Shown: positions 1-64,000 of the stretch, one piece after another
How the letters are laid out: each line of letters begins with the position of its first letter
How positions within the stretch are numbered: position 1 is the first letter of the stretch
From: Bacillus sp. N1-1
GTDB taxonomy: Bacteria > Bacillota > Bacilli > Bacillales > Guptibacillaceae
NCBI RefSeq assembly: GCF_009818105.1
Contig: NZ_CP046564.1
Location: 3,906,001-3,970,000, forward strand
DNA length: 64,000 bases
Direction: 5' to 3'
Position numbers and translations under genes: made by a program
The notes under the pieces: generated by a model
Database searches by the model: none
What the model was told of the DNA's origin: nothing
Seen by the model: only the letters and a program-made list of their open reading frames with translations

Positions 1-289
1 TTAACCCTGAAATAGCATCATTGTTTCGTCTCAAGATTACGCCAGCACCGATAAAACCAATCCCAGAAACAATTTGAGCCGCTAACCGCATCGGATCTGT
101 TCGGATATTCGAAGAAAGCTCAGCAAATGTTTCCGCGGACTCAATCGACACAATCGTTAACAAGCAGCTGCTGACCGCAATCACAATACACGTCTTTAAT
201 CCAAGTGGCTTATGCTTTAATTCTCGCTCAATTCCAATCATTAATCCAAGTAAAGCAGAAACACATAATTTAATTAGAACAATCACCAT
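1..289 (-). CDS. MgtC/SapB-family membrane protein, 3' end outside window
   Basis: The visible 96 codons encode the N-terminal hydrophobic domain of an MgtC-family inner-membrane protein. They are colinear with the complete paralogue at 438-1112, sharing the blocks LGLMIGIERELKHKPLGLKT and SGIGFIGAGVILRRNND. The ATG at 289 follows a GGAG at a spacing of 11 nt, the same layout as in the paralogue. The frame is still open at base 1, so the C-terminal cytoplasmic domain is missing. MgtC proteins are known for growth in low magnesium and effects on the F-type ATPase; the role here is inferred. Together the two genes are a diverged tandem duplication. Confidence 0.85.
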   Translation of the reverse strand, partial: MVIVLIKLCVSALLGLMIGIERELKHKPLGLKTCIVIAVSSCLLTIVSIESAETFAELSSNIRTDPMRLAAQIVSGIGFIGAGVILRRNNDAISGL

Positions 290-392
290 CGTTCGTCATC
301 TCCACCGTTGAAATATAGAAGGACCGCATCTCTTTATTACCCTATTCACTTGAAGGAAATATTAGAATGAGGCGAAAGGTCATGTGTAGTAA

Positions 393-429
393 TTCGACAA
401 ATTGTGAGCAAAAACAGGGGACAGGCACC
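393..429 (+). repeat. Dispersed 40-nt repeat, copy R1 (variant, 37 nt)
   Basis: It begins TTCGACAAAT and ends GGGGACAGGCACC, with a divergent middle. It lies 8 nt beyond the stop codon of the minus-strand MgtC gene, in the orientation used by almost all other copies. Confidence 0.75.
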
Positions 430-437
430 GCTAAGCA

Positions 438-1112
438 CTACCCTTCTACCTCAACAAACGTAGCTCCATTCAGATCTCTTAGCTGCTGATAAATACTAGT
501 TGTATGGTTTGATTCGAAAGTAAGCAAGCGTAGCTCCACTTGATGGTCTTTTTCCTTCGTATCGCGCACCCGAACGTGCTTAATTTCAAAATCTTTCGCC
601 TGGATTGTTTGCATAAATGCTGTGATGTCCGTCCCTTTTCGAAGCGTGATTTTTGCTCTCATTTCACGCTGCCTTAATTGACTTGGACCGATTTTTTTTA
701 TTACCCACGGCAGGATATTCACGCTAAATAGGATTAAGCTTGCCCCAACGAACGCTTCAAAATAAAAGCCAGCGCCCGCTGCAATCCCAAGCCCAGATGC
801 GCCCCATATAATTGCCGCTGTTGTTAGTCCTGAAATGGCATCGTTATTTCGTCTTAATATAACTCCAGCTCCAATAAAACCAATCCCCGAAACAACCTGG
901 GCTGCTAGCCGCATTGGATCGGTTCGGATGTTTGGAGATATTTCAGAGAAAGTTTTCGCAGATTCGATCGAAACAATCGTTAATAAACAGCTGCTAACCG
1001 CGATGACCATACACGTCTTTAAACCGAGGGGTTTATGTTTTAATTCTCTTTCAATCCCAATCATCAGTCCTAGACAAGCTGATATACATAGTTTTACAAC
1101 GACAACCACCAT
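438..1112 (-). CDS. MgtC/SapB-family membrane protein
   Basis: A 224-residue integral membrane protein with four or five hydrophobic segments in the first 140 residues and a soluble C-terminal domain of about 80 residues that looks ACT-like. The motif GIERELKHKPLG near residue 20 is typical of MgtC/SapB. I chose the ATG at 1112 (MVVVVVKLC) because GGAGG lies 11 nt upstream and it aligns with the start of the neighbouring paralogue; a longer frame begins at 1130. MgtC proteins help cells cope with low magnesium and modulate ATP synthase; which role applies here is unknown. Repeat R1 follows the stop codon. Confidence 0.85.
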   Translation of the reverse strand: MVVVVVKLCISACLGLMIGIERELKHKPLGLKTCMVIAVSSCLLTIVSIESAKTFSEISPNIRTDPMRLAAQVVSGIGFIGAGVILRRNNDAISGLTTAAIIWGASGLGIAAGAGFYFEAFVGASLILFSVNILPWVIKKIGPSQLRQREMRAKITLRKGTDITAFMQTIQAKDFEIKHVRVRDTKEKDHQVELRLLTFESNHTTSIYQQLRDLNGATFVEVEG

Positions 1113-1212
1113 ACGACAACCGCCCTCCAACAGGTATTTCTATTATTTTACCAGTAATAGGATCCTTGAATCAAAAAGAATTGCTACTATTGTTCATTTT
1201 GGTTAAAATGCG

Positions 1213-1250
1213 CAAAAAAAGAGCCGCTAGAGGGAACTCCGCGACTCTTA
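1213..1250 (-). terminator. Intrinsic terminator for the YitT-family gene
   Basis: Read on the minus strand, AAGAGTCGC pairs with GCGGCTCTT around a 13-nt loop, followed by a run of seven T. It sits 17 nt past the stop at 1267. Confidence 0.8.
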
Positions 1251-1266
1251 ATCTATTTTTCTTCCA

Positions 1267-2169
1267 TTAATGAATATCTTTTTTCTTGAAACGACCGCCT
1301 CGTACTTCTGCGATATCTGCCATCGCGAGGAACGCGGAATCGTCGTGGTCAGCCACAATATCTTTCAATTTCGCTTCTTCTAGTCGAGTGATCACGCAGA
1401 AAATCACTTTTTTGTCATCACCCGAAAAAGCGCCTTCCCCGTGCAAATACGTTACGCCTCTGCCTAGACGACTCAAAATCGCATCACCAAGTTCTTTGTG
1501 GTTGTCACTAATAATCCATACCGACTTCGACTCATCGAGACCTTTGATTGTAATATCAATCATTTTATAAGCAACATAGTATGCAAGAAGGGAATACATC
1601 GCACGATCAAAGCTAAATACAAATCCTGCGCTACCAAGAATAAAGAGGTTCGCAAACATGATGATTTCCCCCACTGAAAACGGAAGCTTTTTACTCGCAA
1701 GTATCGCAAGAATTTCCGTTCCATCAAGGGAACCACCAAAGCGAATCACAATGCCGACCCCAATTCCGAGAACAACCCCGCCAAACAAAGTGGCTAAAAG
1801 AATGTCATCTGTAAAAGCAGGAACAGGATGCAACAAAGCCGTCGAAATCGACAAAATCACAATTCCATAAAGCGTTGAAAGAGCAAAGGTTTTTCCAATT
1901 TGTTTGTATCCTATATAAATGAATGGAAGGTTTAGAATGAATAAGAAAATTCCCAGACCAATGCCACTTAAATGGGAGAGCATAATGGAAATACCAACAA
2001 TTCCTCCATCAATAACTTGGTTCGGTACAAGAAAAACTTCGAGTCCAACAGCCATAATAATGGCACCTAATGTAATCATAAATGTTCTTTTCGCTTTTTC
2101 TTGAAGCGGTGTTTTTTTATGAATTTTTGTTTCATTTATTAAATCTTCTAACGGCTTACTTTCACTCAA
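1267..2169 (-). CDS. YitT-family membrane protein (DUF161 plus DUF2179)
   Basis: A 300-residue protein. Residues about 30-200 hold five or six membrane segments with glycine-rich YitT features (FLVPNQVIDGGIVGISIML, RFGGSLDGTEILA). The C-terminal 80 residues are a soluble DUF2179-like domain (SRLGRGVTYLHGEGAFSG). Function is unknown; transport is often assumed. The start is a TTG at 2169 preceded by AGAGGAGG at a spacing of 7 nt; longer frames from 2193 or 2238 have no such site. A strong terminator follows. Bacilli usually carry several YitT paralogues. Confidence 0.88.
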   Translation of the reverse strand: MSESKPLEDLINETKIHKKTPLQEKAKRTFMITLGAIIMAVGLEVFLVPNQVIDGGIVGISIMLSHLSGIGLGIFLFILNLPFIYIGYKQIGKTFALSTLYGIVILSISTALLHPVPAFTDDILLATLFGGVVLGIGVGIVIRFGGSLDGTEILAILASKKLPFSVGEIIMFANLFILGSAGFVFSFDRAMYSLLAYYVAYKMIDITIKGLDESKSVWIISDNHKELGDAILSRLGRGVTYLHGEGAFSGDDKKVIFCVITRLEEAKLKDIVADHDDSAFLAMADIAEVRGGRFKKKDIH

Positions 2170-2203
2170 AATATTGCCTCCTCTATCTTCCATCAATTTG
2201 TTC

Positions 2204-2350
2204 TTATTTAAAATAAGACAAAATGAGGTCCACCACATGGTTGCCTGAGAGTTCCGATGAGAGTACGATCATTCCCCAAAATGGGAGCAGTAAAAGGACC
2301 ACCCATCCAAAACATTCGAGCGCATTATTCCACCATGATGTTTTTTCCAT
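2204..2350 (-). CDS. Small single-pass membrane protein, unknown function
   Basis: A 48-residue protein starting MEKTSWWNNAL with one hydrophobic helix (WVVLLLLPFWGMIVL, about residues 13-28). The ATG at 2350 has GAGGTGG 8 nt upstream, which is why I favour a real small gene over a chance frame. It lies 34 bp upstream of the YitT-family start on the same strand, so the two may be cotranscribed. I do not recognise the family. Confidence 0.55.
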   Translation of the reverse strand: MEKTSWWNNALECFGWVVLLLLPFWGMIVLSSELSGNHVVDLILSYFK

Positions 2351-2455
2351 CACTTTTTCCACCTCAACTATGAGTAAAATTTGATCCAAGCACGAATCAA
2401 TATCGTACGAACGTAATCAAGAAAATGACATAGCTGTTGCTAATTATTTTGGCTT

Positions 2456-2791
2456 TTAAAGGAATGTGATGAGGTAATTAGAGTGGACAGCAAATACATT
2501 CAGAAAGCCTCTGGCATCTGGTGAAATCTCGATTTTCATAAAATTTTTCTGAGGATAAATAAGATGCGGCTGTACATCATGCTCACTTGTAAATGGAACA
2601 AAAGTGCCAAACATCTTCTGCTTCTGAAGAGATACCGAGGAAGTATAAGAAATCATTTTTGCATCTGGAAGATAAGCGAATTCCGAGATTGTCGGTTTAT
2701 CAGCCGAATGATAGTCATATTGACTTAACTCCTGTGCTGGGTAAATAAACACAAGAAAGCCGAACAAAACCACTAACAGTAAATATCTCAT
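2456..2791 (-). CDS. Hypothetical secreted or membrane-anchored protein
   Basis: A 111-residue protein with a hydrophobic N-terminus (MRYLLLVVLFGFLVFIYPA), either a signal peptide or an uncleaved anchor, and no lipobox cysteine. The remaining 90 residues are polar and unrecognised. The ATG at 2791 has AAGGAGG at a spacing of 7 nt; a longer frame from 2875 lacks a ribosome site. It stands alone on the minus strand, divergent from asparagine synthetase. Confidence 0.6.
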   Translation of the reverse strand: MRYLLLVVLFGFLVFIYPAQELSQYDYHSADKPTISEFAYLPDAKMISYTSSVSLQKQKMFGTFVPFTSEHDVQPHLIYPQKNFMKIEISPDARGFLNVFAVHSNYLITFL

Positions 2792-2890
2792 CGCATTCCC
2801 TCCTTCCGCTACCATACTTATCCACATCTTATTAATTTTATCACTGTATGAAAATAATTGTCCACAAGGAGACAAAGGAATTACTGCTCA

Positions 2891-2930
2891 ATCGACAAAA
2901 CCTGCGTTTATTCGGGTGGTGACAGGCACC
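2891..2930 (+). repeat. Dispersed 40-nt repeat, copy R2
   Basis: A full 40-nt unit starting ATCGACAAAA and ending TTCGGGTGGTGACAGGCACC. It lies between the divergent genes at 2791 and 3114, so this copy is not in a 3' untranslated region. Confidence 0.85.
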
Positions 2931-3113
2931 ACTTTTTCCATCTCTTCCTAAACAGCGCGACTATTAAACTACTGTTTTCCCATTAAAGGAAATTAGTTCC
3001 ATTTTTACAGTATTTTTCACAGGTTGACCCTCACCGAATAAGAGGAATACGATGGGAAAGTGCTTTAGAAATTCATGAGATTTTAGCAAACTATCCAGAA
3101 AGAAGGAATTGTT

Positions 3114-4934
3114 ATGTGTGGCATTACAGGTTGGATTAAATGGTCTGGTGACCTCTCAACGGAGCAGGATACGCTAAAGAAAATGGCAGATTCCATTGCT
3201 CACCGTGGACCTGATGAAGAAGGGTTCTGGCTCTCAGAACAGGCGGCGCTAGCTCATCGTCGATTGATCGTTATTGATCCTCGAGGCGGTAAACAGCCGA
3301 TGTCGTCACCAGATCAACAACTTGTTCTTACGTATAACGGGGAACTCTACAATTATCGAGAATTAAAACAGGAGCTTCAGCAAAAAGGACATACTTTTAC
3401 ATCAAACTCAGATACAGAAGTTGTTCTACACTCTTATATGGAATGGGAAGAAGAATGCCTGAAGCATTTTAACGGCATCTTCGCCTTTGCGATTTGGGAT
3501 CAGCATGAACAAAAGCTTTTCCTTGGCCGTGACCACCTCGGTGTCAAACCTCTCTTCTACTCAAAACAGGGCGATTCGCTTTTCTACGGATCTGAAATCA
3601 AAGCGATACTCGCTCACCCATCCGTTCAACCACAAGTCGATCGTAAAGGCCTTGCTGAAATCTTCGGAATGGGCCCAATGAGAACGCCAGGACAGGCGAT
3701 TTTCAAAGATATTGATGAAGTTCGTCCAGGTCATTACGTGATCGCAACCGCAGATTCGATAGAAGAATATCGCTACTGGAAACTTGAATCACAACCTCAT
3801 ACGGATGATGTGGACACAACGACAGAAACGATCCGTACCCTTTTAAAAGATACCGTTCAACGTCAGCTCATTTCTGACATGCCCGTGGTGTCGATGCTTT
3901 CTGGTGGGCTCGATTCAAGCGGCCTCACAAGCCTTGCAGCTGAGGAGTTCAAACACTCAGAGAAAATGCTTGGCACCTACTCCATTGATTTCGATCAAAA
4001 CGAGGATCATTTCCAAAAGGATTTCCTAAGACACGATATGGACGAACCTTGGGTTAAGCGCGTTTCTCAACACGTCGGTACAGACCATCATTCTGTCACC
4101 TTTGGAGCCAATCAACTACTTTCAAACCTTCTCGAACCAATGAGAGGACGAGATCTGCCTGGCGTAGGCGAAATCGAAACGTCGCTCTATCTTCTTTTTA
4201 CAGAAATGAAAAAGGATGCAACTGTTGCACTTTCAGGTGAGTCTGCCGATGAAGTTTTTTCAGGTTATCCATGGTTCCACCAAGAAAAATACCTCGATGC
4301 CGAGGTCTATCCTTGGCTTGTGAATCTGAAGGGAATCTCATCAGTACTTTCTGAAGAAACGAAAAACCAAATTCAGCCTGAACAATATCAGAAAGAACGT
4401 TTCGCAGAAGCTTATGAAGAAATTCCGTTTCTAGAAGGAGAATGTGAGTTTGAGGCGAAACAGCGTCAAATGTCTTACTTTTTCATCACGCGCTTCCTTC
4501 CATTTATGCTCGATCGAAAAGACCGCGCGAGTATGAAAACGGGTTTTGAAGTACGCGTACCATTCTGCGATTATCGCATTGTGGAATACTTATGGAATGT
4601 GCCAATTGATTATAAAAATGTGGATAACATCGAGAAAGGCATTCTGCGCCGCGCTCTAAAAGGAACCCTTCCAGACGATGTTCTTTATCGCAAAAAGAGC
4701 GCATATCCAAGTGACAAAGATCCTGTTTACTTGAAAGGTGTGCAAAAATGGATGCTCGACATTCTAGATAATCCAAATTCTCCAATTCTTTCTCTCATTG
4801 ATACTGAAAAAGTTCGAGCGATCGCATCAAATCAGGCAAAAGGATTGAACACCGATCAGGCAAAAGGACTGCTTGACTACTTAATTCAGGTAAATGCATG
4901 GCTAGATGAATATGATATTGAGCTTGTCAGCTAA
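3114..4934 (+). CDS. asnB: Asparagine synthetase (glutamine-hydrolysing)
   Basis: A 606-residue class II amidotransferase making asparagine from aspartate, glutamine and ATP. Cys2 of MCGITGW is the glutaminase nucleophile exposed after Met removal. The N-terminal Ntn domain covers about residues 2-200 (AHRGPDEEG, YNGELYN). The synthetase domain carries the PP-loop SGGLDSS near residue 263. The protein resembles the AsnO/AsnH-like branch starting MCGITGW more than B. subtilis AsnB, judged from memory. AAGGA precedes the ATG. The gene is monocistronic, closed by the terminator at 4946. Confidence 0.93.
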   Translation: MCGITGWIKWSGDLSTEQDTLKKMADSIAHRGPDEEGFWLSEQAALAHRRLIVIDPRGGKQPMSSPDQQLVLTYNGELYNYRELKQELQQKGHTFTSNSDTEVVLHSYMEWEEECLKHFNGIFAFAIWDQHEQKLFLGRDHLGVKPLFYSKQGDSLFYGSEIKAILAHPSVQPQVDRKGLAEIFGMGPMRTPGQAIFKDIDEVRPGHYVIATADSIEEYRYWKLESQPHTDDVDTTTETIRTLLKDTVQRQLISDMPVVSMLSGGLDSSGLTSLAAEEFKHSEKMLGTYSIDFDQNEDHFQKDFLRHDMDEPWVKRVSQHVGTDHHSVTFGANQLLSNLLEPMRGRDLPGVGEIETSLYLLFTEMKKDATVALSGESADEVFSGYPWFHQEKYLDAEVYPWLVNLKGISSVLSEETKNQIQPEQYQKERFAEAYEEIPFLEGECEFEAKQRQMSYFFITRFLPFMLDRKDRASMKTGFEVRVPFCDYRIVEYLWNVPIDYKNVDNIEKGILRRALKGTLPDDVLYRKKSAYPSDKDPVYLKGVQKWMLDILDNPNSPILSLIDTEKVRAIASNQAKGLNTDQAKGLLDYLIQVNAWLDEYDIELVS

Positions 4935-4945
4935 ATAGTTTCACC

Positions 4946-4978
4946 AGGAGAGCGACTAGGTCGTTCTCCTTATTTTTA
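4946..4978 (+). terminator. Intrinsic terminator of asparagine synthetase gene
   Basis: AGGAGAGCGAC pairs with GTCGTTCTCCT around the loop TAG (one G-T pair), then TTATTTTTAG. Confidence 0.85.
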
Positions 4979-5051
4979 GTAATCTAATTGTAATCGTTAG
5001 AATGGTTTGTCTATTTTCCAATCGCTTAGGCACACATGTCAAACGTGCGTA

Positions 5052-5066
5052 TTGTAAGCGTTCAGA
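5052..5066 (+). promoter_or_regulatory. Possible cre (CcpA) site upstream of the peptide transporter
   Basis: TTGTAAGCGTTCAGA differs at one position from the cre consensus WTGNAANCGNWNNCW. It lies about 160 bp before the start at 5226. No convincing sigma-A promoter was located, so the assignment is weak. The rest of 4979-5225 is AT-rich with nothing else recognised. Confidence 0.35.
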
Positions 5067-5225
5067 AAACAAAATCCTTCAAATTTCGACAACGTTTTCT
5101 CGATACCTCCCTGTAATTTTTACAAATTTACAAACATTTTAAAAAGATGCACTTTTTCTATTACGCTTTAAATTGACAAATAATTTGCTAAAATGGGGAA
5201 GTTATTAAAAATTGGAGGTTTGATT

Positions 5226-6653
5226 ATGGACACCACCATAGACGAAAAGCCGACGAAAAAAGGGAAGTTAAAACACCCACCCGGCTTGTATCTTTTGTTT
5301 ATCACAGAAATGTGGGAACGCTATAGCTATTATGGTATGCGTTCAATTCTCGTCCTTTATTTGACAGCTGAGCTAATCAGCGGGGGATTAGGAATGGAGC
5401 AAGATAAAGCATTAATGCTTTACGGTATGTACACTGGTCTTGTTTATTTCACGCCATTAATTGGTGGTTATTTAACCGATAAATTCATCGGTTTACGCAC
5501 AGCCATCACAATCGGCGGTATTACAATGGCCATCGGTGATTTTACACTGTTTGCTGTCCAAGAACAATGGGGCCTTTATCTCGGGTTACTGTTACTTATT
5601 GTTGGTAACGGATTTTTCAAACCGAACATTTCCACTCTTGTTGGAGAGCTATACAGTAAGAACGATAAGCGTAAAGATTCAGCGTTTACCATTTTCTATA
5701 TGGGAATTAACCTTGGTGGCTTAATTTCACCATTGATCGCAGGTCTTTTATACGCCAATGTTTTCTATTCCAATACAGGTGGCGTCGAGACATTTGGTTT
5801 CAAATATGCGTTCCTAGCTTCATCAATCGGGATGATTATCGGACAGGTTACCTTTAATCTTCTTTCTAAAAAATATCTTGGTGATGTCGGAAGAACACCA
5901 TCTTCAAACCGTGTGATTCCAACAGCAGAAGGTAAAGCTAAGCCGCTTACAAAAATCGAAAAGCAGCGTACTGCAGTCATTTTAATCCTAGCAGTGTTCA
6001 CAGTGACATTCTGGGCTGGATTCGAACAAGCAGGTGCTTCCTTTACGCTCTATACGAGAGATTTCTTAGATAGAACGGTCTTTGGTTATGAAGTACCCGT
6101 TTCCTTCTTCCAGTCATTAAACCCAATGTTTGTACTATTGCTAGCACCGATTGTTTCAGCTCTCTGGTTGAAATTAGCAAAATCAAAACGTGGTGACTTT
6201 GCAATCCCTACAAAAATGGCATTTGGTTTAATCTTACTTGGTGTCGGATTTATGGTTATGGTTCCTGCAGTAATGATGACAGGAAGTGATGAAGGAAATA
6301 TTGCGGTGAAAGCAAGCATGCTATTTATGGTTGTTACGTACTTCTTCCATACACTTGGTGAGCTATCCTTATCTCCAATAGGACTTTCTCTCGTGAGTAA
6401 AATGTCACCAGTGAAAATCGCTTCTTTATTGATGGGTGTTTGGTTCCTAAGTAACGCTGCCGCAAACTACCTTGCAGGTTACATTGCTTCACTCACAACA
6501 TCAGCAGGATATCTTGAAATCTTCATCTATTTAGGTATAGCTGCTCTAAGTTTAGGTATCATCTTACTTCTGCTTTCTAAGAAGCTACAAAAACTTATGC
6601 ATCTTGAAGAATTTGAAGAAGAGCAAACCGTAAAAAAAGCAAGCACGTTCTAA
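5226..6653 (+). CDS. dtpT: POT-family proton-coupled di/tripeptide transporter
   Basis: A 475-residue MFS-fold membrane protein of the PTR2/POT family, with 12-14 hydrophobic segments. The family ExxER motif is visible as E28-M-W-E31-R32 followed by YSYYGMR. The PTR2 signature region FKPNISTLVGELY and FYMGINLGG is also present. It should import di- and tripeptides with protons. I placed the start at 5226 (MDTTIDEK) because GGAGG lies 7 nt upstream; an upstream ATG at 5193 has no ribosome site. The gene stands alone and ends at the bidirectional terminator at 6672. Confidence 0.92.
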   Translation: MDTTIDEKPTKKGKLKHPPGLYLLFITEMWERYSYYGMRSILVLYLTAELISGGLGMEQDKALMLYGMYTGLVYFTPLIGGYLTDKFIGLRTAITIGGITMAIGDFTLFAVQEQWGLYLGLLLLIVGNGFFKPNISTLVGELYSKNDKRKDSAFTIFYMGINLGGLISPLIAGLLYANVFYSNTGGVETFGFKYAFLASSIGMIIGQVTFNLLSKKYLGDVGRTPSSNRVIPTAEGKAKPLTKIEKQRTAVILILAVFTVTFWAGFEQAGASFTLYTRDFLDRTVFGYEVPVSFFQSLNPMFVLLLAPIVSALWLKLAKSKRGDFAIPTKMAFGLILLGVGFMVMVPAVMMTGSDEGNIAVKASMLFMVVTYFFHTLGELSLSPIGLSLVSKMSPVKIASLLMGVWFLSNAAANYLAGYIASLTTSAGYLEIFIYLGIAALSLGIILLLLSKKLQKLMHLEEFEEEQTVKKASTF

Positions 6654-6671
6654 TTCTTTAATGTCAAAATC

Positions 6672-6711
6672 AAAAGCGGTTCCCCTTTTAGTGTAAGGGG
6701 AACCGCTTTTT
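6672..6711. terminator. Bidirectional intrinsic terminator between convergent genes
   Basis: A 16-bp perfect stem, AAAAGCGGTTCCCCTT and its complement, around TTAGTGT, with T tracts on both strands. It serves the peptide transporter (plus) and the phosphofructokinase-like gene (minus), whose stop codon touches it. Confidence 0.92.
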
Positions 6712-7898
6712 CATTTCTCTATATTTCGACGCATTCCGCCAATCTTCGGGTGGTGACAGGCACTCGCTAAGGCACTCGCGGGAACACACACCTCATCCCC
6801 ACCAACCAGCGGTCTCAACCAGTCATGATAAGCTTCCGGCGCTTCCTGAAACCAATCAGGCAACGCCCGTTCACCACCTGCTACAACCTGATCAAGATCC
6901 ACCGCATCAAGCGCGTAGACATATTTCGATCCCGCTGCCCGTCGAAAGATAACCATCACATCCGAAACCCCTTTGCGCACAAGCTCAGCTGCTTTCACAC
7001 CAGCTTGATACGCTTCTATCCGGTCCTGATTCGAGCACGCAAGCTGGCTTGACCGCTGATTCATCCCTAAAATATCAGCACGTGCTACTATGCCAAGCTC
7101 TGCCTCAGCAAGTTCGGCAAGCTGTTCTGAAATCCCACCAAGGACTTCACGTCCGTTAACAATTTTTCTCGTAACAGTCCGAGCATCCAGCTTTACCCCT
7201 TCACTAAGGACAACAGAAGCAAAACCATACTCTTTCACCGCTTCTCGAATGCTTGCTACCACCTTCACGGCATCATGCTTCTGTTCAGGGAGATAAATCA
7301 AATGCGGTCCCTCATTCTCATGCACCTTCAACAAACCACTGGCCGCCGCAAGCCATCCAACATTTCGACCCATCGTTTCGATGATTCGGACCTGTTCAAA
7401 ATTCCGCATCGCTTCAAGGTCCTTGCTCATATCGTATGCTGCATGAGCCACATACCTCGCAGCACTCCCAAATCCAGGCGCATGATCCGTCTCAGCAAGA
7501 TCATTATCGACCGTTTTCGGAATACCGATGACCTGCAAATCCACGTTCATTCGCTCTGCCATTTTCGAGAGAGCACGTAACGTCCACATCGTCCCGTTTC
7601 CACCGATGAACGCAAGCGTATCAATACCTGCCTTCTTCAAATTTCCAACAGCTTGAGCCATGTCTGCTTCGCTCAAGGCATAGCGCCCTGCGCCCAGCCA
7701 TGCGCCTGAGACGCTTCGACTCGCTTTTGCATGATTTCGCACCGAGGGATTCATCTCGATAAACCGCCCCTCCACAAGGCCCTGAAATCCTTGAAGAACC
7801 CCTGTCACATCTTGATCGATCTCATCTAAAAACCCTACAAGACTTTCATTCAATACAGCAGTGGGTCCACCTGCCTGACCAATTGCAATTTTTTTCAT
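6711..7898 (-). CDS. pfp: 6-phosphofructokinase-like enzyme (PPi- or ATP-dependent)
   Basis: A 395-residue PfkA-superfamily protein with N-terminal GQAGGPTAVLN, GGNGT at residues 99-103 and PKTVDND at 127-133. Lys128 is the residue typical of PPi-dependent and some atypical ATP enzymes. Gly102 is more typical of ATP enzymes, and Asn101 replaces the usual metal-binding Asp, so the phosphoryl donor is uncertain. The gene is last in a sugar ABC importer operon, so the substrate may be a sugar phosphate from that pathway. The last codons, including the segment ACHHPKIGG, are read from repeat R3, so the natural C-terminus appears to have been replaced. The stop codon abuts the terminator. Confidence 0.82.
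   Translation of the reverse strand: MKKIAIGQAGGPTAVLNESLVGFLDEIDQDVTGVLQGFQGLVEGRFIEMNPSVRNHAKASRSVSGAWLGAGRYALSEADMAQAVGNLKKAGIDTLAFIGGNGTMWTLRALSKMAERMNVDLQVIGIPKTVDNDLAETDHAPGFGSAARYVAHAAYDMSKDLEAMRNFEQVRIIETMGRNVGWLAAASGLLKVHENEGPHLIYLPEQKHDAVKVVASIREAVKEYGFASVVLSEGVKLDARTVTRKIVNGREVLGGISEQLAELAEAELGIVARADILGMNQRSSQLACSNQDRIEAYQAGVKAAELVRKGVSDVMVIFRRAAGSKYVYALDAVDLDQVVAGGERALPDWFQEAPEAYHDWLRPLVGGDEVCVPASALASACHHPKIGGMRRNIEK
6725..6764 (+). repeat. Dispersed 40-nt repeat, copy R3, inside a coding 3' end
   Basis: A 40-nt unit from TTCGACGCAT to GGTGACAGGCACT. It lies wholly within the 3' end of the phosphofructokinase-like gene and encodes part of its C-terminal tail. The terminator at 6672 follows 13 nt downstream in the minus sense. 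Confidence 0.85.
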
Positions 7899-7940
7899 TT
7901 CTCAAGCACCAACCTCTCTATCCGCCAACTCCATACCCGT

Positions 7941-8756
7941 TTATCCTTTCACTGAACCAGCCGTCATCCCCGCAACAAAGTAGCGCTGTAAGAAAACGTA
8001 CGCCACGATCATCGGAATAGAGGCAATGATTACCCCAGCGAAAATCATCGGATAGTTTGTTAAATACTGCCCCTGAAAATCAAGTAGCGCAATCGGAAGT
8101 GTTTTTACTTCGCTTGATTTCAGAAGAAGCAATGGATAAAGAAGGTCGTTCCACACAATGACGAATGCAAAGATAACTACCGTTGCAACGGATGGAAGTG
8201 ATAGCGGCATCACAACGCGTAAATACGTTTGCCATTCACTTGCGCCATCAATTTTTGCAGCCTCAATCAGGCCATCAGGAAGTGTTTTCATAAACCCAGT
8301 TAAAATAAAAACAGCGATCGGGATAAGAAACCCGATTGATACGAAAATGACGCCCCGCAGTGTATCTAGCATGCCAAGCTTATTTACAAGTAGGTAAATC
8401 GGAATCATGTTTACTTGCGTTGGTACCATCATGCCGACAACGAAAAATCCGAATAGCGCAATGCCCGCTTTTTTAGGCATCCGAATAATCGCGTATGCAA
8501 TTAAGCTTGCAAAGAAAATGATGCACACCACGCTCACACCAGTCACGATCACGCTGTTCATAAAATACGTCACCATTGACTCTTTTAGAAAAAGGTCCTG
8601 GTAGTTCGTGAACGACCAGCTCTCAGGCATGCCGAGAGGATTTTTATAAAGCTCAGGCGTTGTTTTAAATGTCGCAAACAACACCATGCTAAACGGCAAG
8701 ATGATAATCGCCGCATAAATGAAGAGTAAAAGCTGTTGAGGTATTTTTTTCATCAA
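7941..8756 (-). CDS. Carbohydrate ABC transporter permease (MalG/AraQ type)
   Basis: A 271-residue inner-membrane subunit with six hydrophobic segments. The EAA loop EAAKIDGASEWQTYLRVVMP contacts the ATPase. The C-terminal FVAGMTAGSVKG ending is typical of CUT1 permeases of this type. It pairs with the permease at 8775 and the binding protein at 9718. No ATPase is encoded nearby, so a shared MsmX-like ATPase elsewhere is likely, as in other Bacillus CUT1 systems. Confidence 0.9.
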   Translation of the reverse strand: MMKKIPQQLLLFIYAAIIILPFSMVLFATFKTTPELYKNPLGMPESWSFTNYQDLFLKESMVTYFMNSVIVTGVSVVCIIFFASLIAYAIIRMPKKAGIALFGFFVVGMMVPTQVNMIPIYLLVNKLGMLDTLRGVIFVSIGFLIPIAVFILTGFMKTLPDGLIEAAKIDGASEWQTYLRVVMPLSLPSVATVVIFAFVIVWNDLLYPLLLLKSSEVKTLPIALLDFQGQYLTNYPMIFAGVIIASIPMIVAYVFLQRYFVAGMTAGSVKG

Positions 8757-8774
8757 ACGTTCCTCCTTCCCTTC

Positions 8775-9734
8775 TTAAAATTTCACATCGTTTGATTTCA
8801 GCAGTCTAAATTGAAGTACCGTAACGATCGCGATAATGATCATAAAAATAACCGCGGCGGCTGAAGCATAGCCAAATCGAAAGTTAATAAACGCTTCATG
8901 GTATAGGAATGTAGAAAGAATTTCCGTTGCATAAGACGGTCCACCACCGGTCATCGCGATCACAAGGTCGAACGCTTTAAAACTTTGAATCGTTGTATAC
9001 GCGACAACAATTGTGGCTGATGGGGCTAGCAGTGGCCACGTAATGCTTTTGAACGTCTGCCATTTGTTTGCGCCTTCAATTTCTGCTGCTTCATAGAGCT
9101 CTTTCGGAATCGCATGAAGACCAGCAACAAAAATGATCAGCATCTGCCCGGTATGCGCCCAGAACTGAACGAATGCGAGGCTATAGATCGCGATATTCCG
9201 ATCGCCAAGCCATGATTTTGCGAGACTTTCCAATCCAACAGCTGAAAGAACGTTATTAATGACGCCAATGTTCGGATCGTACATAAACGTCCAAACGAAC
9301 GCTACTGACACCGAAGCAACGATCGTTGGAAAAAAGTAAACCGCCCGGTAGAAAATGTTCGCTTTCGTATTTTTCACAAGTAGCATCGCAAAGAACAAAC
9401 TTAGCACCGTCTGGAAAATCAAAACGCCAAGCGTAAATTTCAAGTTATTGCCGAGTGATTGAACAAAAATTGGATCATCCGTTAACATATTCGTGTAGTT
9501 TGAGAAGCCAACATAATTAAACGTTGGTGCAATCCCATTCCAATCCGTAAAGCTTAGAAAAAGCGCGGCAACCGTTGGGCCTGCAAAAAACACGCTATAA
9601 ATAATAAAACCCGGGAGTACGAAGAAAAACAGCGCCCAGTTCCACTTCTTTTTCCGCTTTTTCGCTGTTGAAGCAACGTAGGGAGAAGCAACGCTCGCTC
9701 CCCCTACTCGCTCCACGTTATTGTTTGATTGCAC
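8775..9734 (-). CDS. Sugar ABC transporter permease (MalF/UgpA type)
   Basis: A 319-residue permease with a basic, cytoplasmic N-terminus (TAKKRKKKWNW) before the first helix and about six membrane segments. The EAA loop reads EAAEIEGANKWQTFKSITWP. The start overlaps the end of the binding-protein gene by 17 bp. I chose the GTG at 9734 because GAGG lies 6 nt before it; the TTG at 9740 directly abuts that sequence. The overlap indicates translational coupling. Confidence 0.88.
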   Translation of the reverse strand: MQSNNNVERVGGASVASPYVASTAKKRKKKWNWALFFFVLPGFIIYSVFFAGPTVAALFLSFTDWNGIAPTFNYVGFSNYTNMLTDDPIFVQSLGNNLKFTLGVLIFQTVLSLFFAMLLVKNTKANIFYRAVYFFPTIVASVSVAFVWTFMYDPNIGVINNVLSAVGLESLAKSWLGDRNIAIYSLAFVQFWAHTGQMLIIFVAGLHAIPKELYEAAEIEGANKWQTFKSITWPLLAPSATIVVAYTTIQSFKAFDLVIAMTGGGPSYATEILSTFLYHEAFINFRFGYASAAAVIFMIIIAIVTVLQFRLLKSNDVKF

Positions 9735-10971
9735 GGTCAACCTCTTCTTGCGCTTTTTTCGCAGCTTCTTCAGGTTCTACTCCCGATAGAACATCTTGAA
9801 TCGCTGTCTCAATCGCTTTACTTACTTGCTCCTTAGAAAGCGTATAGCGCGGCTGGAACAACGTTTCCTTATCTAGCCATGCTGCTGTTTCGGTTAGTTC
9901 TGGAGAATCATATTCCACATCGTTCACCGTTAGCAACTGCCCTGTTGCATTCGCATACTCTGACGCAATCTCAGGCTTTGTTAGGAATTCAATGAACTTC
10001 ATCGCTTCTTCTTGATGCTCGGATTTCGCATTCACACCTAGCATGAACGTCGAAGTATGAATCCCTTCATATTTCATTTCATCCTCAGATACCGTGATTG
10101 GAGAAAGCAACCCTTGCTCAATATCAGGATTTTGCTCTGCTACTGTTGCCATCATGTACGATCCAAGCGCAAGCATCGCGCCTTTTTCCTGAGCAAATAG
10201 CGCAGCCGCTCCTTCTTTTTTCGTACCTAGCGGATCTTTTTGGAAGTAACCTTTGTCGTTTAACTCTTTTATCTGACTCAACGTTTTTACAAACCAATCA
10301 TTCGTTAACTTCTCTTCACCCGTTTCCAATTTCGCAAAAGCTTCATCAGAAGGCTGATTGTTCATGACCATCGGGTTAATAAACTGACTAGGACTAACAT
10401 CCCCAGCGAATAAAATCGGATCGTATCCGTTGTCTTTTAACGTTTGACTAACTTCAAGGAAGCCATCCCAATCTTTTGGCGGCTCTAGGCCAAGCTCTTC
10501 GAAAACACCTTTGTTATACACAGGAATGTTATACACAAGTTGATAAGGAACAGCTAACTGCTTGCCATCTTTTTGACCAGCGCCAAGCATATTTTCTGAA
10601 AATTTATCAACAAATGCTTGATCACCTAGTTCTACATAAGCACCAGATTCCTGAAGTGCTTCAAACTGGCTCCCAGGAAAACTTGCAAATACGTCAGCAC
10701 CTTTTCCAGAAAGAAGCGTTGCCGAAGCATTCGCAATGTATGAATCTGACGGGAGCGCATTCATTTCAACGTTAATACCAGGGTTCTCTTCTTCAAACTT
10801 CTTAATGATTGCATTAAATGCTTCCGTATCCTCTCCACGCCAGTGAAGGAAATTAATCGTTGTCGCATCCCCTGACTCCGCTCCACCCGTTTCATCCGCA
10901 TTACCACAACCCGCAAGGACAGAACCCATTAACAAAACCACCATCATCAACCAAAGCATTTGCTTTTTCAC
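9718..10971 (-). CDS. Sugar ABC transporter substrate-binding lipoprotein
   Basis: A 417-residue CUT1 solute-binding protein. The signal peptide ends in the lipobox LAGC with Cys22 as the predicted lipidated residue. The mature part has the usual family-1 features (INFLHWRGEDTEAFNAIIKKFEEENPGI; a C-terminal region with EEAAKKAQEEVDRAI). The ligand cannot be told from sequence. It is the first gene after the CcpA-marked promoter at 11118, followed by two permeases and the phosphofructokinase-like gene. Confidence 0.9.
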   Translation of the reverse strand: MKKQMLWLMMVVLLMGSVLAGCGNADETGGAESGDATTINFLHWRGEDTEAFNAIIKKFEEENPGINVEMNALPSDSYIANASATLLSGKGADVFASFPGSQFEALQESGAYVELGDQAFVDKFSENMLGAGQKDGKQLAVPYQLVYNIPVYNKGVFEELGLEPPKDWDGFLEVSQTLKDNGYDPILFAGDVSPSQFINPMVMNNQPSDEAFAKLETGEEKLTNDWFVKTLSQIKELNDKGYFQKDPLGTKKEGAAALFAQEKGAMLALGSYMMATVAEQNPDIEQGLLSPITVSEDEMKYEGIHTSTFMLGVNAKSEHQEEAMKFIEFLTKPEIASEYANATGQLLTVNDVEYDSPELTETAAWLDKETLFQPRYTLSKEQVSKAIETAIQDVLSGVEPEEAAKKAQEEVDRAIKQ

Positions 10972-11117
10972 TCTTTTTGCCCCCTTGTTTTCGTAATTTT
11001 AAAAATGGTAACGTCATATCGTATAGTTAAAACGTAATGACCTTTACCTCCTTTAAAAAAGCACCTTCACGAGGTACTCTGATTTGATTATGTGACAATT
11101 CATTGAACTTATTTCTT

Positions 11118-11145
11118 ATTATACACAATATTAAAGCGCTTTCAA
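11118..11145 (-). promoter_or_regulatory. Sigma-A promoter with overlapping cre-like site for the sugar ABC operon
   Basis: On the minus strand, TTGAAA (11145-11140), a 16-nt spacer and TATAAT (11123-11118) form a strong promoter about 150 bp upstream of the binding-protein start. A near-cre palindrome, TTGAAAGCGCTTTAA, with one mismatch to consensus, covers the -35 box, so CcpA should block initiation. The remainder of 10972-11232 is AT-rich. The stretch 11204-11234 can form a weak GC hairpin just after the GntR gene, possibly its terminator. Confidence 0.72.
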
Positions 11146-11232
11146 TATTAAAAATAAAAATTTTCAAACTATTTATTTTATAGTCATTTCATCAGATTGA
11201 AGCCTTGAAGAAGGCAGGGTTCTCCACCCCGC

Positions 11233-11967
11233 CTACCGCTCAAGTTCAATATTATAGTGATACTGATCACTACGATACTTCGTTTTCGTATACTCGATCG
11301 GATGATCATTAATGCCAAGACTAAGGCGCGTCATCTCAAGAAGGGCTTCCCCTGGTCGAATGCCAAGCGCATCCGCTTCATTGATCGTTGCGTTAATCGC
11401 CGTGATTCGCTCATTTGCTTTTTTTAGATAAAATTGATGCTGTTCTAGTACCTCATAATACATCGCCTGATTTAGATCATATTTAATTAAAATCTCACCA
11501 ATTTCTTTTGGCCAGCACGTACGTTCAAGCGCAATTGGCACTTCGTCCGCAAAACGAATCCGCTCAACAAGTAAGATTGGTTCCCCTTCCGATACCTTCA
11601 ACATATCGTTCTCATGGTAAAGGTCATCACGAAACTCCGCTCGTAACACCTTCGAATGAGGCGTTTGCCCCCGCTCGAGCACTTCTTCTGCAAAGCCCTT
11701 CAGCTTGCCGAGATTCCCAATTAAATTCTGAGGTTTTACGACCGTTCCGCGTCCCTGCTTTTTCTCTAACAAACCATTCTGTACGAGAATCGAAATCGCC
11801 TGCCTGATCGTCGTTCGACTCACATCAAACTCTTTAATCAAGTCCTGTTCAGTAGGAATAAGCGTATTCGGTTTCCAGGCCCCAGTTTGAATTCGTTTAA
11901 TTAAAACATCTTTTATTTGAAGGTATAGCGCTTCCCCTTTATTATGGTTCAGTTTATCTGATGACAT
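11233..11967 (-). CDS. GntR-family transcriptional regulator (HutC/UTRA subfamily)
   Basis: A 244-residue regulator. The winged helix-turn-helix lies at about residues 15-80 (LIPTEQDLIKEFDVSRTTIRQAISILVQNGLLEKKQGRGTVV), and the UTRA ligand domain covers about 95-240 (LLEMTRLSLGINDHPIEYTKTKYRSDQYHY). I chose the ATG at 11967, preceded by AGGAGAGG; the longer frame to 12006 has no better site. It lies between the oxidoreductase gene and the ABC operon, all on the minus strand, and probably senses a phosphorylated sugar of that pathway. Confidence 0.88.
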   Translation of the reverse strand: MSSDKLNHNKGEALYLQIKDVLIKRIQTGAWKPNTLIPTEQDLIKEFDVSRTTIRQAISILVQNGLLEKKQGRGTVVKPQNLIGNLGKLKGFAEEVLERGQTPHSKVLRAEFRDDLYHENDMLKVSEGEPILLVERIRFADEVPIALERTCWPKEIGEILIKYDLNQAMYYEVLEQHQFYLKKANERITAINATINEADALGIRPGEALLEMTRLSLGINDHPIEYTKTKYRSDQYHYNIELER

Positions 11968-12060
11968 ATAAGCCTCTCCTCTTGAGCCGCCAACTGTTTG
12001 GCTCACTTCATACTCTTATTATAGCGAAAAAGAAGCTTGCTTTAAAAGGGAAGTCCCATA

Positions 12061-13281
12061 TTAGACAAGAAGCCCTTTTTCCTTCAGCATTTGATCAATC
12101 TGAACCGTTCTGCCAGACTTCATCGACTGCTCTGCCGCAACGCCAACAATGACAGACCAGAGCCCTTCTTCCACTTTGGCTGTTGTTGTCGGCTTTTTCT
12201 CGATGTTATCGATAAAATAAACATGTTCATAATACGTGGCTCCACCATGACCACTCTCTTCAATATACGATGGGTAGCACGGTGTCGCAATGCGTGAAGG
12301 CTTCCCTTCCCCAAGAATTATTTCAAATTGATTTCGTGGACGGTGTGCCCCAAGAAAATCTTCGTTTTCGGATACTTTTAGACGCCCCTCATCCCCACAC
12401 ACAACGAGCTCCTCGTAGAACATTGGAGAGAACATGCAAAGCTGAAAACTCGCGCGAACGCCATTTTCATAGCGCACCGTCACCATGGCGTTATCCACAA
12501 TATCCGATTGCTCACTTTGATACTTAAACTCTTTAAAGTTGACGTCCATTCCTCCGTTCGCATACACCTCGACCGGTTTGGACTGGGCAAACAAGTTCAT
12601 GAGATCGAAGTAATGGCAGCACTTTTCAACTAGCGTTCCACCTGAGTACTTCGAAAACTTATTCCACTGCGCCACTTTATCAAGAAACGGCATGCGATGC
12701 TCCATCATGTTAATCATCTTCACTTCACCAAGCGACTTTCGCTCTAGCGCTTCATGAATTGCCTCAGAATATATCGCTTTATAGCGATATTGAAGACCGA
12801 TTTGAAATACAGCATCATAATCTCTGGCAAGCTCCGCGATCGTATGCGCATCTTCAAGCGTCGTCGCCATCGGCTTTTCTAGTAAAATATGTTTTCCTGA
12901 AGTGATCGCTTCTTTCACAATATCAATATGCGTATAGTTCGGCGTGCAGATAATCAGCGCATCTACATCTGGGTCGTGACAGGCTTCTTGTAAAGTTGGA
13001 TAAACGGTAAGAGGCTCCATGTCACCAGCTATGTTCGAGAACAGGGCCGTCGCCTGCTCAATGCTTTTCGGATTGGGATCATAAATTCCATGAACAGTCG
13101 CCCGTCCCTCCATCATCGTGACACGCATATGTTCCTGTCCGATATTGCCACTTCCAATAATCGCAAACTTGTAGGACGGCGGAACACTAGCAGAAAGATA
13201 CCGATCCGTATCTGGTAAATAATCAAATTTCTTGTTCCGAGAAATATACCGACTTCGTAGTTCCTTTGCTGCTTTACTCAT
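12061..13281 (-). CDS. Gfo/Idh/MocA-family NAD(P)-dependent oxidoreductase
   Basis: A 406-residue protein. After an unusual 35-residue N-terminal extension comes the Rossmann motif AIIGSGNIGQEH (about residues 39-50), then LEKPMATT with the family EKP lysine, and a C-terminal beta-sheet domain. Members oxidise sugars, inositols or deoxy-sugars; the substrate here is unknown. AAGGAGG lies 9 nt before the ATG, so the extension is probably translated. It is first in a cluster with a GntR regulator and an ABC importer, under a promoter with a perfect cre. Confidence 0.88.
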   Translation of the reverse strand: MSKAAKELRSRYISRNKKFDYLPDTDRYLSASVPPSYKFAIIGSGNIGQEHMRVTMMEGRATVHGIYDPNPKSIEQATALFSNIAGDMEPLTVYPTLQEACHDPDVDALIICTPNYTHIDIVKEAITSGKHILLEKPMATTLEDAHTIAELARDYDAVFQIGLQYRYKAIYSEAIHEALERKSLGEVKMINMMEHRMPFLDKVAQWNKFSKYSGGTLVEKCCHYFDLMNLFAQSKPVEVYANGGMDVNFKEFKYQSEQSDIVDNAMVTVRYENGVRASFQLCMFSPMFYEELVVCGDEGRLKVSENEDFLGAHRPRNQFEIILGEGKPSRIATPCYPSYIEESGHGGATYYEHVYFIDNIEKKPTTTAKVEEGLWSVIVGVAAEQSMKSGRTVQIDQMLKEKGLLV

Positions 13282-13400
13282 GAGCGAAAACCTCCTTGAA
13301 TGATTTCGTGGATTTCAAATGAATGGTAGATAAGAGATGGTGTCGAAATGTTAGCCTATTAAGTAATAATGTTTCAACAAACATCACGATCTTTTCATTC

Positions 13401-13430
13401 ATTATAATGAAAGCGCATTCAATATTGCAA
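13401..13430 (-). promoter_or_regulatory. Sigma-A promoter with perfect cre for the oxidoreductase gene
   Basis: On the minus strand, TTGCAA (13430-13425), 18 nt, then TATAAT (13406-13401). ATGAAAGCGCATTCA at 13407-13421 matches the cre consensus WTGNAANCGNWNNCW at every fixed position and fills the spacer. CcpA repression is therefore expected. The leader is about 110 nt. Confidence 0.75.
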
Positions 13431-13453
13431 GGACGTTTTCAAACGAAGAACCA

Positions 13454-13493
13454 TTCGACAAATAAGGACACACATCGGGGGGTGCCTGTCACC
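13454..13493 (+). repeat. Dispersed 40-nt repeat, copy R4, with inverted core
   Basis: It starts TTCGACAAATA like other copies and has the same 40-nt length, but the last 13 nt read GGTGCCTGTCACC, the exact reverse complement of the usual core. The next bases, GCCCGAA, complete a minus-oriented 3' box. It lies between two divergent genes. Confidence 0.85.
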
Positions 13494-13574
13494 GCCCGAA
13501 TTTCACATAAATGACCTACCCTCACAATATACATAAGATGGTAGCTTACTAAGACATGTTCGGAGGAATGTGTG

Positions 13575-14297
13575 ATGAAAAAAGGCCTAATTCTTACCCT
13601 TTCGATCGTAGGGGCAATCGCAACAATTCTTGTTAGCGTCTTAATTGGGGTGTTGATCGGTAATGCAGACCTTGAAGAAAACTACACTGAGGATTTGAAG
13701 AAAATCAAAGCAGAAATCACTTCTGCTGAGAAGGAAGCAAAAAACGAAGGAGAAAAGCTTTTATCCATTCAAGAAGAAATCAGTACGGTAGAAGAACAAC
13801 TTGAGACTGAAACTCAAAAGCTAGAAGAAGCTGAAGTGAAAGCTGAGGAAGTAAAAAAATTGATTGATGAAAAAGACAGCGTTTCGGCTGACATTGATAA
13901 GCTTAAAAAAGAACGTGAAACCGCAAAAAAGGAGCTTAGTGAGCTTAAAAATGACGTAAAAGCGAAAAAGGACGAAGTGAGCAAGCTCGATGACACAATC
14001 AAAGCAAAGAAAAAGGAGATTGATCAGCTTGAAGAAACAATCGTAAAGAAAAACGAAGAACCGATTAAGCTTACCGCAGGCCAATACATTGTCGGCAGCG
14101 ATATTCCAGAAGGAAGGTACCAGGTGACAAACATCGGAGAAGGCACGAACTTCTTCGTCTATGACTCTAGCGGGTTACCCACAGTGAATACAATCCTCGG
14201 CGACAGTATTGTTGGTACAGGAGATTTCGTCTTTTTTACTTCTGATGGGGATATGATTGAAACACTGGGCCCTGTGAAGTTAATACCAGTCGAATAA
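13575..14297 (+). CDS. Membrane-anchored coiled-coil protein, unknown function
   Basis: A 240-residue protein with one N-terminal membrane helix (about residues 6-28), then a Lys/Glu-rich coiled coil to about 160 with strong heptad character, and a 75-residue globular C-terminus (LTAGQYIVGSDIPEGRYQVT, then FFVYDSSG and GDFVFFTSDGD). The C-terminal part resembles a small beta domain I have seen appended to Firmicutes surface proteins, but I cannot name it. The ATG at 13575 has GGAGG 8 nt upstream; a GTG lies one codon earlier. It is monocistronic with its own terminator and is probably extracytoplasmic. Confidence 0.75.
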   Translation: MKKGLILTLSIVGAIATILVSVLIGVLIGNADLEENYTEDLKKIKAEITSAEKEAKNEGEKLLSIQEEISTVEEQLETETQKLEEAEVKAEEVKKLIDEKDSVSADIDKLKKERETAKKELSELKNDVKAKKDEVSKLDDTIKAKKKEIDQLEETIVKKNEEPIKLTAGQYIVGSDIPEGRYQVTNIGEGTNFFVYDSSGLPTVNTILGDSIVGTGDFVFFTSDGDMIETLGPVKLIPVE

Positions 14298-14303
14298 AAG
14301 AAT

Positions 14304-14334
14304 AAACTCCCCAGCCAACCGGCCAGGGAGTTTT
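14304..14334. terminator. Intrinsic terminator between convergent genes
   Basis: AAACTCCC pairs with GGGAGTTT, with additional GCC/GGC pairing and a short loop. T runs are short on both sides. It abuts repeat R5 with no gap and probably also ends the minus-strand permease transcript. Confidence 0.7.
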
Positions 14335-14372
14335 CGACATAATATGACTCTATTCGGGTGGTGACAGGCACC
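14333..14372 (+). repeat. Dispersed 40-nt repeat, copy R5
   Basis: A 40-nt unit from TTCGACATAA to TTCGGGTGGTGACAGGCACC. It lies between the permease stop (14388, minus) and the terminator at 14304-14334. Confidence 0.87.
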
Positions 14373-14387
14373 TTTTATTACCGCGCA

Positions 14388-15770
14388 CTACATCCCAACA
14401 CCACTATCCTTATAGACGCCTTTCCTCATTCTCATAAAGAAGTACAATCCAATAATGAACCAGACAGCGATCATGATCCATTCATAGGGCCAGATCAATG
14501 CGGCAGGCATTCCCGGTAAGTAGAGTGCGATAAATCCGAAGCTCATAATAAGTGCTAGATAACCATAAACAGGCGATTTCGCCGCTCGGAACGGACGCTT
14601 CATCTCTGGTTCTGTTTTTCTAAGCTTAATAAATGACCAGGCTACTAGGAAGTAAGCTACTACAATCCCAAGCCCCCCGGCATCAACGATCCATACAAGA
14701 GCTGATCTTCCAAGGAGTGGAGCTAACATGGATAGAATTCCAATAAATAAAATGGCGTTCGAAGGTGTGTGAAATTTAGGATGCAGTCGTCCAAACCAGG
14801 CTGGTAGCATACCAGATTCGGCCATAGCGTAAAGTACACGACTGCCGCCAATCACAAACGAATTCCAGCTTGTAATAATCCCTGCAACCCCTCCAAGAAT
14901 TAATAGTTTCGCGAATAAAGCGGATCCAAATAAATTGCCCATTGCATCAGCCGTCGCCAGCTCCGTTGAACCCAATTGTTCCTGGCTCAACCCGAGTGAC
15001 ACGCCAATAGCGATCGCTATGTAGAAGATAATCGCCCCAATAACAGAAACAACAAGAAATTTTCCGATTTGAGCATGTGGAAGATTTGCCTCTTCAGCAA
15101 CCTGTGGAATGACGTCAAAGCCCACAAACAGAAATGGAACCATCACAAGCACTGTCATGATGCCGCCCATTCCACCTATGAAATGTGGTGTTAAATGAGC
15201 TGGTTCTCCATTTACACCCGCTCCAAAAATTAATAGCAATCCTGCTGCCACAATGACAAGAGTGAAAACGGTCTGTAACACTGCCGCTTGCTTAAGCCCA
15301 ATATAATTAATGAGCGTGATAATGACCGCTCCGGCAGAACCAATCAATACCCAGTTCAAATGGACATCCCAGCCAGCAATTGTCCAGAGGTAGCCAGCTT
15401 GATAGTCTGGTAATAAATAATCAATAACCGTAGGCAAGGCTACCGCTTCGAATGTTGCAACTGATACATATCCTAGTGTAATAGCCCAGGATGCGATAAA
15501 TGAAGCATTCTCACCGAGAGCGCGATGGACGTACTCATGCTCCCCTCCTACTCGCGGCATCGCGGAGGCTAGTTCAGCATAATTTAGCCCAACACAGATA
15601 ACGAGAAACCCACCGATTGCAAAAGCAAGAACTGCTCCATACGATCCAGCAGAAGTTAACCACGTTCCAGATAGAACTACCCAGCCCCAGCCAAGCATGG
15701 CGCCAAGTGCAAGGAACAGAAGATCAAATTTCGACAGAACCTTCTTGAGCTTCTTCTTTTCCCCCTCCAT
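14388..15770 (-). CDS. APC-family amino acid permease
   Basis: A 460-residue transporter with about 12 membrane segments. The first helix has the APC glycine motif (LGAMLGWGWVVLSGTW), and the second carries the family GG.HEYVHRALGE segment before helix 3. It overlaps the upstream aminotransferase gene by one base, so the two are translationally coupled. The neighbouring GABA-type aminotransferase suggests import of 4-aminobutyrate or a similar omega-amino acid or amine; this is inference. Repeat R5 and a terminator follow. Confidence 0.87.
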   Translation of the reverse strand: MEGEKKKLKKVLSKFDLLFLALGAMLGWGWVVLSGTWLTSAGSYGAVLAFAIGGFLVICVGLNYAELASAMPRVGGEHEYVHRALGENASFIASWAITLGYVSVATFEAVALPTVIDYLLPDYQAGYLWTIAGWDVHLNWVLIGSAGAVIITLINYIGLKQAAVLQTVFTLVIVAAGLLLIFGAGVNGEPAHLTPHFIGGMGGIMTVLVMVPFLFVGFDVIPQVAEEANLPHAQIGKFLVVSVIGAIIFYIAIAIGVSLGLSQEQLGSTELATADAMGNLFGSALFAKLLILGGVAGIITSWNSFVIGGSRVLYAMAESGMLPAWFGRLHPKFHTPSNAILFIGILSMLAPLLGRSALVWIVDAGGLGIVVAYFLVAWSFIKLRKTEPEMKRPFRAAKSPVYGYLALIMSFGFIALYLPGMPAALIWPYEWIMIAVWFIIGLYFFMRMRKGVYKDSGVGM

Positions 15771-17125
15771 TACAAAACTCCTTTATGCAACGAATTCGCT
15801 GAAACTTTCCGCATGGCTTCTTCGATGATGAACAATCCTTCTTCTAATTCATCATCTGTAATAACAAGAGGCATTAAAAATCGGATGACGTTTCCATAGA
15901 CGCCGGCACCAAGTAAAAGGAGTCCTTTCTGCTGGGCTTCTGCTAAAATCTTTTTCGTTAATTCCTTGTCTGGTACTTTTCCTTCACCCACAATCTCAAT
16001 TGCGTTCATAGCACCTAACCCACGAACGTCTCCAATAAAAGAAAACGCCTTCGCAAGATAAGTAAATCGCTCTCTTATTTTCTCACCGATTTGAAGCGCT
16101 CGCTGATTAAGGCCTTCCTCTTCAATCACATCGAGAACAGCAAGTGCCGCACGACAACCAAGTGGACTTCCACTATACGTTCCACCAAGTTCTCCTTGTT
16201 CAGCAGCATCCATTACTTCTCTCCTACCTATTACACCACTAATCGGTGTTCCAGCACCTAATGACTTTGAAACTGTTATAAGATCTGGCACAACACCAAA
16301 GTGCTCGGATGCAAAATAACGCCCCGTTCGTGCAAATCCTGTTTGAATTTCATCTGCGACGAACAGAATGCCATGCTGTTTGCAAATTGATTTCACGGCC
16401 TGAACAAACGATTTATCCGGCACAATAAATCCGCCTTCACCTTGAACTGGTTCCATCACGACGGCCGCTATCGTTTCCGGCGCCACTTCTTTTAGCAGAA
16501 AATCGTTAAACTGCTGAATCATGAAATCCGTATACTCCTCTTCACTCATTTGCTGTGGCTTCCGATAAGAATACGGAAACGGTGCTTTATACACTTCAGG
16601 AGCAAACGGACCAAATCCATATTTATACGGCTTCACTTTACTTGTCATCGACATCGTCATTAACGTTCGACCGTGAAAAGCATTCTGGAATGTAACAACT
16701 GCCTGACGCCCAGTGTATTTTCTTGCTATTTTTACCGCATTTTCTACTGCTTCAGCACCACTATTCTGAAGGAGTACTTTCTTCGGATGAGTTCCGGGAG
16801 CTAATGCTGCTAGTTTTTCAGCTAATTCTATATAAGGCTCATACATCATCACATTAAACCCAGTGTGAATGTATTTATCGACTTGATCATGCAAAGCTTC
16901 CTTCACTCTTGGGTGGCAATGTCCAACGTTAATCGTACCGATCGCACCAGCAAAATCAATGAACGTATTTCCATCAACATCTGTCACTCTTGCCCCAGTA
17001 GCTTCTTTAGCAAAGGTCGGAATTCCGCAGCTTACAGCGTTAGGTACAATATTCTCGCGACGTTCTAACAATTGACTAGCTACAGGGCCCGGTAAACTTG
17101 TTTGAATCGAAGCATTCTTTGTCAT
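15770..17125 (-). CDS. gabT: 4-aminobutyrate aminotransferase-like class III transaminase
   Basis: A 451-residue PLP enzyme. Visible features are the PLP-phosphate region (QNSGAEAVENAVKIARKYTGR), the nearby FQNAFHGRT, the Asp of VADEIQTGFARTGR, and the Schiff-base lysine in TVSKSLGAGTPISG (about residue 284). Family members convert 4-aminobutyrate and 2-oxoglutarate to succinate semialdehyde and glutamate; related enzymes use ornithine, 5-aminovalerate or beta-alanine. AAGGAG precedes the ATG. No succinate-semialdehyde dehydrogenase gene lies nearby. It is cotranscribed with the permease and lies below a GntR gene. Confidence 0.88.
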   Translation of the reverse strand: MTKNASIQTSLPGPVASQLLERRENIVPNAVSCGIPTFAKEATGARVTDVDGNTFIDFAGAIGTINVGHCHPRVKEALHDQVDKYIHTGFNVMMYEPYIELAEKLAALAPGTHPKKVLLQNSGAEAVENAVKIARKYTGRQAVVTFQNAFHGRTLMTMSMTSKVKPYKYGFGPFAPEVYKAPFPYSYRKPQQMSEEEYTDFMIQQFNDFLLKEVAPETIAAVVMEPVQGEGGFIVPDKSFVQAVKSICKQHGILFVADEIQTGFARTGRYFASEHFGVVPDLITVSKSLGAGTPISGVIGRREVMDAAEQGELGGTYSGSPLGCRAALAVLDVIEEEGLNQRALQIGEKIRERFTYLAKAFSFIGDVRGLGAMNAIEIVGEGKVPDKELTKKILAEAQQKGLLLLGAGVYGNVIRFLMPLVITDDELEEGLFIIEEAMRKVSANSLHKGVL

Positions 17126-17144
17126 GATCTATCACTCCTTATAA

Positions 17145-17804
17145 TTAGTTGAAAACCGATCGCTTTCCAGATAAATCACTCAATGTGGAGAGAAGATGAG
17201 CTTCAACGGCCACCGTCACTTTGTTCAAAGCGCCATCACGAAAAGCATTCACCATATGTTGATGCTCCGGAATCGACTTCACTTCTTCAATCGGAACCGC
17301 ATAAAATTCATCCTTTAAAATCAGATAACAATCCGACCATTGATTAAGCATTTCCACTTGTTGAAGCAAAAATTTATTCTCTGATAGTCGCGCTGGATAA
17401 GAGTGAATAAGAGCATTCACTCTCATGAATTCTTCAAAATTCTTTGCCTCATATGCCTGCTTCTCCTCCGCTAACAGCTCTTCCATTTCAAGAATGTTCT
17501 CTCGAGTAACAATTGGAACCGCTAGTCGAGCAGCATAACTCTCAAGCACAACCCGCAAGTGAAACACATCAGCGATCTCCTTGTCCGAGGGATTATAAAC
17601 AAAGGCACCACGATGAGGCACAATTTCTAATAACCCTTCATTCCCCAATCTCTTAAAAGCTGCGCGGATAGGAGTGCGGCTCATCTTTATCTCTTCACTC
17701 ACCCACTCCTCCGTCACTCGTTGTCCTGGTAAAATCCTTCGCAGCATAATCGCACGCTTCACCTTTTCATAGGCTAACTCTTCATTCCGTTTTTTAGCTG
17801 TCAT
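17145..17804 (-). CDS. GntR-family transcriptional regulator (FadR/FCD subfamily)
   Basis: A 219-residue regulator with the DNA-binding domain at about 5-70 (MSRTPIRAAFKRLGNEGLLEIVPHRGAFV) and an all-helical FCD ligand domain at about 80-210 (VFHLRVVLESYAARLA). The ATG at 17804 has AGGTGG 6 nt upstream; the open frame runs back to 17840 but crosses the presumed operator. It lies 20 bp upstream of the gabT-like gene on the same strand and presumably controls that operon and itself. Confidence 0.87.
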   Translation of the reverse strand: MTAKKRNEELAYEKVKRAIMLRRILPGQRVTEEWVSEEIKMSRTPIRAAFKRLGNEGLLEIVPHRGAFVYNPSDKEIADVFHLRVVLESYAARLAVPIVTRENILEMEELLAEEKQAYEAKNFEEFMRVNALIHSYPARLSENKFLLQQVEMLNQWSDCYLILKDEFYAVPIEEVKSIPEHQHMVNAFRDGALNKVTVAVEAHLLSTLSDLSGKRSVFN

Positions 17805-17829
17805 CTTAAACCACCTATTGTGTCCAAAG

Positions 17830-17841
17830 ATTGTATACAAT
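17830..17841. promoter_or_regulatory. Candidate operator of the FCD-type GntR regulator
   Basis: ATTGTATACAAT is a perfect 12-bp palindrome of the form common for FadR/FCD regulators (TNGTNNNACNA-like). It lies 26 bp before the regulator start, where autorepression would act. Confidence 0.55.
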
Positions 17842-17971
17842 TTATTGATTTATCTGACATTTTAAATTAAACAGACGACATTTTCAATAAATTCTGACAA
17901 AATAAACCTTTTGGTCTATGTATGATGCCCTTTCAAAGAGTAACTGAGTGCTCTTATCCTTTATAAACAAA

Positions 17972-18011
17972 ATAAAAACAGCCCTTTCCTCCCAGGAGTT
18001 AAGAGCTGTTT
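17972..18011 (-). terminator. Intrinsic terminator of the chromate transporter operon
   Basis: On the minus strand AAACAGCTCTT pairs with AAGGGCTGTTT (one G-T pair), followed by TTTTTATTTTG. Repeat R6 begins two bases upstream of it. Confidence 0.82.
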
Positions 18012-18012
18012 C

Positions 18013-18052
18013 TTCGACAATATATGAGCTATTCCGGGTGGTGACAGGCACT
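18013..18052 (+). repeat. Dispersed 40-nt repeat, copy R6
   Basis: A 40-nt unit from TTCGACAATA to GGGTGGTGACAGGCACT. It lies between the chromate transporter stop (18067, minus) and its terminator. Confidence 0.87.
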
Positions 18053-18066
18053 CGCGAATTCGTCCC

Positions 18067-18597
18067 CTACCCCAGAAACACCGCGCCATACGCCAGTGCC
18101 CCGACAATCACAAACGCAGGATGCACCTTCATCTTTTCCATCAGAACAAAACTAGCCACAATCAGAAAGATCGTTTGAACTAGCCCCGCTCCTTCATACG
18201 AACTCGCAAAGAACTGAAACGCCATAACTCCAAGCAAGATTGCAATCGTCGGGCGAATAAGGGCCGTCATCTTCTTCACTTTCGGTGAGTTCTTAAATCG
18301 ATTTAAAAGACTCAGCAACACGATCATCAGCACGAGCGAAGGCGCCACTGTAGCAAACACACCAACAAACGCACCAAGAACGCCTCCCTGCTGAAATCCT
18401 ATGTATCCGGCCATCTTTGTCGCAATCGGCCCAGGTAGCGCATTCGCCATCGCAAGCATTTCACTAAACTCATTTACGCTCATCCAACCGAAGCGACCGA
18501 CCACTTCATTTTCGACAAGCGGAATGGACGCAGGTCCACCGCCGTAACCGACGATGCCTGGTATGAAAAAAGCGACAAAAATATCCCAATAAATCAT
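18067..18597 (-). CDS. Chromate transporter, half-size subunit (YwrA-like)
   Basis: A 176-residue membrane protein with about five or six segments and the CHR-family motifs FFIPGIVGYGGGPASIPLVENEV (near residue 10) and NALPGPIATKMAGYIG (near 55). It overlaps the partner gene by four bases (ATGA). Split, short-chain CHR proteins of B. subtilis (YwrA/YwrB) act as a pair, each supplying half of the full-length ChrA fold. The physiological anion may be chromate or another oxyanion. Confidence 0.88.
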   Translation of the reverse strand: MIYWDIFVAFFIPGIVGYGGGPASIPLVENEVVGRFGWMSVNEFSEMLAMANALPGPIATKMAGYIGFQQGGVLGAFVGVFATVAPSLVLMIVLLSLLNRFKNSPKVKKMTALIRPTIAILLGVMAFQFFASSYEGAGLVQTIFLIVASFVLMEKMKVHPAFVIVGALAYGAVFLG

Positions 18598-19172
18598 GAG
18601 GAGGGCTCCTTTCTCACCTGACCGTCGCGCTTCCCATCTTTACCAGTCGGTTTAAGTAGAGCGTAAAGCAGCAAACATCCAATAACAATCCCCGGATGAA
18701 CACCAGCAATTTCAATAAATAAAAAGGAAGCAACCGTCAACGCAATCGTCAAAATCCACCCTAAATTCCCCTGTGCTTTTCTAAAAAAATCATACGTTAA
18801 CACAGCAAGCATAACCCCAACCACCGGAACGACCGCCTGCGTCATTCCCTGTACCCACGCCTTTTCTCGAAACGTGGAAAGAAACGTTAACAAGAAAATC
18901 ATTATCGCGATCGTCGGTACAATCGTTGCAAGTACCGCATTCAGCATGCCTGTTATCCCTGCCACTCTATGGCCAATATACCCGGCCATTTTCGTCGCGA
19001 TTGGTCCTGGAAGTGAATTTCCTAATGCCAGAACATCTGCAAATTCATCATCGTTCATCCATTTGTATTTCTCGACAACTTCCTTATGTACTAGCGGGAT
19101 AGAAGAAGGTCCTCCTCCATACCCAAGCATTCCCACTCTAAAAAAAGCGAGAAAAAGGTGCCACTGTTGCAT
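18594..19172 (-). CDS. Chromate transporter, half-size subunit (YwrB-like)
   Basis: A 192-residue partner of the downstream subunit, with the same motifs (GMLGYGGGPSSIPLVHKEVV and NSLPGPIATKMAGYIG) in the opposite membrane topology expected for split CHR pairs. GGAAGGTGG precedes the ATG. The C-terminus is charged (KPTGKDGKRDGQVRKE). It lies 33 bp below the gamma-glutamyltransferase gene, an arrangement similar to ywrD-ywrB-ywrA in B. subtilis, but no Lrp-type ywrC regulator is seen. Confidence 0.88.
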   Translation of the reverse strand: MQQWHLFLAFFRVGMLGYGGGPSSIPLVHKEVVEKYKWMNDDEFADVLALGNSLPGPIATKMAGYIGHRVAGITGMLNAVLATIVPTIAIMIFLLTFLSTFREKAWVQGMTQAVVPVVGVMLAVLTYDFFRKAQGNLGWILTIALTVASFLFIEIAGVHPGIVIGCLLLYALLKPTGKDGKRDGQVRKEPSS

Positions 19173-19205
19173 GATCCACCACCTTCCGAAACATCACGCC
19201 ACTTC

Positions 19206-20822
19206 TTAATAAGCGGCTATCGTTCCGTCTGTTCTTGATTCTGTCCCTCCGAAAAAAGTGCCTGACTGCTGATCACGCCAAATAATTTGTCCGCGGCCGA
19301 ACGCCCCTTTTTCCAGTTGAAATTCAATTTCATGTCCTTTTCGGCAAAGCGCCTCAGCAAGATAAGGAGGGAACGTCGATTCGACCCACACTCGCTTCCC
19401 ATCAACCCACTGCCACCTCGGCGCATCAAGCGCAGATTGTGGGTTCAAATGAAAATCAATCATATTCGTAATTACCTGTAAATGTCCCTGTGGCTGCATA
19501 AAGCCTCCCATTACACCAAATGGCCCAACCTCTTTACCGTCTTTACTAAGAAATCCAGGAATGATTGTATGATACGTTCGCTTTCCACCTTTTAACGCAT
19601 TATCATGCTCAGGATCCATCGAAAAGTTATGCCCGCGATTTTGAAGCGCAATCCCGGTGCCAGGCACCACAAGTCCTGAACCAAACCCCATGTAATTACT
19701 TTGAATAAACGACACCATGTTTCCTTCGTCATCAGCCGTCGCTAAATAAACGGTGCCCCCTTTAGGAGGTTGTCCTGGTGACGGCACAAGCGCTTCATCG
19801 CCAATTAACTGCCGGCGACTTGCCCCATATGTAGGCGAGAGTAGATCCCGAACTGCAACTGACATTTCCTGCTCATCGGTAATGTACTTCTGTCCATCCG
19901 AGAAAGCGAGCTTCATCGCTTCAATTTGCTTATGATAGGTATCGACGGAATCTTTATGATCAAACTCAAATCCATTTAAAATATTCAGCGCAGACAACGC
20001 AATGAGCCCCTGTCCATTCGGCGGAATCTCCCAAACGTCATACCCACGATACTGAACCGAAATCGGATCAACCCACTCAGGCTTAAATATCGAAAGATCT
20101 TCCTTCGTCAAATACCCACTATACGCTTTCGAAAAAGCATCAATCTGATCAGCAATCTCTCCTTGATAAAAAGACACCGCATCCGTTTCCGCGATTTTTC
20201 GTAACGTTTCCGCGTGACCTTTCGACTTCCAAACCTCGCCCACTTCCGGCGCACGACCGGCAGGAGCAAACGTTTCAAACCAGTGCTGAAACTCCTCGTC
20301 CTTTAACTCTTTTTCAAAATGAGCGTAAGCATCCTTCCAAAACTTACTTAAAGTTGGCGAAACCGGATACCCCTCTTCCGCATAGTGAATCGCTGGCGCA
20401 AGGACCTCTTTTAACGAAAGCTTTCCAAATCGTTTCGACAAAGCGGCCCACGATGCCGGAACACCTGGCACAGTAACAGGAATCCACCCATATTTCGGAA
20501 TTTCATTATACCCACGTTCGTTGACTGAATCAATGGAAATCGACTTCGGCGCTGGCCCACTTCCGTTCAAGCCGTACAATTCACCTTTCGTCCAAACAAG
20601 GGCAAACGCATCCCCGCCAATCCCATTTGAAGTCGGCTCGACAACCGTGAGGACTGCTGCTGTTGCGATCGCCGCGTCGATCGCATTCCCTCCATTTTTC
20701 AAAAGATCTAGCCCTGCCTGTGCAGCTAGTGGCTGGGATGTTGCCACCATTCCTTTATTGGCTACCGTTGTCATCCGTTGAGAAGCATAGGGATAATGTA
20801 AGTAATCCGTCGTCATGGACAT
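19206..20822 (-). CDS. Gamma-glutamyltransferase-family Ntn hydrolase (YwrD-like)
   Basis: A 538-residue protein with the family N-terminus (MVATSQPLAAQAGLDLLKNGG, NAIDAAIATAAVLTVVEPTSNGIGGD). The autoprocessing region is GGTVYLATADDEGN, with a threonine as the expected new N-terminal nucleophile (about residue 360). No classical signal peptide is visible, matching cytoplasmic YwrD rather than secreted Ggt. AAAGGAG lies 4 nt before the first ATG and 10 nt before a second ATG two codons later. It is probably cotranscribed with the chromate pair. Confidence 0.87.
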   Translation of the reverse strand: MSMTTDYLHYPYASQRMTTVANKGMVATSQPLAAQAGLDLLKNGGNAIDAAIATAAVLTVVEPTSNGIGGDAFALVWTKGELYGLNGSGPAPKSISIDSVNERGYNEIPKYGWIPVTVPGVPASWAALSKRFGKLSLKEVLAPAIHYAEEGYPVSPTLSKFWKDAYAHFEKELKDEEFQHWFETFAPAGRAPEVGEVWKSKGHAETLRKIAETDAVSFYQGEIADQIDAFSKAYSGYLTKEDLSIFKPEWVDPISVQYRGYDVWEIPPNGQGLIALSALNILNGFEFDHKDSVDTYHKQIEAMKLAFSDGQKYITDEQEMSVAVRDLLSPTYGASRRQLIGDEALVPSPGQPPKGGTVYLATADDEGNMVSFIQSNYMGFGSGLVVPGTGIALQNRGHNFSMDPEHDNALKGGKRTYHTIIPGFLSKDGKEVGPFGVMGGFMQPQGHLQVITNMIDFHLNPQSALDAPRWQWVDGKRVWVESTFPPYLAEALCRKGHEIEFQLEKGAFGRGQIIWRDQQSGTFFGGTESRTDGTIAAY

Positions 20823-20891
20823 AAAACTCCTTTCAATTTATGTAGTGTTGAATAGATAAAGAACCGTATTCTGAACCTGAAACGCCACAAA

Positions 20892-20962
20892 AAGAAACCT
20901 TTTCATACCTCAGAGATTTTCCCATTATATAGGAAGCCTTCTTGAATGAAAAGGTTTTCTTT
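20892..20962. repeat. Long inverted repeat, possible terminator
   Basis: AAAGAAACCTTTTCAT and ATGAAAAGGTTTTCTTT are reverse complements apart from one extra base, separated by 38 nt. On the minus strand it lies about 50 bp past the FAD oxidoreductase stop and ends in TTTCTTTTTG, so it may terminate that transcript, although the loop is long. No other signal was found between 20823 and 21012. Confidence 0.5.
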
Positions 20963-21012
20963 AGAATATTTTTATTTTTCGATCATTTATCAAAAACTTA
21001 TCTCTCGACAAC

Positions 21013-22131
21013 TCACCCAAACGCACTCCCAGGATCATACTCCCCAAGATCAAGCTCATTCCGCTCCCCAAGCACCAACCGCGCAAGCTCAGCTCCAAGA
21101 AACGGTCCACTCGTTAAGCCTGAAGCCCCAAGCCCATTTGCCACAAAAAGTCCTTTTACTCGAGGAACCGCACCAGCAATAGGTACATTACCTGGCGTAA
21201 ACGGCCGAAATCCTACCTTTGTTTGGACGTACGTACTATCCGAAAATCCTGGCGCAACTTTCAGCGCTCGATCAATAATATGGTGAACGCCACCCAGCGT
21301 CACACGCAAATCAAAACCAGCCTGATCTTCCTGCGTTGCACCAACGACAATCCGACCATTTTCAAATGGAAGGAAATATTGAACGAAAGGTGGCATCACA
21401 ATTGGCCATTTTCCGGTATCTGTGTCAGGTAGATCGAGATGAACAATTTGCGCTTTTTGGGGAGAAACGAGGAACTTCATCCCTAATGGCTGAAGTAATT
21501 CTCGCGCCCAGGCGCCTCCGGTCACAATCACTTCATTCGCATAAAAACTTTCATTATTTACAACGACGCCACTCACGTTTGAACTATCCCATAATAAAGA
21601 GGCATCTCCGCGAATCACCTTCGCACCATGCTTTTCCGCACCTCGAATGAGTGCATTTCGTAACGCGTCTCCATTCACACGCGCTGCCCCGCTCACATGC
21701 ACGGCCGCATAGTGATCGGACAGCGGAGGAAACAGCGCATTTGTTTCGGCAGCGGAAAGCCGCGAAACCTCACCCATCTCTGGCGTATCCTTCCGCCGCT
21801 CCATCGCAAGCGCAAGCTTTCGCTCAAGCTTCGTTTCACCAGAGTAAATGTTAATCGCACCAACGCACGCATAGCCAGTCTCCGTCTCTCCGTCCTTTTT
21901 CAGCGCTTCAATTAACTCCGGATAATATCGTGCTCCAGCTTCAACGAGTCGATAAAAAGCGCCTCCCCGTCGATTCGTTAGCCACGGACACACAATCCCG
22001 GCCGCCGCTTCCGTCGCCTGGCCCGCGTCGTTCCGATCGACAAGCAACACATCCGCTCCTTGCTTGGCGAGATGGTAAGCTGTCGACGCTCCTAAAATAC
22101 CTGATCCGATTACAATCATTGATTTCATCAT
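21013..22131 (-). CDS. FAD-dependent amino acid/amine oxidoreductase (DAO family)
   Basis: A 372-residue flavoprotein. The dinucleotide-binding motif is VIGSGILGASTAYHLAKQGADVLLVDRND (residues about 6-35), and the C-terminal FAD contact is GLFVANGLGASGLTSGPFLGAEL. Overall it resembles glycine oxidase and D-amino acid dehydrogenase. The N-terminal A-G-Q-A-T-E-A-A-A-G-I segment is common in the YurR-like branch. AAAAGGTG precedes tandem ATG codons. The substrate is not evident, and it is not next to thiamine genes, so ThiO function is unlikely. Confidence 0.83.
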   Translation of the reverse strand: MMKSMIVIGSGILGASTAYHLAKQGADVLLVDRNDAGQATEAAAGIVCPWLTNRRGGAFYRLVEAGARYYPELIEALKKDGETETGYACVGAINIYSGETKLERKLALAMERRKDTPEMGEVSRLSAAETNALFPPLSDHYAAVHVSGAARVNGDALRNALIRGAEKHGAKVIRGDASLLWDSSNVSGVVVNNESFYANEVIVTGGAWARELLQPLGMKFLVSPQKAQIVHLDLPDTDTGKWPIVMPPFVQYFLPFENGRIVVGATQEDQAGFDLRVTLGGVHHIIDRALKVAPGFSDSTYVQTKVGFRPFTPGNVPIAGAVPRVKGLFVANGLGASGLTSGPFLGAELARLVLGERNELDLGEYDPGSAFG

Positions 22132-22274
22132 TACACCTTTTCGTCGTTTGTCTGATTAGGTATTTTACAGGAATGTGGCGGGAGACTCAATTGTGGTCTA
22201 ACTTGTGATCGGAGAAAGTTCATGACAAACTGAAGAAAAGGAAAGAATGTAGAAGACTACGGCTATTCTCACCT

Positions 22275-22294
22275 TTAATCAAGCGTTTGTTTAA
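22275..22294. promoter_or_regulatory. 20-bp palindrome, TetR-type operator candidate
   Basis: TTAATCAAGCGTTTGTTTAA lies just before the ribosome site of the cyclase gene. It is nearly identical to the palindromes at 57262 and 59489 and has the size of a TetR-family operator. No TetR gene is in the window. Confidence 0.5.
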
Positions 22295-22310
22295 GAAGGA
22301 GGAGTCTCAT

Positions 22311-22961
22311 ATGAATTTCAAAAAAATCATTGATCTTTCGATTCCAGTTCACAATGAAACGCCTGTTTTCCCAGGGGATCCAAAACCAAACATCTATCCA
22401 GTAGCGGAGCACGACAAAGACGGCTATCAGGTTACCCAGCTGAATATTGGAACACATACGGGCACACATCTTGATGCTCCTTTCCACTTCCAGAAAAATG
22501 GCGATTCTATCGATCAAGCGAGTTTAACGAAAGTGATGGGACCCGGTCACGTCATTGATGTAACAGGCAAAGAACCAGGTGAACAAATCACGTTAAACGA
22601 TGTAGCCCACCAAATTGATAGCATCGTTTCAGGAACAATCGCCCTTTTCCATACAGGCTGGTCACAACATATAGGAACTCAGACTTATTTTAACTACCCT
22701 TACCTATCCGTCGACATTATTAATACACTGCTAGAAAAAGGCGTCTCCACTTTCTTTATTGATGCGCTTAATGTTGATAAACCAGGTGCTTCCACGTTTC
22801 CAGTTCATGAAGCCATTACATCTAAGAACGGTATTATCGGGGAGAATTTATGTAACCTCGACCAGATCGATTTCGAAAATCCGCTAATTATTGCATTGCC
22901 CCTAAAGCTTGAGGGTCTAGATGGCTCACCAGTGCGAGCGGTGGCGGTGGAAGTAGAGTAA
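22311..22961 (+). CDS. Cyclase-family metal hydrolase (kynurenine formamidase-like)
   Basis: A 216-residue protein of the cyclase family (PF04199 type). The metal-binding motif HTGTHLDAPFHF is present near residue 51, with P-V-F-P-G-D upstream and FFIDALNVDKPG later. Relatives hydrolyse N-formylkynurenine or isatin, or act on other amides. AAGGAGGAG lies 6 nt before the ATG at 22311; an upstream ATG at 22287 overlaps the palindrome and has no ribosome site. It is monocistronic, divergent from the FAD oxidoreductase. No tryptophan catabolic genes are adjacent, so the substrate is open. Confidence 0.85.
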   Translation: MNFKKIIDLSIPVHNETPVFPGDPKPNIYPVAEHDKDGYQVTQLNIGTHTGTHLDAPFHFQKNGDSIDQASLTKVMGPGHVIDVTGKEPGEQITLNDVAHQIDSIVSGTIALFHTGWSQHIGTQTYFNYPYLSVDIINTLLEKGVSTFFIDALNVDKPGASTFPVHEAITSKNGIIGENLCNLDQIDFENPLIIALPLKLEGLDGSPVRAVAVEVE

Positions 22962-23007
22962 ATTCAAAGCTTCCGCACTGAACTATAGAAATGAATGCAG
23001 CATATAA

Positions 23008-23037
23008 AAATAGCGAATGCAGACACATTCGCTATTT
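23008..23037. terminator. Bidirectional intrinsic terminator between convergent genes
   Basis: AAATAGCGAATG and its exact complement enclose a 6-nt loop, with T/A tracts on both sides. It separates the cyclase gene and xylB. Confidence 0.88.
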
Positions 23038-23039
23038 CT

Positions 23040-24524
23040 TTATTGACGATATGATTTTAAACGTTCATTCAAGACTTTTGTTTGTGTATACACGGATTGA
23101 TACAGTGGAAATAACGCTTGATAAGTTTGTACATTTGCTTTAATTGGCGTGAACTTCTTTTTCACATTTAAGAAGGATTCACTACACGCTTCTAGTGTTG
23201 AAAACCAATCACAACCTACAGCTGCGAGCATAGCAGCCCCAAGTGCGGGTCCTTCCTCACTTTCGTACTTAATCACCGTAGCATCAAAGATATCCGCCTG
23301 CATCTGAAGCCACGAATCATTTTTCGCCCCCCCACCAATGGAGACAATTTCATGAATCTCTTTTCCATTTTCTCTAAAAATAGCAAGTGATTCTTTAAGC
23401 GAGAAGGTAATTCCTTCTAATACCGCTTTTACAAAATGACTTCTCGTGTGTGAGGCATCCATTCCGATATAGCTTCCGCGGATCGATGAATCTGCATGTG
23501 GTGTCCTCTCTCCAACCAAATAAGGTGTGAAGAGCAATCCATTTGCACCAACAGGGATATCATCGAGGGTAGCAAGCAATTCCTCAAATGGGATACCTTC
23601 AGCAAACTGATCTCGAAACCAGTTTAAGCTCTGCCCCGCTGAAAGGGTAACCCCCATCGTATAAAAGGCATTTGATTTACTATGATTAAAATAGTGAACT
23701 TTGCCTTCAAAATCAAGGTTATCCTGGTCTTCATAGGATAAAATAACGCCAGACGTTCCGATACTGCAAAGCGTACGGCCGCTTTTCACGATGCCAGCTC
23801 CAACTGCACCACATGCATTGTCAGCACCACCAGCAAACACCTTCACGTTCTCCAGTCCCTCGATTAGATCTTTCTTCATAGTACCAACGTATGCAGTAGA
23901 CTCAATTAAAGGGGGACAGAGTGAGAGGCTTACCCCAGTGCGCTCTGCAATCTCCTCACTCCACTTTTTCTCCTTAACATTAAGTAATAGCGTGCCAGCC
24001 GCATCGGAATAATCCATATGAATTTCTCCCGTTAAACGATAGCGCACATAATCTTTCGGAAGAAGAAAAACTCTAGCTCTCTCATAGAGCTCTGGCTCGT
24101 TCTCTTTCACCCACATTAACTTAGGAAGTGTAAAACCTTCAAGAGCGGGGTTTTGAGTTATCTCAAGCAATGCCTTTTTCCCTACAAGCTTCTCAATCGT
24201 TCGGCATTGTTCTGTTGTTCGTGTATCATTCCAAAGAATAGCCCTACGAAGCGGTGTGTTCTCACGATCCAGTAAGACGAGCCCATGCATTTGACCAGAG
24301 AAACTTATTCCTTCAATAGAGAATGAAGGAAGTTTTCCTGCAAGCTCCTTTAATGCACTGAGCGTTTGTTCTACCCACTCCTCAGGGTTTTGCTCACTGT
24401 ATCCAGACTTCGGGTGATGAAGCGGATAACTCCTTGAGGCTTCAGCTTGTACCCGGCCAGTGCGATCAACCGCAATCACTTTAACCGCACTTGTACCAAG
24501 ATCAATTCCAACGACATAGCTCAC
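23040..24524 (-). CDS. xylB: Xylulokinase
   Basis: A 494-residue FGGY-family kinase that phosphorylates D-xylulose to xylulose 5-phosphate. The N-terminal ATPase motif is VGIDLGTSAVKVIAVD. Further features are GISFSGQMHGLVLLD with the catalytic region, WNDTRT, and SIGGGAKNDSWLQMQADIF near the C-terminus. The start is a GTG after AAAGGATGA. It lies 64 bp below xylA and ends in the terminator at 23008. Confidence 0.94.
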   Translation of the reverse strand: MSYVVGIDLGTSAVKVIAVDRTGRVQAEASRSYPLHHPKSGYSEQNPEEWVEQTLSALKELAGKLPSFSIEGISFSGQMHGLVLLDRENTPLRRAILWNDTRTTEQCRTIEKLVGKKALLEITQNPALEGFTLPKLMWVKENEPELYERARVFLLPKDYVRYRLTGEIHMDYSDAAGTLLLNVKEKKWSEEIAERTGVSLSLCPPLIESTAYVGTMKKDLIEGLENVKVFAGGADNACGAVGAGIVKSGRTLCSIGTSGVILSYEDQDNLDFEGKVHYFNHSKSNAFYTMGVTLSAGQSLNWFRDQFAEGIPFEELLATLDDIPVGANGLLFTPYLVGERTPHADSSIRGSYIGMDASHTRSHFVKAVLEGITFSLKESLAIFRENGKEIHEIVSIGGGAKNDSWLQMQADIFDATVIKYESEEGPALGAAMLAAVGCDWFSTLEACSESFLNVKKKFTPIKANVQTYQALFPLYQSVYTQTKVLNERLKSYRQ

Positions 24525-24588
24525 CGTGATTCATCCTTTCTCTCCGCTCTGCAATAACCGCTTTCCATTCTTTCTTCTCTTCGGATTC

Positions 24589-25920
24589 TTAGACAGAAAC
24601 ATTCGAAAAAGCATTTAGTAAATAGGAGTTGATTTCTGCCTTTAATTTCTCCATACGGCCTGATTTAGTCTGAATATCCGTAAGTCCAAACGCATATTGT
24701 TCAAGCTTCTTAAAATCAGTATTTCCTTCTACAATTTCTTTGCCGATGCCTTCAGAAAAACTATGATACCGATCCGAGATGAAATTCTCAAGCACCCCGT
24801 CCTCTAACATCTGATGCGCCGCTTTTAGTCCAATTGCAAAGCTATCCATTCCAGCAATATGAGCATGGAATAAATCGTCTGGATCAAAAGAATTACGACG
24901 AACCTTCGCGTCGAAATTCAATCCACCTTTTCCAAGTCCGCCATTCTTAAGAATTTCATACATAGCAAGAGTTGTAGAATACAAATCTGTCGGGAACTCA
25001 TCCGTATCCCATCCAAGCAGCGTGTCACCCTGGTTAGCATCAACAGACCCCAGCATCCCATTGATACGGGCAGTATGAAGTTCATGTTCAAACGTGTGGC
25101 CAGCCAATGTGGCATGATTCGCTTCAATGTTAAATTTAAAATGATCCTGCAAACCATAGTTCTGGAGGAAAGATAGAGAAGTAGCTACATCAAAATCATA
25201 TTGATGTTTTGATGGCTCTTTAGGTTTCGGTTCAATGAGAAATTGGCCTGTGAAGTTTATTTCGTTCGCATAATCAAGCGCCATGTTGAAAAAGCGCCCA
25301 AGATTATCTAGCTCAAGCTTCATATCTGTGTTGAGTAAAGTCTCGTATCCTTCACGTCCGCCCCAAAAAACATAATTCTCAGCGCCAAGCTCTTTTCCAA
25401 CTTCCAACCCTTTTTTAACTTTAGCTGCTGCATAGGCAAAAACATCTGCTTCAGATGAAGTCGCAGCTCCATGGGTAAAGCGAGGATGCGTGAACATATT
25501 TGCCGTATTCCATAACAGCTTTGTAGAGCTTGTTCTCATATATTCTTTTATCATCGAAACGATGGTATCAAGATTTTCATACGTTTCTTTAAGAGTCTCA
25601 CCTTCTGGCGCTACATCAACGTCATGAAAGCAGAAGAAAGGTGCGTCGAGCTTATCAAACAGTTCAAAAGCTGCTTCTACTCTCGCTTTAGCTTGATCCA
25701 TCCCGCTGTATTCACTCCATGGACGCAACATTGTTCCAGCACCAAATGGGTCGGCTCCATCTGCAGTAAATGTATGCCAGTATGCGATCGAAAAGCGAAG
25801 ATGTTCTTTCATCGTTTTATCTCCGATTTTCTCATTAGGGTTGTAATATTTAAATGAAAACGGATTGGAAGATCGGACTCCCTCAAACTGAATGCGATTA
25901 ATATTGTTGAAATATGCCAA
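24589..25920 (-). CDS. xylA: Xylose isomerase
   Basis: A 443-residue class II xylose isomerase converting D-xylose to D-xylulose. The N-terminus has the class II insert. Active-site blocks visible are [12 protein letters not shown] (catalytic His), [46 protein letters not shown] and GWDTDEFPT, which supply the two metal sites. The start is a TTG with TAGGAGGAG 6-7 nt upstream. It is the first gene of xylAB under the XylR-controlled promoter near 26082, with a leader of about 150 nt. Confidence 0.96.
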
Positions 25921-26061
25921 AATAAACTCCTCCTAAAATAAAATTAGATACAGAATACCTCAACCTATGAACTTTTCACCAAAACCTTAATTCATTCAGC
26001 AGTTACCATCATGACATTATTGCAAGAAAAATCGCGTCGCACTCTCTTAATGCCGTGTTTA

Positions 26062-26120
26062 TGTAACTGCTTTCATGTAGAATTATAGCACCGCTTCAAT
26101 AGTTTGTCTATTAGATAAAC
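26062..26120 (-). promoter_or_regulatory. xylAB control region: XylR operator, promoter, cre-like site
   Basis: On the minus strand the operator GTTTATCTAATAGACAAAC spans 26120-26102. Its TAGACA (26110-26105) is the -35 box, 17 nt before TATAAT (26087-26082). Downstream, ATGAAAGCAGTTACA (26076-26062) differs from cre consensus at one core base. Bound XylR would cover the -35, and CcpA could block elongation. XylR consensus half-sites (GTTT..., AAAC) come from known Bacillus operators. Confidence 0.85.
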
Positions 26121-26125
26121 AAAGA

Positions 26126-26400
26126 TTGATTGATAAGGATGGAAATAAGCCTAGTGGGGAGTTAGGTGAGCACAGTAGCTTCTTTGAGAGGAAGGAAATT
26201 CAAGTAAAGAGTTTTTGTGGTATGTATTTTTTTCGAAGGATTCTTAATCAAAAAGCTGCCATCATGCGCTTTAATCCAAATGATTGGCACTCAAAAAAAT
26301 GTGGCATGACGATAAGTTTCCGACAGAATTTGTTGAAAAGCAGGTAAGTTCTCCATCAATTTATTCCCCAAACTCTATGCTATACTTTCTATAGCTTCTT
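26126..26400 (+). other. Gene-poor stretch with a possible frameshifted remnant
   Basis: No supported gene lies between the xylA promoter and 26456. A weak open frame (26126-26347) has no ribosome site. If the seven-A run near 26292 gained one base, its FNPNDWHSKK would continue as MWHDDKFPTEFVEK, which looks protein-like, so a decayed gene is possible but unproven. Confidence 0.25.
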
Positions 26401-26455
26401 CAAATTTTTCAAAAATATTGTTAGCACTAGGATTTTAGTAGGGAGGAATTATGAA

Positions 26456-27070
26456 ATGACAAATGCTTCGAGTGCTTTTTATAGTTTTTTTGAGTGGGTT
26501 ACTAAACTAGCTCTTCTCAATCTATTATGGATCCTTTTTTCATTAATAGGAGGTGTTCTATTTGGAATCTTCCCTTCTACACTCGCCATGTTTGCTGTTA
26601 TTAGAAAATGGTTACAAGGAGATACACAGATTTCAATCCGAAAATCATTTTGGCATTACTATAAAGCCGATTTCTGGAAAGGAAATGTTCTAGGAGCCAT
26701 TCTCTATTTATTAATTGGCATCATCTGTATCGATTTATTTTACATCAAGCAGATGCATCCAGCCCAATGGACTTACATTCCTTTGTTCGTGTTTATTCTA
26801 TTAGTTGGATTAGTTTTCTTATATATTTTCCCTACCTTTGTTCATTTTGAAATCAGGCTAAGTACTGTCTTTAAAAATACGTTTTTGATTATGTTAATTA
26901 GTCCCTTAACAACATTAGTAATGATCATTTGTCTAACGTCTTTCTATTTTATTATTAAACTCATTCCTGCTTTAGCATTTATATTTGGTGGAAGCGCCAC
27001 GGCTTTCATTCTTATGTGGCTATCGCTACATGCCTTTTCAAAATTAAAAAGAAAAAAACCTCTATCCTAA
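26456..27070 (+). CDS. DUF624 (YesL-like) membrane protein
   Basis: A 204-residue protein with five or six membrane helices. The N-terminal LALLNLLWILFSLIGGVLFGIFPST and GDTQISIRKSFWHYYKADFWKGN are characteristic of DUF624/YesL proteins. The family commonly sits beside carbohydrate ABC importers and glycosidases in Firmicutes, but its biochemical role is unknown. GGGAGG lies 9 nt before the ATG at 26456; an ATG five bases earlier is out of frame. It lies between xylA and the xylose symporter, on the same strand as the latter but separated from it by the XylR-controlled promoter. Confidence 0.8.
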   Translation: MTNASSAFYSFFEWVTKLALLNLLWILFSLIGGVLFGIFPSTLAMFAVIRKWLQGDTQISIRKSFWHYYKADFWKGNVLGAILYLLIGIICIDLFYIKQMHPAQWTYIPLFVFILLVGLVFLYIFPTFVHFEIRLSTVFKNTFLIMLISPLTTLVMIICLTSFYFIIKLIPALAFIFGGSATAFILMWLSLHAFSKLKRKKPLS

Positions 27071-27141
27071 AATTTTTATTTCATATCATAGAACAAGCAA
27101 GCCATTACCCCTAGTTTCAAATTCGTATAAAAATCACCCTC

Positions 27142-27208
27142 TAGTTTGTTTATCCACTATACAAACTAAGGAACCTCTGATAAAATGAAAACATTGCAAG
27201 CGATTTCA
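27142..27208 (+). promoter_or_regulatory. XylR operator, promoter and cre of the xylose symporter gene
   Basis: The operator core GTTTATCCACTATACAAAC spans 27148-27166, inside the longer inverted repeat TAGTTTGT...ACAAACTA (27142-27168). Its TATACA (27158-27163) is the -35, 17 nt before TAAAAT (27181-27186). TTGCAAGCGATTTCA (27194-27208) is a perfect cre at about the start of transcription. The architecture equals that of xylA and the ABC operon. Confidence 0.85.
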
Positions 27209-27222
27209 TTCGAAGGGAGGAA

Positions 27223-27243
27223 AGAGTAGGCATTTTCTACTCT
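27223..27243 (+). promoter_or_regulatory. Hairpin between Shine-Dalgarno and start codon
   Basis: GGAGG (27216-27220) is 30 nt from the ATG at 27251, too far for normal initiation. In between, AGAGTAG pairs with CTACTCT around GCATTTT. Folding leaves an effective spacing of 9 nt (AA plus GAAAAAA). No alternative in-frame start exists because a TAG lies at 27227. Confidence 0.6.
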
Positions 27244-27250
27244 GAAAAAA

Positions 27251-28660
27251 ATGAAACTGAGGCAAAACATCTACATTATGTTAATCACCCTTGTCGCAAC
27301 TTTAGGAGGGCTTTTATTCGGTTACGACACGGCCGTCATTTCTGGAGCAGAAGGGTCACTACAAACGTACTTCTCAGATCATTTACATCTAAGCTCGCTA
27401 GTTCACGGACTTACTGTATCAAGCGCGCTGATTGGGTGTATCATCGGTGGGGTTTTATCAGGATATTTCTCCAAGAAGATTGGTAGAAAGTATTCTCTTA
27501 TTCTAGCCGCTGTACTCTTTTTGTTATCAGCTCTCGGCTCAGCTTATCCCGAATTTTTGTTTTTTAGCTATGGCGATGAGCCGACTTATTCTTTGCTAAT
27601 TATGTTTAATCTTTATAGAATCATAGGTGGAATCGGCGTTGGATTAGCCTCAGCTGTTGCTCCAATGTATATTGGAGAAATCGCTCCATCTAACATAAGA
27701 GGAACGTTGGTATCTCTTAACCAATTCGCTATTATTTTCGGAATGCTCGTCGTCTATTTCGTTAACTGGGGCATTGCTAAGGGGCAGCCTCTAGAATGGA
27801 TGAATGATATAGGCTGGAGATATATGTTTGCTTCGGAAGCCATCCCGGCTCTATTATTCTTGTTGCTATTGTTTACAGTGCCAAAGACACCAAGGTATCT
27901 CGTTTCTATCAATAAAAATGAGGAAGCGTTTGCTATCCTTTCAAAAATTCACGATCAGACGATGGCTAAGGCAACACTCTATGAGATAAAAAATTCATTT
28001 GACACGAATAAAGCGAAACTCTTTGCTTTTGGGAAAACCATCGTATTTGTAGGTATTTTGTTATCCATTTTCCAACAGTTTGTTGGGATAAATGTCGCTC
28101 TCTATTATGCACCACGAATCTTTGAAAGCATGGGAGCAGCAAGAGACGCCTCAATGGTCCAGACGATTATCATGGGACTAGTCAATGTTATCTTTACGAT
28201 TATCGCCATCTTAACTGTTGACAAATGGGGCAGAAAACCTCTTCTCATTGTAGGCTCAATCGGTATGACGATCGGAATGTTCGGCGTAGCTGGAATGGCT
28301 TTCTCTGGCATTATCGGTATCGCCACATTAGTCTTCATTATTATTTATACAGCTTCCTTTATGATGTCCTGGGGCCCGATCGTTTGGGTGTTAATTTCAG
28401 AAATTTTCCCTAATAAAATCCGAGGACAAGCAGTCGCGATCGCTGTTGCGGCTCAATGGGCGGCTAACTACTTAATCTCTTCGACTTATCCAATGATGAT
28501 GGAAGTAAGCGGTGGTCTTACATACTCTTTTTATGGCATCATGAGTATTCTATCGGCCATTTTTGTTTGGAAGTTTGTTCCTGAAACAAAAGGAAAGTCA
28601 TTAGAAGAATTAGAGATGCTTCTACGAAAAAAAGGAAATCAGGAAAAGAAATTGGCATAG
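27251..28660 (+). CDS. Sugar porter MFS transporter, probable D-xylose/H+ symporter
   Basis: A 469-residue, 12-helix transporter of the sugar porter family (AraE/XylE/GLUT fold). Signature motifs are LGGLLFGYDTAVISGAEG in helix 1, GxxxSKKIGRKYS between helices 2 and 3, RIIGGIGVGLASAVAPMYIGEIAP, QQFVGINVALYYAP in helix 7, and the C-terminal FVPETKGKSLEELE. XylR and cre sites in its promoter make xylose the likely substrate. The ATG lies 30 nt from the ribosome site with an intervening hairpin. Confidence 0.9.
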   Translation: MKLRQNIYIMLITLVATLGGLLFGYDTAVISGAEGSLQTYFSDHLHLSSLVHGLTVSSALIGCIIGGVLSGYFSKKIGRKYSLILAAVLFLLSALGSAYPEFLFFSYGDEPTYSLLIMFNLYRIIGGIGVGLASAVAPMYIGEIAPSNIRGTLVSLNQFAIIFGMLVVYFVNWGIAKGQPLEWMNDIGWRYMFASEAIPALLFLLLLFTVPKTPRYLVSINKNEEAFAILSKIHDQTMAKATLYEIKNSFDTNKAKLFAFGKTIVFVGILLSIFQQFVGINVALYYAPRIFESMGAARDASMVQTIIMGLVNVIFTIIAILTVDKWGRKPLLIVGSIGMTIGMFGVAGMAFSGIIGIATLVFIIIYTASFMMSWGPIVWVLISEIFPNKIRGQAVAIAVAAQWAANYLISSTYPMMMEVSGGLTYSFYGIMSILSAIFVWKFVPETKGKSLEELEMLLRKKGNQEKKLA

Positions 28661-28667
28661 TCATTAT

Positions 28668-28697
28668 GAAAGCTCCTCACTTATGTGGGGAGCTTTC
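28668..28697 (+). terminator. Hairpin after the symporter gene
   Basis: GAAAGCTCCTCAC pairs with GTGGGGAGCTTTC (one G-T pair) around TTAT, 7 nt past the stop. There is no T tract, so termination may be inefficient. Confidence 0.55.
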
Positions 28698-28723
28698 TAA
28701 TGACAGTACCTTTCCCCTTTTCG

Positions 28724-28761
28724 CAAAAGTAAAGGACGAAACCACATTGGCTTCGTCCTTT
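28724..28761 (-). terminator. Intrinsic terminator of the beta-xylosidase operon
   Basis: On the minus strand AAAGGACGAA pairs with TTCGTCCTTT around an 11-nt loop, followed by ACTTTTG. It lies 9 nt past the stop at 28770. Confidence 0.8.
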
Positions 28762-28769
28762 TATCACTT

Positions 28770-30881
28770 TTATTTCGTTTCCTCTAACCACAGAATACTT
28801 GTCACACCGCGTGGATAATATTTACTTCCTATTATTTCACCAGAGATAATCTGATCACTCCAGCTCCAGACAGAAAGTTCCGGATGTGTGAGCCATTTTA
28901 CATGCGCTGCATCCGCTTTTGCTCCATTTTCATCTACATGGTGCAAGATTTCACGAGCAATGAATTGGGAAAGATACACTTTGCTGAGCCAGGAGTTGTT
29001 ACTAGTAGAAGATATTTTCCATCCTCCATCCTCAAACTTACAAACCCCTTCTTGCAATACCGTATCAAGATGTGTTTTTAAAACCTGAATGTATTCTCCG
29101 AATCTACCTTCTGGGTCCAGTGCTTCTTTACAATTCATATAATAAGGAAAAATTAACCCTTCAATGGCCGGAATAATTCTTGAGTCATTATTCTCCCCAA
29201 TCACAGCTGGAATATAGCCCTGCTCCGTCATATGACTTGCCATCGTTTGAGCACTTTTTTCTGCTTGTTTTCCAGCTAATGTTGCCAGCTCATGTTCACC
29301 TTGATCAGAAAAAATCTTTTCAAGCGCGACATATGCCGCCCACATTTTCCCTCCAAGGTATATATTATTTCTAGCCTGTCCTAAGGACACGTCCAAACTA
29401 TCATACGTAGTAATTTCTGCCCCGCCCATCACACGACTTGAATCAAGCCCGATCAGCCCATTGCGCTGATCAGGATCTGGATGGTCGCGATGAACCATGC
29501 TCTCGAGACAGCTTTTGAAAACACTAATATTCTCCAACAACCACTCTTTATCATGCGTTTGTTCACTATAAACTGAAGCAGTAAGTACCCAGTTAATCAG
29601 CTGCTCCCCTGTCATATGAGAGAAACACCCATCAATTCCGTATACTTCATAAGAAGAATAGTGTGGTCGACTGATCGTATTCGCTACGCCCATATCATGA
29701 GTGAAGCTTATCCCACCTGGATACAGCTTCTCGTCATTCGGAAAACGAACTTGATCTTCATAACTGAATCGATCAACGAACATATCTAATTCATTCTTCA
29801 CTGTCCATGGATTCATTTTCATCTCAAAAAACAACTGATCGACTGTTAAATCAAACGTATTCATCATTCGATACTCGCCTTCGTTAACTACCCAGAAAGG
29901 CTTCCCATCACGTTCGAGCAGCTGAGTATTCCCATAATAGCTTCGGATAGCATGGGCCATCATGAACTTCTGATCGTTCGATAAATTCGCTTCACTAATC
30001 ATCGCATTACTTTTTAGTGCCCGCTGTTTCAACTCATTAAAATTCGCCAAAGCATATTCAGCGACACTTTCTATGTTTGGAAAGAATTTTGTGTAGTAAT
30101 AGGAAGTATCCATTCCTGCTGTTACAATTCCACCTCGATAGAAGCAGATCGCAAATTGATACGTCGCTTTTTCCCCCGCTGGAACATCGGCGATCAGCGT
30201 CCCTACCGGTCCAAGACCAAACGTCCAATTCTCCTCGTATGGAGTCGTCAAGATATTCTCCATACTAAAATGCATCGCTGACTTCGTTTGATCCTTCTTA
30301 CTTACAATGGCCGTTATTCTTCCTTCAGCAATACCGGACAGTTCTTCTGTCGTATCATCTAATCGACGCATCGAAGAATAAGGATCACTTCCTTCATAGC
30401 CAAAAAAGGCACGGCGCTTTTTCTCTCCCTTTGTATTATCAATGGTTAATTCAGCAAGCACTGCTGGGACAAGCGTTCGTTTCAGCTCCTCCTCGCCTGC
30501 TTCTTCTGGATCCTCTACAGGTTGAACCTGTGAATACACCGTAAAAGTTAAATCGCCAGCCTTCCACGTATCTGTCCCCAATTGAAAATCTCGTTCAACT
30601 TGATCATTCGGAAAAGGATGAATGATCTCTGGCTTGTCTGGATCAGGATCCGGGTTCTCGATATCATACCGTTTGCTCTCATCTTCATTCGTCCCAAAGA
30701 ATGGGAGGGCATCATAATGACCTTCTTGCGTCAATGATTCCAGCCCTACATAAATGTTTTTTCTCGGTGAACGCCCAAGTTCTAAATCTAGTCCACCACC
30801 ATTACCTCCAAACCCTAATGTAAAACTTGAAAAAGCGCCGATCGGTGAATGATGAGCATTAAAAAAATTGTTTTCTGGCAT
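28770..30881 (-). CDS. xynB: GH52 beta-xylosidase
   Basis: A 703-residue intracellular enzyme closely matching my recollection of Geobacillus stearothermophilus XynB2 (GH52, 705 residues) along its whole length, from FFNAHHSP to KYYPRGVTSILWLEE. By alignment the nucleophile is Glu334 in NEGEYRMMN and the acid/base is Asp494 in TTYDSLD. It should release xylose from xylobiose and short xylo-oligosaccharides with retention of configuration. There is no signal peptide. It is the last gene after an ABC importer, so oligosaccharides would be imported intact and cut inside. Confidence 0.95.
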   Translation of the reverse strand: MPENNFFNAHHSPIGAFSSFTLGFGGNGGGLDLELGRSPRKNIYVGLESLTQEGHYDALPFFGTNEDESKRYDIENPDPDPDKPEIIHPFPNDQVERDFQLGTDTWKAGDLTFTVYSQVQPVEDPEEAGEEELKRTLVPAVLAELTIDNTKGEKKRRAFFGYEGSDPYSSMRRLDDTTEELSGIAEGRITAIVSKKDQTKSAMHFSMENILTTPYEENWTFGLGPVGTLIADVPAGEKATYQFAICFYRGGIVTAGMDTSYYYTKFFPNIESVAEYALANFNELKQRALKSNAMISEANLSNDQKFMMAHAIRSYYGNTQLLERDGKPFWVVNEGEYRMMNTFDLTVDQLFFEMKMNPWTVKNELDMFVDRFSYEDQVRFPNDEKLYPGGISFTHDMGVANTISRPHYSSYEVYGIDGCFSHMTGEQLINWVLTASVYSEQTHDKEWLLENISVFKSCLESMVHRDHPDPDQRNGLIGLDSSRVMGGAEITTYDSLDVSLGQARNNIYLGGKMWAAYVALEKIFSDQGEHELATLAGKQAEKSAQTMASHMTEQGYIPAVIGENNDSRIIPAIEGLIFPYYMNCKEALDPEGRFGEYIQVLKTHLDTVLQEGVCKFEDGGWKISSTSNNSWLSKVYLSQFIAREILHHVDENGAKADAAHVKWLTHPELSVWSWSDQIISGEIIGSKYYPRGVTSILWLEETK

Positions 30882-30909
30882 GGCTATCCCTCTCTTTTCC
30901 TAAAATAGG

Positions 30910-31731
30910 CTATCCTTTAACTGCACTTGATGAAATACCTTCCACAACTTTGTTACTGAAAAAGATAAACGCGATTAAAATTGGTAACACACTAATTATT
31001 AACGTGGCGCCAATTGCTCCCCAATCCGTCATATACTGACCGATGAAATTTTGAATACCTACCGTTAACGTTTTGTACTTATCTGAACTAATAAACGTAT
31101 TAACAAATACAAACTCATTCCAGTTATAAATCATATTGATAATAACGGTTGTAGACATAACTGGAATCGTCATTGGCAAAATAATTCTAAAAAACAACCG
31201 ATGAATAGAACAACCATCAATGATCGCTGCTTCTTCGATTTCACGGGGTAACGTATAATAAAACCCTAGTAAAATCATCATTGTAATCGGTAAATTATAG
31301 GCTGTATAAGTGATGACAATAGACAATGGGTGGTCAATTAAATTCACATTTAAAAACATATTAAACAACGGAATGAGAGCGGAATGAATCGGAATCATTA
31401 AACCAACCATAAATAACCCCAGCACTAGTTTGCTTAATTTCCAATTCAGTCTCGTAATCGCGAAAGTAGCCATACTTGCTAATAGCACCGTTAATAGAAT
31501 GGCTACCGCTGTAATCCACACACTATTGAAGAAATAGAGACCAATCCCCCCATCCCAAACTTTCTGATAGTTTTCCCAGTTAAACTCCTTAGGAAAGGAA
31601 AAGGGAGAGCCCGAGAAGATCTCTTGATTATCTTTAAGCGAGAATAAGAACAACCAGATAATCGGATAGATTTGGAACACGGCAACGATCCCTAAGCAAA
31701 GATAGAGTAAAACATAACCAAATCGATTCAT
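30910..31731 (-). CDS. Carbohydrate ABC transporter permease (MalG type), xylo-oligosaccharide system
   Basis: A 273-residue permease with six helices and the EAA loop EAAIIDGCSIHRLFFRIILP. The C-terminus ends GISSSAVKG as in CUT1 permeases. I chose the ATG at 31731, with AGGAGG at a 9-nt spacing; the open frame continues to 31764 but would overlap the upstream gene without a better ribosome site. It lies between the MalF-type permease and the GH52 gene. Confidence 0.88.
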   Translation of the reverse strand: MNRFGYVLLYLCLGIVAVFQIYPIIWLFLFSLKDNQEIFSGSPFSFPKEFNWENYQKVWDGGIGLYFFNSVWITAVAILLTVLLASMATFAITRLNWKLSKLVLGLFMVGLMIPIHSALIPLFNMFLNVNLIDHPLSIVITYTAYNLPITMMILLGFYYTLPREIEEAAIIDGCSIHRLFFRIILPMTIPVMSTTVIINMIYNWNEFVFVNTFISSDKYKTLTVGIQNFIGQYMTDWGAIGATLIISVLPILIAFIFFSNKVVEGISSSAVKG

Positions 31732-31744
31732 ATAATGGGTCCTC

Positions 31745-32623
31745 CTAATACTGGATATTTTCACCAGATTCCGTTAATTTCCGAATGATGAGTGTCACGA
31801 CCAAGGTGATGAGAAGAAGCATAAAACCTACCGCACTTCCATAACCAAACTCATAATTTGAAAAAGCCAATTTATACATATAGGAGGCCATAACTTCACT
31901 AGCCCCATTCGGTCCCCCACCAGTCATCACATAGATGAGATCAAAATATTTTAAAGAACCAACAATGGCAAGCACAATTGTTACTTTTACCACGCCCATA
32001 ATAAGAGGAAGCTTGATTTTATAAGCGATTTGCAGAGCAGATGCTCCATCAATTCTCGCAGCTTCAATGATGGAATCTGGAATATTCTTGAGAGCAGCAT
32101 AATAGATCAATATGTAAAACCCTGCATATTGCCATAGAATTGGTATAAAAATGGCATATAATACGAGCGTAGGCTCCGCTAGCCATGAAGGCGGATTCTC
32201 GATTCCGATCCCAATAAGAATACTGTTTAGAATCCCATTGCTTGGATTGTAGACTTTAATCCATAGCTGGGCGATCGCAACAGAAGAGAGAAGCATGGGG
32301 ATCAAATAAATTTTCCTCAATAGATCGGCACCTTTTATTTTTGATACGAGGATAAGAGAAATGGCCAGGTAAATAACCAAACTAAGTGTTGAAAACAATG
32401 CAAGAAGAAAAGAATGCAGAGCACTGTCCCAAAACTTACCATCTTGAATAACATTCACGTAATTATCCATCCCAATAAATTTCATTGCACTTATGCCATC
32501 CCAGTCCATTAACCCATAATACCCACTTAATAGTAACGGTATGAAAATCAGAATCCCTATTAGTAACAGAGATGGTAGAACGTACAATGCAATGACAAAC
32601 TTATTTGACATAACTTTATTCAT
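31745..32623 (-). CDS. Sugar ABC transporter permease (MalF type), xylo-oligosaccharide system
   Basis: A 292-residue permease with about six helices. The EAA loop is EAARIDGASALQIAYKIKLP, and MTGGGPNGASEVMASYMYK is the conserved C-terminal region. The ATG at 32623 has GGAG 8 nt upstream, better than the GTG at 32629. A 213-bp gap with a terminator-like hairpin separates it from the binding-protein gene, a common way to make more binding protein than permease. Confidence 0.88.
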   Translation of the reverse strand: MNKVMSNKFVIALYVLPSLLLIGILIFIPLLLSGYYGLMDWDGISAMKFIGMDNYVNVIQDGKFWDSALHSFLLALFSTLSLVIYLAISLILVSKIKGADLLRKIYLIPMLLSSVAIAQLWIKVYNPSNGILNSILIGIGIENPPSWLAEPTLVLYAIFIPILWQYAGFYILIYYAALKNIPDSIIEAARIDGASALQIAYKIKLPLIMGVVKVTIVLAIVGSLKYFDLIYVMTGGGPNGASEVMASYMYKLAFSNYEFGYGSAVGFMLLLITLVVTLIIRKLTESGENIQY

Positions 32624-32720
32624 AACCACAACTCCATCTTGTTCAAATTAGAAAACGCACCATACTCACATAAAGATAACGGCCACTTTAATCTCTATGA
32701 AACACAAAAACTATTCTTAA

Positions 32721-32739
32721 GTTTAATCGATAGACAAAG
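32721..32739. promoter_or_regulatory. Weak XylR-operator-like site
   Basis: GTTTAATCGATAGACAAAG shares one good half-site (TAGACAAA) and a partial second with the XylR operators nearby. It lies upstream of the permease pair. No convincing -10 element accompanies it. Confidence 0.35.
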
Positions 32740-32779
32740 TGGTCCGAAGCGTCTCTTTTTTCGAAACCATTGCTAGGAA

Positions 32780-32820
32780 AAAATGAAAGAAACTGGCCTC
32801 ACATACACTAGAGGCCAGCT
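32780..32820 (-). terminator. Terminator/attenuator between binding protein and permease genes
   Basis: On the minus strand CTGGCCTC and GAGGCCAG form a perfect 8-bp stem with a 10-nt loop, then TTTCTTTCATTTTTT. Partial readthrough would set the ratio of binding protein to permeases. Confidence 0.78.
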
Positions 32821-32836
32821 ACACTTTTCTATCTCG

Positions 32837-34138
32837 TTACTCAGAATCTGAAAGAGCTTCCTCATGCAACTTCGCAAACTCTTCAGGTGTAATTTCTCCT
32901 CCGAACAGCGCCTGAATAGCATCAAGGTGAACCTGTGCCACTTCTGGACTCATCTGCACATCAGCAAACAAAGTGATATTGCTAGCTTCATTCAATTCAT
33001 TGAGTACTTCGTTATACATCTCTGGAAGCTCTACGTTGTCACTATTTACTTTTGTTGCAGGAATAACGCCCGCTTCTTCTACAGACTTCTCTCCCCACTT
33101 TTCTACAAAAAACTTAACAAATTCCTTCGATTCTTCTTTCACATCTGAGTTTTCTGCTACAAAGAGGCCAACACCTGGTCCACCAACAAAACTATTTTCA
33201 TCCCCGTTCCCTTCTACGGTTGGAAATTTAAAGAAGTCAACTGAATCTCTAAACTCCTGAGGTACATCTTCATTTGTTGTATAGTTTGGTAGATCCCATG
33301 TCGCGATTAAATACATAGCAGCCTGGCTATTCATAAACATACTTTTGGCTTCCTCATCGGACAGGCCATTAAATCCTTTCTCAAATGCTCCCATGTCCAC
33401 AAGGTTTTGAACTTTTTCTGCAGCTGATACTAAAGCCGAGTCTTCAAAAGTGCCGGAACGATCAATGGCTTTCGTTAGTACGTCTGATCCCCCAATTCGA
33501 TCTGCAAGATACATGTACCACAATGAACCAGTCCATCTATCTTTATTACCTAATGCGATTGGTTCCACATTATTTTCTTTCAATGTTTTTACTACGTTCT
33601 CTAATTCTTCATACGTTTTCGGCGCCTCAAGACCATACTTCTCAAAAATCGCTTTGTTATAGAAAACGGTCGCAATATTTAATTCAAGCGGAAGACCGTA
33701 CGTCTTTCCATTAATTGCGTATGCTTCAGTTGTACCTGCAACAAATTCATCTTTCAATCCATCATCGAGAATATCGTCTAGCGGCGCAAACATCTCACCA
33801 TCTACATAAGGCTCCAAAAACCCTGCTGGCCATGTCATTCCTACATCAGGTAGCTGTTCTGATGTAGACAAAACTTTTAACTTATCTTTGTATTGTTCAT
33901 TACTAAGCACTTCAAGGTTAACTTTCACATCCGGGTTTTCTTTTTCAAAATCTGAAATGATTTCGCTTACAATTCTGTTGTGATCTTTCGAACTTCCTTC
34001 AGGCCAAAGGTGCATGAAATCAATCGTTTTCGTATCACCACTGGCTTCTTCATTACTGCTAGAAGAAGCACACCCTGTAGCTAGTAGGACCGCGAATAAA
34101 ACCATCGTAAAGATTGTAACCGCTTTCTTATAACCCAT
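32837..34138 (-). CDS. ABC transporter substrate-binding lipoprotein, probable xylo-oligosaccharide binding
   Basis: A 433-residue CUT1 binding protein with a signal peptide ending in ATGC (Cys23 is the lipidation site) and typical domain features (IDFMHLWPEGSSKDHNRIVSEII; VQMSPEVAQVHLDAIQALFGGEITPEEFAKLHEEAL). Operon context with GH52 and a XylR promoter points to xylobiose or longer xylo-oligosaccharides as ligand; this is inference. No ATPase gene is present in the operon. Confidence 0.88.
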   Translation of the reverse strand: MGYKKAVTIFTMVLFAVLLATGCASSSSNEEASGDTKTIDFMHLWPEGSSKDHNRIVSEIISDFEKENPDVKVNLEVLSNEQYKDKLKVLSTSEQLPDVGMTWPAGFLEPYVDGEMFAPLDDILDDGLKDEFVAGTTEAYAINGKTYGLPLELNIATVFYNKAIFEKYGLEAPKTYEELENVVKTLKENNVEPIALGNKDRWTGSLWYMYLADRIGGSDVLTKAIDRSGTFEDSALVSAAEKVQNLVDMGAFEKGFNGLSDEEAKSMFMNSQAAMYLIATWDLPNYTTNEDVPQEFRDSVDFFKFPTVEGNGDENSFVGGPGVGLFVAENSDVKEESKEFVKFFVEKWGEKSVEEAGVIPATKVNSDNVELPEMYNEVLNELNEASNITLFADVQMSPEVAQVHLDAIQALFGGEITPEEFAKLHEEALSDSE

Positions 34139-34181
34139 CTAAAATCCCCCTCAAAATTAATAAACCGCTTTCCGTAAATTT

Positions 34182-34220
34182 AGAATAGCAAAAATACTTC
34201 TGTTTGTCTACTGGATAAAC
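34182..34220 (-). promoter_or_regulatory. XylR operator and promoter of the xylo-oligosaccharide operon
   Basis: Minus strand: the operator GTTTATCCAGTAGACAAAC spans 34220-34202. TAGACA (34210-34205) is the -35, 17 nt before TATTCT (34187-34182). The same operator lies upstream of divergent xylR, whose own -10 may be TAGAAT at 34232-34237. XylR bound here could control both directions. Confidence 0.85.
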
Positions 34221-34270
34221 TAAGTTTATGTTAGAATAATGGTACGAAGCTAAACGAAAAGGGGAACGAA

Positions 34271-35458
34271 ATGAAAATGACACTAAACCACACATGGAAT
34301 CAACACGTCGTGAAAAGAGGGAATAAATCGATCGTATTGCAAGTTATCAAAGACAATACCCCCATTTCACGAGCGGACATAGCAAAAACGACCGGGCTTA
34401 ACAAAAGTACTGTTTCCTCTCTAGTCAGTGAACTCCTTGTTGAAAACTTAATTTATGAATCTGGCCCTGGAGAATCGAGCGGTGGAAGAAGACCTGTCAT
34501 GCTTCTTTTTAATGAGCTTGCCGGTTTTTCGATTGGAATTGACCTGGGTGTAAACTACATGCTAGGCATCTTAACCGATTTAAATGGCAATATTGTCAAA
34601 GAAGAAAAGCTGAATTTCTTTGATTTAACATATGAAAAAATCGAGTCTCAACTCATATCCATGATCAAGAGTCTCTCCATGAACACCCCTTCATGCAAAT
34701 ACGGAGTAGTTGGAATTGGAATTGGTGTACCTGGGATCGTTAATAAAGAAGGCGAAATTTTATTAGCTCCAAACCTAGGCTGGAAGAACATTAATTTAAA
34801 AACCATTATTGAAGATGAGTTTGGTATTCCGGTGATTATTGAAAATGAAGCAAATGCAGGAGCATATGGCGAAAAGAAATTCGGAGTGGGCCACGCTTTT
34901 GATAATATTGTCTATGTGAGTGCTGGAATTGGAATAGGCGTTGGATTGATTTTAAACGGTGAACTTTACCAGGGCCATGACGGATTTTCCGGTGAGATGG
35001 GTCATATGACAATTGATGTGAATGGTCTCGAATGCCGCTGCGGGAATAAGGGCTGCTGGGAATTATACGCCTCAGAGAAAACGTTGATTAACAGAGCCGA
35101 AGAGTTAAAGTTAAACCCGCAAAAAGGGAAAGAACTTTGTTTAGAAGAATTAATGAAACTGGCGGATAAAGATCCTCGCTCTACTCATTTATTTGAAGAA
35201 ATCGGGACTTATTTGGGCATTGGCATTAATAACATCATCAACACTTTTAATCCGGAGCAAGTGATTATAGGCAATAGACTTGCTTCTGCTAAACAATGGC
35301 TTAGAGAACCAGTGAACAAACACATCAAACAACACACACAAAAATTCCAACAAAAAGGACTAAGAGTTGACTTTTCTGAACATTCCACTCATTCTTCAGC
35401 TCTTGGCGTAGTTGCCTTCACAGTAGAGAATTTTTTACAAATAGATTTAGTGAACTAA
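34271..35458 (+). CDS. xylR: Xylose repressor, ROK family
   Basis: A 395-residue ROK-family repressor. The N-terminal helix-turn-helix covers about residues 20-75 (ISRADIAKTTGLNKSTVSSLVSELL, then GESSGGRRPVMLLFN). The sugar kinase-like domain has SIGIDLGVNYMLGILTDLNG, IENEANAGAYGE, GAGIGIGVGLI-type segments and the ROK zinc motif CRCGNKGCWE near residue 256. It should release its operators when xylose binds. AAAAGGGGAACG precedes the ATG. It is divergent from the operon it controls and ends in a strong terminator. Confidence 0.93.
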   Translation: MKMTLNHTWNQHVVKRGNKSIVLQVIKDNTPISRADIAKTTGLNKSTVSSLVSELLVENLIYESGPGESSGGRRPVMLLFNELAGFSIGIDLGVNYMLGILTDLNGNIVKEEKLNFFDLTYEKIESQLISMIKSLSMNTPSCKYGVVGIGIGVPGIVNKEGEILLAPNLGWKNINLKTIIEDEFGIPVIIENEANAGAYGEKKFGVGHAFDNIVYVSAGIGIGVGLILNGELYQGHDGFSGEMGHMTIDVNGLECRCGNKGCWELYASEKTLINRAEELKLNPQKGKELCLEELMKLADKDPRSTHLFEEIGTYLGIGINNIINTFNPEQVIIGNRLASAKQWLREPVNKHIKQHTQKFQQKGLRVDFSEHSTHSSALGVVAFTVENFLQIDLVN

Positions 35459-35466
35459 TATAAAAA

Positions 35467-35503
35467 AAAGGGATTACCATTTAGCAGATGGTATCCCTTT
35501 TTT
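35467..35503 (+). terminator. Intrinsic terminator of xylR
   Basis: AAAGGGATTACCAT pairs with ATGGTATCCCTTT (one bulged T) around TTAGCAG, ending in TTTTTTCG. Confidence 0.85.
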
Positions 35504-35640
35504 CGTTATTTTAGCAAAAGGCTGCATACTACCATGACCACTGACCTCTCCCTCGACATGGCAGGTCATCAATGTTCCGAAGAACGAGTTCTCTAATAGT
35601 CGAGTCTGAATGTCCAATCCATCATTTATTTCATCACTCC
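35474..35640 (-). pseudogene. Possible remnant of a coding sequence beyond galM
   Basis: On the minus strand, in a frame different from galM, a protein-like stretch runs past the galM stop: LDIQTRLLENSFFGTLMTCH, then VEGEVSGHGSMQPFAKITKKG. It has no start or ribosome site of its own and ends inside the xylR terminator stem. It vaguely resembles the C-terminal region of proline racemase-like proteins, but I cannot assign it. Confidence 0.25.
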
Positions 35641-36675
35641 AAATGTATAAGTTGTCGAGGAATGGTACTCTTTTCCTTTCTCAAGAACGATCGAAGGGAA
35701 ATCGGGATGGTTAATGGCATCTGGTGGTAACTGTGTTTCCAGACACATTCCTAAATATTTTCTAGCCGGAACGCCTCTTACTTCAAAATCCTCTGAAATG
35801 CTGTTTCCCGTATAAAGAACCACACAGGGTTCGGTTGTCTCGAGAGCAACCTTTCTCCCACTGCTTTGGTCGCTAAGGATCATTGGGTCATTGTTTGGAT
35901 CAGCCAGCAAAAAAGGATGATCATAACCATGGCCTACTAGCTCATTTTGATGATCGTTCGACAAAACCCCATCCATAATCTTTCTTCCATTTCGAAAATC
36001 AAACGAAGTATCGGTCACATCAACCTTTTTTCCGGTTGGAAGGAGCTCTTTATTCAACTCAAGGTAATGATTGCTTTGTAACACAAGCTCGTGATTTAAA
36101 ATCGTTTCTTTCAAATTTCCGCTCAAATTAAAATAAGTATGGTTTGTGAGGTTAAGTAGTGTATCTTGGTCTGACACACCTGCATATGAAATGGTGAAGT
36201 CATTCTCATTTGTTAAACAATACGTTACAGTGACAGCTAAATTTCCTGGATAGCCACCTTCACCATCTGAACTTTTATAAAAGAACTGGATCCCGATCTT
36301 ATCCTCACTATCGAACGGTTTTGCTTCCCAAATGGCGTTGTTAAATCCATTCGGTCCACCGTGCAGATGATTTTGCCCATCGTTTTTGGGTAAATCGTAG
36401 CACTTACCACCAAGATCGAACTTCCCGTTCGCGATTCTACCTCCGACGCGACCAACAACTGCGCCGAAATAATTGGGATCAGTTAGGTAGCTTTCCAACT
36501 CATCATATCCAAGTACTATATTTTCGACTCTCCCATTAGCATCTGGTGCTAAAATTTTTGTTATGATGCAACCATAATCGATGCAACTGACTTCTACCCC
36601 ATTATTGTTATGTAATGTGTAAAGCGTGATCGTATGCTCATTTATTTCTCCAAATGGTTGATGTGTAATTTTCAC
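35626..36675 (-). CDS. galM: Aldose 1-epimerase (mutarotase)
   Basis: A 349-residue galactose mutarotase-family protein. Visible motifs are GAVVGRVGGRIANGKF, NHLHGGPNGFN (His pair), NLTNHTYFNLSG with the catalytic His, GHGYDHPF, and the C-terminal LETQLPPDAINHPDFPS with RKYLGMC upstream; the general base Glu follows in this region. It interconverts alpha and beta anomers of aldoses. A XylR-type operator in its promoter indicates that xylose is the physiological sugar. The start is a GTG. Confidence 0.92.
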   Translation of the reverse strand: MKITHQPFGEINEHTITLYTLHNNNGVEVSCIDYGCIITKILAPDANGRVENIVLGYDELESYLTDPNYFGAVVGRVGGRIANGKFDLGGKCYDLPKNDGQNHLHGGPNGFNNAIWEAKPFDSEDKIGIQFFYKSSDGEGGYPGNLAVTVTYCLTNENDFTISYAGVSDQDTLLNLTNHTYFNLSGNLKETILNHELVLQSNHYLELNKELLPTGKKVDVTDTSFDFRNGRKIMDGVLSNDHQNELVGHGYDHPFLLADPNNDPMILSDQSSGRKVALETTEPCVVLYTGNSISEDFEVRGVPARKYLGMCLETQLPPDAINHPDFPSIVLEKGKEYHSSTTYTFGVMK

Positions 36676-36718
36676 TTATCCTAACCTCTTTTCTTTCGCG
36701 TGTGTCAGCACTTTATAA

Positions 36719-36757
36719 ATTATAACAATTTTCACTTTATTTATCCAGCAAACAAAC
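36719..36757 (-). promoter_or_regulatory. XylR operator and promoter of the mutarotase gene
   Basis: Minus strand: GTTTGTTTGCTGGATAAAT (36757-36739) preceded by TTA, so the left half TTAGTTTGTTTG equals the classical Bacillus operator half. TGGATA (36747-36742) is the -35, 17 nt before TATAAT (36724-36719), the same geometry as the other XylR promoters. Confidence 0.8.
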
Positions 36758-36806
36758 TAACGATTTAATATTTATTACCTATATTTGATTGGAAAATTCC
36801 ATTAAG

Positions 36807-36846
36807 AAAGGATCCTGTGCACTCATTGTGTGCAGGATCCTTTCTT
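36807..36846. terminator. Intrinsic terminator downstream of the hypothetical gene at 36914
   Basis: AAAGGATCCTG pairs with CAGGATCCTTT, extended by CAC/GTG inside. T-rich tails (TTTCTT) are found on both strands. Repeat R7 lies 20 nt upstream in the minus sense. Confidence 0.75.
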
Positions 36847-36865
36847 GTTCTTTCACTCTATTCCA

Positions 36866-36905
36866 TTCGACAAATACTTACACCATTCGGGCAGTGACAG
36901 GCACC
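36866..36905 (+). repeat. Dispersed 40-nt repeat, copy R7
   Basis: A 40-nt unit from TTCGACAAATA to GTGACAGGCACC, with GGGCAG in place of GGGTGG. It lies 8 nt past the stop of the gene at 36914 (minus) and before its terminator. Confidence 0.87.
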
Positions 36906-36913
36906 GCTTACCA

Positions 36914-37288
36914 CTAAAATAAATCAAACTCCTCTGCGATCTCTGCCATTTGATGTGGCATTCTTTCATCATTCATCACATTCTTTGCGTTCTTAAACCG
37001 AGTTGGATTCACTTTACGAATCGTTGTTGTTTTACCTGCTTTTTCATTTAACCCCTTACTTGTTTCATAACCAACATATGGAGGATAGTTTACATCACTT
37101 TCCTCTTCACTAATTCGCTTCTTCCTAGCTTTTAATGCATTCCCTTTTACTTGATTGGTTAGATCAATTGTCGCCCCTGCACCCTTCACAATCGCTTGTC
37201 TTGCGCCCCTTCTTGCTCTAGAAGAGAAAGTAAGTAACAAAACCGTGGCTACTACTAAACTCCAGCCGCTCGTTAGCTTCTTCCACAT
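36914..37288 (-). CDS. Hypothetical small basic membrane-anchored protein
   Basis: A 124-residue protein with one N-terminal membrane helix (SGWSLVVATVLLLTF, residues about 6-21) directly followed by SSRARRGARQ, which fits an anchored cytoplasmic protein. The remaining 90 residues are charged and unrecognised. I chose the ATG at 37288 with AGGAGG 9 nt upstream; two in-frame ATGs at 37294 and 37297 touch the ribosome site. It lies 74 bp downstream of the GerC-like gene on the same strand and may be a sporulation gene by association. Confidence 0.6.
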   Translation of the reverse strand: MWKKLTSGWSLVVATVLLLTFSSRARRGARQAIVKGAGATIDLTNQVKGNALKARKKRISEEESDVNYPPYVGYETSKGLNEKAGKTTTIRKVNPTRFKNAKNVMNDERMPHQMAEIAEEFDLF

Positions 37289-37362
37289 ACCCATCATCCT
37301 CCTGACAAGTTACCCTATTACTGATCTAGTATGGAACAAAGAACGAGAAGTTATTCTAATTC

Positions 37363-38556
37363 CTATTCCTCCATCTTTTTAATAGGGGAGTTTACAATGG
37401 TTCCAGTTCTTCGAATCGTGACATCCACAGTTACATCTACCGGCAAATTTTTAAATTGCTCATCCCAGTTTTTTTCAACTGTTTTCCAATATGCCGGACT
37501 CGACCGGTGCATCGCTTTTCCAAATCCAAAAACATCAGACTCATACTCCTGTTGCGTTACCTTTAAAGCCTCTTTGATCTTTCCCTCAATATCTTTTTCC
37601 GTTTTCTCTTCTAGTTCAGAAATTGTTTCCCTTTTCGATAAATCGAGCTCCCGACATTCTACTTCAGAAACTTTGCCTTCTACTTGAACTTTAATTGTTC
37701 CGGAAGGTTGATGATTGATCGCCTTCGCATTTAATTCTGCGTCTGTATCAATTAGTTCAATCCCTGTTTTTCCGCCATTCTCACATGGAACAACAACAAT
37801 TGTACTTTTCACTCGATTCATTGCATAGTGAACACCTTTACTTTCAGGATCATTTAACCACCCAACCAGTTTATCCCCCCTGAAAACAGCTGTTCCATGA
37901 TATTGTAATTGGGTTTGAGGCTTAATTTGAGCAACGTTATCTTTACTTTCCCCCGTCGAAATTTCCCCTTTCACTTCAACTCCAGTTAACATCGGCTCCA
38001 TTCCTGCCTCCATTAAATGCGCTGAAAGTTGATCGAGCGTCACAGTTAACGTCGGTGCCCAGTTTTTCTCAGACGTTTCTAAAGCTGCATATAATTTATT
38101 TGCCGGTATATCTTCAAGTGATGTTAACACTTGAAGCGTGTCACCAGCCTTCGCATTTCTCGACACAACGATATAAAAATCATTCCGGATCTCAGGGTCG
38201 CGTGACAACAAATCAATGACATCCCCAATACCTTCTTTTGCAACTTGTTCTCCTATTACCAGAACTCGTAAGTGCGAACCGTAAATTTTTCTTGGGGCAA
38301 TGGTTGTCATTCTTCTAAACGCTTCAAGTAATGTCTCCGCATTTTCCTGATAGACCGTTACTGGTGTTGTAATACCCGCCTGTTCAATTTCACCTGGATT
38401 CACAACCTGAGCTGTAACCAGATACTCGTCCTCAACCTTGTCAATTCCATATGCGACAGCAATCGCTAACTCATTTAATTCATTGGCATCCCAACAGCCA
38501 CTAAGTAGAAAAAGAATCAAACTCCCACTAACGAATTTATTAAGGGTTCTTTTCAT
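37363..38556 (-). CDS. Germinant receptor C subunit, Ger(x)C-family lipoprotein
   Basis: A 397-residue spore germination lipoprotein with lipobox LLSGC (Cys21) followed by the family signature WDANELNELAIAVAYGIDK. It then has three structured domains, as in GerBC/GerKC, and a C-terminal Ger(x)C domain (QEYESDVFGFGKAMHRSSPAYWKTVEKNWDE). In spores the C subunit joins the A and B subunits in the inner membrane to sense nutrients. Unusually it is transcribed away from the A and B genes, facing them across a 146-bp intergenic region. Confidence 0.92.
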   Translation of the reverse strand: MKRTLNKFVSGSLILFLLSGCWDANELNELAIAVAYGIDKVEDEYLVTAQVVNPGEIEQAGITTPVTVYQENAETLLEAFRRMTTIAPRKIYGSHLRVLVIGEQVAKEGIGDVIDLLSRDPEIRNDFYIVVSRNAKAGDTLQVLTSLEDIPANKLYAALETSEKNWAPTLTVTLDQLSAHLMEAGMEPMLTGVEVKGEISTGESKDNVAQIKPQTQLQYHGTAVFRGDKLVGWLNDPESKGVHYAMNRVKSTIVVVPCENGGKTGIELIDTDAELNAKAINHQPSGTIKVQVEGKVSEVECRELDLSKRETISELEEKTEKDIEGKIKEALKVTQQEYESDVFGFGKAMHRSSPAYWKTVEKNWDEQFKNLPVDVTVDVTIRRTGTIVNSPIKKMEE

Positions 38557-38702
38557 AGATTTTCTCCTCGCACGCTTGCTTAAAGATTATCTTTTTCTAA
38601 AAGGTGCTTTTACATTCATTTAATTGTTTGCCTAAATTTGAATAAAAAGAACCCAGTCGTTGAAAAATAGATCTAAGAGAGCAATTGAGGGGTTTTTTAA
38701 CA

Positions 38703-40292
38703 ATGAGATATGTACGTAAATTAACAGATATGAAGAAAAAGAGATCGAACACGAAAGGAAAAGCTGATTCACTTTCTTCGAATCAGCCAAATAAGTTGTC
38801 CGTTAACCTTAAAGAAAACATAAAAGAAATCAAACAAACACTAGGAAAAAGCACTGATATTGTAACCCGAGAGATTGTCGCCGGAACAGATGGTACCATT
38901 TCTCTCGCCATCATTTATACAGAAGGATTGGCAGATAAAGACTTCATTCAGGATTTTATTATTAAACCCTTGATGCTTACGATTAGAGATACTGAGATCT
39001 CTTATCAGGGTAATCTGGACTCAATGACCATTTTGGAAAATTTCGCACTTGCTAATGGGGAGTTAAAAGAAATACAAGACTTTGATTCACTTTATCAACA
39101 TATTCTCTCTGGCGATACAGTTCTTATTTTAGAAGGGTATACAAAAGGGTTTGCGATTGGATCCAAAGGATGGGAAGATCGCGGAATAAACGAGCCTTCT
39201 TCACAAACGGTTATTCGGGGTCCTAAAGATGGATTTTCTGAAACACTTCGTACAAATACTGCCTTGGTTCGTCGGAAAATTAAGGATCCGAATCTTTGGA
39301 TTGAAACAAAACCAATTGGAAAAAAGACAAGAACGGATGTCGCACTCATTTATTTAAATGGTGTAGCTGATGATAAGATCGTCGAAGAAGTTCGGCACCG
39401 TTTGAGTCAAATTGACATCGATGCCATTCTCGAAAGTGGGTATATTGAAGAACTGATTCAGGATACAACTTACTCCCCCTTTCCTACGATCTTTAATACG
39501 GAACGACCCGATACACTTGCAGCCGGAATATTGGAAGGACGAATTGCGCTTATTATTGATGGCACACCGTTTGCCCTTTTGGTCCCCGCTGTCTTTGTGC
39601 AATTTTTTCAATCCAGTGAAGATTACTATCAGCGCTTCGATGTTAGCTTTCTTATTCGAATGCTGCGCTATCTTTCCTTTTTCCTTGCCTTAATTACACC
39701 ATCAGCCTATATTGCAGTAACCACTTTTCATCAAGAAATGTTACCTACCCAGCTTCTGATTAGTCTTGCTGCTCAAAGGGAAGGAACTCCATTCCCTGCG
39801 TTAATCGAAGCTCTTTTAATGGAGCTAACCTTTGAAATTCTGCGTGAGGCTGGCGTAAGAATGCCTCGAGCCATTGGATCTGCGATCTCGATTGTGGGAG
39901 CACTTGTACTCGGACAAGCAGCCGTGGAAGCTGGAATCGTTTCTTCCGCCATGATTATCGTTGTTTCCATAACAGCCATTAGTAATTTCGTTATGCCTGC
40001 AATTAACATGGCGATTTCAATACGAATGTTGCGCTTTCCGCTCATGTTTCTTGCTGCAACATTTGGACTTTTCGGCATGATTATAGGCTTAATTGCCATT
40101 ATCCTTCACCTATGTAGCCTTCGCTCATTTGGTGTGCCTTATATGTCTCCAATGGCTCCATTTAAGTTAAAAGACCAAAAGGATGCCATTTTTCGTACGC
40201 CCATGTCTCGGATGTTTACACGACCAACCTTTCTAAAGCCTAAAGACAAAGTTCGGAAAAAGCAGCCTTCTCCTAATCCTGAATCAAATTAA
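38703..40292 (+). CDS. Germinant receptor A subunit, GerA family
   Basis: A 529-residue protein. The N-terminal soluble half (about 60-285) is a GerA N-terminal domain with KDFIQDFIIKPLML and RRKIKDPNLWIETKPIG. The C-terminal half has about five membrane segments, and GPKDGFSETLRTN and ESGYIEELI-type motifs are typical of the family. The C-terminus is basic. I chose the ATG at 38703, with GAGGGG 10 nt upstream; a TTG at 38685 overlaps that site. It is first in an operon with a small protein and two B subunits. A sigma-G promoter is expected but none was convincing. Confidence 0.92.
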   Translation: MRYVRKLTDMKKKRSNTKGKADSLSSNQPNKLSVNLKENIKEIKQTLGKSTDIVTREIVAGTDGTISLAIIYTEGLADKDFIQDFIIKPLMLTIRDTEISYQGNLDSMTILENFALANGELKEIQDFDSLYQHILSGDTVLILEGYTKGFAIGSKGWEDRGINEPSSQTVIRGPKDGFSETLRTNTALVRRKIKDPNLWIETKPIGKKTRTDVALIYLNGVADDKIVEEVRHRLSQIDIDAILESGYIEELIQDTTYSPFPTIFNTERPDTLAAGILEGRIALIIDGTPFALLVPAVFVQFFQSSEDYYQRFDVSFLIRMLRYLSFFLALITPSAYIAVTTFHQEMLPTQLLISLAAQREGTPFPALIEALLMELTFEILREAGVRMPRAIGSAISIVGALVLGQAAVEAGIVSSAMIIVVSITAISNFVMPAINMAISIRMLRFPLMFLAATFGLFGMIIGLIAIILHLCSLRSFGVPYMSPMAPFKLKDQKDAIFRTPMSRMFTRPTFLKPKDKVRKKQPSPNPESN

Positions 40293-40325
40293 GTTAGACT
40301 CATCTATTTGAAAAGGAGAGATAAA

Positions 40326-40541
40326 ATGTGGCCGATCATCGGTATTTGTATCTCCATCGTAGTAATCGTATTGTTTGAACGTCCTCTATTAAAAAATAAT
40401 AAGAAGGATACCTGGATTTTTTCAACCCTTCTTTTGATCGCCTTCGGATTATCGATAGCTCAGAGCCTCGAATATGATCTACCAACACCATTCGATTTCA
40501 TTACGGCTCTTTTTAAACCGGTACAATTTCTTTTTCAATAA
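40326..40541 (+). CDS. Small two-helix membrane protein of the germinant receptor operon (GerD-subunit-like)
   Basis: A 71-residue protein with two hydrophobic segments (WPIIGICISIVVIVLF and WIFSTLLLIAFGLSIA). Size, topology and position match the small D proteins found with GerK/GerU-type receptors in Bacillus, reported to modulate germination. AAGGAG lies 7 nt before the ATG at 40326. The match is by context and topology only. Confidence 0.7.
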   Translation: MWPIIGICISIVVIVLFERPLLKNNKKDTWIFSTLLLIAFGLSIAQSLEYDLPTPFDFITALFKPVQFLFQ

Positions 40542-40551
40542 TCAAAGAGGG

Positions 40552-41682
40552 ATGGTGAAAAACGTGGAGCCTCCAAAAATATCATCTACGCAATTCACAA
40601 TTATCGTGATTCTATTTACCATCGGAAGTTCCATTCTTATCATCCCCTCAGGTCTAGCTGAAGCAGCAGAACAAGATGCGTGGATCGCTGGAATCGTTGG
40701 TCTAGCTGGAGGCCTTCTTGTTATCCTGTTATTTAATGCGCTTGGAAAACAGGATACCTCGTTAACATTACTCGAAAATTGTGAAGCCATTTTAGGAAAA
40801 GGATTAGGGAAAACTCTGGCTTTCGTCTTTATTACCTTCTTTTTTCTCCTTGCTTCTACTGTAGTCTGGGATTTAGTAAACTTCCTAACGACTCATATCT
40901 TAGTGGATTCTCCCATCGAAGTTATTAGCATTCTTTTCATCAGTCTCGTTATTTTCGCAACGCGACTTGGTCTTGAAACAATCGTTCGATGTGGAGAAAT
41001 TTTCTTCCCCTGGGTCATCGGACTATTTTTTTTGTGGATGCTTTTCGCTTTAAGGGATGCCAAATTCACAAATTTATTACCGGTAATGGAAGATGGTTTA
41101 AAGCCCATTTGGAAGGGAGCCACCCTGTCAATGAGCATCCCTTATATACAGCTCATTGTCTTCTTAATGATTTATCCTACGGTCTATTCAAAAAAAACTG
41201 GCAGAAGTCTTTTTATTGGAACACTCTTTGGTGGACTTATCTTAATTACAATCACATTCGCCTGCCTGCTCGTTCTTGGGGTGAACGGAACCATTATTCA
41301 ATCGCATCCAAGTTACATTCTTGGTAAAAAGATCAGTTTCGGCAACTTTATACAACGAATTGAAGTGATCGTTGCGATTATCTGGATGCTCACGATTTTC
41401 TTTAAACTAGTTGTCCTTTTCTACGCCTCAACGATCGGATTTGCACAGGTACTTGGTGTGAAAGATTACCGCATCCTTACCTTTCCACTCGGCATCATTC
41501 TACTCATTCTGTCATTAATTGTTTTTCCCAATGATACATATGCGAATGAATTTGCATCAACCTCTTGGATTCCTTATAGCTTTACAATTTGTATTATACT
41601 TCCATTCTTTTTAATCCTTATCGCCAAGATTAGAAAAAAGCACATAAAGCGTAAGGAAGGAGATTCATCATGGGGACCGTAA
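40552..41682 (+). CDS. Germinant receptor B subunit, GerB family (first copy)
   Basis: A membrane protein of about 376 residues with ten helices, of the spore germination branch of the APC superfamily. The N-terminal ISSTQFTIIVILFTIGSSILIIPSGLAEAAEQDAWIAG is diagnostic. The B subunit forms the probable germinant-binding and transport-like core of the receptor. The start is ambiguous: the ATG at 40552 is only 1-2 nt from AGAGG, and GTG codons at 40555 and 40564 are alternatives. It overlaps the next gene by 13 bp. Confidence 0.9.
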   Translation: MVKNVEPPKISSTQFTIIVILFTIGSSILIIPSGLAEAAEQDAWIAGIVGLAGGLLVILLFNALGKQDTSLTLLENCEAILGKGLGKTLAFVFITFFFLLASTVVWDLVNFLTTHILVDSPIEVISILFISLVIFATRLGLETIVRCGEIFFPWVIGLFFLWMLFALRDAKFTNLLPVMEDGLKPIWKGATLSMSIPYIQLIVFLMIYPTVYSKKTGRSLFIGTLFGGLILITITFACLLVLGVNGTIIQSHPSYILGKKISFGNFIQRIEVIVAIIWMLTIFFKLVVLFYASTIGFAQVLGVKDYRILTFPLGIILLILSLIVFPNDTYANEFASTSWIPYSFTICIILPFFLILIAKIRKKHIKRKEGDSSWGP

Positions 41683-42767
41683 AACTATCATCCAAACAAT
41701 TGTTTTCAATAATGGTGTTATTTGAACTCGGTAGTTCGGTTGTTGTAGGTCTGGGAATGGAGGCGCAACAAGATGCCTGGATCACCATTTTATTAGGAAT
41801 GTGTGGAGGGTTGATCTTATTTTTTGTATATGCTTCTCTATTTAAACGTTATCCAGATATCCCCTTATCACAGTATGCACAAAAGATTCTAGGGAAATGG
41901 CCTGGGAAAATCATCGCGATTCTTTATAGCCTTTACTTCATTTATATCGGAGCTAGGGTACTAAGAGACTTTGGAGAATTAATTGTCACTTCAACATTGA
42001 ACGAAACTCCCTTACTTGTGATTAACCTTCTGATTAGCGTAGTTATTCTTTATGGAGCCTCGCTAGGTATTGAAGTGATCGGGCGATCAGCAGAAATTTT
42101 CTTCGTCATTGTAATGTTTTTAGGCGTCATCTTTATTGGATTAATCCTATTGTCAAATCTCTTTCATATTGAAAATTTACAACCTGTTCTTGAAAATGGA
42201 TGGCGCCCTGTACTTCAAACCGCTTTTCCCTTAGTTCTCACTTTTCCATTTGGTGAAATGGTTGTTTTTACGATGTTTTTACCCTTTTTAAACGAAAAGA
42301 GAGATGGTCAAAAAACAGGTATGTACGCCATCCTCCTAAGCGGAATTATTCTTACGATTACCGTTATCTTTCAAATCGGCGTATTGGGCGTCTATCAAGC
42401 AGCAAGCTCCACTTTCCCTCTGTTAGACACGATTGGGAAAGTTAATATCCAGGACATTATTCAACGTCTTGATCCCATCGCCATCCTGATTCTAATGATA
42501 GGCGGATTTATAAAAATCATTATTTTCTTATTTGCATCAGCCATCAGCCTTTCCACAGCTTTTTCAATCAAAAAGTGGAAGGTGCTAACGGGTATCATCA
42601 CGTGTGTCGCTCTTATTGCCTCCACCCTAATTGGAAGAAACTATCTAGAACATATCCAAATCGGATTAAATGTCGTTCCATATTATGTCCATCCTCCCTT
42701 TCAAATTGGGATTCCTCTTCTTCTTTTTCTAGTGATGCACTTGAAAAATTGGCGTGTACACAAATGA
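41670..42767 (+). CDS. Germinant receptor B subunit, GerB family (second copy)
   Basis: A 365-residue, ten-helix paralogue of the upstream B subunit (LSSKQLFSIMVLFELGSSVVVGLGMEAQQDAWITIL), clearly diverged from it. AAGGAAGGAG precedes the ATG within the end of the previous gene. Two B genes in one operon could give one receptor scaffold two ligand specificities, as proposed for other multi-B loci. No terminator in the plus sense was found after it. Confidence 0.9.
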   Translation: MGTVKLSSKQLFSIMVLFELGSSVVVGLGMEAQQDAWITILLGMCGGLILFFVYASLFKRYPDIPLSQYAQKILGKWPGKIIAILYSLYFIYIGARVLRDFGELIVTSTLNETPLLVINLLISVVILYGASLGIEVIGRSAEIFFVIVMFLGVIFIGLILLSNLFHIENLQPVLENGWRPVLQTAFPLVLTFPFGEMVVFTMFLPFLNEKRDGQKTGMYAILLSGIILTITVIFQIGVLGVYQAASSTFPLLDTIGKVNIQDIIQRLDPIAILILMIGGFIKIIIFLFASAISLSTAFSIKKWKVLTGIITCVALIASTLIGRNYLEHIQIGLNVVPYYVHPPFQIGIPLLLFLVMHLKNWRVHK

Positions 42768-42854
42768 CCCATACTTATAGCTTCTATTTCAAAGAGTGGG
42801 TGTAGTTGAATAACTTTGATCGAAATCAAATCGCCAATCACGCCATCTTCATTC

Positions 42855-42891
42855 AACAAAAAAAGCCTCCTATCCCAAAGGTAGAAGGCTT
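42855..42891 (-). terminator. Intrinsic terminator of the alpha/beta hydrolase gene
   Basis: On the minus strand AAGCCTTCTACC pairs imperfectly with GGATAGGAGGCTT around a short loop, then TTTTTTTGTTG. Confidence 0.82.
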
Positions 42892-42916
42892 AAAATATTC
42901 TACTTACTATTAATTA

Positions 42917-43744
42917 TTAGCTTCTAGCCTTTCGTTCCAGCTTGGATTTCATCCTCACAAAATGCCTTTCCAGACGTTTGTTCACTTCTTCATGCTTCTC
43001 AAGTGCTACAGAGTGACCCGCTTTCCCAACTACTTCACAACGGCCATTCTCGACTTTCTTCGCAATGTTCTCAGATAGCTGAATCGAATAAGCGTGATCC
43101 TGTTCTCCTGCAATCGCTAGAACTGGTATCTTGACGTCTTCTAACTCTTCAAGAACACTCTTTCGATGTATTACCTGATGAGCAGCGTCGCCAATCGATG
43201 GTTCTAGCTTCTTCATATAATTGCGCCAATAGTTTCGTTCCCTTTCTAACGACAACGACGCAAGCGAGGCATCACCAAACATAATATACATCAGGGTATC
43301 GACCACTTCTTCCGCTCCGTTCTTCTGAAGCTGAGTAACGAGCGGCTGGAATTCTTCTTTCTTATACTCTGCTTCCGCTGAACTTCCTAGAACGACACAC
43401 GAAAGAAGGAGATCTGGCCTTCTAGCCGCCAGTCTAAGCGCAATAAATCCTCCCATCGAATTCCCGATAAAATGACACTTCTGAATACCAAGACCTTCAA
43501 TCAACGCGGCCGCATCATTTGTAAGCGTATCCATATCAAGGTTTTCTAAAGAAGACCGACCGCTATTCCCCTGGCCACGGTGGTCGTAGCAAATCACTCT
43601 ATAATCCTTTGAAAAGTGTTCCACCTGATGTTGAAACATATCCGAATTAAAAAACAGCGAATGACTAAAAACCAAAACCGGTGCATCCTTTGGACCATAA
43701 TCTTCATAATAGAGCGGTGTTTCGTTCACTTCAATAAACGACAC
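42917..43744 (-). CDS. Alpha/beta-fold hydrolase
   Basis: A 275-residue serine hydrolase of the 3-oxoadipate enol-lactonase/esterase type. The nucleophile elbow is GNSMGG (Ser96), the acid is in AGEQDH, the base is His in GKAGHS, and the oxyanion region is SHSLFFN. The start is a GTG after AAAGGAGAGG. The substrate is unknown. It is monocistronic with its own terminator. It lies downstream of the LacI-controlled operon, but repeat R8 and about 160 bp intervene. Confidence 0.87.
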   Translation of the reverse strand: MSFIEVNETPLYYEDYGPKDAPVLVFSHSLFFNSDMFQHQVEHFSKDYRVICYDHRGQGNSGRSSLENLDMDTLTNDAAALIEGLGIQKCHFIGNSMGGFIALRLAARRPDLLLSCVVLGSSAEAEYKKEEFQPLVTQLQKNGAEEVVDTLMYIMFGDASLASLSLERERNYWRNYMKKLEPSIGDAAHQVIHRKSVLEELEDVKIPVLAIAGEQDHAYSIQLSENIAKKVENGRCEVVGKAGHSVALEKHEEVNKRLERHFVRMKSKLERKARS

Positions 43745-43861
43745 GGGTAACCCTCTCCTTTAATATGAATTTTGATATGGTATGACTCTACAAAGTTCGC
43801 TACCAGTTTGCAAATCCCTCTTTTGAAATGAACCGCGCCCGAAAAATTACAGAAAAAAGCA

Positions 43862-43901
43862 TTCGACAAATAGTTCCAAATATCGGGTGGTGAAAGGCAC
43901 T
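43862..43901 (+). repeat. Dispersed 40-nt repeat, copy R8
   Basis: A 40-nt unit from TTCGACAAATA to GGGTGGTGAAAGGCACT (two changes in the core). It lies 54 nt past the stop of the oxidoreductase at 43956 (minus), after the hairpin region at 43911. Confidence 0.83.
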
Positions 43902-43910
43902 CTCGAACCA

Positions 43911-43939
43911 CCGGTCAACCTGACCGGCCCAAACCGGTC
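43911..43939 (-). other. Three-arm alternative hairpin after the LacI-controlled operon
   Basis: Arms CCGGTCA (43911-43917), TGACCGG (43921-43927) and CCGGTC (43934-43939) allow two mutually exclusive stems. No T tract follows in either direction, so it is not a canonical terminator; it may protect the transcript 3' end. Confidence 0.45.
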
Positions 43940-43955
43940 CAACCACTCCACCAAG

Positions 43956-44999
43956 CTACATGATGGCTCGTTCAATCCCCACCTTAACCACTCGCTTCGT
44001 TTCGTTCGCTTCCAAGGCAGATAATATTACCTGTAACGACTTCATCCCTTCTTCTCCACTCACGGCTGGAACGGTGTCTTGTACGATGCATTCTACGAAA
44101 TTCTCGATTACGTGCGTGGTTTGCTGTCCACCTGCTTCATTTGTTTGGATTTTCTGAAGTTCATACTTTAAAACATCGCCGTTCTTATACTGCACCACCA
44201 GCGAATGTTTCGGATCATCCTCCAGGCGAAGCACCGCATTTTCCCCATAGATTACCGTTGCATTATCTCCTCCTGAAACATAAGACCAACTCGCAGTCAA
44301 AGTCCCAATTACACCCTTCTCCGTTTTAAGGATACAAACCGCATTATCATCAACGTCCGTATTTTCCTTCGCATTTGTTTCTACAAACGCGCCAACTTCA
44401 ACGATCTCCCCAAGCAAGTAGCGCATAAGGTCAGACTTATGTACACCAAGATCTCCCATTGCACCTATGAACGCCCTCTCTTTATCAAAGAACCAGCTTC
44501 CTACTCCATCAATGCTCCACTGCTCAGGACCAGGGTGACCAAACGTAGTCCGGAAGCTATAGATTTTACCAACCTCTCCACTTTCAATTAATCCCTTCGC
44601 TTTTACATGTGAAGCAACGAATCGCTGATTGTGAGCGATCATCAACTTTTTACCGTTTACAACAGCCGCCTGATTCATGGCTTCTGCCTCCTCACGTGAA
44701 GTTGCCATTGGCTTCTCGCAGAGGACATGCTTGCCCGCATTCAATGCCGCGATAGACACAGGGGCATGTAGAGCATTTGGTAAGCATACGCTCACCGCAT
44801 CAATCTCAGCAACATCAAGTAAGTCCAAATAATCCGTGTAATCTTTACCCCCATATAAACTCACCATTTCCTCTGCTCGTTCCTTCACCACATCACAGAC
44901 CGCCACAATTTCTACATTCTTCTCCGCATGGTATTCCGGCAAATGACGACGTCTGGCAATGCTGCCACATCCGATAACCGCTACTTTCAATTTTTCCAT
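43956..44999 (-). CDS. Gfo/Idh/MocA-family oxidoreductase (second of operon pair)
   Basis: A 347-residue NAD(P)-dependent dehydrogenase with AVIGCGSIARRRHLPEY as the Rossmann motif (residues 6-22), the conserved CEKPMATSREEA lysine segment near residue 95 and GDLGVHKSDLMRYLLGE near the substrate site. The ATG at 44999 has GGAGG about 10 nt upstream; the open frame extends to 45041 into the previous gene. It is the last gene of the LacI-controlled operon. Its substrate is unknown; oxidation of a glycoside or inositol-like ring is plausible. Confidence 0.88.
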   Translation of the reverse strand: MEKLKVAVIGCGSIARRRHLPEYHAEKNVEIVAVCDVVKERAEEMVSLYGGKDYTDYLDLLDVAEIDAVSVCLPNALHAPVSIAALNAGKHVLCEKPMATSREEAEAMNQAAVVNGKKLMIAHNQRFVASHVKAKGLIESGEVGKIYSFRTTFGHPGPEQWSIDGVGSWFFDKERAFIGAMGDLGVHKSDLMRYLLGEIVEVGAFVETNAKENTDVDDNAVCILKTEKGVIGTLTASWSYVSGGDNATVIYGENAVLRLEDDPKHSLVVQYKNGDVLKYELQKIQTNEAGGQQTTHVIENFVECIVQDTVPAVSGEEGMKSLQVILSALEANETKRVVKVGIERAIM

Positions 45000-45024
45000 A
45001 TTCTCATTCCCTCCATAATCTTTC

Positions 45025-46113
45025 TTAAGATAAAATTTCACTTGGTAGCGCTTCAGGTTGTTTGCATGTACTTCTCATCTTATAATGCTCGCCCTTCACT
45101 GAAGAATCATGAATACCATGCATCACTTCAAGAACATGATACGCAAGCTCTCCACTTGCCCTCGGTTCACGCCCAGAGCATAAAGCGTCCACCATATCTA
45201 TCACACCAATACCTCGGCTATTTTCAAGAGATCCGTGAGTGAATGCGACTTCCGTCCATTCCGTCTCGCCAGGTTTCCGCAAGAGTACCGGTCCACCGAA
45301 CGTATTCGGATCTGGTACACTCAACGATCCACTAGTTCCATAAATTTCTAGAAAAGGAGTTTTCGATCCCCAAACATCAAAGCTAGTAATCATAGTTCCA
45401 ATTGCCCCATTTTTAAAATCAAGGATCCCTGTAACATGCGTCGGAGTTTCAACGTTTATTTTCTGTCCATACTTAGGCTCACTAGTAATCGTGCGTTCTG
45501 ATGACGTTATTCGCGCTGATCCGGTTAAGCGACGAATTGGACCAATCAAATGGATGAGCGCCGTTAAATAATAAGGCCCCATATCAAACATTGGCCCTGC
45601 ACCCGCTCGATAGAAAAATTCCGGATCGGGATGCCAGCTTTCGGGACCATGTCCCATCATGAAGGCCGTAGCAGCAACAGGCTCACCAATCGCGCCGTCC
45701 TTGATCAACTCCCTACATGTCTGTAGTCCACCACCAAGAAATGTATCAGGAGCGACACCTACTAAAAGATCCTTTTCCTTCGCCTTAGCTAACACCTTCT
45801 CTCCATCCGCAAGCGTTATGGCGAGCGGTTTTTCTGAATATACATGCTTTCCTGCTTCTAAAGCACGTAGACTTACTTCCGCATGTGCCGCCGGTATAGT
45901 TAAATTCAGGACGAGATCAATCGCTTCACTTTCCAAAAGTTCATCTACGCTTAAAACATGAGGAATCTCATATTTTTCTGCTTTTTCAATCGCTTTATCA
46001 TGATTTAAATCGGACACAGCGACTACCGCTAAACTCTCTAACTTCTGAAGATTCGTTAGGTAAATATCGCTAATGTTGCCACAACCAATGACACCGATTC
46101 GAATCTGTTCCAT
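45025..46113 (-). CDS. Gfo/Idh/MocA-family oxidoreductase (first of operon pair)
   Basis: A 362-residue dehydrogenase, only distantly similar to its neighbour. It has GVIGCGNISDIYLTNL at the N-terminus, SEKPLAITLADGEKV near residue 95 and a long FDMGPYYLTALIHLIGPIRR segment at the active site. The pattern resembles YrbE/ThuB-like sugar dehydrogenases. AAGGAG precedes the ATG. Having two different MocA-type enzymes in one sugar operon suggests an oxidation step and a later reduction step in one pathway. Confidence 0.88.
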   Translation of the reverse strand: MEQIRIGVIGCGNISDIYLTNLQKLESLAVVAVSDLNHDKAIEKAEKYEIPHVLSVDELLESEAIDLVLNLTIPAAHAEVSLRALEAGKHVYSEKPLAITLADGEKVLAKAKEKDLLVGVAPDTFLGGGLQTCRELIKDGAIGEPVAATAFMMGHGPESWHPDPEFFYRAGAGPMFDMGPYYLTALIHLIGPIRRLTGSARITSSERTITSEPKYGQKINVETPTHVTGILDFKNGAIGTMITSFDVWGSKTPFLEIYGTSGSLSVPDPNTFGGPVLLRKPGETEWTEVAFTHGSLENSRGIGVIDMVDALCSGREPRASGELAYHVLEVMHGIHDSSVKGEHYKMRSTCKQPEALPSEILS

Positions 46114-46138
46114 TCTCTCTCACTCCTTATCAAATTCC

Positions 46139-46960
46139 TTATCCTTTAACAGCTCCGCCCGTTAGTCCCTTAACAACTTTTTCTTGTGAGAACAGATAAA
46201 CGACAAGCATTGGTAGACTAGCAAGTGTTAATGCTGCCATTAAACCAGGCACATTAACTGAGAATTCCCCATAGAAATCCTGCAATCCTAGTGGAAGTGT
46301 CATATTTTCCGGGCTCGAAACGAGAACAAGAGCAAAGATAAACTCATTCCAAAGATGAATAAAGTTATAAATAAAAACAGTCATGAGGGCAGGGGTTAAC
46401 ATCGGAAGAATAATGCGCCAGAAGATACCGAAATGAGAGCATCCATCAATCTTCGCAGCTTCTTCTAATGACTTCGGAATTTCCTGCATAAACTGCGTTA
46501 AAATAAAAATAGAAATCGGCAGACTAAAAGCGATGTATGGACCCAGTAGCGCTAATAATGAATCATACAACCCCATATTTTGAGATAGCTTAAAGATCGG
46601 AATTAGCGTTGCATGAATTGGAAGCATCATTCCCGAGATGAAGAGGAGGAAAAGTCCACGATTGAAACGAAAATTCATTCTGCTTAATGGATAGCTTGCT
46701 AGGGCTGCAATCAACATCACAGCCACGACCGCTGCTACCGACACAAGAATACTGTTCAGAAAATAGCGTGTTAAGCCCATCTGAAAAACGTCTGCGTAGT
46801 TTCCCCATTCAATCGATGTGAAAATCGCGAACGGTCTCTCAAAGAATGTGCTCTGATCTTTGAAAGAAGTCGAAATCATATAAACAAACGGATAACCGGT
46901 GAAAACAAGTAACAGCAAACCTATTAAATATAAAGGCATCTTTCTGAGTGATTGGACCAT
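46139..46960 (-). CDS. Carbohydrate ABC transporter permease (MalG type)
   Basis: A 273-residue permease with six helices, the EAA loop EAAKIDGCSHFGIFWRIILP, and a C-terminus ending GLTGGAVKG. It overlaps the upstream permease gene by one base, with AAGGAG inside that gene, so translation is coupled. Confidence 0.9.
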   Translation of the reverse strand: MVQSLRKMPLYLIGLLLLVFTGYPFVYMISTSFKDQSTFFERPFAIFTSIEWGNYADVFQMGLTRYFLNSILVSVAAVVAVMLIAALASYPLSRMNFRFNRGLFLLFISGMMLPIHATLIPIFKLSQNMGLYDSLLALLGPYIAFSLPISIFILTQFMQEIPKSLEEAAKIDGCSHFGIFWRIILPMLTPALMTVFIYNFIHLWNEFIFALVLVSSPENMTLPLGLQDFYGEFSVNVPGLMAALTLASLPMLVVYLFSQEKVVKGLTGGAVKG

Positions 46961-47898
46961 TAGAAAGCTCCTTTCTTCTTGCGATTATAATCGACTACTT
47001 GAATCAGGATCGTGACCACAAGTGCAATCAAAAACATAATAAATGCAATAGCACTTGCATAGCCCATATTAAAATTGATAAAGGCTTGTTTAAACATGTA
47101 CGTTCCCATTAGCTCAGTCGCATGATTCGGTCCGCCACCCGTCATAATGTAGAAAATATCGAAAGCTTTTAATGAACCAACTATCGCGAGAATTGAAGAA
47201 CTCACAATAGTAGGCATAAGTAATGGGAGTGTTATATGAAAGAACTTTTGCCAGGAGTTCGCTCCATCAATTTCTGCAGATTCATAGAGTTCTTCTCCGA
47301 TTCCAACCATTGCAGCCTTGAAAAGAATCATATAGAAAGGCGAGAACTGCCAGACTACAACGAGAAGAATCGCAATTAAGGCTGTATTTTCATCACTAAG
47401 CCACGCCACGTTTTCAAACCCAAGAAAATTAATAAGCTGGTTAATAATGCCGTTAATCGGGTCGAACATGTACACCCACAGCAATCCGATGGCAACCGTC
47501 GACATTAAAAAAGGTAAAAAATAAACGCTACTAAACAACCGAATACCACGTATCGGGGCAAACAACATTAAAGCCATAATCATCCCAAGCGGAATTTGTA
47601 CAAAAACAGACGTGATTACCACCCACGCATTATTCGTAAGTGAAGTCCAAAAAATCGCATCATGAAATAATTGAACATAATTATCGAGACCAATGAATGT
47701 TTTATCACTTGTTCCATCCCAACTGTAGAAGCTATAGCTCAAGGTGGATAGAATAGGATAAACGACATAGACCAAATAAACGATTAGAGCTGGTGCGGTG
47801 AACAGACTTATCGTGACTGCTTTCCTCATGTTCCTCTTTTTTGCCTGACGGACAACCTTCGTCGTCTCGCTTCTTCTTGTCACCTCAGCTGTTTCCAT
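46960..47898 (-). CDS. Sugar ABC transporter permease (MalF type)
   Basis: A 312-residue permease with a basic cytoplasmic N-terminus (VVRQAKKRNMRK), about six helices, and the EAA loop ESAEIDGANSWQKFFHITLP. MTGGGPNHATELMGTYMFK is the conserved C-terminal segment. GGGAG precedes the ATG. It partners with the downstream permease and the upstream binding protein; the ATPase must come from elsewhere. Confidence 0.9.
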   Translation of the reverse strand: METAEVTRRSETTKVVRQAKKRNMRKAVTISLFTAPALIVYLVYVVYPILSTLSYSFYSWDGTSDKTFIGLDNYVQLFHDAIFWTSLTNNAWVVITSVFVQIPLGMIMALMLFAPIRGIRLFSSVYFLPFLMSTVAIGLLWVYMFDPINGIINQLINFLGFENVAWLSDENTALIAILLVVVWQFSPFYMILFKAAMVGIGEELYESAEIDGANSWQKFFHITLPLLMPTIVSSSILAIVGSLKAFDIFYIMTGGGPNHATELMGTYMFKQAFINFNMGYASAIAFIMFLIALVVTILIQVVDYNRKKKGAF

Positions 47899-47954
47899 CT
47901 ACAATGCTCTCCCTTCTGTTGATAAGAAAGAGGGGGGATATGCCCCTCTTTCAC

Positions 47955-49229
47955 TTATTCAAGCAGCTCTTCTGCCTTTGCTTCCATTTTGTTCGCAGCT
48001 TCTTCCGGAGTCATCGATAAGCCGAATAGTGCCTGCGTCGTATCTTTATGAAGTTCTGCAAGCTCTGGAGGAAGCGTTTGATCATAAGGCATTTGAATAT
48101 GGGAGGCATTTTGCGCTACTTCATAGAATTGTTTAACAAATTCATCCTCTGGCACAACATCTTTCACGGCAGCCAATGTTCCTGTACGATCCGTGAATTT
48201 CTGTGCTGCTTCTTTACTTGTTAGCGCCTGGATAAATTCAGCAGCTAAATCAGGATTTTTAGATTCTTTTGCAACTGACCAAACCGGCCCTGTAGCTCCA
48301 CCGACCTGTGTATCATTTCCTTCCCCACCAGCAATCGTCGGGAATACAAAGAAACCAAGCTTATCTTCGAACTGCGGTGCTTCTTCTCTAACGTTATTTA
48401 AAAAGGAAATCGTCATATCCATCATGGCAGCCTGACCAGAATACATGAGCTGACGACCGCGGCCTTCATCGTAAGGAATACCATTAAAGCCCTCATTAAA
48501 AGCATCCATTTTTACGAGTTCCTGAATGTATTCGCCCGCTTCCACATAAGCTGGATCATCAAACCCGCGTCCCTCTCGATTAAATGCGCTTTCAAATAAG
48601 TCTGGACCGCCAATTCGACTGGCAAAGTTCATTAAATAATAAGCTCCTGGCCACTTCGTTTTATTTGTTAAAGCAAGCGGTGTGACATCATTCTCTTTTA
48701 ATGTCTTAATGATTTGAGTGAATTCCTCGTAAGTCTTTGGTTCTTCAAGATTATATTTATCAAAGATTTCTTTGTTATAAAAAATGACATCGAGCGATAA
48801 ACCTAACGGAACACCATACACTTTGTCATCGAAAGTGCCGTTATTTAACGCCATTTCTAAGTAATGATCTTGATCAACATTATCTGTAATATCTTGTACA
48901 TTTCCCTGATCCACGAAATGCTTCAACCAACCGCCACCCCAACTTTGAAATACATCCGGTGGATTACCTCCTGACATTGAAACAGCTAGCTTTTGCTTAT
49001 ACGCATCATTAGGCGTTTGAAGTAACTTCACCTTTACGCCATCATGGTCTTCTTCAAACTGTTTCGCGACTTCCTGGAAAAGCTTTTCTCGTTCACCTGT
49101 TTCAATGTGCCAAACCTCGATCACTTTCTCGTCTCCATTATCCGAACTCCCGGAAGCACCTTGATTTCCCCCACATGCCGCTAACAGCAACAACACCATA
49201 ACCGATAATAAAGCCGTGACTTTCTTCAT
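47955..49229 (-). CDS. Sugar ABC transporter substrate-binding lipoprotein
   Basis: A 424-residue CUT1 binding protein. The signal peptide ends in LAAC (Cys19), and the mature part starts GGNQGASG. Domain features include IEVWHIETGEREKLFQEVA and FQSWGGGWLKHFVDQG. It resembles the xylo-oligosaccharide binding protein at 32837 in its C-terminal Asp-Gln-Thr-Leu-Pro-Pro-Glu-Leu region, suggesting a related glycoside ligand. Confidence 0.89.
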   Translation of the reverse strand: MKKVTALLSVMVLLLLAACGGNQGASGSSDNGDEKVIEVWHIETGEREKLFQEVAKQFEEDHDGVKVKLLQTPNDAYKQKLAVSMSGGNPPDVFQSWGGGWLKHFVDQGNVQDITDNVDQDHYLEMALNNGTFDDKVYGVPLGLSLDVIFYNKEIFDKYNLEEPKTYEEFTQIIKTLKENDVTPLALTNKTKWPGAYYLMNFASRIGGPDLFESAFNREGRGFDDPAYVEAGEYIQELVKMDAFNEGFNGIPYDEGRGRQLMYSGQAAMMDMTISFLNNVREEAPQFEDKLGFFVFPTIAGGEGNDTQVGGATGPVWSVAKESKNPDLAAEFIQALTSKEAAQKFTDRTGTLAAVKDVVPEDEFVKQFYEVAQNASHIQMPYDQTLPPELAELHKDTTQALFGLSMTPEEAANKMEAKAEELLE

Positions 49230-49272
49230 GCTTTACCCCCTAATTTTGTAGTCATGATTATAAAGAAACGAA

Positions 49273-50028
49273 TTAAGAATGCTTGCTAAGAAAATAGTTC
49301 ATACTCATTTCAATGCTCTCAAAAGGAGAACGCTTACATTTGTCCTGTTCAACAACCCACCAGTCAACATTCGACTGATCTCCTTGCTGAAGAACAGCGT
49401 TAAGATCAACCCCACCTGTTCCAAGTTCAGCGAAGAATTGCTCACCATCCGTCGTCATATCTTTTAAATGAACCAGAGGTGTTCGATCGTGATATCGCTT
49501 CATCCAATCGACCGGATTTTCGCCAGCACGTGTTAGCCAATAAATATCAAACTCCGCTTTTACCCACTCCGGATTCGTTTCATCGAAAATCGTTTCAAGT
49601 GCTGTTTTACCGCTAGAAAGACGCTCTAATTCAAAATCATGATTGTGGTAGCATAACGTGAGTCCTTCCTTGGAGCATTCTTTTCCAATGTCATTCAAGG
49701 TTCGGATGAGTTCTGAATATCCTTCCTCCGTTCGCAGTTCAGGTGCAAGAAACGGACAAACGATTTTGCTGCTTCCGATTTCTTTTTGATAAGTTATAAC
49801 CTTACTCAAATCGTTTTTCAGCACTTCAAGAGGAATATGACTAGAAGCCGCAGTGAGTCCAAGACCATCAATAACCTTCTTCAACTCTTTCGCAGACATG
49901 TCATAATATCCAGCAAACTCTACGCCTTGATAACCGATTTCCGCAACCTTTTTCAAAGTACCTACAAAATCTTTCTCACTTTCCTCTCGTAACGTGTACA
50001 TTTGTACTGCAACAGGTATATTCGCCAT
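49273..50028 (-). CDS. Sugar phosphate isomerase/epimerase (AP-endonuclease-2-like TIM barrel)
   Basis: A 251-residue TIM-barrel protein of the xylose isomerase-like (PF01261) family. Metal and substrate segments include EFAGYYDMSAKEL, CYHNHDFELERL, KAEFDIYWLTRAG, LVHLKD, and a C-terminal WWVVEQDKC. The spacing fits family members that isomerise or epimerise free or keto-sugars. It is the first gene of the LacI-controlled operon, next to the operators at 50097-50191. Confidence 0.87.
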   Translation of the reverse strand: MANIPVAVQMYTLREESEKDFVGTLKKVAEIGYQGVEFAGYYDMSAKELKKVIDGLGLTAASSHIPLEVLKNDLSKVITYQKEIGSSKIVCPFLAPELRTEEGYSELIRTLNDIGKECSKEGLTLCYHNHDFELERLSSGKTALETIFDETNPEWVKAEFDIYWLTRAGENPVDWMKRYHDRTPLVHLKDMTTDGEQFFAELGTGGVDLNAVLQQGDQSNVDWWVVEQDKCKRSPFESIEMSMNYFLSKHS

Positions 50029-50096
50029 ACTATTCTCTCCTTTTCAAAATTGAATGAGCTTCCTAAACGGATGACCAGTTCTTCACCTCCTGGAAA

Positions 50097-50191
50097 CAGT
50101 AAAATGTAATGGATTACATTTTACTGCAAATATTTTTGTGAGACCCTTATTTATAAAAGAAAGGACCCTCACAAAAAAGTAAGCGATTACA
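50097..50191 (-). promoter_or_regulatory. LacI-type operators in front of the sugar operon
   Basis: A perfect inverted repeat of 14-nt arms around GG spans 50097-50126, with the inner core AATGTAATGGATTACATT. A second site, TGTAATCGCTTACT on the minus strand (50191-50178), fits the general LacI/GalR consensus TGTAANCGNTTACA with one mismatch. Between them lies a stem-loop (50133-50177, TTTTTGTGAG with CTCACAAAAA outer arms) that lacks a T tail. No promoter was placed with confidence. Confidence 0.72.
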
Positions 50192-50219
50192 TTTATACAA
50201 ATCAGAAAAGCCAATGAGA

Positions 50220-51224
50220 CTAAGCCTGTTTGTTATACCCACAAGAATCTCGAATAATAAGTTTCGTATCGAGGACATGCTGCTTCTTCGTTAAAGGTTC
50301 ACCTTTAATCTGCTTCAATAAAAGCTCCATTGATCGTTTCCCCATTTCAATTAAAGGCTGCGCAATCGTCGTAAGAGCTGGTTCAAAGATTTCAGAGAAC
50401 TGAATGTTATCAAAACCGACAACCGCAACGTCTTCAGGGACGCGAAGCCCCTGGGCTTTGACGGCCTTAACGGCACCCATCGCCATGCTATCATTCGCAG
50501 CAAAAATAGCTGTAGGCTGGTCATCCAATGCCAAAAACTTATTCATCTGGTTATATCCTGAATCATAAGAGTGATCCCCTTCCTGAATGAGCACGCTTTC
50601 TATCGCTATTTCATTCGCAAGAAGAGCTTGCCTATAACCTTTTAACCGATCTCTACTAAGCAAACTGTTTAACGGGCCAGTAATCATTCCAACTCTGCGA
50701 TGCCCAAGCTGAAGCAAATGTTCCACTCCTTCACGAGAACTACTAATATTATCGATCGCTACTGTCGGAACATTGAGTCCTTCAATAAAATCTGATGTTA
50801 GTACAACTGGATAGCGATCAGCAATATCATTAATGACATCGTTATCGAGCTTTGTTGTTAATAAAATCATGCCGTCCACTTGTTTCTGCTTTAGCTCTTC
50901 AATATAATTGTATGCTTTTTCGGGATCTTGATAAGTATTGCCAAGAAGAACCTTGTATCCATATTGATTTGCGATAAGATCGATACCTGCAATCATTTGT
51001 GGAAAGACATTATTCATAATCGAGGGCACCACTACAAGAATTGTCTTCGTTTCAGTCCTTCTAAAATAACGCGCTAAAATATTCGGCTGATAATTAAGTT
51101 CTTCAATTGCCTGGAGCACTTTTACCCGCGTCTTCTCTTTCACAGCTTCCGGGTTCTGAATCACCCTGGACACGGTAGCCGTTGATACATTCGCAAGCTT
51201 TGCCACGTCTGTCATATTCGCCAT
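50220..51224 (-). CDS. LacI/GalR-family transcriptional regulator
   Basis: A 334-residue repressor. The helix-turn-helix [20 protein letters not shown] and hinge segment are at residues 4-60 ([12 protein letters not shown]), followed by a periplasmic-binding-protein-like effector domain with [46 protein letters not shown] precedes the ATG. It lies upstream of the sugar operon on the same strand. Copies of its presumed operator lie both upstream of its own gene (51298) and of the operon (50097), so autoregulation is likely. Confidence 0.91.
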
Positions 51225-51297
51225 TTTAATTGTCTCCTAGTGTTAAAATACTTAACCTATTTTAAACTATAAATGGCCGGTAATAATAATTCAACCT

Positions 51298-51319
51298 AAA
51301 ATGTAATGGATTACATTTT
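51298..51319. promoter_or_regulatory. LacI-type operator upstream of the regulator gene
   Basis: AAAATGTAAT-GG-ATTACATTTT, identical over 22 bp to the inner part of the operator at 50097-50126. It lies 74 bp before the regulator start. The rest of 51225-51464 shows only AT-rich sequence. Confidence 0.78.
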
Positions 51320-51464
51320 GAATCGTTTTGATAATACACATGTTGTCGTTGATGCTCATTATAGAGAAGATTTTGTTTAATTTCAATGTTTTTTGAAAAT
51401 TATTTATTTTCATACATCAACTAACTCTTAGGAAGTCCTTTTACTAACAGTGATTATGACATAG

Positions 51465-51499
51465 AAAAGAGCCCATCAAACTTAAATGGGCTCTTTTGT
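51465..51499 (-). terminator. Intrinsic terminator of the acyltransferase gene
   Basis: AAAAGAGCCCAT pairs perfectly with ATGGGCTCTTTT around a 9-nt loop, 26 nt past the stop at 51525. Confidence 0.85.
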
Positions 51500-51524
51500 T
51501 CATTCTATTTCATTAATTAATCGT

Positions 51525-52589
51525 TTAATTCATTCTAAGTTCCTGCCGATTCATCATTTTCGTTTTAACAACGGGATTTTTTATCCCTTCGACTTTGATT
51601 AACAATAACCTTGTTGCCTTACTAACGAAAACTGAGGATCCGAGTACTAGCGAAAAGACAAGCACAATATATTCTTTTTGCCATACCGCATCTGGTAAAA
51701 TGCTCGAATAGATGAAGATAATCAGTGGGTAGACAAAGTAGATTCCTAATGCATTTTCCCCAATGGAATGGAAGAAAATATCAAGCAGAACCACTTTTCT
51801 TACTGAATGATAAATCCCCAGCAAGGAGATCGTTATGACTGGCACCATTATCATAAGAGACCATTCTCCCTGATAGATAGAGCCCTCCATCAGATAATAA
51901 AGACCTTCGAAACCAATTAATCCAATCAATGTAACAAATCCTAATTGATTAAATTTCTTTAGAAAGCACTGTACATACTCCCAGTGACTAGCTAAGATAC
52001 CTCCAAATAAAAAGAAAAAAATCCATTTCAAAAGCAATCCATCTTGTGCAACAAGTTCATTGCCTGCAGTTATAGAAGGAGATAGTAAATAATAATGAAT
52101 CATTTCAAAAATAAATAATAAAAGCGACCAACCAACTCTATTTTGAACAAGTTTCAACACAGGTAGAAAGAGAAGAAATTGTAGAACGACTGAAATAATA
52201 TACAAGTGATAAGATGAATTTCCCATCGCCATATTAAGTAAAGATCCTTTCCAACCTGTAAACACCTCTACGTTCATGGCTACTTTTGTAAGAACAAGAT
52301 AGAAAAGGCTCCAGAGAACGAATAAAAGAACAATCTTAGAAACCTCAAAAGAACCTATCCGCTTTTCTTTCTTCCTATTCCCCGATTGTCTAAATAGAAA
52401 TATGCCAACGATTACCGCGAACATCGCGATTCCAAATTGACTGAGTTGATATGTAATAGAACTAATTTCATTCAATGACTGTTTTTCTCCGAAGAAAAAC
52501 ATTTCCAAAACATGAACGAGTATTAAAAACAAACAAGTAATCGCACTTAGAAAAATGATTTCGTTTTGACCTTGATTCGTTTTCTGCAT
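51525..52589 (-). CDS. Acyltransferase-3-family membrane protein
   Basis: A 354-residue protein with about ten membrane helices. The N-terminal region EIIFLSAITCLFLILVHVLEMF fits acyltransferase-3/OafA-like proteins, with the family His replaced in context as LVHVLEM (His22 is the likely conserved one). Members O-acylate surface polysaccharides or act as poly-glycan acyltransferases. AAAGGAG is absent; a GGGATG lies before the ATG. The gene is isolated, so the acceptor is unknown. Confidence 0.75.
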   Translation of the reverse strand: MQKTNQGQNEIIFLSAITCLFLILVHVLEMFFFGEKQSLNEISSITYQLSQFGIAMFAVIVGIFLFRQSGNRKKEKRIGSFEVSKIVLLFVLWSLFYLVLTKVAMNVEVFTGWKGSLLNMAMGNSSYHLYIISVVLQFLLFLPVLKLVQNRVGWSLLLFIFEMIHYYLLSPSITAGNELVAQDGLLLKWIFFFLFGGILASHWEYVQCFLKKFNQLGFVTLIGLIGFEGLYYLMEGSIYQGEWSLMIMVPVITISLLGIYHSVRKVVLLDIFFHSIGENALGIYFVYPLIIFIYSSILPDAVWQKEYIVLVFSLVLGSSVFVSKATRLLLIKVEGIKNPVVKTKMMNRQELRMN

Positions 52590-52763
52590 GAGCTCACATC
52601 CCGTTGTGGTTTGGTTTGATACTTCTATTATAAGGATGTGATTTTCACTGTGCAGGGGTGATGGCTATTCTTTACAAAAAATTAATAGGCCTGACATGAT
52701 CCTTACAATTAATTCATTTGCGCTAAATAAGGACCCACCAACTAACAATCCCCCCTTCCACCC

Positions 52764-52793
52764 TTCGACAAATAACGGGGGGTGACAGGCACC
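52764..52793 (+). repeat. Dispersed repeat, copy R9 (30 nt)
   Basis: It starts TTCGACAAATAA and ends GGGGTGACAGGCACC but is exactly 10 nt shorter than the standard unit, with the variable middle missing. It lies between divergent genes; 52590-52867 holds nothing else recognised. Confidence 0.83.
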
Positions 52794-52867
52794 ACTAATT
52801 TTTTTCTCCCCCCATGCCCCTTTTCGCTCTTTTCAAACGATATATAGAGTGAAAGGAGGTGATCAAC

Positions 52868-53086
52868 ATGGCAACAGCATCTCTCATGGATACGCAGCTT
52901 CGCCTGGTTCTTGAAATAGGAGTTGATGAAAACGGCAAGTCGATCTTTCGTAGCAAGAACTTCAATAACGTGAAAACATCCGCTACGCCCGATGCGCTCT
53001 TCGCGGTCGCATTAGCGCTAGCACCGCTTCAACAGCACAACCTGTTTGCAGTTGAGCGAAATGACTCTTCTGACCTTCAGGCGTAA
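52868..53086 (+). CDS. DUF1659 small protein
   Basis: A 72-residue protein starting MATASLMDTQLRLVLEIGVDENGK and matching the DUF1659 pattern (SKNFNNVKTSATPDALFAVALALAPLQ). AAAGGAGGTGATCAAC precedes the ATG at 52868. DUF1659 genes usually lie next to DUF2922 genes in Bacillaceae, as here. Function is unknown. Confidence 0.85.
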   Translation: MATASLMDTQLRLVLEIGVDENGKSIFRSKNFNNVKTSATPDALFAVALALAPLQQHNLFAVERNDSSDLQA

Positions 53087-53675
53087 GCAACAAGAGCAGC
53101 ACAATTACTAAGAAAGGAGGGTACCAATTATGGCGAAAACACTTGAACTTCAATTCAATACGCGTGACAACAAGCCATTTTCCATCACACTGACTGATCC
53201 AGTTGAACCCGTAAATCCAGTAACCATTGCCGCAGCAATGGATGCGATCATCACGCAAAACTGCTTCACAACAAGCGGTGGTGATGTTGTGGCTAAGAAA
53301 GGCGCGCGCATCATTGAACGGAACGAAAACGACATTATCATTGGCTAATTGATTTTGAGGAAGGGCAATTGTCCTTCCTCTTTCGTCTGTGCAAAAAAGG
53401 AAGAGATCAGCTGTCCCCTCATTCTTAGTACGCTCTTTCACAATAAGTTTTAGTTCTTCCATTTCATCTAATTGCAGTTCTTGATAAATCATGATTTGAG
53501 ACAGTCCAAGGAGGATGACTCCAAAGAAAAAACTAGTCATGATCATAACAAAACCATTAGACCAGGATAAAGAAGTATTCCAAACAATGATGCCGGCGAT
53601 CGTTCCAAAGATAAGGATGAACCAGCCTACCAGGAAAGCAGCAACTTTAATCCCACTGTCTTGTTTTGTTTTCAT
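52983..53675 (-). CDS. Small membrane protein frame running antisense through DUF2922 (3' end doubtful)
   Basis: Codons 1-90 look real: two membrane helices (VAAFLVGWFILIFGTIAGIIVW and FVMIMTSFFFGVILLGLSQIM) followed by a charged tail (DEMEELKLIVKERTKNEG). After about base 53385 the frame enters the opposite strand of a terminator and of the DUF2922 and DUF1659 genes, where the translation is composed of antisense codons. The native stop was probably lost by mutation or frameshift near 53400. A start at 53675 lies just after an AGGGGG-like site. Confidence 0.35.
   Translation of the reverse strand: MKTKQDSGIKVAAFLVGWFILIFGTIAGIIVWNTSLSWSNGFVMIMTSFFFGVILLGLSQIMIYQELQLDEMEELKLIVKERTKNEGTADLFLFCTDERGRTIALPQNQLANDNVVFVPFNDARAFLSHNITTACCEAVLRDDRIHCCGNGYWIYGFNWISQCDGKWLVVTRIELKFKCFRHNWYPPFLVIVLLLLLTPEGQKSHFAQLQTGCAVEAVLALMRPRRAHRA
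53130..53348 (+). CDS. DUF2922 small protein
   Basis: A 72-residue protein of the DUF2922 type: MAKTLELQFNTRDNKPFSIT near the start, then PVNPVTIAAAMDAIITQNCF and GARIIERNEND. AAAGGAGGG precedes the ATG. It forms a two-gene unit with DUF1659 and is closed by a terminator. Function is unknown. Confidence 0.87.
   Translation: MAKTLELQFNTRDNKPFSITLTDPVEPVNPVTIAAAMDAIITQNCFTTSGGDVVAKKGARIIERNENDIIIG
53357..53384 (+). terminator. Intrinsic terminator of the DUF1659-DUF2922 unit
   Basis: GAGGAAGG pairs with CCTTCCTC around an A/T-rich loop that itself pairs (GCAATTGT), followed by TTTCGTCT. Confidence 0.78.
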
Positions 53676-53750
53676 ATGACCCCCTCACTCTCTATTAGCA
53701 TTAACATAATATAGAAACAACTAGACTACTAAAGGGCGCTTTTATCATTT

Positions 53751-53785
53751 ATAAAAAGCATCACTAAAAATTCCCCAGTGATGCT
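53751..53785 (-). terminator. Intrinsic terminator of the pRiA4b ORF-3-like gene
   Basis: AGCATCACT pairs with AGTGATGCT around an 11-nt loop, with TTTTTAT following on the minus strand. Confidence 0.8.
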
Positions 53786-53838
53786 CTAAACAGTGTGTTA
53801 ATTAAATACCTACGGACGTTGCTTCTTGCTATAATGAT

Positions 53839-54912
53839 TTATTTCTTCAACCAAAAATTAACCTCATCCTGATTAAACGGCTTATACCCTTGAGAGGCAC
53901 CCCAATTCACCATATGATCATAGTCAGGATGATTGGGATCACGAATAATATGGAGAAACTCCTCAAAACCGCCTTCTCCACCAACGTCCTCAGGCGGGGC
54001 ATTTCCTTCCCCATCAAGGCAAACAGGATCATTAGAATGAACATTTTCGATAATTTTCTCAACCTTAATTTCATGCACCCAGTGATCACCATAGTCATAC
54101 GTGTAAACGATTCGAGCAGGCAGGTAATCCGAAAGCTTCTTCTCTGATTCTAAAACCATTGGCGTCTCCCCCTGAAACTCAAAAGCATGTTTACTGCTGA
54201 CTAAGTTCACGAGCGGCTGCTCATTTTCAGTCGAGTAAACCATAAAATCATAAAGGTGGCTATCCATCCATCCGAATGCAGCTTGTAGGATGCGATGAAA
54301 ACGGGAGAAAGTTGTATTCGTCGGAACCCTTAGCCTACGCCAAACGGAATGATCCCTAAGTTCCAGCGTCACTTTTAGTTCAACGGCCTCCGTACTAAAA
54401 ATCGGGCCACCTGAAAGCTTCTCTAGATCCTTATATAATTCCTCATTTGGATGAACGTAGCTATTTTTTCCATCGCCATACATCATACTGCTTACCCACT
54501 GACACAACTCCTCTTGAAAAAGCGAATCATGATCAATCATATCTTCACCGAATTCCACATTTTCACAAGCTTTGTTTAATCTTGCAACAGTTGTCGGATT
54601 TTTTGTTTTTGCATAAGAAGTCTGCCCTGCGTTCTGAATCAACTGATCAATGATCTCTTGCTTAATCCCTTCCGCTTCAAACGTTCGTTCAATTCCTTGA
54701 AGCAGAAGTTGGTCCAACTTCTTGAGATCTTTTGCTATCACACCGTATAGCACAATCGCATAGCGGTTTTGGTCATTAGTAAAAACCACGACCTTCTTAC
54801 GACCAAGTTTAATCAAATTAGCATGCCAGGAATGTAGCGGATCTTCATCTACCTCCGTCGCAACATCAACCTTTAATTCTTGCAATAATTTCTTGGTGCA
54901 TTGAATTAGCAT
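53839..54912 (-). CDS. pRiA4b ORF-3-like domain protein
   Basis: A 357-residue protein. The C-terminal 180 residues carry the pRiA4b ORF-3-like domain (ELKVTLELRDHSVWRRLRVP, FHRILQAAFGWMDSHLYDF, YTYDYGDHWVHEIKVE, EDVGGEGGFEEFL). The N-terminal 170 residues form a separate domain often found with it. The domain name comes from a plasmid, and its function is unknown. I chose the ATG at 54912 with AAAGGAG 7-8 nt upstream; the open frame extends to 54933 into repeat R10. It is only 25 bp downstream of the histidine kinase gene. Confidence 0.82.
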   Translation of the reverse strand: MLIQCTKKLLQELKVDVATEVDEDPLHSWHANLIKLGRKKVVVFTNDQNRYAIVLYGVIAKDLKKLDQLLLQGIERTFEAEGIKQEIIDQLIQNAGQTSYAKTKNPTTVARLNKACENVEFGEDMIDHDSLFQEELCQWVSSMMYGDGKNSYVHPNEELYKDLEKLSGGPIFSTEAVELKVTLELRDHSVWRRLRVPTNTTFSRFHRILQAAFGWMDSHLYDFMVYSTENEQPLVNLVSSKHAFEFQGETPMVLESEKKLSDYLPARIVYTYDYGDHWVHEIKVEKIIENVHSNDPVCLDGEGNAPPEDVGGEGGFEEFLHIIRDPNHPDYDHMVNWGASQGYKPFNQDEVNFWLKK

Positions 54913-54925
54913 AGCAAGCTCCTTT

Positions 54926-54965
54926 ATCGACAAATACTTACAAATCCCGGGTGGTGACAGGCACC
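54926..54965 (+). repeat. Dispersed 40-nt repeat, copy R10, overlapping a kinase 3' end
   Basis: A 40-nt unit from ATCGACAAATA to GGGTGGTGACAGGCACC. It contains the kinase stop codon (54938-54940), encodes about the last nine kinase residues and ends 13 nt before the next gene start. Confidence 0.87.
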
Positions 54966-57100
54966 TTCAAAGGCTTTAAAGGCAACAACACACTAACAGT
55001 AGTCCCTACTCCTAGTTCACTATCAAATTCAATCCGTCCACCGTGCTCGTGAACGATTTTATAGCAAACCACTAATCCTAATCCTGTTCCAGCTTCCTTA
55101 TTCGAGAAGAAGGGATCACCCAAATGCTTTAGACGTTCTTCCGAAATACCTACACCCTGATCGGAGATAGCTATTCGGAAAGTCTCATCTTCTTGACTCG
55201 TTTGAATCGTTAGTTCTCCTCCACCTGGCATCGACTCAATCCCATTTTTAATCAGGTTGATTAAGACCTGTTTGATTTGATTCACTTCACACTCCACAAA
55301 ATCAAGTGCTTCTTGAAGGTCTTTCTTGATACATACATTGTTTATACGCGCCTGCGAATCCATAATCGATAACGTCTCACAAATAAGCGTTGTGACATTT
55401 GCCTGTTGATATGTGACAGCTTGTGGCTTCGCAAGTGATAAAAACTCTGATATGATGTTTTCGGTTCGATTCATCTCAGACAGCATCAACTCATGAATTT
55501 CTCCATCAATTTTATCTTTGTATAATTGAATAAACCCTTTTACTGCCGTTAATGGATTACGAACCTCATGAGCAACGGCGGCCGCAAGTTGACCGATAAC
55601 GGACAGCTTTTCGGAACGAATTAACAATTCTTCCGTACGTTTTCGATCACCGATATATCTCGTAAACGCCGATATCGCGAGCACATTTCCATCCTGATCT
55701 CTAAGCGGAGAGTACGTTACGCTAACCTCCAATAACCTGCCATCTTTATGCTTTCGAACGTCTTCATAACCAATGATCTCTTTCCCACTTGTCACCGTAT
55801 CACAAATAGACTTTGCTTCATCACGATTTCCATCAGGATAAAACTCCATCATATTTAGGGGCATTTCCTCTTCAGAATACCCATAAAGTCGTTGAAATGC
55901 TAAGTTCGTTTTTAACACTTCTCCATTTAACGTAATAACAGAAATTCCGTCGGCACTATTAGAAAAGATCGACTCCAAAAGCTCTTTCGTTTCAATTAAA
56001 TCCTCTTCTACCTTCTTCCGGTGTGTGCTATCGCGACCAATCGAAATCAGATAACCTCTTTTTCCTTCGCCTAAAGGACCGGCTGCTTTGACAATATCAA
56101 ACGTTCGTTCTTCTCCATTATGTAAAAGCTGATGTTCGAATTGAATATTAGATGCATTGTGCTTTGTTAGCTCAGATGGAAACGCCTCTTTTAAAAAGGG
56201 AATAGCATCCCACTCTGTACTCCCAATTTCCGTAAACGTTTTGCCGACTACCTCCTGTCCTTCTAAGTTAAATAGTTTCTTCGCATATTGATTCATCTCT
56301 AGTATCCGGCCATCATGGTTTTGAAAAACGACAAATTCCGGCATAGAGTTGATAAGAGAACGAAGAAGTTCTTCTTGTTTAAACGCTTCTTGCTGTGCCA
56401 ATTTGTAAGCAGTAATATCTTTTAAAATGTTATAGGCACCGATGTACGACTGATGAATCTTAATTGGAATCGTTTTAACTTCGATATAAATAAGATCCCC
56501 ATTTTTATGAGTAATGCTTGTTTCATAGACTTGTGCTTTTCCTCGCAATGCTTTATTCGTATAATATTTTATTCTTTTTAATTCTTGAAATGAAATATTG
56601 TGTTCATATGTATGGATGATTTCGCACTTTTCATAGCCAATCATAAATTGAAGAGATTGATTAATATCCGTAATGCGTCCATCCGGGTCAACAAAAATAA
56701 TTCCGTCCGGGTTTTCAGCAATTAGAAAGTCATGTTTTAAGTGTAGTTCACTCAACTCTTGCTTCATATTTTCTTCATGATTCGAGGTTAATGTTTTCAT
56801 ACAAACGAAAAGCATAAGATTTTCTTCCAGATAGGAAATTTCAATAAGATGAGCTTCCTTGTCCAAAACCGAAGTGAAGACAATTTCGACCGGATTTTCT
56901 GTTGAAGAACAGTTGAGTTCCTTCATAAAATGGTGAGCAGAATGATCGATCATCCATATCTGATCAATACGATAACTTTCTTTATTCTCATCTTCTGGAA
57001 GAATCTTTTTCCCTTCTCCGTTAGCGTAAATAACAGACCCTTGTAAATCTACTACGAATAGCGGGAGGGGAATTCTACCATAATATTTTTCATAACTCAC
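54938..57100 (-). CDS. Multi-PAS sensor histidine kinase
   Basis: A 720-residue soluble kinase with no membrane segment. Four PAS-like regions lie at roughly 5-85, 120-235, 240-360 and 365-490. Next come a HisKA domain with His511 in AAAVAHEVRNPLTAVKGF and an HATPase domain with NLIKNGIESMP, DQGVGI and GTGLGLVVCYKIVHEHGG. The layout is that of sporulation phosphorelay kinases (KinA/KinE type), so Spo0F is a plausible target. No response regulator is adjacent. I chose the GTG at 57100 about 10 nt after GGAGGG. The C-terminal residues after LLPLKPLK come from repeat R10. Confidence 0.87.
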   Translation of the reverse strand: MSYEKYYGRIPLPLFVVDLQGSVIYANGEGKKILPEDENKESYRIDQIWMIDHSAHHFMKELNCSSTENPVEIVFTSVLDKEAHLIEISYLEENLMLFVCMKTLTSNHEENMKQELSELHLKHDFLIAENPDGIIFVDPDGRITDINQSLQFMIGYEKCEIIHTYEHNISFQELKRIKYYTNKALRGKAQVYETSITHKNGDLIYIEVKTIPIKIHQSYIGAYNILKDITAYKLAQQEAFKQEELLRSLINSMPEFVVFQNHDGRILEMNQYAKKLFNLEGQEVVGKTFTEIGSTEWDAIPFLKEAFPSELTKHNASNIQFEHQLLHNGEERTFDIVKAAGPLGEGKRGYLISIGRDSTHRKKVEEDLIETKELLESIFSNSADGISVITLNGEVLKTNLAFQRLYGYSEEEMPLNMMEFYPDGNRDEAKSICDTVTSGKEIIGYEDVRKHKDGRLLEVSVTYSPLRDQDGNVLAISAFTRYIGDRKRTEELLIRSEKLSVIGQLAAAVAHEVRNPLTAVKGFIQLYKDKIDGEIHELMLSEMNRTENIISEFLSLAKPQAVTYQQANVTTLICETLSIMDSQARINNVCIKKDLQEALDFVECEVNQIKQVLINLIKNGIESMPGGGELTIQTSQEDETFRIAISDQGVGISEERLKHLGDPFFSNKEAGTGLGLVVCYKIVHEHGGRIEFDSELGVGTTVSVLLPLKPLKVPVTTRDL

Positions 57101-57182
57101 AGCGCCCACACCCTCCAAAATTTGGATTTCATTCCTTTTATTATCTCATATTTTATAATCGCTGTAAGGCTTCACAAAAGAA

Positions 57183-57213
57183 ATAAACCGCTGACTTGGG
57201 CGGTTTACTTTTT
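57183..57213. terminator. Intrinsic terminator upstream of the kinase gene
   Basis: AAACCGC pairs with GCGGTTT around TGACTTGG, with T-rich flanks on both strands. It probably ends transcripts of the sigma-factor cassette. Confidence 0.7.
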
Positions 57214-57261
57214 CCTTCTATTTTCTTAGAAATAGCGGGCACTCTGCCTACATACGAAACG

Positions 57262-57285
57262 ATTAATCAAACGTTTGTTTAACCT
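57262..57285. repeat. 24-bp palindromic direct repeat, right-of-kinase copy
   Basis: It contains TTAATCAAACGTTTGTTTAA (20-bp near-perfect palindrome) and is identical over 24 bp, in the same orientation, to 59489-59512. Confidence 0.85.
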
Positions 57286-57289
57286 CAAC

Positions 57290-57483
57290 TTAGCGATCCG
57301 TTTTAGAAACTCTCTTAACCTCTTGAAGCAATGGATCGTATAGATAGGAACTTTTCTTCACGTAATGGAGTTCCTTCACTCTATCAAGTCGATAGCCCCA
57401 CTTTGTTTGTTATACCACAATCGTAATCCATCTTAAAAAACGAACTTCTCTGTTTCGGAAACTTCTAATTTCATCATTTAACG
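57290..57483 (-). pseudogene. Remnant of a small gene with an internal stop
   Basis: One minus-strand frame reads NDEIRSFRNREVRFLRWITI-VV, an ochre stop at 57412-57410, then QTKWGYRLDRVKELHYVKK followed by SSYLYDPLLQEVKRVSKTDR and a stop at 57290. Both parts are protein-like and in the same frame. There is no clear start. The family is not recognised. It lies inside the interval bracketed by the 24-bp repeats. Confidence 0.45.
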
Positions 57484-57496
57484 CTCAACCCTTTCT

Positions 57497-58033
57497 TTAG
57501 TAGTGCTCCTCAACAAATGCCTGCTCTTCATCAGCAGACAATAACCGACTCGCCTTTCCGATTGATCCGTTATTCAAACTCCAGAGCTCGTTATGAACGT
57601 AGACTGCGTTTTCAAAATTTCCGTTTTTCCATTTCATTAACGCTTGCTCATATAAATCGTAATGTTCATACTCTTCCGTACCTTCGACTTGATCTAGAAT
57701 GGCAAGCATGTCGTCAATACGCGCATCGGTCATTTCAACAAGCGTCCATTTCTCTTCTGCATAAACTTTTTGATGCGTCATCCCATGAAGCGTGTTCATA
57801 AAATGCTGCTCACTCGGAATATCCTCATTAGCTGTTGAATTTGATCCCTCATCAATATAGCGTTCCTGATCAATTCCCTCTGCCGCTTCTGCCGAGCCCT
57901 CATCAGACGCTTCACTTACGCCTTTTTCTTCTATTAAACTTGTATTCCTATCTGAGATAAACCAATAGCCAAGTCCAAGAGTTAAAAGGACAATGGATAT
58001 GATTGAAATGAGAAGTGTTTTAGTAGATGGCAC
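57497..58033 (-). CDS. Membrane-anchored DUF6241-like protein
   Basis: A 178-residue protein with one N-terminal membrane helix (LLISIISIVLLTLGLGYWF, about 7-25), an acidic linker (about 30-75), and a C-terminal domain of about 100 residues (HFMNTLHGMTHQKVYAEEKW, then FENAVYVHNELWSLNNG and KASRLLSADEE). This domain is also present in the adjacent anti-sigma gene product. The start is a GTG after AAGGAG with a long spacing. It is the last gene of the sigma cassette and probably extracytoplasmic. The domain name is from memory of similar Bacillus proteins. Confidence 0.75.
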   Translation of the reverse strand: MPSTKTLLISIISIVLLTLGLGYWFISDRNTSLIEEKGVSEASDEGSAEAAEGIDQERYIDEGSNSTANEDIPSEQHFMNTLHGMTHQKVYAEEKWTLVEMTDARIDDMLAILDQVEGTEEYEHYDLYEQALMKWKNGNFENAVYVHNELWSLNNGSIGKASRLLSADEEQAFVEEHY

Positions 58034-58073
58034 GTTTTGGACAACTCCTTAATTAAATGGGTATGTAATATAT

Positions 58074-58766
58074 TTAATCAAAATGCTTTTCAATGTACTC
58101 TTTCTCTTCGTCCTTGGTTAGTAATCTTATTGCCTTATTTCCATACCTTCTATTGAACTCTCTAATTTGATTATGAACGTCTACTGAATTTTCAAAGTTA
58201 CCTTTTTTCCATTCACTCAAGGTATTGTAATAGAACTCATAATTTTGATATAGGTCTTTTTCTTTTGCTTTCTCAAGAATAGCTAACATATACTCAATAC
58301 GTTCATCGGTTATTTCTATATAATCTTCATGTACTTCAATAAAAGGATCACTTTCAACGAAAACTTTTTGATTTGTCATTCCATATATATTATTCATGAA
58401 CTCATTCTCAGGGGGAATAATTATGTCTTTAGTTGAATGTTCTCTTTCATCATCAGCAACTTCTGACTTATCAACGGACATTACATTATCAACTCTACTT
58501 TTCTCGTCCATATCCCCGATTGTTACCTGATTTTCTTCCTGACCTAAATCATAAAAGTTAGATAAGTATGGCGAACTTAAAATTAATACTAATATCATGC
58601 AGAGAGTTATAGAAAAAACAGGAAAAAATCTTGTAGAATAACGTTGCGACTTATTTTTTTGCACTACCTTTAAATAAATCTGCTCCTTCTCCCCTTCACT
58701 CACCTCGCCCTTCTTCAAAACCGTCTCATTCATATCCCTGCGAAGATTTTTCAGCTTGTCCTCCAT
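58074..58766 (-). CDS. Probable anti-sigma factor with extracytoplasmic DUF6241-like domain
   Basis: A 230-residue single-pass protein with a cytoplasmic N-terminus of about 45 residues (MEDKLKNLRRDMNETVLKKG), a helix at about 48-68 (FPVFSITLCMILVLILSSPYL), and an outside region ending in the same domain as the neighbour (EFMNNIYGMTNQKVFVESD, then WKKGNFENSVDVHNQI). Its position directly after an ECF sigma gene (ATG follows the sigma stop with no gap) and its topology indicate an anti-sigma role. No zinc HxxxCxxC motif is seen. AGGAGG precedes the ATG. Confidence 0.78.
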   Translation of the reverse strand: MEDKLKNLRRDMNETVLKKGEVSEGEKEQIYLKVVQKNKSQRYSTRFFPVFSITLCMILVLILSSPYLSNFYDLGQEENQVTIGDMDEKSRVDNVMSVDKSEVADDEREHSTKDIIIPPENEFMNNIYGMTNQKVFVESDPFIEVHEDYIEITDERIEYMLAILEKAKEKDLYQNYEFYYNTLSEWKKGNFENSVDVHNQIREFNRRYGNKAIRLLTKDEEKEYIEKHFD

Positions 58767-59294
58767 CTACTCAACCTCCTTATAAAGCTCACGAAGTTGC
58801 AATTTAGCACGCCTTAATCTCGTTTTGATCGTCTCTGTTTTAACCCCTGTTAACTCTTCAATTTCCTGAAGACTTAAATCCTCATAATAAAATAAAATGA
58901 TTACTTCTCGATATTTCACCGAAAGCGAAAGGACCTTCTGAGAAATCTCTTCTCCTTCACTTTTTTGAACGAGTATCTCATCTAGTCCAGTACCCACCTT
59001 CAAATTTTCGTCCCCGTGAAAAGGAATCATCGACCTGAACCACTTACTTTTCAAATAATCTTTGCAGCGATTGACGGTAATTTTAAACAGCCATGTTTTA
59101 TAGCTGCTTTCTCCCCTAAAATGATCGATGTTGTTAAAACAAGAAATAAATACTTCCTGCGTAATGTCATCGGCTACCGTCCAATTTTTCACATATGTAA
59201 AAGCAAGGCGCTTGATCGGCTCTGCAAAATCATCGATCAACTCCCTGAGTAATTCATTTCTCTCAAACTCATTCTCTCTTTTCTTCTCCCCCAA
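58767..59294 (-). CDS. ECF RNA polymerase sigma factor
   Basis: A 175-residue sigma-70 family protein of ECF type. Region 2 covers about 20-90 (LAFTYVKNWTVADDITQEVFISCFNNIDHFRGESSYKTWLFKITVN), and region 4 covers about 118-170 (SLSVKYREVIILFYYEDLSLQEIEELTGVKTETIKTRLRRAK). It resembles SigV/SigM-like stress sigmas. The start is a TTG after GGGGGGAG. A candidate self-dependent promoter lies 30 bp upstream. Confidence 0.92.
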   Translation of the reverse strand: MGEKKRENEFERNELLRELIDDFAEPIKRLAFTYVKNWTVADDITQEVFISCFNNIDHFRGESSYKTWLFKITVNRCKDYLKSKWFRSMIPFHGDENLKVGTGLDEILVQKSEGEEISQKVLSLSVKYREVIILFYYEDLSLQEIEELTGVKTETIKTRLRRAKLQLRELYKEVE

Positions 59295-59323
59295 CTAGCT
59301 CCCCCCTGGATTTCCCTGTATGA

Positions 59324-59352
59324 TAGACGACTCACTTCCCACGATCGGTTCA
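59324..59352 (-). promoter_or_regulatory. ECF-type promoter of the sigma cassette
   Basis: On the minus strand TGAACC (59352-59347), 17 nt, then CGTCTA (59329-59324). This resembles ECF promoters of the SigM/SigX/SigW group (TGAAAC...CGTC), implying autoregulation. Confidence 0.6.
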
Positions 59353-59419
59353 AAAAGTTCACTTTTTAGTGATAAAACAACTAGATTTACCGTAAAATGG
59401 TTTAGCTTCAAAACTATAA

Positions 59420-59464
59420 CACAAAAAAGAATCACAGAAAGCACGAGCGCTTTTTGTGATTCTT
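59420..59464 (-). terminator. Intrinsic terminator of the LysM-GH18 gene
   Basis: AAGAATCACA pairs with TGTGATTCTT, with inner GC pairing (AAAGC/GCTTT), followed on the minus strand by TTTTTTGTG. Confidence 0.87.
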
Positions 59465-59488
59465 CGCGTATGATCATACATATAGGTT

Positions 59489-59512
59489 ATTAATCAAACG
59501 TTTGTTTAACCT
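59489..59512. repeat. 24-bp palindromic direct repeat, LysM-gene copy
   Basis: Identical to 57262-57285. It contains the stop codon of the LysM-GH18 gene (59506-59508). The interval between the copies holds the sigma cassette. Confidence 0.85.
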
Positions 59513-60771
59513 TTCAAAACCAGCATGTTCTTCTCCACATATGCCCAGTTTTGAGGAAACGGAAACCGCAATCGCCAGTATGTTGCCCCAAGCAAATCAT
59601 AGACTTGCATTTGTTTGTATTTCTCCTTGATGCTTTGAATGTCTTCGAACCAAACCACGTGCTGACCCATCAAGTTATAACTGTAAGTTGGCGCCTGTGC
59701 TATCTCGTTGTATTGAATAGGTAGCCATCTGTTAATCGCACGATTTTGTGCACTTTGCACTGGGATCATTTCAGCTGGATTCTCCTGTGCAGGCAATGAC
59801 CAATCATAGCCATAAAGACTCATCGCCATCATCACTTTGCGATGGTTTATCTGACTCGTAGCATACATTAACATCTCTTCCACCCACCAGACGGGGGCAA
59901 TTGGATCCGGTGGACCAATCGCATAGCCATAGTCAATCGTCATCACTGAAACGATGTCCGCGATCTCACCAACCGCCCGATAATCTAGAAAGCCTACCAG
60001 TCGATTTGTCGGCATATCGCTGCTTTTCGCATGCGCATTAAGTTGAAGTGTTAGATTGCCAAGCCCCTTCTTTAGCTCTTTTAAAAATGACGTAAAATCA
60101 TTCCGCCTCTCCGGTGGCACAAATTCAAAATCAACGCTAACGCCTGCGTATCCTTTTTCCTTTACTGTTCTCACGAGATTTTGAACGAGCGTTGCTCTTC
60201 TTTCCTTATTTTGAAGCACAGTTTCAGCTAACTCAGGACTGAACGTTTGAACATCATAATTACTGATGACAAGCAAAGGCTTGATGTCCAGTGCTTTCGC
60301 TTGTTTTAAAATCGCACCATCATCGATTGGAATAAGGTCTCCTTTTGGCGTAAAAGAATACGTAAATACCGCTAAATAAGTAATCGATCTGCTCAGGTTG
60401 TTCAACGTTTCAAGATAAGGTGAACCTTCAATCGCATCAAAAAAAACGAGCGTTTCCATTTGATACTTCTGCATAGAGGGAATCCTGATTCTCACGCCGA
60501 CCGGGAGAGCCGTCGGATTCAACGCCGGGTTAGCTTCAACAATTGCTTGAACCGACGTCTTATACTGTTGCGAAAGATTCCAAAACGTATCGCCCTGCTT
60601 AAGCTGATAAAATTGTTCAGGTAGATCCTGATCTGGAATATATAAATTTAGACCAGGGACAAGCCGATCAGAGACAAGCCCGTTCAAAGTCTGTATCGTT
60701 GAAATCGGCACACCGTAGGCCATTGATATGCGCCAAAGATTATCCCCACTTATCACCGTATGAACCGTCAT
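59506..60771 (-). CDS. LysM-GH18 spore peptidoglycan hydrolase-like protein (SleL/YaaH type)
   Basis: A 421-residue protein with two N-terminal LysM domains (about 1-46: HTVISGDNLWRISMAYGVPI; 51-98: YQLKQGDTFWNLSQQYKTSV) and a GH18 chitinase-fold domain (about 105-421). The catalytic stretch GVSVDFEFVPPERR (about 213-226) contains the acidic D-x-E pair. There is no signal peptide, as in SleL/YaaH, which are spore-coat-targeted N-acetylglucosaminidases acting on cortex muropeptides. I chose the ATG at 60771 after GGGGGAG with 5 nt spacing. Confidence 0.9.
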   Translation of the reverse strand: MTVHTVISGDNLWRISMAYGVPISTIQTLNGLVSDRLVPGLNLYIPDQDLPEQFYQLKQGDTFWNLSQQYKTSVQAIVEANPALNPTALPVGVRIRIPSMQKYQMETLVFFDAIEGSPYLETLNNLSRSITYLAVFTYSFTPKGDLIPIDDGAILKQAKALDIKPLLVISNYDVQTFSPELAETVLQNKERRATLVQNLVRTVKEKGYAGVSVDFEFVPPERRNDFTSFLKELKKGLGNLTLQLNAHAKSSDMPTNRLVGFLDYRAVGEIADIVSVMTIDYGYAIGPPDPIAPVWWVEEMLMYATSQINHRKVMMAMSLYGYDWSLPAQENPAEMIPVQSAQNRAINRWLPIQYNEIAQAPTYSYNLMGQHVVWFEDIQSIKEKYKQMQVYDLLGATYWRLRFPFPQNWAYVEKNMLVLKG

Positions 60772-60877
60772 TGAATCTCCCCCCAATTATGCAGCAGGCT
60801 ATACTGTTAGTGTATTTTGGGAAAGAGGGGTTCATGAATCGTCCAGAAACCTAAGCGATTTTAACTCCAAGGACCAC

Positions 60878-60917
60878 TTCGACAAATAGTTACACACTTC
60901 GGGTGGTGACAGGCACC
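60878..60917 (+). repeat. Dispersed 40-nt repeat, copy R11
   Basis: A 40-nt unit from TTCGACAAATA to TTCGGGTGGTGACAGGCACC, followed by a partial echo, AACAGGCACC (60922-60931). It lies between the pullulanase terminator and the LysM-GH18 start. Confidence 0.87.
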
Positions 60918-60937
60918 ATTCAACAGGCACCAATCAA

Positions 60938-60965
60938 AAAAGCCCGGGGCGCGCCCCGGGCTTTT
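60938..60965 (-). terminator. Strong GC-rich terminator of the pullulanase gene
   Basis: A perfect 28-bp palindrome, AAAAGCCCGGGGCG and its complement, with TTTTTT on the minus strand, 9 nt past the stop at 60974. Confidence 0.92.
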
Positions 60966-60973
60966 CCATCATC

Positions 60974-63900
60974 CTACTTCTCTAATAACTGCTTCTTCAC
61001 TTTCTCACTTACCGCTGACTCTCCACCAAGCACATAAAGCTGATTAATTCCTAACTCATCATATGCTTCCTCAGTAGCAGCAGGCACTTCGTCAGACATC
61101 ACTAACAACGACACCGCATCACGTTTCGCTGCAAGAACGGATCCTGATAGGGCATCAGCAAAGTCCATTCCAGTTGAAATGAAAGCGGCGTTCGCTGATT
61201 GATTTAATAAAGCAATATTTGCAGCTGTTTCAAAACGGTCAGCTCCACCAATTCGGTCAGCTCCAGGAAGTTGATCCAATACTTCTTCTGTCACAACTGC
61301 CTCGCCTCCCACAACGATACTTTCATCAAAGCCTTCTAGAACGTGTTTTGTATCTTTCGGTAACTCATCTTTTTCTGTTAAAAGAATAGGATAGCCATTT
61401 TTCGCTGCATAAGGGGCAATGGCAAGTGCGTCAGGAAAACTAAGTCCGTTGGCTACAATGGCTTTCTTGGGATCTCCATCCAGACGAGCCGCGATATTCG
61501 CAGCCGTTTCAAAACGGTCATCCCCACTGATACGCTCTACCTTTAGTCCTAGCCCTTTCAACTGATAGTTCACATAATTTGAAACAGCGCTGTTACCACC
61601 GAGAACAATGGCTTTGGAGGCACCAAGTCTCTTAATCTCTTTTTGAATATCTCGATCCATGGAATGACTTTCTGTCAGTAGAATAGGAGCGTCATATTTG
61701 TAGGCAAGCGGTGCACCGGCAAGCGCATCAGCAAAACCATCGCCGCGTGTGATGACCACTGTATCTGCCTGCTCCCAGCCTTCTTTTGAAATCTCGATGG
61801 CTGTTTCATACCGATTATCACCAGAAAGGCGCTTATCAACTACCTTTTCGCTATCGACTTTTACAATCACAGTCGTTAATGGATCAAGGTGAATGCTATT
61901 GTTTGTTAGCTCATATCCAGAAGGCTCAGAAACCTTCTTCACACCGGCTTCATCATCATCAACAAGCACTTTACCGTTCGTTAAATCTTCATCAAGCGTT
62001 AATGTTCTCTGCTCATCATCAGCATTCACAAACACGTAGTACGTGCCGGTTTTATCTGTTGAAACGTTTTTATACCCAATTGTTAAGTCGGTCTCTTTCA
62101 TTTCAGGCGCATCGACTAGTTGAACATTTGCATCGACTAACTCTTTTGTACCAAGTCGAAAAGCGTCTGTTGATTTTCTTAAGTCGATTAACCCACTCGT
62201 ATAAGTCATTGTTTCCTTCTGAATGCCTTCTTCCGTTACCGCACTCCAGTCAAACATATTAATGGCGTCAGTGGAATCATAAGAATCGTGAATAAAATAT
62301 GGGTGCTCGAACGGCTCACCGTTCTCATCTACCATATACGTTTCTTTTGCTTCTGGCTTCCCTTCGCCTTTCCACTGCTTTGTTCGACCGTATTCCTGCC
62401 CGGCATGTAGGAAAGATACACCCTGACTCGTCATAATCATCGCATTCCCAAGACGGATCCGCTCCTGAATTTCTTCCTCATGATCAGCCGGGTCTTTCTT
62501 AATCGACTGCGCAATAACATCATGAAGCGTTAAGTTATCGTGCGCTGCAATATATTGGACCACGTCACCAGGATCATCAGCTACAAAATTCCCCGGCTGT
62601 CCTTTAATGTTATTAAAAATTGTCTCGATATCGCGGGCACCATCGGTTAAGAAACGGGGTTCGCCTTCACTTCCGAAACCTGATTTTAACTCGTTACGAA
62701 TTTCATCTGAAAAGACGCTCGCGCTATCCGTATGGTCCATCCAATCCTGATCAGCTGGCATCACTTCATCTTCATCGTTTCCATCCCCAACGAACGTTCT
62801 CCATCCTTCGCCAAGCATAATTAAATTCGGATTCAGCTTTTTCGCTTCATCATAAGCGATTTGAACACTTTCAGCATCAAGGTCGCCCATCAAATCAAAG
62901 CGAAACCCATCCACTTTAAATTCATCTACCCAGTACGTGATCGAATTGATCATCATTTTTCTCGTCATTTCATGCGTTGTGCCAAGTTTCCCTCCGCCAT
63001 AGCCGGTTTTCGGATTGCCTTCTTCATCCATGAAATGATAATAGCCAGGCATCAAATCTTCAAAAATGCTAACGAGCGCCGTGTGGTTATAAACAACATC
63101 AAGCACCACACCCATATCACGCTTATGAATTTCATCGATAAGCGCTTTTAACTCAGCGATGCGCGCTTCTGGATCCTCTGGACGCTCGGAATACATGCCT
63201 GATGGAGAGAAATAACTATGCGGGTCATAACCCCAGTTATAGTTGTTTCCTTCAGAAGAGTACTCAAGTTCTCTCTCGTCGTTTGCAAGCTCATCTCCAA
63301 AGTAGTATTTCATCACTGGAAGCAGCTGAACGTGTGTGACACCAAGATCTTTCAAGTAATCCAGCTTTTCAGCAAAAGAGTTAAATGTCCCAAACTGGGC
63401 ATCAAGTTCAGATTCAAGATCTGGGTCTGATGTAAAATCTCTCACGTGTGCTTCCCAAATAATCGCATCTTCCCGCTTCTCGAATCCTGGAATCGAAGCA
63501 AAATCAAGCTTTGGACCAATCGTTGCAGGATTCACAATGGCCGCTTTTCCAACGGTATCTTCATCATCGTCTGTGGAAGCAGCCATTGATTTCGCATAAG
63601 GGTCAAGCCCAATCGTTGTCTCACCATAAACATCGATCTCGAACTGATAATAGTAGCCTGTTAAATCGTCGACACCAGTGTTCGACTGATCAAGCTTAAC
63701 CTCCCAAACACCTTTCTCGCCCTTCGTCATCGCGATATCTTGTTTTATTAACTTCGACTGATCGTCTTTGTCATAAAGAAGCACAGAAACAGAACTTGCT
63801 GGTGGTGACCAGAATTTCATCGTTGCCTCACCGTTATCATGAAGCGTCACGCCAAGATCATTTCCATCATAGACAAACTCGTCATCTACCAGTTGCCAAT

Positions 63901-64000
63901 CAACTAGAGCCTGCCGTTCTTTTTCGTTGTAAACGACTTTGTAAGCTTTTGTTAGATCTAGTTCGCGACCCATAGTGAGAACAAACTTCTGCCCCTCACT
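60974..64000 (-). CDS. pulA: Type I pullulanase with C-terminal cell-wall-binding repeats, 5' end outside window
   Basis: At least 1008 residues are visible, and the frame is still open at the window edge (EGQKFVL before the first internal Met at 63973), so the start and any signal peptide are missing. Order: end of an N-terminal domain, CBM48-like domain (about 55-145), and a GH13 domain with the pullulanase signature YNWGYDPHSYF, nucleophile Asp in VDGFRFDLMGDL, acid/base Glu in MLGEGWRTF and AAHDNLTLHD. A beta domain follows, then three cell-wall-binding type 2 repeats (RLSGDNRYETA, RISGDDRFETA, RIGGADRFETA). It should cleave alpha-1,6 links in pullulan or amylopectin at the cell surface. 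Confidence 0.9.
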   Translation of the reverse strand, partial: SEGQKFVLTMGRELDLTKAYKVVYNEKERQALVDWQLVDDEFVYDGNDLGVTLHDNGEATMKFWSPPASSVSVLLYDKDDQSKLIKQDIAMTKGEKGVWEVKLDQSNTGVDDLTGYYYQFEIDVYGETTIGLDPYAKSMAASTDDDEDTVGKAAIVNPATIGPKLDFASIPGFEKREDAIIWEAHVRDFTSDPDLESELDAQFGTFNSFAEKLDYLKDLGVTHVQLLPVMKYYFGDELANDERELEYSSEGNNYNWGYDPHSYFSPSGMYSERPEDPEARIAELKALIDEIHKRDMGVVLDVVYNHTALVSIFEDLMPGYYHFMDEEGNPKTGYGGGKLGTTHEMTRKMMINSITYWVDEFKVDGFRFDLMGDLDAESVQIAYDEAKKLNPNLIMLGEGWRTFVGDGNDEDEVMPADQDWMDHTDSASVFSDEIRNELKSGFGSEGEPRFLTDGARDIETIFNNIKGQPGNFVADDPGDVVQYIAAHDNLTLHDVIAQSIKKDPADHEEEIQERIRLGNAMIMTSQGVSFLHAGQEYGRTKQWKGEGKPEAKETYMVDENGEPFEHPYFIHDSYDSTDAINMFDWSAVTEEGIQKETMTYTSGLIDLRKSTDAFRLGTKELVDANVQLVDAPEMKETDLTIGYKNVSTDKTGTYYVFVNADDEQRTLTLDEDLTNGKVLVDDDEAGVKKVSEPSGYELTNNSIHLDPLTTVIVKVDSEKVVDKRLSGDNRYETAIEISKEGWEQADTVVITRGDGFADALAGAPLAYKYDAPILLTESHSMDRDIQKEIKRLGASKAIVLGGNSAVSNYVNYQLKGLGLKVERISGDDRFETAANIAARLDGDPKKAIVANGLSFPDALAIAPYAAKNGYPILLTEKDELPKDTKHVLEGFDESIVVGGEAVVTEEVLDQLPGADRIGGADRFETAANIALLNQSANAAFISTGMDFADALSGSVLAAKRDAVSLLVMSDEVPAATEEAYDELGINQLYVLGGESAVSEKVKKQLLEK

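Follow-up and report, generated by a model that had tools for sequence, protein, structure and literature searches.

A dispersed box-plus-core repeat that accompanies one type of REP-associated tyrosine transposase across the Bacillales and marks sites of gene-block turnover

Introduction

A stretch of 64,000 nucleotides from the chromosome of Bacillus sp. N1-1 (hereafter the window) carries eleven copies of a short repeat, which raises the question of what kind of element this is and what becomes of the genes around it. REP-associated tyrosine transposases (RAYTs) are domesticated transposases that have long been retained for reasons that are not settled. Here we describe the build of the element, its co-occurrence with a RAYT gene and the synteny breaks at its copies, and we propose that it is probably the REP-like recognition sequence of a domesticated, single-domain Y1/HUH RAYT, with its sites serving as points of deletion and exchange.

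Results

The eleven copies reported in a preliminary description all start as reported, far above chance, and have the lengths given there (Table 1). Their 5' box reads TTCGAC in nine copies and ATCGAC in two and always lies on the plus strand; the core is inverted in place only at 13454, again as described. With up to three mismatches, TTCGGGTGGTGACAGGCACC was matched 10 times in the window against 0.00 expected from shuffles (three of the 11 copies have it exactly), and the 13-nt core 30 times against 5.9 expected. The copy with the decayed core, at 393, has orthologous copies in genomes G004, G005, G008 and G009 that keep an intact core.

Table 1 Element copies and gene blocks in the window, numbered from its first letter, and the neighbouring RAYT gene.
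Feature	Position	Strand	Remarks
RAYT gene (single-domain Y1/HUH)	G000:C1:3895482-3896060	minus	9.9 kb left of window
Element copy, 37 nt	393..429	+	decayed core GGGGACAGGCACC
Element copy, 40 nt	2891..2930	+	two-box form
Gene block from 3' end of a copy	2931..4951		left end only at copy; asparagine synthase-like gene (3114-4934); absent in G008, G009; present in G004, G005
Element copy, 40 nt	6725..6764	+	
Gene block ending at a copy	12049..13449		right end only at copy; Gfo/Idh/MocA-type gene (12061-13281); absent in G008, G009; present in G005; other DNA instead in G004
Element copy, 40 nt	13454..13500	+	core inverted in place; palindrome with next 7 nt
Gene block between copies A and B	14298..18013		amino acid permease, class III aminotransferase, GntR-type regulator; lost from G008; different DNA in its place in G004
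Element copy A, 40 nt	14333..14372	+	
Element copy B, 40 nt	18013..18052	+	
Element copy, 40 nt	36866..36905	+	
Element copy, 40 nt	43862..43901	+	
Element copy, 30 nt	52764..52793	+	one-box form
Gene block between two copies	52793..54940		absent in G005
Element copy, 40 nt	54926..54965	+	
Element copy, 40 nt	60878..60917	+	

A copy consensus drawn from 244 copies of the genus and 114 copies from other genera revealed either a single TTCGACA box (30 nt) or two in phase (40 nt), followed by CGGGTGGTGACAGGCACC, the constant 3' part being better written as CGGG[T/C]GGTGACAGGCAC[C/T]. What had been taken for a variable middle is a degenerate second TTCGACA box at a spacing of 10 nt. Outside the genus the 30-nt, one-box form is usual (68 short, 20 long and 26 neither, n = 114), so that a length of 40 nt characterises this genus. 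A GTAG (or CGTC) tag is absent from the element end, and the consensus has TTCGACA and CGGG instead.

The genome-wide and cross-species search proposed with the preliminary description found the element elsewhere in the genome, in the genus and in the order. Across the whole genome, 57 core matches were obtained at no more than one mismatch, against none for a reversed control pattern, with the densest stretches at 3.84–3.97 Mb (which includes the window) and 1.07–1.52 Mb; the window thus holds only a portion of the copies in the genome. The element is present in 14 of 14 genomes of its own genus, probably Pseudalkalibacillus, and in 55 of 249 genomes of the order. A literature search for the core string returned only papers with unrelated titles.

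The preliminary description had also called for a co-occurring REP-type transposase gene to be sought, and such a gene lies just outside the window. Its product matches PF01797 at 49.1 bits (cut-off 23) and PDB 4er8, TnpArep, at E 0.0016; its score of 73.5 bits against NF047646 is under that model's cut-off of 80. Across 10 aligned relatives, residues H60 and H62 (HUH) and Y119 do not vary. In all seven type-A RAYT loci parsed, a copy lies upstream at a distance of no more than about 250 nt, as against 0 of 13 other Y1_Tnp loci, and a copy stands beside the RAYT in 9/9 of the loci L112–L120, partly from the same genomes as the seven. Each RAYT type seems to have its own repeat.

Across the order, the element goes with one type of RAYT. 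It was found in 35 of the 42 genomes that have a close RAYT and in 20 of the 207 others, and in 27 of 34 versus 20 of 207 when its own genus is left out, a close RAYT being a hit at E ≤ 1e-50, a cut-off picked after the table was seen. The mismatched genomes are 20 with the element but without a close RAYT and seven of the reverse kind. Copies lie within 100 kb of the RAYT gene in 16 of the 17 non-genus genomes with positions listed.

The copies are also biased in strand relative to the gene. Within that 100 kb, 65 of 73 copies have the orientation opposite to that of the RAYT. Likewise, 59 of 73 boxed copies in 18 RAYT regions lie opposite the gene (per genome, 15 mainly opposite, three tied and none mainly on the same strand). 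Across the five cluster-1 blocks, almost every copy stands alone and has the same strand as the others. Replication strand was considered as the cause of this orientation: it suits the RAYT surroundings, with RAYT genes on the G-rich strand in 18/18, and fails at cluster 2, where 41/41 copies are on the G-rich strand, the reverse of cluster 1 in the replication sense (78/81 on the C-rich strand). No RAYT was found at this second cluster of the genus.

In far comparisons of orthologous sites, identity was 0.962 for the box, 0.997 for CGGG and 0.955 for the core, compared with 0.70–0.78 for the 5' flank and 0.63 for the tail at +1 to +20 3' of the core. The boxes are thus selectively conserved, and hypervariability begins directly 3' of the core; boxes 96–99% identical beside flanks at 70–78% bear out the earlier view of an evolved, conserved element rather than debris. 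Solo transposition of the element was considered and set aside, as 213 comparisons among six genomes yielded no empty site and so no sign that the element had recently moved by itself. With palindromic copies removed beforehand, tail units in the genus tend to end like the core (ACC versus ACT, 56:38 versus 18:38, p 0.0014, 66 ties; two control stretches gave p 0.68 and 0.30). As a general trait this correlation was rejected, other genera giving 24:19 versus 3:3 (p 1.0).

Gene-block gains or losses often end at copies, where synteny breaks are concentrated. Among 110 indels between pairs of genomes, both ends fell at copies in 23, against a null mean of 1.5 (maximum 6 in 500), and at least one end in 61 (null 26.6, maximum 40). 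Broken intergenic regions amounted to 196 of 305 with a copy versus 207 of 634 without, the odds ratio exceeding 1 in 20/20 ordered pairs, which are not independent, with p < 0.05 in 11. About 70% of the breakpoint clusters in cluster 1 lie more than 20 nt from any copy, and in cluster 2 most compared breaks are away from copies. The gain of a 10-kb block that had appeared unique to G000 among three genomes was discarded: the block is also in G006 (2/14 genomes, 76%), and a gain in G000 is therefore not shown. One stretch of 590 nt that directly follows the copy at 52764 has a relative (80%) in cluster 2, where no copy adjoins it.

The breaks could instead reflect passive hot spots, that is, old repeats kept for another reason, between which blocks are lost by direct-repeat recombination or slippage without the RAYT. 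We regard this as quite possible, if not quite probable. Events that can be polarised resemble losses (nine of the 14 genus genomes have the 3.4-kb A-B block at full length, always within 50 kb of the RAYT, and five lack it or have other DNA there), one hybrid copy is left behind after each block loss, and clusters 1 and 2 behave unequally. Such a process leaves unexplained the association with the RAYT, the strand bias and the hypervariable 3' tail, and the junction of one event, a single case, seems to lie a few nucleotides 3' of the core and not within the repeat.

A further possibility, which we think unlikely, is a single-strand cassette system in Bacillaceae, in which the RAYT would excise and re-insert blocks bounded by same-orientation elements, as in integrons. 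Integron cassette arrays have same-orientation sites that bound blocks which are lost or exchanged, and same-orientation sites likewise bound lost or exchanged gene blocks here; unlike in integrons, the nuclease is of the Y1 type, the blocks are ordinary operons and most events look like losses. An FAD-oxidoreductase and TetR block, found in cluster 1 in G004, G005 and G013, stands beside a cluster-2 copy in G012 at 66% identity, and in this single case adjoins the element at both places in the same relative orientation. If the cassette reading were true, modules would be exchanged by another class of enzyme, and this relocated block would be one product.

It is also rather improbable that the boxes are a candidate site of a chromosomal protein and were merely spread by the RAYT. 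Their strong conservation at orthologous sites, the 10-nt phasing, which equals one helical turn, and the lack of empty sites suit such a site, and the reverse complement of the boxes, TTTGTCGAA, may resemble the Spo0A box. However, the second box at 10-bp spacing has largely decayed in the genus and is as a rule missing elsewhere, and the 3' end of the core often abuts stop codons (median 13–20 nt where a stop is the 3' neighbour) and not promoters.

A gene end is the 3' neighbour of the core in 56/81 cases in cluster 1, 16/41 in cluster 2 and 49/72 elsewhere. Folding was weak in five of six pieces folded, with z of -0.1 to -1.9 for typical copies and -3.4 for the palindromic copy at 13454; pairing of the self-complementary GGTG/CACC core ends noted earlier is weak in typical copies, and no covariation was seen between the first and the last base of the core. 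A 3'-untranslated-region hairpin for termination or mRNA stability, which the distance from such stops would fit, is very unlikely given the weak folds, the core ends without covariation, the occurrence of both core orientations and the lack of an Rfam match at gathering thresholds.

Discussion

In the reading that we favour, recognition by the RAYT, the protein would bind the element as single-stranded DNA and cut near its 3' end, and earlier rounds of cutting and rejoining would have spread copies near the RAYT gene. Today the sites may act as points of deletion and exchange, whether through RAYT cutting or through simple recombination of copies that share an orientation. The RAYT nuclease is thus a putative cause of the synteny breaks.

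This RAYT family is a Gram-positive example whose defined site is built differently and shows a strand bias relative to the gene. Its footprint can be measured: the boxes are conserved, the 3' edge is hypervariable and gene blocks turn over with their ends at the sites. The role of a RAYT for its host thereby becomes a testable question in environmental bacilli.

Among known systems, class 3 and subclass 2.6 TnpAY1 genes resemble this case in being RAYT-type genes with atypical REPs, that is, non-GTAG and weaker structures (PMC6006769). In the part of that source consulted they are assigned mainly to Planctomycetes, Acidobacteria, Proteobacteria and Bacteroidetes, and the strings 'firmicutes' and 'bacill' are absent from its main text. 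TIRtrons (TIRYTs) consist of a RAYT-like gene flanked by non-GTAG repeats, sometimes with a dispersed family (PMC3733652). As far as that source was seen, their shared GGGGWSAS motif is one position off GGTGACAG here, and L121 and L123, where copies on both sides of the RAYT point outward, are similarly flanked. TIRtron repeats are inverted terminal repeats, for which the same portion names no Bacillaceae example, whereas here most copies are direct repeats, in a cluster that spans 100 kb.

With REP/REPIN sequences and their RAYT (TnpAREP, REPtron) the element has in common that it is short and extragenic, numbers tens of copies, is tied to a single Y1/HUH transposase gene with copies beside that gene, and is apparently specific to one RAYT type. 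Inverted doublets as in REPINs, about 72 nt apart, occur in one genome alone (G190, L273). In contrast to REPs, the element lacks a GTAG foot, has a weak palindrome in typical copies and carries phased direct boxes 5' of the core; its copies are mostly solitary, on one strand opposite the RAYT gene, and synteny breaks at them. The element is best read as a variant of the REP/RAYT kind with a box-plus-core site and breaks at its copies.

Anatomy and conservation of the element

All 11 copies of the REP-like repeat that the preliminary description placed in the window were present exactly there, nine of them 40 nt long; no chance occurrence of the long 3' box is expected in this stretch. Across the whole genome, a single contig of 4.5 Mb on which the window occupies G000:C1:3906001-3970000, the core matched 57 times with at most one mismatch and the reversed pattern 0 times, and a 334-kb scan of the same genome gave 69 core-like matches.

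Comparison of the 5'-box 8-mer with downstream 8-mers in 244 copies from the genus gave the highest agreement at a shift of 10 nt (3.59/8; shifts 6-14), and in the 153 two-box copies this reached 3.97 versus 1.55-3.08 at other shifts. The 40-nt form is therefore TTCGACAnnA, a decayed TTCGACAAAT and CGGGTGGTGACAGGCAC[C/T]. The remaining genus copies carry one box only (44) or fit neither form (47), and the 114 copies from other genera comprise 20 two-box, 68 one-box and 26 of neither form. Read on the opposite strand, the 5' boxes (TTTGTCGAA) may resemble the Spo0A box. The inverted core described earlier in one copy is real but no single oddity: the loops of 254 copies (ACAGG 195, CCTGT 41, CCAGG 11, CCTGG 7) show that in-place core inversion is common. 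Solitary cores similar to the boxless palindrome of the window also occur elsewhere in this genome.

Where the DNA on either side of a copy had a counterpart in a second genome, 83 comparisons of distant orthologous sites gave identities of 0.962 for the box, 0.997 for CGGG and 0.955 for the core, with 0.70-0.78 in the flanks; drift was greatest in the first 20 nt 3' of the core (0.63). Short tandem repeats (score at least 4; 183 copies) occurred in 10.4% of the 40-nt stretches after the core versus 2.7% before it and 1.6% after shuffling. One copy (L044) shows tandem expansion at this 3' edge. No empty site appeared in 213 comparisons, the 7 rows lacking the pattern being decayed copies at three sites.

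Coordinates of repeat copies and related loci
Feature	Position	Strand	Remark
Own type-A RAYT gene	G000:C1:3895482-3896060	minus	9.9 kb left of window
Cluster 1	3.84-3.97 Mb		around RAYT, includes window
Second cluster	1.07-1.52 Mb		no RAYT found there
Short copy	window 393		37 nt
Short copy	window 52764		30 nt
Copy A	window 14333..14372		flanks gene block
Copy B	window 18013..18052		flanks gene block
Solitary perfect palindrome	window 19656-19668		GGTGCCAGGCACC, without boxes
Expanded copy, L044	G000:C1:1395717		two more near-exact 15-nt units ending GGCACT
Second RAYT type, L031	G000:C1:4192433 region		own upstream palindromes, GGGGGTCAGG...CCTGACCCCC
Inverted copy doublets, L273 (G190)	2975/3047 and 8581/8652 relative to RAYT		about 72 nt apart

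Association with a Y1 transposase

The genome contains three PF01797 genes, and a one-box copy lies directly upstream of the one at 3.8957 Mb. Among the 20 Y1_Tnp loci parsed out of 31, the element was found at 7/7 of this RAYT type versus 0/13 of other types; at 9/9 named RAYT loci, which partly share genomes with the parsed set, the nearest copy lay 162-204 nt upstream. For RAYT relatives in other genera, the fetched stretches contained copies at L121-L124, L127, L131 and L133, core variants only at L129 and L130, and no copies at L125, L126, L128, L132, L134 and L135.

The exact 17-mer CGGGTGGTGACAGGCAC occurs in 14/14 genomes of the genus, which is probably Pseudalkalibacillus because the closest named RAYT records belong there; the element is absent from one further genome of the family. 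In a sample of the order, TCGGGNRGTGACAGGCACC was found in 55/249 genomes. The element and a close RAYT co-occur across the order (35/42 genomes with such a RAYT versus 20/207 others).

In 16 of the 17 non-genus genomes with listed positions, copies lay within 100 kb of the RAYT, and 65/73 copies were on the opposite strand, 11 further genomes with both element and RAYT having no listed positions. In 18 fetched regions, chosen for holding both, RAYT genes were always on the G-rich strand and 59/73 boxed copies opposite them.

Copies at synteny breaks

Five blocks of 100-150 kb around RAYT (G000, this genome, and relatives G009, G008, G005 and G004) were compared. Alignment ends often coincided with copies, although a conserved copy may itself attract an alignment end; an intergenic-region test independent of such ends gave an odds ratio of 3.7 for breaks in regions with a copy versus those without. 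Of the interspecies copy pairs, 57 had both flanks in common, 47 the 5' flank alone and 44 the 3' flank alone. The extra block had a copy no more than 40 nt from each of its ends in 23/110 pairwise, non-independent events (null mean 1.5, ends placed randomly within intergenic regions), among them 16 of the 52 simple indels. Copies bounded one 10-kb block of the second cluster, but most other breaks compared in that cluster were not at copies.

In G005 a 3.7-kb block lies between copies A and B1, followed by a 2-kb block with FAD-oxidoreductase and TetR-type genes between copies B1 and B2. The 2-kb block is missing in G000 and G009, the 3.7-kb block in G004, and both in G008. Absence of the 3.4-kb core of the 3.7-kb block looks like loss, since it is full length in 9/14 genus genomes. 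A relative of the 2-kb block (66% identity) lies in a different region of G012, where it ends on the 5' side of a copy and keeps its orientation relative to that copy; at this site neither block nor copy is present in G001, and only the copy in G000 and G009.

Comparison with known systems

We infer that the RAYT may bind and cut the element and cause the breaks. A Y1 nuclease that acts on single-stranded DNA would be consistent with the strand bias, with the variable 3' edge and with sites that share one orientation. The palindromes upstream of the second RAYT type agree with the idea that each RAYT type has a repeat family of its own. A literature search, with most subscription papers outside its scope, found no published account of this element or of any Bacillaceae RAYT-linked repeat. 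The inverted doublets in G190 resemble REPINs. Earlier papers describe in vitro cutting of REP substrates by TnpAREP of E. coli, Stenotrophomonas and Marinomonas (PMC8266576) and excision of REP doublets (PMC3116915). Hot-spot behaviour as such is not new, since PMC11708052 describes REP clusters of Pseudomonas fluorescens as recombination hot spots.
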